From an uncultured Faecalibacterium sp. (GTDB lineage Bacteria; Bacillota; Clostridia; Oscillospirales; Ruminococcaceae), in the NCBI GenBank assembly GCA_934540955.1, contig CAKTCY010000053.1:1-15096 (forward strand): 15,096 bases of DNA, in the 5' to 3' direction. Below the pieces are notes generated by a model. The model ran no database searches. It saw nothing but the letters and a program-made list of their open reading frames with translations, and was not told the DNA's origin. Both the position numbers and the translations under genes were made by a program. Numbering within the stretch: the first letter of the stretch is position 1; the number at the start of each line of letters is the position of its first letter. Positions 1 to 15,096 of the stretch are shown piece by piece.

Positions 1-939
1 TTAGGGCAGTACAAGGGGCTTGCTTTCACCCGCCGGGTGCGCCCGGTATCGGAAAAGGCCGTGGAAGCGGATATCGCCAACATGGCGCGGGTCCATGCGC
101 CCTTTGCGCCCACCGACGCGCCCGCTGCCCGCGGGATGCGCATCACGCTGGATTTCGAGGGCTTTCTGGAGGGGGTCCCCATCCCGGACAGCCGGATGGA
201 GCAGGTGACCGTGGTGCTGGGCACCGGGCAGCTGATGCCCGCCGCCGAGCAGGCCGTGTACGGCCACTGCGCGGGCGAGACTTTCCGCTTCGACTTCACC
301 TACCCCGCCGATTTCCGGGTGCCGGAGCTTTCCGGCAAGACCGCGCAGTTTGAAATTTGCCTGCACACCGTGGAGCGCAAGCAGGTGCCCCCGGTGGACG
401 ATGCCCTTGCAAAGGCGCTGGGCTTTGACGATCTGGAAGCCCTGCGGGAGAGCCTGCGGGAGAAAAAGCGCCTTTCCCACGAGGCCAACGCCGACCGTAT
501 TGCCGGGGCGGCGCTGCTGGATATGGCGGGGGCGAACCTGACCGTGGCGCTGCCCGCAGAGCTGCTGGCGCAGAACGCCGAATACCAGATGAACCAGCTA
601 CGCCAGCGGCTGCGCAAGAGCCAGATGACCATGGAGCTCTACTGCAAGAGCGCCGGGCTGACCCCGGAGCAGGTGCGGGAGGGCTACTACAAGGAGGCCG
701 AGCGCCAGCTGCGGGCGGTGCTGGCAGTGCGCGCCATTGCCGAAGCCGAAAAGATCACCGTGACCCAGCAGGAGGTGGACGCCGAGATCGCCCGCCTTTC
801 CAAGCTGCACGACACCCCGGAGGAGGAGATCCGCAGGGTGCTCAGCCGGGACGCCATCGCCGCCGCCGTGACCAACCAGAAGGTGCAGCGCTTCCTGCTC
901 GACCACGCCGCACTCACCTCTGTTGTGGAAAAGGAGTAA
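1..939 (+). CDS. Trigger-factor-like chaperone, 5' end outside the window
   Basis: The reading frame is open from the first base, and its opening residues LGQYKGL match the linker that follows the ribosome-binding domain of trigger factors. The gene therefore almost certainly starts upstream, and the roughly 110-130 N-terminal residues are not visible. The 312 visible residues hold an FKBP-type prolyl isomerase domain (about residues 45-125, with RGMRITLDFEGFLEG) and then the helical chaperone domain (about 130-312). Trigger factors bind nascent chains at the ribosome exit. The isomerase domain looks degenerate: LMPAAE stands where typical members have a F-I-P-G-F-E stretch. It may be a second, divergent trigger factor rather than the main one. 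The next gene starts 4 bp after the stop, so the two are probably one operon. The family call is firm; retained isomerase activity is doubtful. Confidence 0.85.
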   Translation, partial: LGQYKGLAFTRRVRPVSEKAVEADIANMARVHAPFAPTDAPAARGMRITLDFEGFLEGVPIPDSRMEQVTVVLGTGQLMPAAEQAVYGHCAGETFRFDFTYPADFRVPELSGKTAQFEICLHTVERKQVPPVDDALAKALGFDDLEALRESLREKKRLSHEANADRIAGAALLDMAGANLTVALPAELLAQNAEYQMNQLRQRLRKSQMTMELYCKSAGLTPEQVREGYYKEAERQLRAVLAVRAIAEAEKITVTQQEVDAEIARLSKLHDTPEEEIRRVLSRDAIAAAVTNQKVQRFLLDHAALTSVVEKE

Positions 940-943
940 GACC

Positions 944-2236
944 ATGGGCTTTTTTACCAGAACTGCAATGGATGCCCTGATGAAGACCACCCATCCTGAG
1001 ATCAACCGCCGCCAATGCTGGAACCTGCACCCCCACCGCAAGCCCTGCACCACCTGCAAGGACATCTGCCCCTACGGCGAGGAGATCTTCTCCCGCCCGA
1101 ACCTTGTCAAGGACTGGGACCCCTGCACCGACTGCGGACTGTGCGTTTCCGCCTGCCGCAGCGGCTGCATTGCGCCCTCGCCGGAGCAGGTGCAGCGGGA
1201 TACTGCCGCAGCGGATTCCGACAGCGATACCATCTGGATCGGCTGTGAAAAATCTACCCGCAAGAACACCGTGGTGCGCAGCTGTATCTGTGCCCTCTCG
1301 TGGGAGGCGCTGGCGTATCTGGCGCTGAACAAAAAGCTCGTGCTGGACCTGACCCCCTGCGGGCAGTGCGAGAACGACCTGTGCGCCGAGCAGCTGCGCC
1401 GCGAGCTGACCCGCCTTGTGGACTTTTTCGGTCAGCCGGTGTTCGAGGCGCGGTTCTCGCTGGCATACGAGGAAAAGGAGTACCCCTACCATGTGCAGGA
1501 GCTGACCCGCCGCGAGATGCTGGAGCAGGTAAGCCACGGCTCCAAGAGCGGCACCAAAAAGCTGCTGCAGATGCTGCCCGGCCTGCGCAGCGAGGAGGAC
1601 AGCGGGGTGGACTTCCGCCTGCTGCTGCACCAGCGCACAAAGCAGCTGAAAGCAGCCATGGAAACGCCCCTGCAGTACGGCTACTATATGCCCAAATTTA
1701 CCGACAACTGCTTTGGCTGCGGCCGATGCGAAAAAGCCTGCCGCGCCAACGCCTTGAAGTTTGAGGATATGCCCAACGGCCAGACCCGCATGGTGCTTAC
1801 CCCGTGGAAGTGCAGCGAGTGCGGCGTGTGCATGAACGTGTGCTCCAACAAGGGCTTTGACGGCATGAAGCTGTACCAGCTTACCACCCTTGGCCCCGTG
1901 GTGCTGCACAAGTGCACCAAGACCCTGTGCAAGCAGTGCGGCAAGCCCATTGCCCCGGACAGCGCCGAGGGGCTGTGCTCGGTGTGCCGCATCAAGGCGC
2001 GCACCCAGAAGCGGCAGGAGGAGGCCCGGCTGCGCGCCGAGCAGCTGAAGGCCGAGCGCGCCGCCAAGGCCGCCGAGGAGGCCGCCGCAGCGGAAAGCGC
2101 TGCCCAGACCGCTGCGGAAGCCACCGCTCAGACCGTGGAGACTGCTGCCGCCCTGCCGGAGACCGTTCCCGCCGGGCAGAGCGCAGCCCCGGCAAACATT
2201 GCCGCCCCCGCGCCCGAAGCGCAAGTCTCTGAGTAA
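944..2236 (+). CDS. 4Fe-4S cluster protein with Ala-rich C-terminal tail
   Basis: This 430-residue protein starts at ATG 944, with AAGGAG ending 7 bases upstream; an in-frame TTG at 923 is less likely. Cys-rich motifs run along the chain: C35-x2-C38-x3-C42, a ferredoxin-type set at C61/C64/C67/C71, further Cys at 101-147, and two more ferredoxin-type sets at C256/259/262/266 and C290/293/296/300. A zinc-ribbon-like set follows (C324, C329, C332, C345, C348). Residues about 353-425 are a charged, then Ala-rich segment that probably forms a coiled coil or flexible tail. No signal peptide or membrane segment is seen, so it is probably cytoplasmic. The clusters suggest electron transfer, but no partner enzyme is nearby and the substrate is unknown. 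It follows the trigger-factor-like gene by 4 bp. Repeat copy A begins 4 bp after its stop. Confidence 0.85.
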   Translation: MGFFTRTAMDALMKTTHPEINRRQCWNLHPHRKPCTTCKDICPYGEEIFSRPNLVKDWDPCTDCGLCVSACRSGCIAPSPEQVQRDTAAADSDSDTIWIGCEKSTRKNTVVRSCICALSWEALAYLALNKKLVLDLTPCGQCENDLCAEQLRRELTRLVDFFGQPVFEARFSLAYEEKEYPYHVQELTRREMLEQVSHGSKSGTKKLLQMLPGLRSEEDSGVDFRLLLHQRTKQLKAAMETPLQYGYYMPKFTDNCFGCGRCEKACRANALKFEDMPNGQTRMVLTPWKCSECGVCMNVCSNKGFDGMKLYQLTTLGPVVLHKCTKTLCKQCGKPIAPDSAEGLCSVCRIKARTQKRQEEARLRAEQLKAERAAKAAEEAAAAESAAQTAAEATAQTVETAAALPETVPAGQSAAPANIAAPAPEAQVSE

Positions 2237-2273
2237 GAGCGGGACGATTTGACGATTTAGAATGCGCTCCGCG

Positions 2274-2388
2274 TTTTACGGGTTGCGGCACCCAGCATCC
2301 GCTTCGTGCCTTGGGCGGCACTCGCGTCTTGCTGGCCGCTGCCCCAACAACTCCTCCCTGTTTCCGCCGCTGGCGGCGGTCGTCGTCG
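2274..2388. repeat. Extra 115-bp block inside repeat copy A
   Basis: Copies C and D run directly from GCTCCGCG into TTGCTCTGCGCAT, whereas copy A has about 115 bp at that join. The block is GC-rich and has imperfect inverted ends (GTTGCGGCACCCAGCA near 2283 against TGCTGGCCGCTGCCCCAAC ending near 2348) plus a CCGCC/GGCGG hairpin near 2365-2378. It looks like a second small element inserted in the first, or a module lost from the other copies. Confidence 0.55.
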
Positions 2389-2427
2389 TTGCTGCGCATA
2401 AATAGCGGAAAAAAGATTTATAATTTC

Positions 2428-2463
2428 GGAATAGCGGAGCGCCTGCGGGCGCTCCGCTATTCC
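2428..2463 (+). other. Covarying hairpin H1 of repeat copy A
   Basis: The arm GGAATAGCGGAGCGCC pairs perfectly with GGCGCTCCGCTATTCC around a TGCG loop. The equivalent hairpins in the other copies (7243-7276, 11827-11860, 14001-14034) keep the TGCG loop and the pairing but differ in stem sequence. Confidence 0.8.
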
Positions 2464-2600
2464 ATTTTCACGGGGTGGGGTCGTAGCGGGAAAGGGCAGC
2501 TGCCGCGCCGCTTTCTGCGAAAGCGCGGCGCTGCGGGCGTGCGCTTGCTCCCCCGGGGGAGCTGTCGCGCAGCGACTGAGGGGCTATAAACGGAGAAGCG

Positions 2601-2649
2601 AAAAAAGCGTTAAAGCGATAGCGCCGACTGGCGCAGCGCTAGCTTTTTT
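2601..2649. terminator. Two-way terminator-like hairpin, repeat copy A
   Basis: AAAAAAGC at the left pairs with GCTTTTTT at the right, and GCGCC/GGCGC closes a GACT loop inside, so either strand reads as a GC stem followed by a T-run. It is the first plausible terminator downstream of the 4Fe-4S gene. Confidence 0.6.
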
Positions 2650-2839
2650 GTGCTTCGACTTCCTTTTTAGGATCGTCAAGGGCGAGCAGCCCTTGACCTG
2701 TTGCGGGGTGGGTGGAGTCCAGAGGTAGGGAGGGGGGAGTCGGAACACCCCTCCCTGCCTCTGGCCCAGCGGAGCGTCCATGCCCGCTTGCGGCAAGCAA
2801 AAGCTTTCCCCGCGCAGCGGAGCACATTCCAAATCGTCC

Positions 2840-3022
2840 TCCCTCCCCGGTTCCCCGCTTTTTGGGCAAGACGCCCAAAACGGCGGGAAATATTTCTCTT
2901 GCCCTGCGTGAATGGGGGTTGTTTTGCATCGAATCGCGCTTGCAGGGCGCGGGCGGCGTCTGCTATACTTATGGTATGGAAGAAAGCAACGCCACGCTAC
3001 AACAAAGAACGGAGGTAGATTT
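2840..3022 (+). repeat. Lipoprotein leader segment, first copy
   Basis: This stretch is closely similar to 14100-14282, and both lead into the twin lipoprotein genes. Each copy has a hairpin of the form CCCGC..TTTTGGGC-AAGAC-GCCCAAAA..GCGGG (here about 2857-2890), a shared TTGTTTTGCATCGAATCGC stretch, the promoter and the GGAGG ribosome site. The leader and the gene were duplicated together. Confidence 0.8.
2940..2969 (+). promoter_or_regulatory. Lipoprotein promoter, first copy
   Basis: TTGCAG (2940-2945) lies 18 bp before TATACT (2964-2969), with TG one base before the -10 hexamer (extended -10). GGAGG at 3011-3015 sits 7 bases before the ATG at 3023. Confidence 0.7.
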
Positions 3023-3556
3023 ATGAAAAAGCTGGCAAGACTGACCGCCCTTTTGCTCACCGGTGCACTGCTGCTGGTGCTGACCGCCTGCGGGGCTGCG
3101 CCGGGCGGCGGCCCTAACATGACCCCCGAGGAAATTGCGGCAAAGCAGCGGCTGCTGGAGGAGATCAACAGCTACCGCAAAAGCATCCATCTTGAGCCAC
3201 TGGTGGAAGTAGAACAGCTCTCTGATGCCGAGCAGGTTTATATAACGCCGTTCCGCGACGCCAACACTACCGTGCTGCCAGAGCGCGAAACGTATAAAGC
3301 CTGGAATGACTGGGCAGGCAAGACTATTGACTGGACGCCATGTGATGATTTCGGCTTGAATGAGACGATCGTAGATGACGAATCTGTCATCCTTCTGACT
3401 GCCATGGTTCCCCCCAACACCCCGAAGGGCAATGCGGATCTGCAGGCAGCCTTGAGAAGCTCTGGTAAATTTGATCATGACAATTGCAATAGCATCGGCA
3501 TTGCCGTTGTGACTATCAAGGGACAGATGTACTGGAGTTGCTGCACGTTCAGGTAG
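3023..3556 (+). CDS. Small lipoprotein, possible CAP/SCP-like domain (paralog 1)
   Basis: The 177-residue product opens with a lipoprotein signal peptide: MKKLARL, a hydrophobic stretch, then lipobox LTAC with the lipidated Cys near residue 23. It should be exported and anchored on the outer face of the membrane. The remainder, with INSYRKSIHLEPL near residues 49-61 and SIGIAVVTIKGQMYWSCCTF at the end, resembles the first helix and last strands of CAP/SCP-type domains. The central CAP motifs are not obvious, so the call is tentative. Three Cys positions outside the lipobox (PCDD, DNCN, SCC) recur in the paralog at 14283-14798. The signal peptide and C-terminus are nearly identical between the two, while the middle has diverged. 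It has its own promoter and two downstream hairpins, so it is a single-gene unit. The function is unknown. Confidence 0.85.
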   Translation: MKKLARLTALLLTGALLLVLTACGAAPGGGPNMTPEEIAAKQRLLEEINSYRKSIHLEPLVEVEQLSDAEQVYITPFRDANTTVLPERETYKAWNDWAGKTIDWTPCDDFGLNETIVDDESVILLTAMVPPNTPKGNADLQAALRSSGKFDHDNCNSIGIAVVTIKGQMYWSCCTFR

Positions 3557-3600
3557 AACGCTTCTCCTTCCCGGTAAGCCTAACAGGATACTGTAATAAG

Positions 3601-3632
3601 AATGCCGGAGCATCCGCAGATGCTCCGGCATT
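3601..3632 (+). terminator. Terminator of the first lipoprotein gene
   Basis: A perfect 14-bp stem (AATGCCGGAGCATC with its complement) closes a CGCA loop 44 bp after the stop. A modest T-rich stretch, TTGCATTTTC, overlaps its end. Confidence 0.75.
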
Positions 3633-3653
3633 GCATTTTCATGGGAGTTCACC

Positions 3654-3688
3654 AAAAAACCGGGCAGCCTGCGGGCTGTCCGGTTTTG
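3654..3688 (-). terminator. Terminator of the ABC exporter operon
   Basis: Read on the minus strand, CCGGACAGCC pairs with GGCTGCCCGG across a short loop and is followed by TTTTTT, 7 bp past the cydC-like stop. The plus-strand version ends in TTTT, so it may work both ways. Confidence 0.8.
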
Positions 3689-3695
3689 TATTTGT

Positions 3696-5369
3696 TCAGC
3701 TTACTCTTCCGCTCTCTACCGAGAAGCTCACATCCGCCGCAGCCATGGTGGACTTGCGGTGGGATACCAGCAGCACCGTGCGGTCCTTGCACTCGGCGCG
3801 GACGGCGCGCAGGATGATGCCCTCGTTCAGGCTGTCAAGGTTGGAGGTGGGCTCGTCCAGCAGCAAAAAGGGCGCATCGTGCAAAAACGCCCGCGCCACG
3901 CCGATGCGCTGCCGCTCACCGCCGGAAAGGGTGCCGCCCAGCTCGCCCACAGGGGTATCGTAGCCCTTGGGCAGGCTGCGGATAAAGTCATCCAACGCGG
4001 CCTTTTTGCAGGCGTCCTCCACCTCTTCCTGCGTGGCATCCCGCTTTGCGATGCGGATGTTGTTGCCGATGGTATCCGCAAACAGCTCGGTCTCCTGCGT
4101 CACAAGGCTCTCCTGCGCCCGCAGGGCGGCGGTGTTCACCCGCCGGATGTCCGCATCCCCGAACCGGATGCTGCCGGTCTGCACGTCCCAGAAGCGCATC
4201 AGCAGCCGCAGCAGGGTGCTTTTGCCGCTGCCGGAGCGCCCGGTGATGCCCACGATCTTTTTTTCCGGGATGGTCAGGCTGATCTCCCGCAGCACCTGCT
4301 CCCCTGCGTAGCCAAAGCTGACATTGCGCACCTCTGCACCCGCAAAGGGGGTATTTTCGCCGTCGGTCACCTCGGGGGTCACCGGTGCTTCGTCCAGCAG
4401 CGCCAGCACGCGGTCTGCGCTGGCAAATACCTGCGTCAGCCCTGCGCCAAGGTTCGCCAGCGCCACCACCGGCCCAAAGGAGCTCAGGGCGGTCAGGGTG
4501 CACACCAGCACCCCCTGCGCCGCCAGTGCGCCGCGCTGGTAGAGCCACAGGCTCACGCCCAGCACCGCCAGTGTGGTGAACAGGATCAGGGTGTTGGTCA
4601 CGGCCACGATCAGCCCCTCGCGGTACTTCAGCGCCGTCTGCTTTGCGCCCAGCGCCTCGCTGTGGGCGGTGATGCCCGCTGCCCGGGCGGCAGTGTCCTG
4701 ATACTGCAGGGTGTCCCGCAGGCCGCGCAGGCTTTCCAGCACATAGCTGTTGGTATCCGCCAGCGCCTGCCGGTATTCCCGGGCAACGGCCTGTCCGCGC
4801 TTTGCGCTCCACACCGGCAGCGCCGCACCCACCAGCAGGTAGCCCACCAGCAGCGCCAGCGCGGGCAGGATGTGCCAGTGCGCCACAAAAGCGGTCATCC
4901 CCGCCGCCCAGAGCACGGCGATGCACACCGGCGAGATGGTGTGGGCGTAGAACACCTCCAGCGCCTCGATGTCGGCGGTGATGAGGGAGATCAAATCGCC
5001 CCGGTCGCGACCCTCCAGCTTTGCGGGGGTCAGGCGGCGCAGCGCGCCGAACACCTTATCCCGGATGAGCGCCAGCAGCCGGAAGGCGATATAGTGGTTG
5101 GAGGCCTGCTCCGCGTAGCGCAGCACGCCGCGCAGCAGGGCGAACACCAGAATGCACCCGAAGGCCGTGCCCACGGTGGGCAGCGGACCCTGCAGCCCGG
5201 CAGCGGTCAGGATGGCAAAGCCGCCGAAAATGGTGATGAAGGTGGCGCAGAAATGCCCCGCCACGCCCATAACGATGGCTGCCAGCATGATGGGCAGCAT
5301 GGGCTTTACCAGCACGATCAGCCGCGCCACAATGGCGGCGGGCGTGCGATGGTTCGTTGTTTTATGCAT
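3696..5369 (-). CDS. CydC-like ABC exporter subunit (permease-ATPase fusion)
   Basis: The 557-residue protein has a membrane domain of about six helices (residues 15-310) and then a nucleotide-binding domain. The latter shows Walker A GRSGSGKST (377-385), a Q-loop with VTQETELF (about 423-430), signature LSGGERQR (481-488), Walker B FLLLDEPTSNLD (501-512) and an H-loop SHR (536-538), all intact. The segment LRYAEQASNHYIAFRLLALI resembles the CydC signature. CydDC heterodimers are known for exporting thiols (cysteine, glutathione) and have been linked to haem handling in cytochrome bd assembly. No cytochrome bd genes are in this window, so the substrate is open. Its ATG shares one base with the stop of the preceding subunit gene, which points to translational coupling and a 1:1 heterodimer. 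Confidence 0.85.
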   Translation of the reverse strand: MHKTTNHRTPAAIVARLIVLVKPMLPIMLAAIVMGVAGHFCATFITIFGGFAILTAAGLQGPLPTVGTAFGCILVFALLRGVLRYAEQASNHYIAFRLLALIRDKVFGALRRLTPAKLEGRDRGDLISLITADIEALEVFYAHTISPVCIAVLWAAGMTAFVAHWHILPALALLVGYLLVGAALPVWSAKRGQAVAREYRQALADTNSYVLESLRGLRDTLQYQDTAARAAGITAHSEALGAKQTALKYREGLIVAVTNTLILFTTLAVLGVSLWLYQRGALAAQGVLVCTLTALSSFGPVVALANLGAGLTQVFASADRVLALLDEAPVTPEVTDGENTPFAGAEVRNVSFGYAGEQVLREISLTIPEKKIVGITGRSGSGKSTLLRLLMRFWDVQTGSIRFGDADIRRVNTAALRAQESLVTQETELFADTIGNNIRIAKRDATQEEVEDACKKAALDDFIRSLPKGYDTPVGELGGTLSGGERQRIGVARAFLHDAPFLLLDEPTSNLDSLNEGIILRAVRAECKDRTVLLVSHRKSTMAAADVSFSVESGRVS

Positions 5370-7099
5370 CAGGCATCCTCCTTTGCAAGGGTCTCCAGCT
5401 GCTTCTGGGCGGTGTACAGGCGGCAGTAAGCGCCCCCCTGCGCCAGCAGCTGCGGGTGGGTGCCCTGCTCGGTAATGCTGCCGTTTTCCAGCACATAGAT
5501 GCAGTCGCTGTCCACTACGTTTGCCAGCCGGTGGGAGATCAAAATCACGGTCTTTTTCCCCGCCAGACCCCGGATGGCCGCCATGATGTCGTTTTCGCTC
5601 TCGGCGTCCACGTTGGAGGTAGCTTCATCGAAGAGATAGATGGGGGTATCATGTAGCAAAGCGCGCGCCATGGCAAGGCGCTGCCGCTGCCCGCCGGAAA
5701 GGTTGCTGCCGCCCTCGTGCACGGCGGTCTGCAGGCCGTTCTGGCTGCGGCAGAAGTCCGCAAGGTTCACCTCTTCCAGCGCCGCCCAGAGCTCGCTCTC
5801 CGCCGCCTGCGGCTTTGCCATGCGCAGGTTGTTTTCCACCGTGCCTTTGAAAATAGTGGAATCATGCGGCACGACCGTCAGCGTGCGCTGCCGTGCAGCC
5901 CGCTGCAGCTGCTGTACCGGCACGCCGCCCATGGTCACCCGGCCGGTATACCCGGTGCAGCGTCCCGCCAGCAGGGCGGCAATGGTGCTTTTGCCGCTGC
6001 CGGAAGCGCCCACCAGCGAGACAAAGCTGCCCTGCGGCACGGTAAAGGAAACGTCCCGCAGCACGGTGCGGCCTGCCTCGTAGCCAAAGGTCACCTTTTC
6101 CAGCGCCAGCGTGGTGTCCGCCGGAGCGTTCTGCACGCTGTCCTGCGGCTCCTCTGCGGCCAGCAGACGGAAAATTTTCTCCGCCGAAGCCGCGCCGTTC
6201 ATGGCAATGTGGAAGTAGCTGCCCAGCAGCCGCAGCGGCAGAAAAAAGTCTGCTGCCAGCAGCAAAATCGTCAGGGTGGCGGTCAGCTCCAGCTGCCCCG
6301 CTGCAAAGGCTGCCACGGCGCTGATGATGCCCAGCCCCGCGCCGCCGTAGGCCATCAGGTCCATCAGGGTGACCGAGTTCAGCTGCATGGTCAGCACCCG
6401 CATGGTGATCTTGCGGAAGCGCTCGGCTTCGGCGTTCATCTGCGCGTGCTTCCAGCCGTCGGCCTGATAAATTTTCAGGGTGGTCAGCCCCTGAATGTTC
6501 TCCAGAAAGCTGTCGCCCAGCGTGGTGTACTCGCTCCAATAGCTGGCCAGCAGCTTTTTGGCAAACTTCTGCACCGCCACGATGGACATGGGGATCAGCG
6601 GCACGCAGCACAGCAGAATGACCGCCGACCGCGCGTGCACCCCCACCAGCAGCGCAAACAGGGTGACGGGTGCCAGCAGGCTGTAAAACAGCTGCGGCAG
6701 ATATTTTGCAAAGTAGGTGTCGATCTGCTCCACGCCCTCGCTGGCCAGCATGACCACCTCGCTGGTAGCCACCGTGCCGGTATAGCCGGGGCCAAGGCGG
6801 GTGAGTTTTTCATAAATTTTGCTGCGCAGGGTGCGCTTGACATCCCGCGAAGCCTGATCGCTCATGCCGGAGGCCAGCATGGTAAAGGCAAAGCGCAGCG
6901 GCACCGTGCCAAGGCAGAGCAGGATATTCTGCCGCAGCGCGGCAGCGGTCAGGCTGCCCGCAAAGGCCGCCCCCACCAGCCGGGCGACCGCCCGGACAAA
7001 GATGATATTACACATCAGCCCCAGCCACTGGAACGCCACGTTTGCTCCCACATACCGCAGCGCCGCCCTGTCGAAGGACAGCAGTTTTTTGTTTATCAT
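5369..7099 (-). CDS. CydD-like ABC exporter subunit (permease-ATPase fusion)
   Basis: The chosen start is ATG at 7099, with AAGGAG a few bases upstream, giving 576 residues; an in-frame extension upstream would read through repeat copy B. The membrane domain includes EGVEQIDTYFAKYLPQ (about 121-136), a hallmark of CydD-type subunits. The ATPase domain has Walker A GASGSGKST (364-372), signature LSGGQRQR (467-474), Walker B IYLFDEATSNVD (487-498) and H-loop SHR. The usual Q-loop Gln is a His (VVPHDSTIF, about 409-417). That may be normal in Firmicute CydD-like proteins, or may mark an asymmetric ATP site. It is the first gene of the pair. Only 42 bp separate its ATG from repeat copy B and I see no promoter there, so transcription must start within the repeat or upstream, perhaps at the dtxR-like gene. 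Confidence 0.85.
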   Translation of the reverse strand: MINKKLLSFDRAALRYVGANVAFQWLGLMCNIIFVRAVARLVGAAFAGSLTAAALRQNILLCLGTVPLRFAFTMLASGMSDQASRDVKRTLRSKIYEKLTRLGPGYTGTVATSEVVMLASEGVEQIDTYFAKYLPQLFYSLLAPVTLFALLVGVHARSAVILLCCVPLIPMSIVAVQKFAKKLLASYWSEYTTLGDSFLENIQGLTTLKIYQADGWKHAQMNAEAERFRKITMRVLTMQLNSVTLMDLMAYGGAGLGIISAVAAFAAGQLELTATLTILLLAADFFLPLRLLGSYFHIAMNGAASAEKIFRLLAAEEPQDSVQNAPADTTLALEKVTFGYEAGRTVLRDVSFTVPQGSFVSLVGASGSGKSTIAALLAGRCTGYTGRVTMGGVPVQQLQRAARQRTLTVVPHDSTIFKGTVENNLRMAKPQAAESELWAALEEVNLADFCRSQNGLQTAVHEGGSNLSGGQRQRLAMARALLHDTPIYLFDEATSNVDAESENDIMAAIRGLAGKKTVILISHRLANVVDSDCIYVLENGSITEQGTHPQLLAQGGAYCRLYTAQKQLETLAKEDA

Positions 7100-7141
7100 G
7101 GGTGTTTCTCCTTTTTGGTCTTGTCTGCCCCGCCGGGCAGT

Positions 7142-7653
7142 GGGACGATTTTGAATGCGCTCCGCTGCGCAGGGGGTGGGACGATTTAAAATGTGCTCCG
7201 CTGCGCTCTGCACATATTCAGCGGAAAGATTATTTTTATTTCGCGTTTGTCGCGCTCTGCGGAGCGCTCCAAACGCTATTTTCACGAGAGGGGTCGTAAA
7301 GGGAAATGGCAGACGCAGCGCAGCTTTCTGCGAAAGCATGGCGCTGCGGGCGGGCGCTTGCTCCCCCTCGGGGGAGCTGTCGCGCAGCGACTGAGGGGCT
7401 TTAAATGGAGAAGCGAAAAAAGCGTTAAAGCGATAGCGCCGACTGGCGCAGCGCTAGCTTTTTTGTGCTTCGACTTCTTCTTTAGGTTTGTCAAGGGCGA
7501 GCAGCCCTTGACCCGTTGCGGGGTGGGTGGAGTCCAGAGGTAGGGAGGGGGGACTCGGAACACCCCTCCCTGCCTCTGGCCCAGCGGAGCGTCCTTGCCC
7601 GTTTGCGGCAAGCAAAAACTTTCCCCGCGTGGCAGTGCATTTCAAATCGTCCC
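7142..7653 (+). repeat. Mosaic noncoding repeat, copy B
   Basis: It is in the same orientation as copy A. The left terminus is doubled: GGGACGATT with GAATGCGCTCCGC at 7142, and GGGACGATTT with AAATGTGCTCCGC at 7178. The right terminus is the inverted AAATCGTCCC at 7644-7653. The hairpins correspond to those of copy A: H1 at 7243-7276, the terminator-like one at 7416-7464 and the 17-bp one at 7534-7579. It fills the whole gap between the cydD-like and dtxR-like genes, and its right end forms the last codons of the dtxR-like gene. No protein-coding gene is supported inside it. Confidence 0.9.
7416..7464. terminator. Two-way terminator-like hairpin, repeat copy B
   Basis: This is the same 49-bp hairpin as in copy A (A6-GC ... 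GC-T6). It lies between the dtxR-like gene and the exporter genes on their shared strand, so it could cut read-through from one to the other. Confidence 0.6.
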
Positions 7654-8043
7654 GCCTGCGGCGCAAGTCTCTTCCCCTTCCACCATCCGCTCATAGTCGG
7701 CGGTGAAAAGGCGCTGGGGCAAGGCGCTGGTCATGGCAAGGGCGGCGTTCCACTGCTCCTCTTTTGTCAGCTCCCCGCTCACCGGCGGGAAGTGCGCCAG
7801 AATGGCGTCCAGCTCCTGCTGCACCCGCTTTGCCACCCAGATGCCGCGGTCGGTCAGGTAAATTTTGCCGTAATATTCCTTTACGATCATGCCCTGCTCC
7901 ATGAGCAGGTTCAGAATGCGCACCACCGAGGGCTTTGTCACCCCCAGCTTTTCCGCAATGCTGCGGGAGCTGATGTCCAGATGGGTGCGGCTTACCTCGT
8001 AGATGGCCAGCAGATAGCGCAGATGCGCTGCGGTCAGCTGCAT
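7642..8043 (-). CDS. DtxR/MntR-like metal-responsive repressor
   Basis: The start chosen is ATG at 8043, with AAGGAG about 10 bases upstream, giving 133 residues; a longer in-frame start at 8091 lacks a ribosome site. Residues 5-70 form a winged helix of DtxR type (SSRSIAEKLGVTKPSVVRILNLL, then the wing EYYGKIYLTDRG). The C-terminal part is short for the family, and by eye the His/Glu metal ligands of MntR and DtxR do not line up: QQELD replaces a His-Glu pair and there is no E-x2-E-H. Its own promoter carries the 16-bp box found at feo and DUF3793, so it is the likely regulator of that set and of itself. The last four codons and stop (GGTI-stop) are provided by repeat copy B, so the original C-terminus may have been replaced. 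Confidence 0.8.
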   Translation of the reverse strand: MQLTAAHLRYLLAIYEVSRTHLDISSRSIAEKLGVTKPSVVRILNLLMEQGMIVKEYYGKIYLTDRGIWVAKRVQQELDAILAHFPPVSGELTKEEQWNAALAMTSALPQRLFTADYERMVEGEETCAAGGTI

Positions 8044-8083
8044 ACCGGTCACTCTCCTTTTTACGCGCCGGGGCTTGCCCGGT

Positions 8084-8099
8084 GTTATCATAAGCTAAC
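8084..8099. promoter_or_regulatory. Operator box at the dtxR-like gene
   Basis: On the minus strand this reads GTTAGCTTATGATAAC, matching GTTAG-N6-CTAAC with one mismatch. It overlaps a probable -10 (TATGAT) of the dtxR-like gene, so self-repression is likely. Confidence 0.6.
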
Positions 8100-8111
8100 T
8101 TTATTTTGCTT

Positions 8112-8148
8112 AAAAAAGAGCGCGAGCCGAGAGTTTCAGCCCGCGCTC
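8112..8148 (-). terminator. Terminator of the feo operon
   Basis: On the minus strand GAGCGCGGGC pairs with GCTCGCGCTC (one G-T wobble) around an 11-base loop and is followed by TTTTTT. It begins 14 bp after the stop of the Cys-rich protein gene. Confidence 0.9.
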
Positions 8149-8162
8149 CTTGCGGTTACTTT

Positions 8163-8351
8163 TTATTGCTTTACGGTGCTGTGTGCACAGCCGCCGCAGC
8201 AGCTGCAGTTGCCGGAGCAGCCGCAGTCACAGCAGCTGCCGCCCCGCTTGAGGGTTTTCCAGATCGAGCGTCCGTCCAGCACCAGCAGGAGCAGGACGAT
8301 GCCCACTACCACGATATTTACCAAATTTGCCATCAACCATGCGGTCATCAT
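8163..8351 (-). CDS. FeoB-associated Cys-rich membrane protein
   Basis: The 62-residue protein (ATG at 8351 or 8348, AAGGAG just upstream) has one membrane helix (about residues 8-26), a basic stretch (DGRSIWKTLKRG), and a tail with nine Cys in CC-x-C-x-C-x3-C-x-CC-x2-C spacing. This matches the small Cys-rich proteins often encoded after feoB in Firmicutes and presumed to help ferrous iron uptake, perhaps by passing or sensing iron at the membrane. It is the last gene of the feo operon, followed directly by the terminator. The family assignment is firm; the exact role is not established. Confidence 0.9.
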   Translation of the reverse strand: MMTAWLMANLVNIVVVGIVLLLLVLDGRSIWKTLKRGGSCCDCGCSGNCSCCGGCAHSTVKQ

Positions 8352-8373
8352 ACGCCACTCCTTTTTGTTTGAT

Positions 8374-8481
8374 TCAGTGTCGGAAGAACCCCATCACCAC
8401 GCGCACGGCGACTACGGCAAGCACTGCCAGCACCGCCAGCACGATGATATCGGTGGTTCCGAGGGTAAGATTTGTGGTCAT
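8374..8481 (-). CDS. Small 35-residue membrane peptide in the feo operon
   Basis: This short frame runs from ATG at 8481 to TGA at 8374-8376 and encodes MTTNLTLGTTDIIVLAVLAV, continuing LAVVAVRVVMGFFRH. It is one hydrophobic helix with a short basic end. It starts 6 bp after the feoB stop, with GAAGG about 12 bases upstream inside the feoB end, and stops 22 bp before the Cys-rich gene. The tight spacing, same strand and clean membrane helix support a real gene, possibly a FeoB partner. Its N-terminal layout resembles the Cys-rich protein without the Cys tail. I do not know a named family for it. Confidence 0.6.
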   Translation of the reverse strand: MTTNLTLGTTDIIVLAVLAVLAVVAVRVVMGFFRH

Positions 8482-8487
8482 AAGGTG

Positions 8488-10662
8488 TTACGCCTTCTGT
8501 CCGACGCTGCGGCCGGCCTCGCGCTCATCCTGTGCGCGCTTTGCGTTCTGATCCGGGCGGAACAGAGCGTACAGGTAGCCCACCAGGACGATGACGGCAA
8601 CCACGGTGAAGGCGTTGAAGGCAACCTCGCCGGTGATCAGACCGCCCAGCTGGTAGACCATCAGAGCCACCAGCCATGCCTGAATGTTCTGGTACAGCAG
8701 AGCGTAGGCCAGCTTCTTGCCGCCGCCGATCTCACGGGCCATCGTGGAGATAGCTGCAAGGCAGGGGGAGTCGAAGCAGTTGAACACCATGAAGGACACG
8801 GCTGCAATGCTGGAGGGGAAGAACTGTGCAAAGGCAGCGTGCATATCGGTGAGGTACTCCTCCACCTCGCCCAGACCGGCCAGAACACCCATGGTGCTCA
8901 CGATGCCTTCCTTTGCCACAAAGCCGGACAGAGAGGAGGCAACGGCCTGCCAGGTGCCAAAGCCCAGAGGAGCAAAGATGGGAGCCAGAACGCCGCCGAT
9001 GACGGCAAGCAAGCTGTCCTCAGTTTCCACAAGGCCGAACACACCATCTGCAATGCCGAAGTTTGCAAGGAACCACATGACAGCGCAGCACAGGAACAGG
9101 ATGGTACCGGCCTTCTTCAGGAAGGCCCACACGCGCTCCCACACATGGAGCAGAACGCCCTTGGCAGAGGGGATATGGTAAGCGGGCAGCTCCATAACGA
9201 AGGGAGCGGGGTCGCCTGCAAAGGCCTTGCTCTTTTTCATGATGATGCAGGAGATGACCACCAGTGCAATGCCTGCAAAGTACATCACAGGTGCCATCCA
9301 CCATGCACCGCCCAGCAGGAAGCCTGCGATCAGGGCGATGACCGGCAGCTTTGCGCCGCAGGGGATCAGGGTGGTGGTGATCATGGTCATGCGGCGGTCC
9401 TTCTCGTTCTCGATGGTACGGGTGGCCATGATGCCGGGCACGCCGCAGCCGGAGGAGATGAGGAAGGGGATAAAGCTCTTACCGGACAGACCAAAGCGGC
9501 GGAACAGACGGTCCATGATAAAGGCAACACGGGCCATGTAGCCGCAGTCCTCCAGAATGGACAGGAAGAAGAACACGATAGCCATCTGCGGGGCAAAGCC
9601 GATGGGCGCTGCCAGACCGCCGATGATGCCGTCCACTACCAGCGAGACGACCCAGTCTGCTGCACCGGCGTTTTCCAGCAGGGTCTGCACGCCGGGCTGG
9701 ATCCATGTGCCGAACAGGGTGTCGTTGGTCCAGTCGGTCACGATGCCGCCCAGACTGGAAACGGCGATGTAATACACCACGCACATGATCACTGCAAAGA
9801 TGGGCAGTGCCAGCACGCGGTTGGTGACGATCTGGTCGATCTTATCGGAGACGGTCAGGTTGTCCTTGCGGGCCTTCTTCTTGACTGCCTTGTGCACCAC
9901 GGTGTTGATGTAGGCGTAGCGCTGGTTGGTGATGATGCTCTCGGCGTCATCGTCCATCTCCTTTTCGCAGTCCTGAATGTGCTCGTCGATGTGGTCCACC
10001 AGTGCCTTGTCCAGCTTCAGCTCCTCCAGCACCTTCTCGTCCCGCTCGAACAGCTTGACGGCGTACCAGCGCAGGAAGCGGGGCTCCACCTTGCCCTGAA
10101 TGCTCTCCTCGATGTGGGCAATGGCGTGCTCCACACTGCCGGTGAACACATGGGGCAGCTCGCCGGTCTTGGCGGCCTTGGCGGCGGCGACTGCAGCCTT
10201 TGCGGCCTCCGCAGTGCCCTCGCCCTTCAGTGCGCTGATCTCCACTGCCTGACAGCCCAACTCTGCGCTCAGCTTCTTCAGGTCGATGGTATCGCCATTC
10301 TTGCGCACCAGATCGATCATGTTCACAGCCATGACCACCGGAATGCCCAGCTCGATCAGCTGGGTGGTCAGATACAGGTTACGCTCGATGTTGGTGCCGT
10401 CGATGATGTTCAGGATGGCGTCGGGCTTCTCCTTCACAAGGTAGTTACGGGAGACGACCTCCTCCAGCGTGTAGGGGGACAGCGAGTAGATGCCGGGCAG
10501 ATCCTGAATGATCACGTCCTTGTCGCCCTTGAGTTTGCCTTCCTTTTTTTCCACAGTAACGCCGGGCCAGTTGCCCACATACTGGTTGGAGCCGGTCAGG
10601 TTGTTGAACAGGGTCGTTTTGCCGCAGTTCGGGTTGCCGGCCAGTGCAATTTTAATGCTCAT
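8488..10662 (-). CDS. feoB: Ferrous iron transporter FeoB
   Basis: The 724-residue protein imports Fe(II) across the cytoplasmic membrane. The N-terminal G domain has G1 GNPNCGKT (9-16), G2 with T36 in WPGVT, G3 DLPG (54-57), G4 NMID (114-117) and G5 SAL (143-145), all intact. A helical regulatory domain follows (about 165-270), then a membrane domain with the two gate motifs GCGVPGIMATR (405-415) and PCGAKLPV (434-441), whose Cys are thought to line the iron path. The length is typical. It lies 29 bp after feoA, with AGGAGG-like sequence before the ATG, and is followed closely by two small membrane proteins. Control by the box-bearing promoter at 11252-11280 is likely. Confidence 0.97.
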   Translation of the reverse strand: MSIKIALAGNPNCGKTTLFNNLTGSNQYVGNWPGVTVEKKEGKLKGDKDVIIQDLPGIYSLSPYTLEEVVSRNYLVKEKPDAILNIIDGTNIERNLYLTTQLIELGIPVVMAVNMIDLVRKNGDTIDLKKLSAELGCQAVEISALKGEGTAEAAKAAVAAAKAAKTGELPHVFTGSVEHAIAHIEESIQGKVEPRFLRWYAVKLFERDEKVLEELKLDKALVDHIDEHIQDCEKEMDDDAESIITNQRYAYINTVVHKAVKKKARKDNLTVSDKIDQIVTNRVLALPIFAVIMCVVYYIAVSSLGGIVTDWTNDTLFGTWIQPGVQTLLENAGAADWVVSLVVDGIIGGLAAPIGFAPQMAIVFFFLSILEDCGYMARVAFIMDRLFRRFGLSGKSFIPFLISSGCGVPGIMATRTIENEKDRRMTMITTTLIPCGAKLPVIALIAGFLLGGAWWMAPVMYFAGIALVVISCIIMKKSKAFAGDPAPFVMELPAYHIPSAKGVLLHVWERVWAFLKKAGTILFLCCAVMWFLANFGIADGVFGLVETEDSLLAVIGGVLAPIFAPLGFGTWQAVASSLSGFVAKEGIVSTMGVLAGLGEVEEYLTDMHAAFAQFFPSSIAAVSFMVFNCFDSPCLAAISTMAREIGGGKKLAYALLYQNIQAWLVALMVYQLGGLITGEVAFNAFTVVAVIVLVGYLYALFRPDQNAKRAQDEREAGRSVGQKA

Positions 10663-10691
10663 TGCGGATACCTTTCCTCCCTTTGGTCTTA

Positions 10692-10913
10692 TCAGACCAC
10701 TTCGATCATCTCAGCGTCGGCCTTGCGCACGCTCAGCTCGTAGTTGCGCACGGTCAGCTCCATGGGGTCGCCCAGCGGCGCCACCTTGCGCACATAGATC
10801 TGCACACCCTTGGTGATGCCCATATCCATGATGCGGCGCTTCACCGGGCCTTCGCCGTGCAGCCGTGCCACGGTGGCGGTCTCGCCCACCTTTACGTCCT
10901 TCAGTGTTTTCAT
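10692..10913 (-). CDS. feoA: FeoA protein (second in operon)
   Basis: The 73-residue SH3-like protein has the FeoA pattern: LKDVKVGETATVARL, then RRIMDMGITKGVQI, then PMELTVRNYELSVRKADAEMI. FeoA is a small cytoplasmic partner that acts on FeoB. It has GGGAGG 10 bases before the ATG and lies between another feoA and feoB, with 29 bp to feoB. Its sequence differs clearly from the first FeoA, so the two are old paralogs with probably distinct roles, not a recent duplication. Confidence 0.93.
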   Translation of the reverse strand: MKTLKDVKVGETATVARLHGEGPVKRRIMDMGITKGVQIYVRKVAPLGDPMELTVRNYELSVRKADAEMIEVV

Positions 10914-10964
10914 CGTACTCGTTCCTCCCTTGCGTTATTTCATGCAGCACCGGGAAGGCGCTGC

Positions 10965-11180
10965 TCAGGCCACCATAATGCGGCTTGCCATGGTCTTATC
11001 CAGTGCCAGCCGGCTCTGCTTGACCTGTACAATCAGGTTGCCCGCGATCTCGTTGACCACGGTCACCTCGCTGCCCACCACGAACCCCAGCTCGGCCAGA
11101 TGCAGCCGCACCTCGTCCTTGCCGCTGATCTTGCGGATGGTGACGGTCTCGCCTGCTTTTGTCATCGTCAAAGGCATCAT
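10965..11180 (-). CDS. feoA: FeoA protein (first in operon)
   Basis: The 71-residue protein has the FeoA/SH3 pattern (AGETVTIRKISG, RLHLAELGFVVGSEVTVV, NLIVQVKQSRLALDKTMASRIMV). The start at 11180 has GGGGAG 7 bases upstream; the next Met codon (11177) is also possible. It is the first gene after the iron-box promoter, 51 bp before the second feoA. Paired FeoA proteins ahead of FeoB are common in clostridia. Confidence 0.93.
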   Translation of the reverse strand: MMPLTMTKAGETVTIRKISGKDEVRLHLAELGFVVGSEVTVVNEIAGNLIVQVKQSRLALDKTMASRIMVA

Positions 11181-11222
11181 CGCTGTGCTCCCCTTCCATA
11201 GAAATTATGTGATGTTGCGGTG

Positions 11223-11238
11223 GTTAGTCAGCCGTAAC
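11223..11238. promoter_or_regulatory. Operator box 1, feo promoter
   Basis: GTTAGTCAGCCGTAAC matches GTTAG-N6-CTAAC at nine of ten defined positions. It lies just downstream of the feo start site and is exactly 30 bp, about three helical turns, from the next box. Confidence 0.65.
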
Positions 11239-11251
11239 TATCAGCGTAGAC

Positions 11252-11280
11252 AGTTTACCTCTGCTAACCCAGCTTGTCAA
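11252..11280 (-). promoter_or_regulatory. feo operon promoter
   Basis: On the minus strand a perfect TTGACA (11280-11275) lies 17 bp before TAAACT (11257-11252), about 70 bp before the first feoA. It is a strong housekeeping-type promoter, so control is probably by repression. Confidence 0.85.
11253..11268. promoter_or_regulatory. Operator box 2, feo promoter
   Basis: GTTTACCTCTGCTAAC matches GTTAG-N6-CTAAC at eight of ten positions (GTTTA for GTTAG) and covers the -10 region and part of the spacer. A repressor bound here would block RNA polymerase. Confidence 0.65.
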
Positions 11281-11300
11281 TAGATTTTTCATATCTCATA

Positions 11301-11316
11301 GTTAGTTTATATGAAC
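11301..11316. promoter_or_regulatory. Operator-like box 3, upstream of feo
   Basis: GTTAGTTTATATGAAC has a full left half and a weaker right half of the same 16-bp box, about 20 bp upstream of the -35. Confidence 0.45.
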
Positions 11317-11381
11317 AAACAAATTTTATGCCGGCATCGCCCCGCATTTTTATCAAAATCATCAATGACTAACTCTATTTT

Positions 11382-11410
11382 TTGATTTAAAGTTAGCCAA
11401 TGTTTACATT
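11382..11410 (+). promoter_or_regulatory. Possible divergent promoter with box 4
   Basis: TTGATT (11382-11387) lies 17 bp before TACATT (11405-11410) on the plus strand, with a box GTTAGCCAATGTTTAC (11392-11407) over the spacer and -10. No gene follows; repeat copy C begins about 35 bp on. It may be a relic of a lost divergent gene. Confidence 0.35.
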
Positions 11411-11443
11411 TTTAGGGGGTGTTTTGCGATTTTATAGGGCAGA

Positions 11444-11925
11444 GTGACGATGGAAACTCCCCCAGTCATCGCTGCGGGAGTACCTTTCTGCTTGCCGCAA
11501 GCGTGCAGGGACGCTCCGCTGGGCCAGAGGCAGGGAGGGGTGTTCCGACTCCCCCCTCCCTACCTCTGGACTCCACCCACCCCGCAACGGGCCAAGGGCT
11601 GCTCGCCCTTGACAATCCTAAAGAAGAAGTCGAAGCACAAAAAAGCTAGCGCTGCGCCAGTCGGCGCTATCGCTTTAACGCTTTTTTCGCTTCTCCATCT
11701 ATAGCCCCTCAGTCGCTGCGCGACAGCTCCCCCAAGGGGGAGCGAGCACCCGCCCGCAGTGCCGCGCTTTCGCAGAAAGCGGCGCTGCACCTGCCGCTTC
11801 CCTCCACGACCCCTCCCGTGAAAATAGCGTTTGGAGCGGCCCGCAGGCCGCGACAAACGCGAAATAAAAATAATCTTTCCGCTGAATATGCGCAGAGCAA
11901 CGCGGAGCGCATTCCCAATCGTCCC
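11444..11925 (-). repeat. Mosaic noncoding repeat, copy C (inverted)
   Basis: It is inverted relative to copies A and B. The plus-strand right end, AATCGTCCC (to 11925), is the reference left terminus. The other end near 11444 is diverged, with only TGACGAT recognisable. It keeps H1 (11827-11860), the GCTCCCCC/GGGGGAGC hairpin, the terminator-like hairpin (11639-11687), the CAAGGGC/GCCCTTG hairpin and the 17-bp hairpin (11524-11569). It accounts for most of the 889-bp stretch between feoA and the DUF3793 gene; short frames within it are explained by the repeat. Confidence 0.9.
11639..11687. terminator. Two-way terminator-like hairpin, repeat copy C
   Basis: This is the same A6-GC ... GC-T6 hairpin as in the other copies. 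It could end transcripts coming from the DUF3793 gene on the minus strand. Confidence 0.55.
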
Positions 11926-11937
11926 ATCCAAACGCAC

Positions 11938-11976
11938 GACCGCCCGGCGCAGGGGTCAAGGCTGCACCGGGCGGTC
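11938..11976. other. 10-bp stem-loop downstream of the DUF3793 gene
   Basis: GACCGCCCGG (11938-11947) and CCGGGCGGTC (11967-11976) form a perfect 10-bp stem with a 19-base loop, just outside repeat copy C. There is no T-run, so it may be a transcript-end stabiliser rather than a terminator. A weaker CTCTCCT/AGGAGAG hairpin lies at 11999-12025. I see no gene in 11926-12069. Confidence 0.5.
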
Positions 11977-12069
11977 ATGTGTAAAAAGGAGGATCGCTCT
12001 CTCCTGTGTCGGATGCATAGGAGAGTTGCCAGGATAAAAGAGAGTATTTGAAAAGAGAATAGCAATTTT

Positions 12070-12657
12070 TCAGGCGGCCACCGCCAGCTTTAAAATGGGC
12101 GTGCCGCTGTGGAACAGCCGCAGATACACCGCCGTGCACTTGGCCAGCTGGTCAAAGTGCTGCTGCGCGGCGGTCGGGTCGCCGTAGGACTTCCAGCAGC
12201 CGCAGCAGGTAAAGCACTTGCCCCGGTGCCGGATAAAGCCCACGACATCCTCCAGCGGATAACCCAGAAATACCCCGATCTCATGGGGGAAATCCGCTGC
12301 CTCTGCCGCGCAGCACAGACGCAGGCTGAGCTGGTCGAGCAAGGCACCGCAGTCTGCCGCATCCTCCGGCAGACGGTAGCCCTCCCGGGCTAAAAAGCCG
12401 CGCACGGCGGCATCTGCCAGCACGGCCTGCAGCTTGGCGGCGCGGTAGACGTACACCAGATACTGCCGGGTGGCAATGCACCCCCGCAGCACCCGCACCT
12501 GTAAGCCCTTGGGGTTCAGCTGGGCATTCCAGCCCGCCACCCGCCGGGCAAGGTCGGCACGGTCGCGCGTTTCGTAGCGGAACAGCCCCGCAGGCTTCAG
12601 CCCCGCCAGTACCGGGGCACATTGTTCGATCATTACGGTCTCAAAATCACGCTCCAT
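12070..12657 (-). CDS. DUF3793 family protein
   Basis: The 195-residue protein starts at ATG 12657 with AAGGAG upstream. The motif EIGVFLGYPLEDVVGFI (about 126-142), followed by GKCFTCCGCWKSYGD (about 146-160), is typical of DUF3793. There is no signal peptide or membrane segment, so it is probably cytoplasmic. Clustered Cys (residues about 149-154) and others at 113-114 could bind metal. The biochemical function of the family is unknown; its members are often found near iron-uptake or flavodoxin genes. Here the promoter has the best copy of the box also found at feo and the dtxR-like gene, which supports control by iron. It is a single-gene unit, separated from feo by repeat copy C. Confidence 0.85.
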   Translation of the reverse strand: MERDFETVMIEQCAPVLAGLKPAGLFRYETRDRADLARRVAGWNAQLNPKGLQVRVLRGCIATRQYLVYVYRAAKLQAVLADAAVRGFLAREGYRLPEDAADCGALLDQLSLRLCCAAEAADFPHEIGVFLGYPLEDVVGFIRHRGKCFTCCGCWKSYGDPTAAQQHFDQLAKCTAVYLRLFHSGTPILKLAVAA

Positions 12658-12729
12658 GGCGGTTCTCCTTTGGCGACGGTCAGGCGGCGGTGTCGGGGTC
12701 AGTGTGCCCCGGAGGCCGGGCTGTTATAA

Positions 12730-12745
12730 GTAAGACGCAGCTAAC
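12730..12745. promoter_or_regulatory. Second operator-like box in the DUF3793 leader
   Basis: GTAAGACGCAGCTAAC differs from GTTAG-N6-CTAAC at one defined position. It lies 73 bp upstream of the DUF3793 start, beyond the leader hairpin. Confidence 0.45.
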
Positions 12746-12754
12746 CAGCACCTC

Positions 12755-12790
12755 AAAAAAGAAGCAGCACACCCGGTCTGCGGGCACTGC
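12755..12790 (-). terminator. Terminator-like hairpin in the DUF3793 leader
   Basis: On the minus strand, GCAGTGCCCG pairs imperfectly with CGGGTGTGCTGC (two wobbles and a bulge) and is followed by TTCTTTTTT. It lies between the promoter and the gene, where it could attenuate transcription. Confidence 0.4.
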
Positions 12791-12807
12791 CGGTGGGGTC
12801 TCATGTA

Positions 12808-12823
12808 GTTAGTTGTTTCTAAC
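12808..12823. promoter_or_regulatory. Operator box at the DUF3793 promoter
   Basis: GTTAGTTGTTTCTAAC is a perfect inverted repeat (GTTAG-N6-CTAAC), the best copy in the window. It begins about 6 bp downstream of the -10, over the expected start of transcription. Confidence 0.7.
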
Positions 12824-12829
12824 GCCAGT

Positions 12830-12859
12830 AGTGTACCACAACGCAGTGGGGCGTGTCAA
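12830..12859 (-). promoter_or_regulatory. DUF3793 promoter
   Basis: On the minus strand TTGACA (12859-12854) lies 18 bp before TACACT (12835-12830), with TG one base before the -10. This leaves a leader of about 165 bases. Confidence 0.8.
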
Positions 12860-12926
12860 GCCTTTATGGCAAAAAAGTTATTTACAGCAAACCACGCTCG
12901 CGCTACCCTTCCGGCGGCGGTCGTGG

Positions 12927-12932
12927 TATAAT
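12927..12932 (+). promoter_or_regulatory. Kinase gene promoter (-10)
   Basis: This is a perfect TATAAT with TG one base upstream (GTGGTATAAT). No good -35 is seen at the right distance, so it is probably an extended -10 promoter. A perfect AAGGAGGT (12973-12980) lies 6 bases before the kinase ATG. Confidence 0.7.
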
Positions 12933-12986
12933 GGGGGTATTCTCGGGTCTGCCCCTTGGGGCGCACCCTGCCAAGGAGGTTCCCCC

Positions 12987-13586
12987 ATGCCCACACCCAT
13001 CACCATGCCCACCCTGTCTGCACTGCTTAGCGCCGCGCTGGCGCAAAAGCCCACCCGCCTGCTGGTGCTGGCGCTGGACGGCCGCTGCGGCAGCGGCAAG
13101 ACCACCCTTGCCAACGCGCTGGCGGCGCAGTTTCCCGGCTGCACCCTGCTGCGCACGGACGATTTCTACCTTCCGCCCGCGCAGCGCAGCCCGGACTGGG
13201 CGCACACCCCCTGCGCCAACATGGACCTTGCCCGCCTGCGGGACGAGGCCCTGCGCCCGGCCTACGCGGGGCAGACAGTGGCCTACCGGGCGTACAACTG
13301 CCGGGAGGGGGCTTATCTGCCCCCGGCACAGCTGCCCGCGCAGCCGCTGGTGATTTTAGAGGGCAGTTACAGCCACCATCCGTTGCTGCGCCCCTACGAG
13401 ACGCTGCGGGTGTTCGTGACCTGCACCAAGGCCGAGCAGACCCGGCGCTTACAGGCGCGGGAGGGCACCCGCTACGCGGATTTTGCCGCCCGGTGGATTC
13501 CGCTGGAGGAGGGGTATTTTGCGCAATACGGCGTTGCCGAAGGCGCAGATTTTGTGGTGGAGACCACCGGGAGCGGGACGATTTAG
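12987..13586 (+). CDS. Uridine-kinase-like P-loop protein
   Basis: The 199-residue protein starts at ATG 12987, set by a full AAGGAGGT ribosome site. Walker A is GRCGSGKT (32-39); TDDFYLPP (57-64) matches the Asp-containing strand of uridine kinase-type nucleoside kinases; VILEGSYSHHP (122-132) fits the Walker-B-like region; and ARWIPLEEGYF (168-178) follows the expected Arg-rich lid. It probably transfers phosphate from ATP to a small nucleoside-like substrate in the cytoplasm; the true substrate is uncertain. The last codons and stop, GGG-ACG-ATT-TAG, are the terminus of repeat copy D, so the protein ends ..TTGSGTI and its native end may be lost. It is divergent from the DUF3793 gene. Confidence 0.8.
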   Translation: MPTPITMPTLSALLSAALAQKPTRLLVLALDGRCGSGKTTLANALAAQFPGCTLLRTDDFYLPPAQRSPDWAHTPCANMDLARLRDEALRPAYAGQTVAYRAYNCREGAYLPPAQLPAQPLVILEGSYSHHPLLRPYETLRVFVTCTKAEQTRRLQAREGTRYADFAARWIPLEEGYFAQYGVAEGADFVVETTGSGTI

Positions 13587-13764
13587 AATGCATCGCGCTC
13601 CGCGGGGAAAGTTTTGCTTGCCGCAAGCGTGCAGGGACGCTCCGCTAGGCCAGAGGTAGGGAGGGGTGTTCCGAGTCCCCCCTCCCTACCTCTGGACTCC
13701 ACCCACCCCGCAACGGGCCAAGGGCTACACGCCCTTGACAATCCTAAAGAAGAAGTCGAAGCAC

Positions 13765-13813
13765 AAAAAAGCTAGCGCTGCGCCAGTCGGCGCTAGCGCT
13801 TTAACGCTTTTTT
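13765..13813. terminator. Two-way terminator-like hairpin, repeat copy D
   Basis: This is the same 49-bp hairpin. An A-G mismatch in the stem of copies A-C is a C-G pair here, lengthening the inner helix. It is the probable terminator of the kinase gene. Confidence 0.65.
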
Positions 13814-13870
13814 CGCTTCTCCATCTATAGCCCCTCAGTCGCTACGCGACAGCTCCCCCGAGGGGGAGCG

Positions 13871-13983
13871 GATACGCCCGGAAACTTTGCGGGTTAGTCT
13901 GAAACTTTCCCGCCATGCCAAAGGCTCCCTCCTTGAGGGAGCTGGCAAAGCCGTCAGGCTTTGACTGAGGGAGTTCGTTCCAA
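13871..13983. repeat. Replacement block in copy D with a second hairpin repeat
   Basis: The core at 13920-13974 has GGCTCCCTC/GAGGGAGC and AAAGCC-GTCA-GGCTTT hairpins and ends GACTGAGGGAG. It is a distant relative of the CCCCTCAGTC..GGGGGAGC unit at 13831-13870 in the same copy but faces the opposite way, so the two form a large inverted pair. The direct repeat GAAACTTT occurs twice (13881 and 13901). Confidence 0.65.
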
Positions 13984-14099
13984 ACCCCTCCCGTGAAAAT
14001 GCGTTTGGAGCGCTCCGCAGAGCGCGACAAACGCGAAATTAAAAATAATTTTCCGCTGATTATGCGCAGAGCAACGCGGAGCGCATTCTAAATCCTCCC

Positions 14100-14282
14100 C
14101 TCCCAGGTTTCCCGCTGTTTTGGGCAAGACGTCCAAAACGGCGGGAAATATTTCTCTCCCCCCCTGCGTGAATTGGGGTTGTTTTGCATCGAATCGCACT
14201 TGCGGGGGGGGTAGCATCTGTTAAACTTATGGTATAGAAGAAAGCAGCACCACACTACAACAAGGAACGGAGGTAGACCCTT
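14100..14282 (+). repeat. Lipoprotein leader segment, second copy
   Basis: This is a close copy of 2840-3022, with the hairpin CCCGCTGTTTTGGGC/GTCCAAAACGGCGGG (about 14110-14144) in which a G-T wobble keeps the pairing. The promoter and the ribosome site GGAGG (14269-14273) follow. Confidence 0.8.
14200..14227 (+). promoter_or_regulatory. Lipoprotein promoter, second copy
   Basis: TTGCGG (14200-14205) lies 16 bp before TAAACT (14222-14227), with TG one base before the -10. The spacer carries a G-run and is 2 bp shorter than at the first copy. Confidence 0.6.
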
Positions 14283-14798
14283 ATGAAAAAACTGGCAAGA
14301 CTGACCGCCCTTTTACTCACCGGTGCACTGCTGCTGGTGTTGACCGCCTGCGGTGCCGAGACCGAGCAGCAGGCAAAGCAGCGTCTGCTGAAGGAGATCA
14401 ACAGCTACCGCGCAAGCATCCATCTTGATTCGCTTGACGAAGTAAAAGAGCTTTCTGCCGTCGAGCAGGAGTTGGCAGATCGCTTCCGCGCCGCCGGTAA
14501 GACCGTGCTGTCAGAGAGCGAAGGGGATGAAGCCCTTGATAGTTGGCGCGGCAAGACTAAGGACTGGTCGTATTGTGATGATTTTGGCCCGGGTTGGGGT
14601 CATGATAAGGATGGCAGTTATAGCTACATTCTGTTTGACAATGCCAAGGTTCCAGCCAACACCCCGGAAGGCAATACAGAGCTGCGGACAATCTTGGGAA
14701 GCTCTGGTGCCTTTAATTGTAAAGCTTGCAAGAGCATCGGCATTGCCGTTGTGACCATTGACGGACAGATGTACTGGAGCTGCTGCACGTATAACTGA
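14283..14798 (+). CDS. Small lipoprotein, possible CAP/SCP-like domain (paralog 2)
   Basis: This is the 171-residue twin of the protein at 3023-3556. The signal peptide and lipobox (MKKLARL...LTAC) are identical, and the end SIGIAVVTIDGQMYWSCCTY differs at only two positions over 20 residues. The middle has diverged strongly apart from INSYR-SIHL, the CDDFG motif, P-NTP-GN and the Cys before KSIG. An extra Cys gives NCKACKSIG. It is probably a membrane-anchored surface protein that could form disulfides. The CAP/SCP resemblance rests on the N-terminal helix and C-terminal strands only. GGAGG lies 9 bases before the ATG. It is a single-gene unit with a downstream terminator. Confidence 0.85.
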   Translation: MKKLARLTALLLTGALLLVLTACGAETEQQAKQRLLKEINSYRASIHLDSLDEVKELSAVEQELADRFRAAGKTVLSESEGDEALDSWRGKTKDWSYCDDFGPGWGHDKDGSYSYILFDNAKVPANTPEGNTELRTILGSSGAFNCKACKSIGIAVVTIDGQMYWSCCTYN

Positions 14799-14839
14799 TT
14801 TCCCCTTTCCCGCATAGAACAAAACCCCTTGAACAGAAC

Positions 14840-14875
14840 AAAGCCGGACAGCTTGCGGGCTGTCCGGCTTTTGGT
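14840..14875. terminator. Two-way terminator between the lipoprotein and rfbB-like genes
   Basis: A 13-bp stem, AAAGCCGGACAGC with its complement, closes a 6-base loop and is followed by TTTTGG and TTTTG on the plus strand. It resembles the hairpin at 3654-3688, which sits at the equivalent place after the first lipoprotein. Confidence 0.8.
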
Positions 14876-14895
14876 TTTGCTTGGTTTACAGACTG

Positions 14896-15096
14896 TTACT
14901 TATTCTTGTACATATCCTGATAGTAGTTCTGGTAGTCGCCGCTGGTGACGTGCTCCATCCACTCCTCGTGGTTCAGATACCAGTCAATGGTCAGCACGAT
15001 GCCCTTCTCGAAGGGCGTTTCGGGGTACCAGCCCAGATCGTTCTTGATCTTGGTGGGGTCGATGCCGTAGCGGCGGTCGTGACCCAGACGGTCGGC
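14896..15096 (-). CDS. rfbB: dTDP-glucose 4,6-dehydratase, C-terminal fragment
   Basis: The last 66 codons of a gene that starts beyond the window. The residues ADRLGHDRRYGIDPTKIKND, followed by LGWYPETPFEKGIVLTIDWY and a final SGDYQNYYQDMYKNK, match the end of RfbB/RmlB. This NAD-dependent short-chain-dehydrogenase-family enzyme makes dTDP-4-keto-6-deoxyglucose for dTDP-rhamnose and cell-surface polysaccharide. The catalytic Tyr-x3-Lys and the NAD site lie outside the window. A rhamnose or polysaccharide gene cluster probably continues to the right. Confidence 0.88.
   Translation of the reverse strand, partial: ADRLGHDRRYGIDPTKIKNDLGWYPETPFEKGIVLTIDWYLNHEEWMEHVTSGDYQNYYQDMYKNK

Follow-up and report, generated by a model that had tools for sequence, protein, structure and literature searches.

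Probable family of interspersed mosaic repeats with a terminator-bearing module in Faecalibacterium

Results

Four composite elements in one 15-kb window

The window analysed here, a stretch of 15,096 nucleotides from an uncultured Faecalibacterium sp., carries four copies (c1 to c4) of a structured element, each consisting of one module T and one noncoding block R. A re-check of the sequence confirmed the coordinates given for the four copies in an earlier note, as well as their occurrence in both orientations and the collinearity of their hairpin modules. The features are as follows.

2241..2839, +, c1 composite (T with a 117-bp insert, then R), from repeat alignment
2249..2507, +, c1 T module, interrupted by the 117-bp insert; R1 model match, 124.3 bits
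2278..2394, +, unit U, 117 bp, in the first hairpin of c1 T at a GTTGC site, from identity to a G001 unit
2550..2824, +, c1 R block (D-E-F-H-I hairpins), 94% to 7365-7639
7142..7653, +, c2 composite, from repeat alignment
7142..7177, +, extra truncated terminus before the c2 T module; second terminus at the start of c2, repeat family D5
7178..7320, +, c2 T module; R1 match, 137.6 bits
7365..7639, +, c2 R block with a terminator-like stem flagged at 7443-7457, from repeat and terminator scan
11444..11925, -, c3 composite, missing at the orthologous G007 site
11470..11744, -, c3 R block, ungapped repeat
11783..11925, -, c3 T module; R1 match, 138.9 bits
13575..14099, -, c4 composite, from repeat alignment
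13596..13870, -, c4 R block, ungapped repeat
13957..14099, -, c4 T module; R1 match, 118.6 bits

The termini, described earlier as common to all copies, are so at seven of the eight ends, which carry a GGGACGATTTNNAATGC-like terminus; the exception is the left end of c3 at position 11444, which reads GTGACGATGGAAAC and lacks the AATGC half. Likewise, the same ordered set of hairpins is found in c1 to c3 but not in c4, where a different hairpin block takes the place of the GCTTTCTGCGAAAGC hairpin. The R blocks form ungapped repeats (94% identity for 2550-2824 versus 7365-7639 and again for 11470-11744 versus 13596-13870), and the inverted arms 7174-7618 and 11485-11929 are 92% identical. Unit U is 100% identical to a unit in another element of the relative G001 (L097, 1564-1680) and was found 10 times in sampled G001 DNA. 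Doubled termini occur in c1 and c2 and at G001 positions 2870478 and 3181624. Inverted GACGATTTNNAATG-like ends, as in the terminal inverted repeats of a MITE, bound c1, c2, c4 and inverted T-T pairs, with c3 having one such end only. The fold of the c2 element lies far below that of shuffled sequences, with z = -9.6 on one strand and -9.3 on the other.

The right terminus of c2 provides the stop codon of an HTH gene (7642-8091, minus strand), and the R end of c4 that of a kinase-like gene ending at 13586 (plus strand). Two lipoprotein-like paralogues (3023-3556 and 14283-14798) have common upstream DNA and adjoin opposite element ends, the R end at c1 and the T end at c4. The earlier description of the element as noncoding was borne out: in none of 25 G001 copies did any of the six frames stay open throughout R (240 nt), a coding role for R was rejected, and the ORFs of 60-109 aa with some overlap with the elements are taken as spurious. 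Substitution rates in R differed nominally among positions modulo 3 (0.083, 0.042 and 0.056).

T is a structured unit with covarying stems

The terminus of the window copies is the start of T, a structured unit of about 145 nt. It proceeds from ACGATTTNN through a 6-bp stem (stem 1, ATGsns/snsCAT) with a loop of about 14 nt, GCGGA, an AT-rich linker and a near-perfect 16-bp stem (stem 3) with a TGCG loop, to a T-run and a conserved tail, ATTTTCACGGGAGGGGTCGTAA; GACG lies several bases away from stem 1. The T-run reads ATTTT, CTTTT or TTTTT in the T alignment, giving the GC-rich stem and T-run of an intrinsic terminator.

The T stems keep their complementarity while their sequence changes. Across 49 T copies of G001, 93.8% of cells were paired, compared with 75.1% in shuffles, and the covariation score was 0.507 versus 0.160 (0/500 shuffles), with slid partners scoring at most 0.117. 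Both sides had changed in 15 of the 16 pairs of stem 3 and in four of the six pairs of stem 1, which was 99.3% paired, and the further pair types were not in excess in these copies (48 versus 47.2 in shuffles; 224/500). A set of 35 matches from 25 other loci gave 97.8% pairing and a covariation score of 0.726 versus 0.177, in an alignment that was fitted to the model and in which a handful of rows repeat a listed match by reading its palindromic stem from the other strand. Stem 3 comprised 1604 Watson-Crick and 11 G-U pairs among 1664 positions (104 of 107 rows, some copies being present twice), and its arms took 56 distinct forms in which upper and lower halves are recombined. Pairing of the T ends (ACGA/TCGT), largely a matter of sequence conservation, was seen in 79.7% of cells. 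A pseudoknot between the loop TCCGC and GCGGA, where both-side change occurred in 0/5 pairs of the 49 copies, is a guess that we keep as a possibility.

None of 4227 Rfam covariance models matched the window at its gathering score, and a tRNA/tmRNA search found none. At E<=5, positions 7100-7700 gave only matches below family cut-offs. Of these 29, 27 belonged to microRNA precursor families and fell for the most part on the long hairpin at about 7534-7579; none of the 29 is credible.

T lies at the 3′ side of genes

T is enriched near stop codons, on their 3′ side, and between convergent genes. In a position test that used crude gene calls, a same-strand stop codon lay within -12 to +75 nt for 19 of 49 T (39%) versus 680 of 20,000 random positions, or 19 of 36 versus 680 of 5003 when positions inside ORFs were left out. 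Flanking genes were convergent for 20 of 38 T versus 671 of 3349 random intergenic positions. The other T of the 49 lay in a spurious or real ORF (13), near an antisense gene (6) or in positions classed as other (11). That T would end transcription of the upstream gene is inferred from sequence, and a terminator scan by consensus tells against it: over 7000-7800 it marked the R stem at 7443-7457 rather than stem 3 of the c2 T module, and returned three sites versus 1.8 expected.

Distribution of T

A terminus search of relatives revealed copies dispersed genome-wide rather than confined to the locus of the window. In G001, the 20-base terminus was found 55 times at no more than 2 mismatches and 85 times at no more than 3, the reversed-pattern control giving 0 in both cases. 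Matches to the T model numbered from 80 to at least 102 in eight of 31 Faecalibacterium genomes (at least 102 in G007 and 92 in G042), with none in 18 of the 31. The remainder of the family outside the genus yielded one marginal match in a search with stricter filters that scored 26 candidates per genome and may miss weak matches. T is largely confined to a subset of one genus. It occurs alone, in inverted T-T pairs or joined to R; in sampled G001 DNA, a sample biased towards copies, a lone P unit made up 28 of 88 module clusters, and the module order P-K-D-E-F-H-I was preserved in the 30 H-bearing clusters.

A plasmid origin was rejected, with 0 matches among 72,556 plasmid records. Eleven of 50,697 phage records matched. 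All are faecal contigs of 4-8 kb that bear the name 'Bacteriophage sp.' and no annotation, and each match extended over less than 80% of the query; they are probably chromosomal DNA, and a phage origin was likewise set aside. A literature search, which covered few subscription journals, found no paper describing this Faecalibacterium repeat; PMC7771070, in its available part, is unrelated to it.

Presence and interior vary among orthologous sites

Comparison of empty and filled orthologous sites showed presence/absence of the element between strains. Sites were full, empty or furnished with another interior, and strain differences often consisted of a replaced interior rather than clean gain or loss. 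Composite c3 is missing from the orthologous G007 site, and AAAC flanks it on both sides in the window. A 613-bp composite (L197) is cleanly absent from G037, with zero leftover bases and with no target duplication found at the site. One site has the same ends and a different interior in G001 and G007, and a G011 T-T pair corresponds to a terminus stub of about 17 nt in G001. Native DNA was replaced at several sites, and the target duplication that the earlier note had envisaged was not consistent among the empty and filled sites compared. At the c4 site of G011, the idea of a bare terminus stub was rejected by the model, which shows a decayed T (39 bits). At site 4, G037 and G007 have alleles with a weak match that runs the length of the model (49 bits); these are read as a probable stem that lacks a recognisable first hairpin.

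Seventeen T pairs were aligned between strains, and nine were retained after eight rows (L160 twice, L163, L164, L166, L171, L173 and L152) were dropped for at most one supported flank, uncertain T correspondence or repetition of the L158 locus, whose own orthology rests on one supported flank and a continuous match. Stem 3 was identical in six pairs and changed in both arms in three (L159/G007, L149 and L144); at L159/G007 the left flank and first hairpin are kept and stem 3 is unrelated. Stem 1 was identical in seven and changed in both arms in two (L148 and L172), one of the changes being a swap of G-C for C-G. The arms do not always change together, because the decayed T at L166/G033, orthologous by one flank, has one-arm changes in stem 3 (one mismatch and one G-U).

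Search for a transposase

Nine neighbouring inward terminus pairs of less than 3 kb were present in G001, the genome scanned for them, eight spanning 260-563 bp and one 2774 bp. In the long pair, the one ORF searched encodes a Na/Pi symporter rather than a transposase. Y1 matches, 17 in all, occurred in 11 of the 31 genus genomes. Five genomes with Y1 have no T match (G013, G039, G015, G010 and G034), and the T carriers G007 and G042 have no Y1 match. T was found at only one (L217) of nine Y1 loci scanned from the 17 matches, where it adjoins an IS200-like copy; near-identical relatives of this copy have no T. Across these 31 genomes and nine loci no link between T and a RAYT transposase was found, and such a link was rejected on distribution.

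Discussion

The kinds of repeat nearest to the T family are BOX, SPRITE and REP/BIME. The available text of PMC3049150 describes BOX of Streptococcus pneumoniae (boxA-boxB-boxC) as modular, 67-637 bp long, present in more than 100 copies, structured if transcribed and MITE-like. T composites resemble it, by description only, in modularity, variable size, high copy number, structure and MITE-like features, whereas target duplications, not consistent here, are reported for BOX and the terminator-like stem is a feature of T. SPRITE of the same species is, in that text, an interspersed repeat with a long terminator-like duplex (18 bp) and a U-rich tract, with no target duplication established. T is likewise arranged around such a duplex; however, SPRITE is AT-rich and simple, whereas T also has another covarying hairpin and a conserved tail and forms mosaic composites. 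REP/BIME (GTAG and CGTC super-families) are, in the available text of PMC3733652, high-copy palindromes that form inverted dimers and lie 3′ of genes, in intergenic regions of both the convergent and the unidirectional kind, the REPs being 20-40 bp long; the CGTC type, with an 8-9 bp stem and a 4-5 nt loop, is credited there with no dedicated transposase. T shares the copy number, the inverted dimers and the gene-downstream and convergent positions, but at about 145 nt, with a 6-bp first stem, a loop of about 14 nt and GACG apart from the stem, it falls outside the definition of a 20-40 bp palindrome with an unpaired GTAG or CGTC tag, and it shows no RAYT link.

We propose, with a probability of about 0.6, that the four copies belong to a family of interspersed mosaic repeats that is specific to Faecalibacterium and is built on T, a 3′-end module of about 145 nt that bears a terminator, and that this family would have spread, would end transcripts and would exchange its parts in the following way. 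In the transcript, T would end the mRNA of the upstream gene by means of its intrinsic terminator and 5′ hairpin, perhaps with a pseudoknot. New interiors and stems would be installed when dispersed copies recombine or undergo gene conversion with one another, for which the conserved flanks GACGATTT...CAGCGGAA and ATTTTCACGGGAGGGG may supply the homology. Some enzyme acting on GACGATTTNNAATG ends would have brought about the first spread of the family, and R may be a younger or more constrained passenger.

The earlier interpretation, a non-autonomous mobile element, is retained in so far as the element is noncoding and dispersed, varies in presence and has inverted ends, but a plain non-autonomous transposon is not supported: T is a unit in its own right, often with no inverted partner, no consistent target duplication was found, interiors are often replaced, and of the nine G001 pairs eight are short and the long one holds a Na/Pi symporter gene. 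MITEs are likewise short, noncoding and dispersed, with inverted ends and empty sites, and differ from the elements described here, for which neither a consistent target duplication nor a partner transposase was found. A true MITE-like transposon, consisting of T-T and T-R composites with inverted ends of about 15-24 bp (GGGACGATTTNNAATGC...) and moved by a transposase located elsewhere, with lone T as decayed copies and stubs as excision scars, is rather unlikely. It would account for the clean absence at L197, the AAAC-flanked c3, the shared ends around different interiors, the G001 stub and the doubled termini, but not for the 613-bp site without target duplication, the replacement of native DNA or the one long G001 pair without a recognised recombinase, and its T copies are diverged, with conserved, covarying structure, instead of recent and near-identical.

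That the element is not mobile, being a functional cis-acting RNA (a 3′-UTR regulator or terminator) spread with its genes, seems improbable. The position of T 3′ of stop codons, its strict structure and the persistence of T at several orthologous loci (L146, L158, L169, L170 and L172) agree with such a role, although presence/absence at sites whose fixed gene neighbours are roughly 92-97% identical (sites 1, 2, 5, c2 and c3) and the limitation of T largely to a subset of one genus argue against it. Least probable is a REP/BIME system that owes its mobility to an IS200-type Y1 (RAYT) transposase: hairpins, more than 50 copies, 3′-end location, inverted pairs, mosaic composites like the BIMEs of PMC3733652 (available text) and Y1 matches in the genus are in keeping with it, but carriers lacking Y1, Y1 genomes lacking T and the single L217 association, with T-free IS200-like relatives, are not.

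An extension of the proposed mosaic-repeat family is more tentative, and we doubt it more than we favor it. T would be a new clade-limited structured element whose stems are exchangeable cassettes, both arms being replaced together at fixed sites (flanks about 95% identical). The incoming stems and half-stems would come from a common pool and be installed by ectopic conversion or an enzyme acting on single-stranded DNA. Our confidence in it was lowered slightly because of the one-arm changes at L166.

A 2018 comparison describes F. prausnitzii genomes, in its available text, as having strikingly low synteny and as lacking classical transposons and IS (PMC6295017). IS200-like Y1 genes, in contrast to the latter statement, do occur in Faecalibacterium genomes. 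The T family constitutes a large natural set of terminator-like stems with mostly concerted arm change and very few G-U steps, and its structured, recombining copies, which number tens to a hundred in a genome, are a candidate source of intergenic turnover and rearrangement. If stems are indeed exchanged as cassettes, the swapping of stop signals would be one general way in which 3′ ends evolve in Faecalibacterium, and would contribute homology that underlies its poorly conserved gene order.

Four composite copies and their modules

Four copies of one noncoding element, described in the earlier note as lying in both orientations with common ordered hairpins, are borne out by repeat comparison within the window. 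The termini claimed for all copies are present at seven of the eight ends; the left end of c3 has none.

Composite copies in the window
2241-2839, + strand: c1
7142-7653, + strand: c2
11444-11925, - strand: c3
13575-14099, - strand: c4

In these copies a structured module of ~145 nt, T (parts P and K), is followed by hairpins D, E, F, H and I, which form block R; T begins at the GACGATTT terminus and I closes with the inverted terminus, and the gene next to c2, like the one next to c4, takes its stop codon from the terminus itself. Doubled terminus starts, e.g. GACGATTT GACGATTT (window 2241-2258 and 7142-7187; 2870478 and 3181624 in G001), are perhaps scars of loss and re-insertion.

G001 is the genome nearest to the window (35% of the window's sampled 31-mers common to both). 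In 619 kb of its DNA, a sample biased towards copies, we counted 77 P, 45 D, 30 K, 30 H, 29 E, 28 F, 23 I and 10 U (a 117-bp unit) in 88 clusters. All 30 H-bearing clusters keep the order P-K-D-E-F-H-I, with truncations, and seven additionally contain a U or one of D, K and P in inverted orientation; lone P makes up 28 of the 88 clusters, and inverted P-P pairs also occur. R is noncoding, and 25 copies of it are 82.2-95.5% identical to c2, with internal stretches that vary by 1-2%. U occupies positions inside or next to T as well as between F and H; the orthologous element of G037 lacks it. With GTTGC at its ends, U recurs within different modules (window 2278-2394) and, in L211 of G036, occurs with no T match nearby; it appears to be a small repeat in its own right.

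Window proteins with Pfam matches comprise 4Fe-4S, two ABC-transporter, HTH, FeoB, DUF3793 and AAA (kinase-like) proteins; the gene at 37-939 presumably encodes trigger factor, and two paralogous lipoprotein-like proteins had no Pfam match. Both paralogous genes have upstream DNA in common from near the element ends on (2839-3556; 14099-14798), with opposite element orientation at the two, and a hairpin 3' of the first (3601-3632) matches stem 3, the second major stem of T, at 26.6 bits and has no counterpart of the first hairpin. Hairpins of another repeat family, of types AACCCTCTCAG...CTGAGAGGGTT and CTCCCTC...GAGGGAG...ACTGAGGGAG, occur at 13925-13975 of the window and at 16743-16909 of L189 in G001, there directly 3' of a stop codon; the corresponding position in G007 holds ~13 bp of different sequence.

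Distribution within Faecalibacterium

The core hairpin had exact matches in the genome collection in 33 stretches, and every one of them bears the title Faecalibacterium. Within G001, c2 as BLAST query returned 66 pieces, and the 20-base terminus had 85 matches at ≤3 mismatches (reversed control, 0). The termini proposed in the earlier note recur in related genomes, being present at ≤2 mismatches in 11 of 31 of the genus and in none of the other 20 (control, 0). R1, the covariance model of T, matched in 13 of the 31 and in none of the remaining 18, with no more than 102 candidates scored per genome.

Matches per genome (terminus, ≤2 mismatches; R1)
G007: 60; at least 101-102
G004: 59; at least 101-102
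G001: 55; at least 101-102
G037: 40; at least 101-102
G043: 27; at least 101-102
G036: 16; at least 101-102
G042: 19; 92
G011: 8; 80
G017, G038, G008: 1 each; 1-3 each
G033, G002: none; 1-3 each

Sampled at even spacing, 400 kb of G001 gave 19 R1 matches, eight above 85 bits, which implies roughly 65 strong T copies genome-wide, plus weaker ones. Under stricter filters, 119 genomes from the family yielded T in G001 and one other genome, the latter with a single match (E 9.5e-4). The phage collection contributed 11 records with pieces of the repeat, MT838228.1 among them; these are 'Bacteriophage sp.' entries of 4-8 kb from faeces, unannotated and possibly chromosomal DNA.

Structure of T and proposed replacement of its stems

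Parts of T, 5' to 3' (alignment of 49 T of G001)
1: ACGATTT, two free bases, AATG
2: 6-bp stem (stem 1)
3: TCCGC inside the loop of the 6-bp stem, GCGGA directly 3' of it
4: AT-rich linker
5: 16-bp stem (stem 3), loop mostly TGCG
6: T-run, then conserved tail

The inner three pairs of stem 1 are CGC/GCG, GCT/AGC, GCC/GGC, CCC/GGG, TGC/GCA or GTC/GAC in most rows. Covariation of the stems in this alignment is far above that of shuffled and slid controls by four measures out of five; it was seen again in 35 matches at 25 additional loci (aligned by fitting to the model, some rows overlapping). Across 104 of 107 rows, with some copies counted twice, 1604 of 1664 stem 3 positions are Watson-Crick and 11 are G-U; there are 56 distinct arms, one upper half being joined to eight lower halves.

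Comparison between strains, which bears on the earlier note's reading of a mobile element, revealed full sites, empty sites and sites with another interior.

Orthologous sites
c1: T in G001 and G004; another repeat in G007
c2: in G007 the same flanks enclose an inverted T-T pair; G004 lacks the element and some native DNA
c3: empty in G007; other mosaics in G004 and G001
c4: decayed T (39 bits) in G011
Site 1: T-T in G001 and G004; two differing plain hairpins in G007 and G037
Site 2 (L189 14152-14764): T+R in G001; T-T in G007, outer ends identical to those of G001; unrelated hairpin block in G004; empty in G037, no leftover bases
Site 4: T in G001; stem without recognisable first hairpin in the other genomes compared
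Site 5: full T in G037; stem without recognisable first hairpin in G007; nothing in G001

One site holds T alone in G007 versus T+R in G001, and one a T-T pair in G011 versus a terminus stub in G001. Among nine orthologous T pairs, stem 3 was unchanged in six and changed in both arms in three, and stem 1 was unchanged in seven and changed in both arms in two; no single-arm change was seen in these nine, from which a decayed T with one-arm changes (L166/G033) was excluded. Both arms change in concert, G-C to C-G included, and G-U steps are few; the easiest explanation is that a stem is replaced as a block. The source would be another T with the same conserved flanks, through recombination or conversion; hairpin-templated repair would be an alternative route.

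An IS200/RAYT enzyme is unlikely as the mover of T, judging from the distribution of Y1 versus T and the Y1 loci scanned. One IS200-like Y1 element of G001 (L217 1335-2095) is separated from a T module by 3 bp; no T adjoins its near-identical copies in L216, L218 and L220.

Relation to known repeats and possible role

Interspersed mosaic repeats are already known as a kind, BOX and SPRITE from PMC3049150 and REP/BIME from PMC3733652. The literature searched yielded no description of this Faecalibacterium family, its structure or its stem swapping, and Rfam gave no match to the repeat; we therefore take the family as new within that kind.

Of 49 T, 19 have a same-strand stop codon between -12 and +75 nt, versus 3.4% of random positions (13.6% of those outside ORFs). 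Convergent genes flank 20 of 38 resolvable T, versus 20% of random intergenic positions. Stem 3 of c2 was not picked up by a simple terminator scan. Based on the position of T, its T-run stem and another terminator-like stem within R, transcription termination would be the most likely effect of the element on its host.
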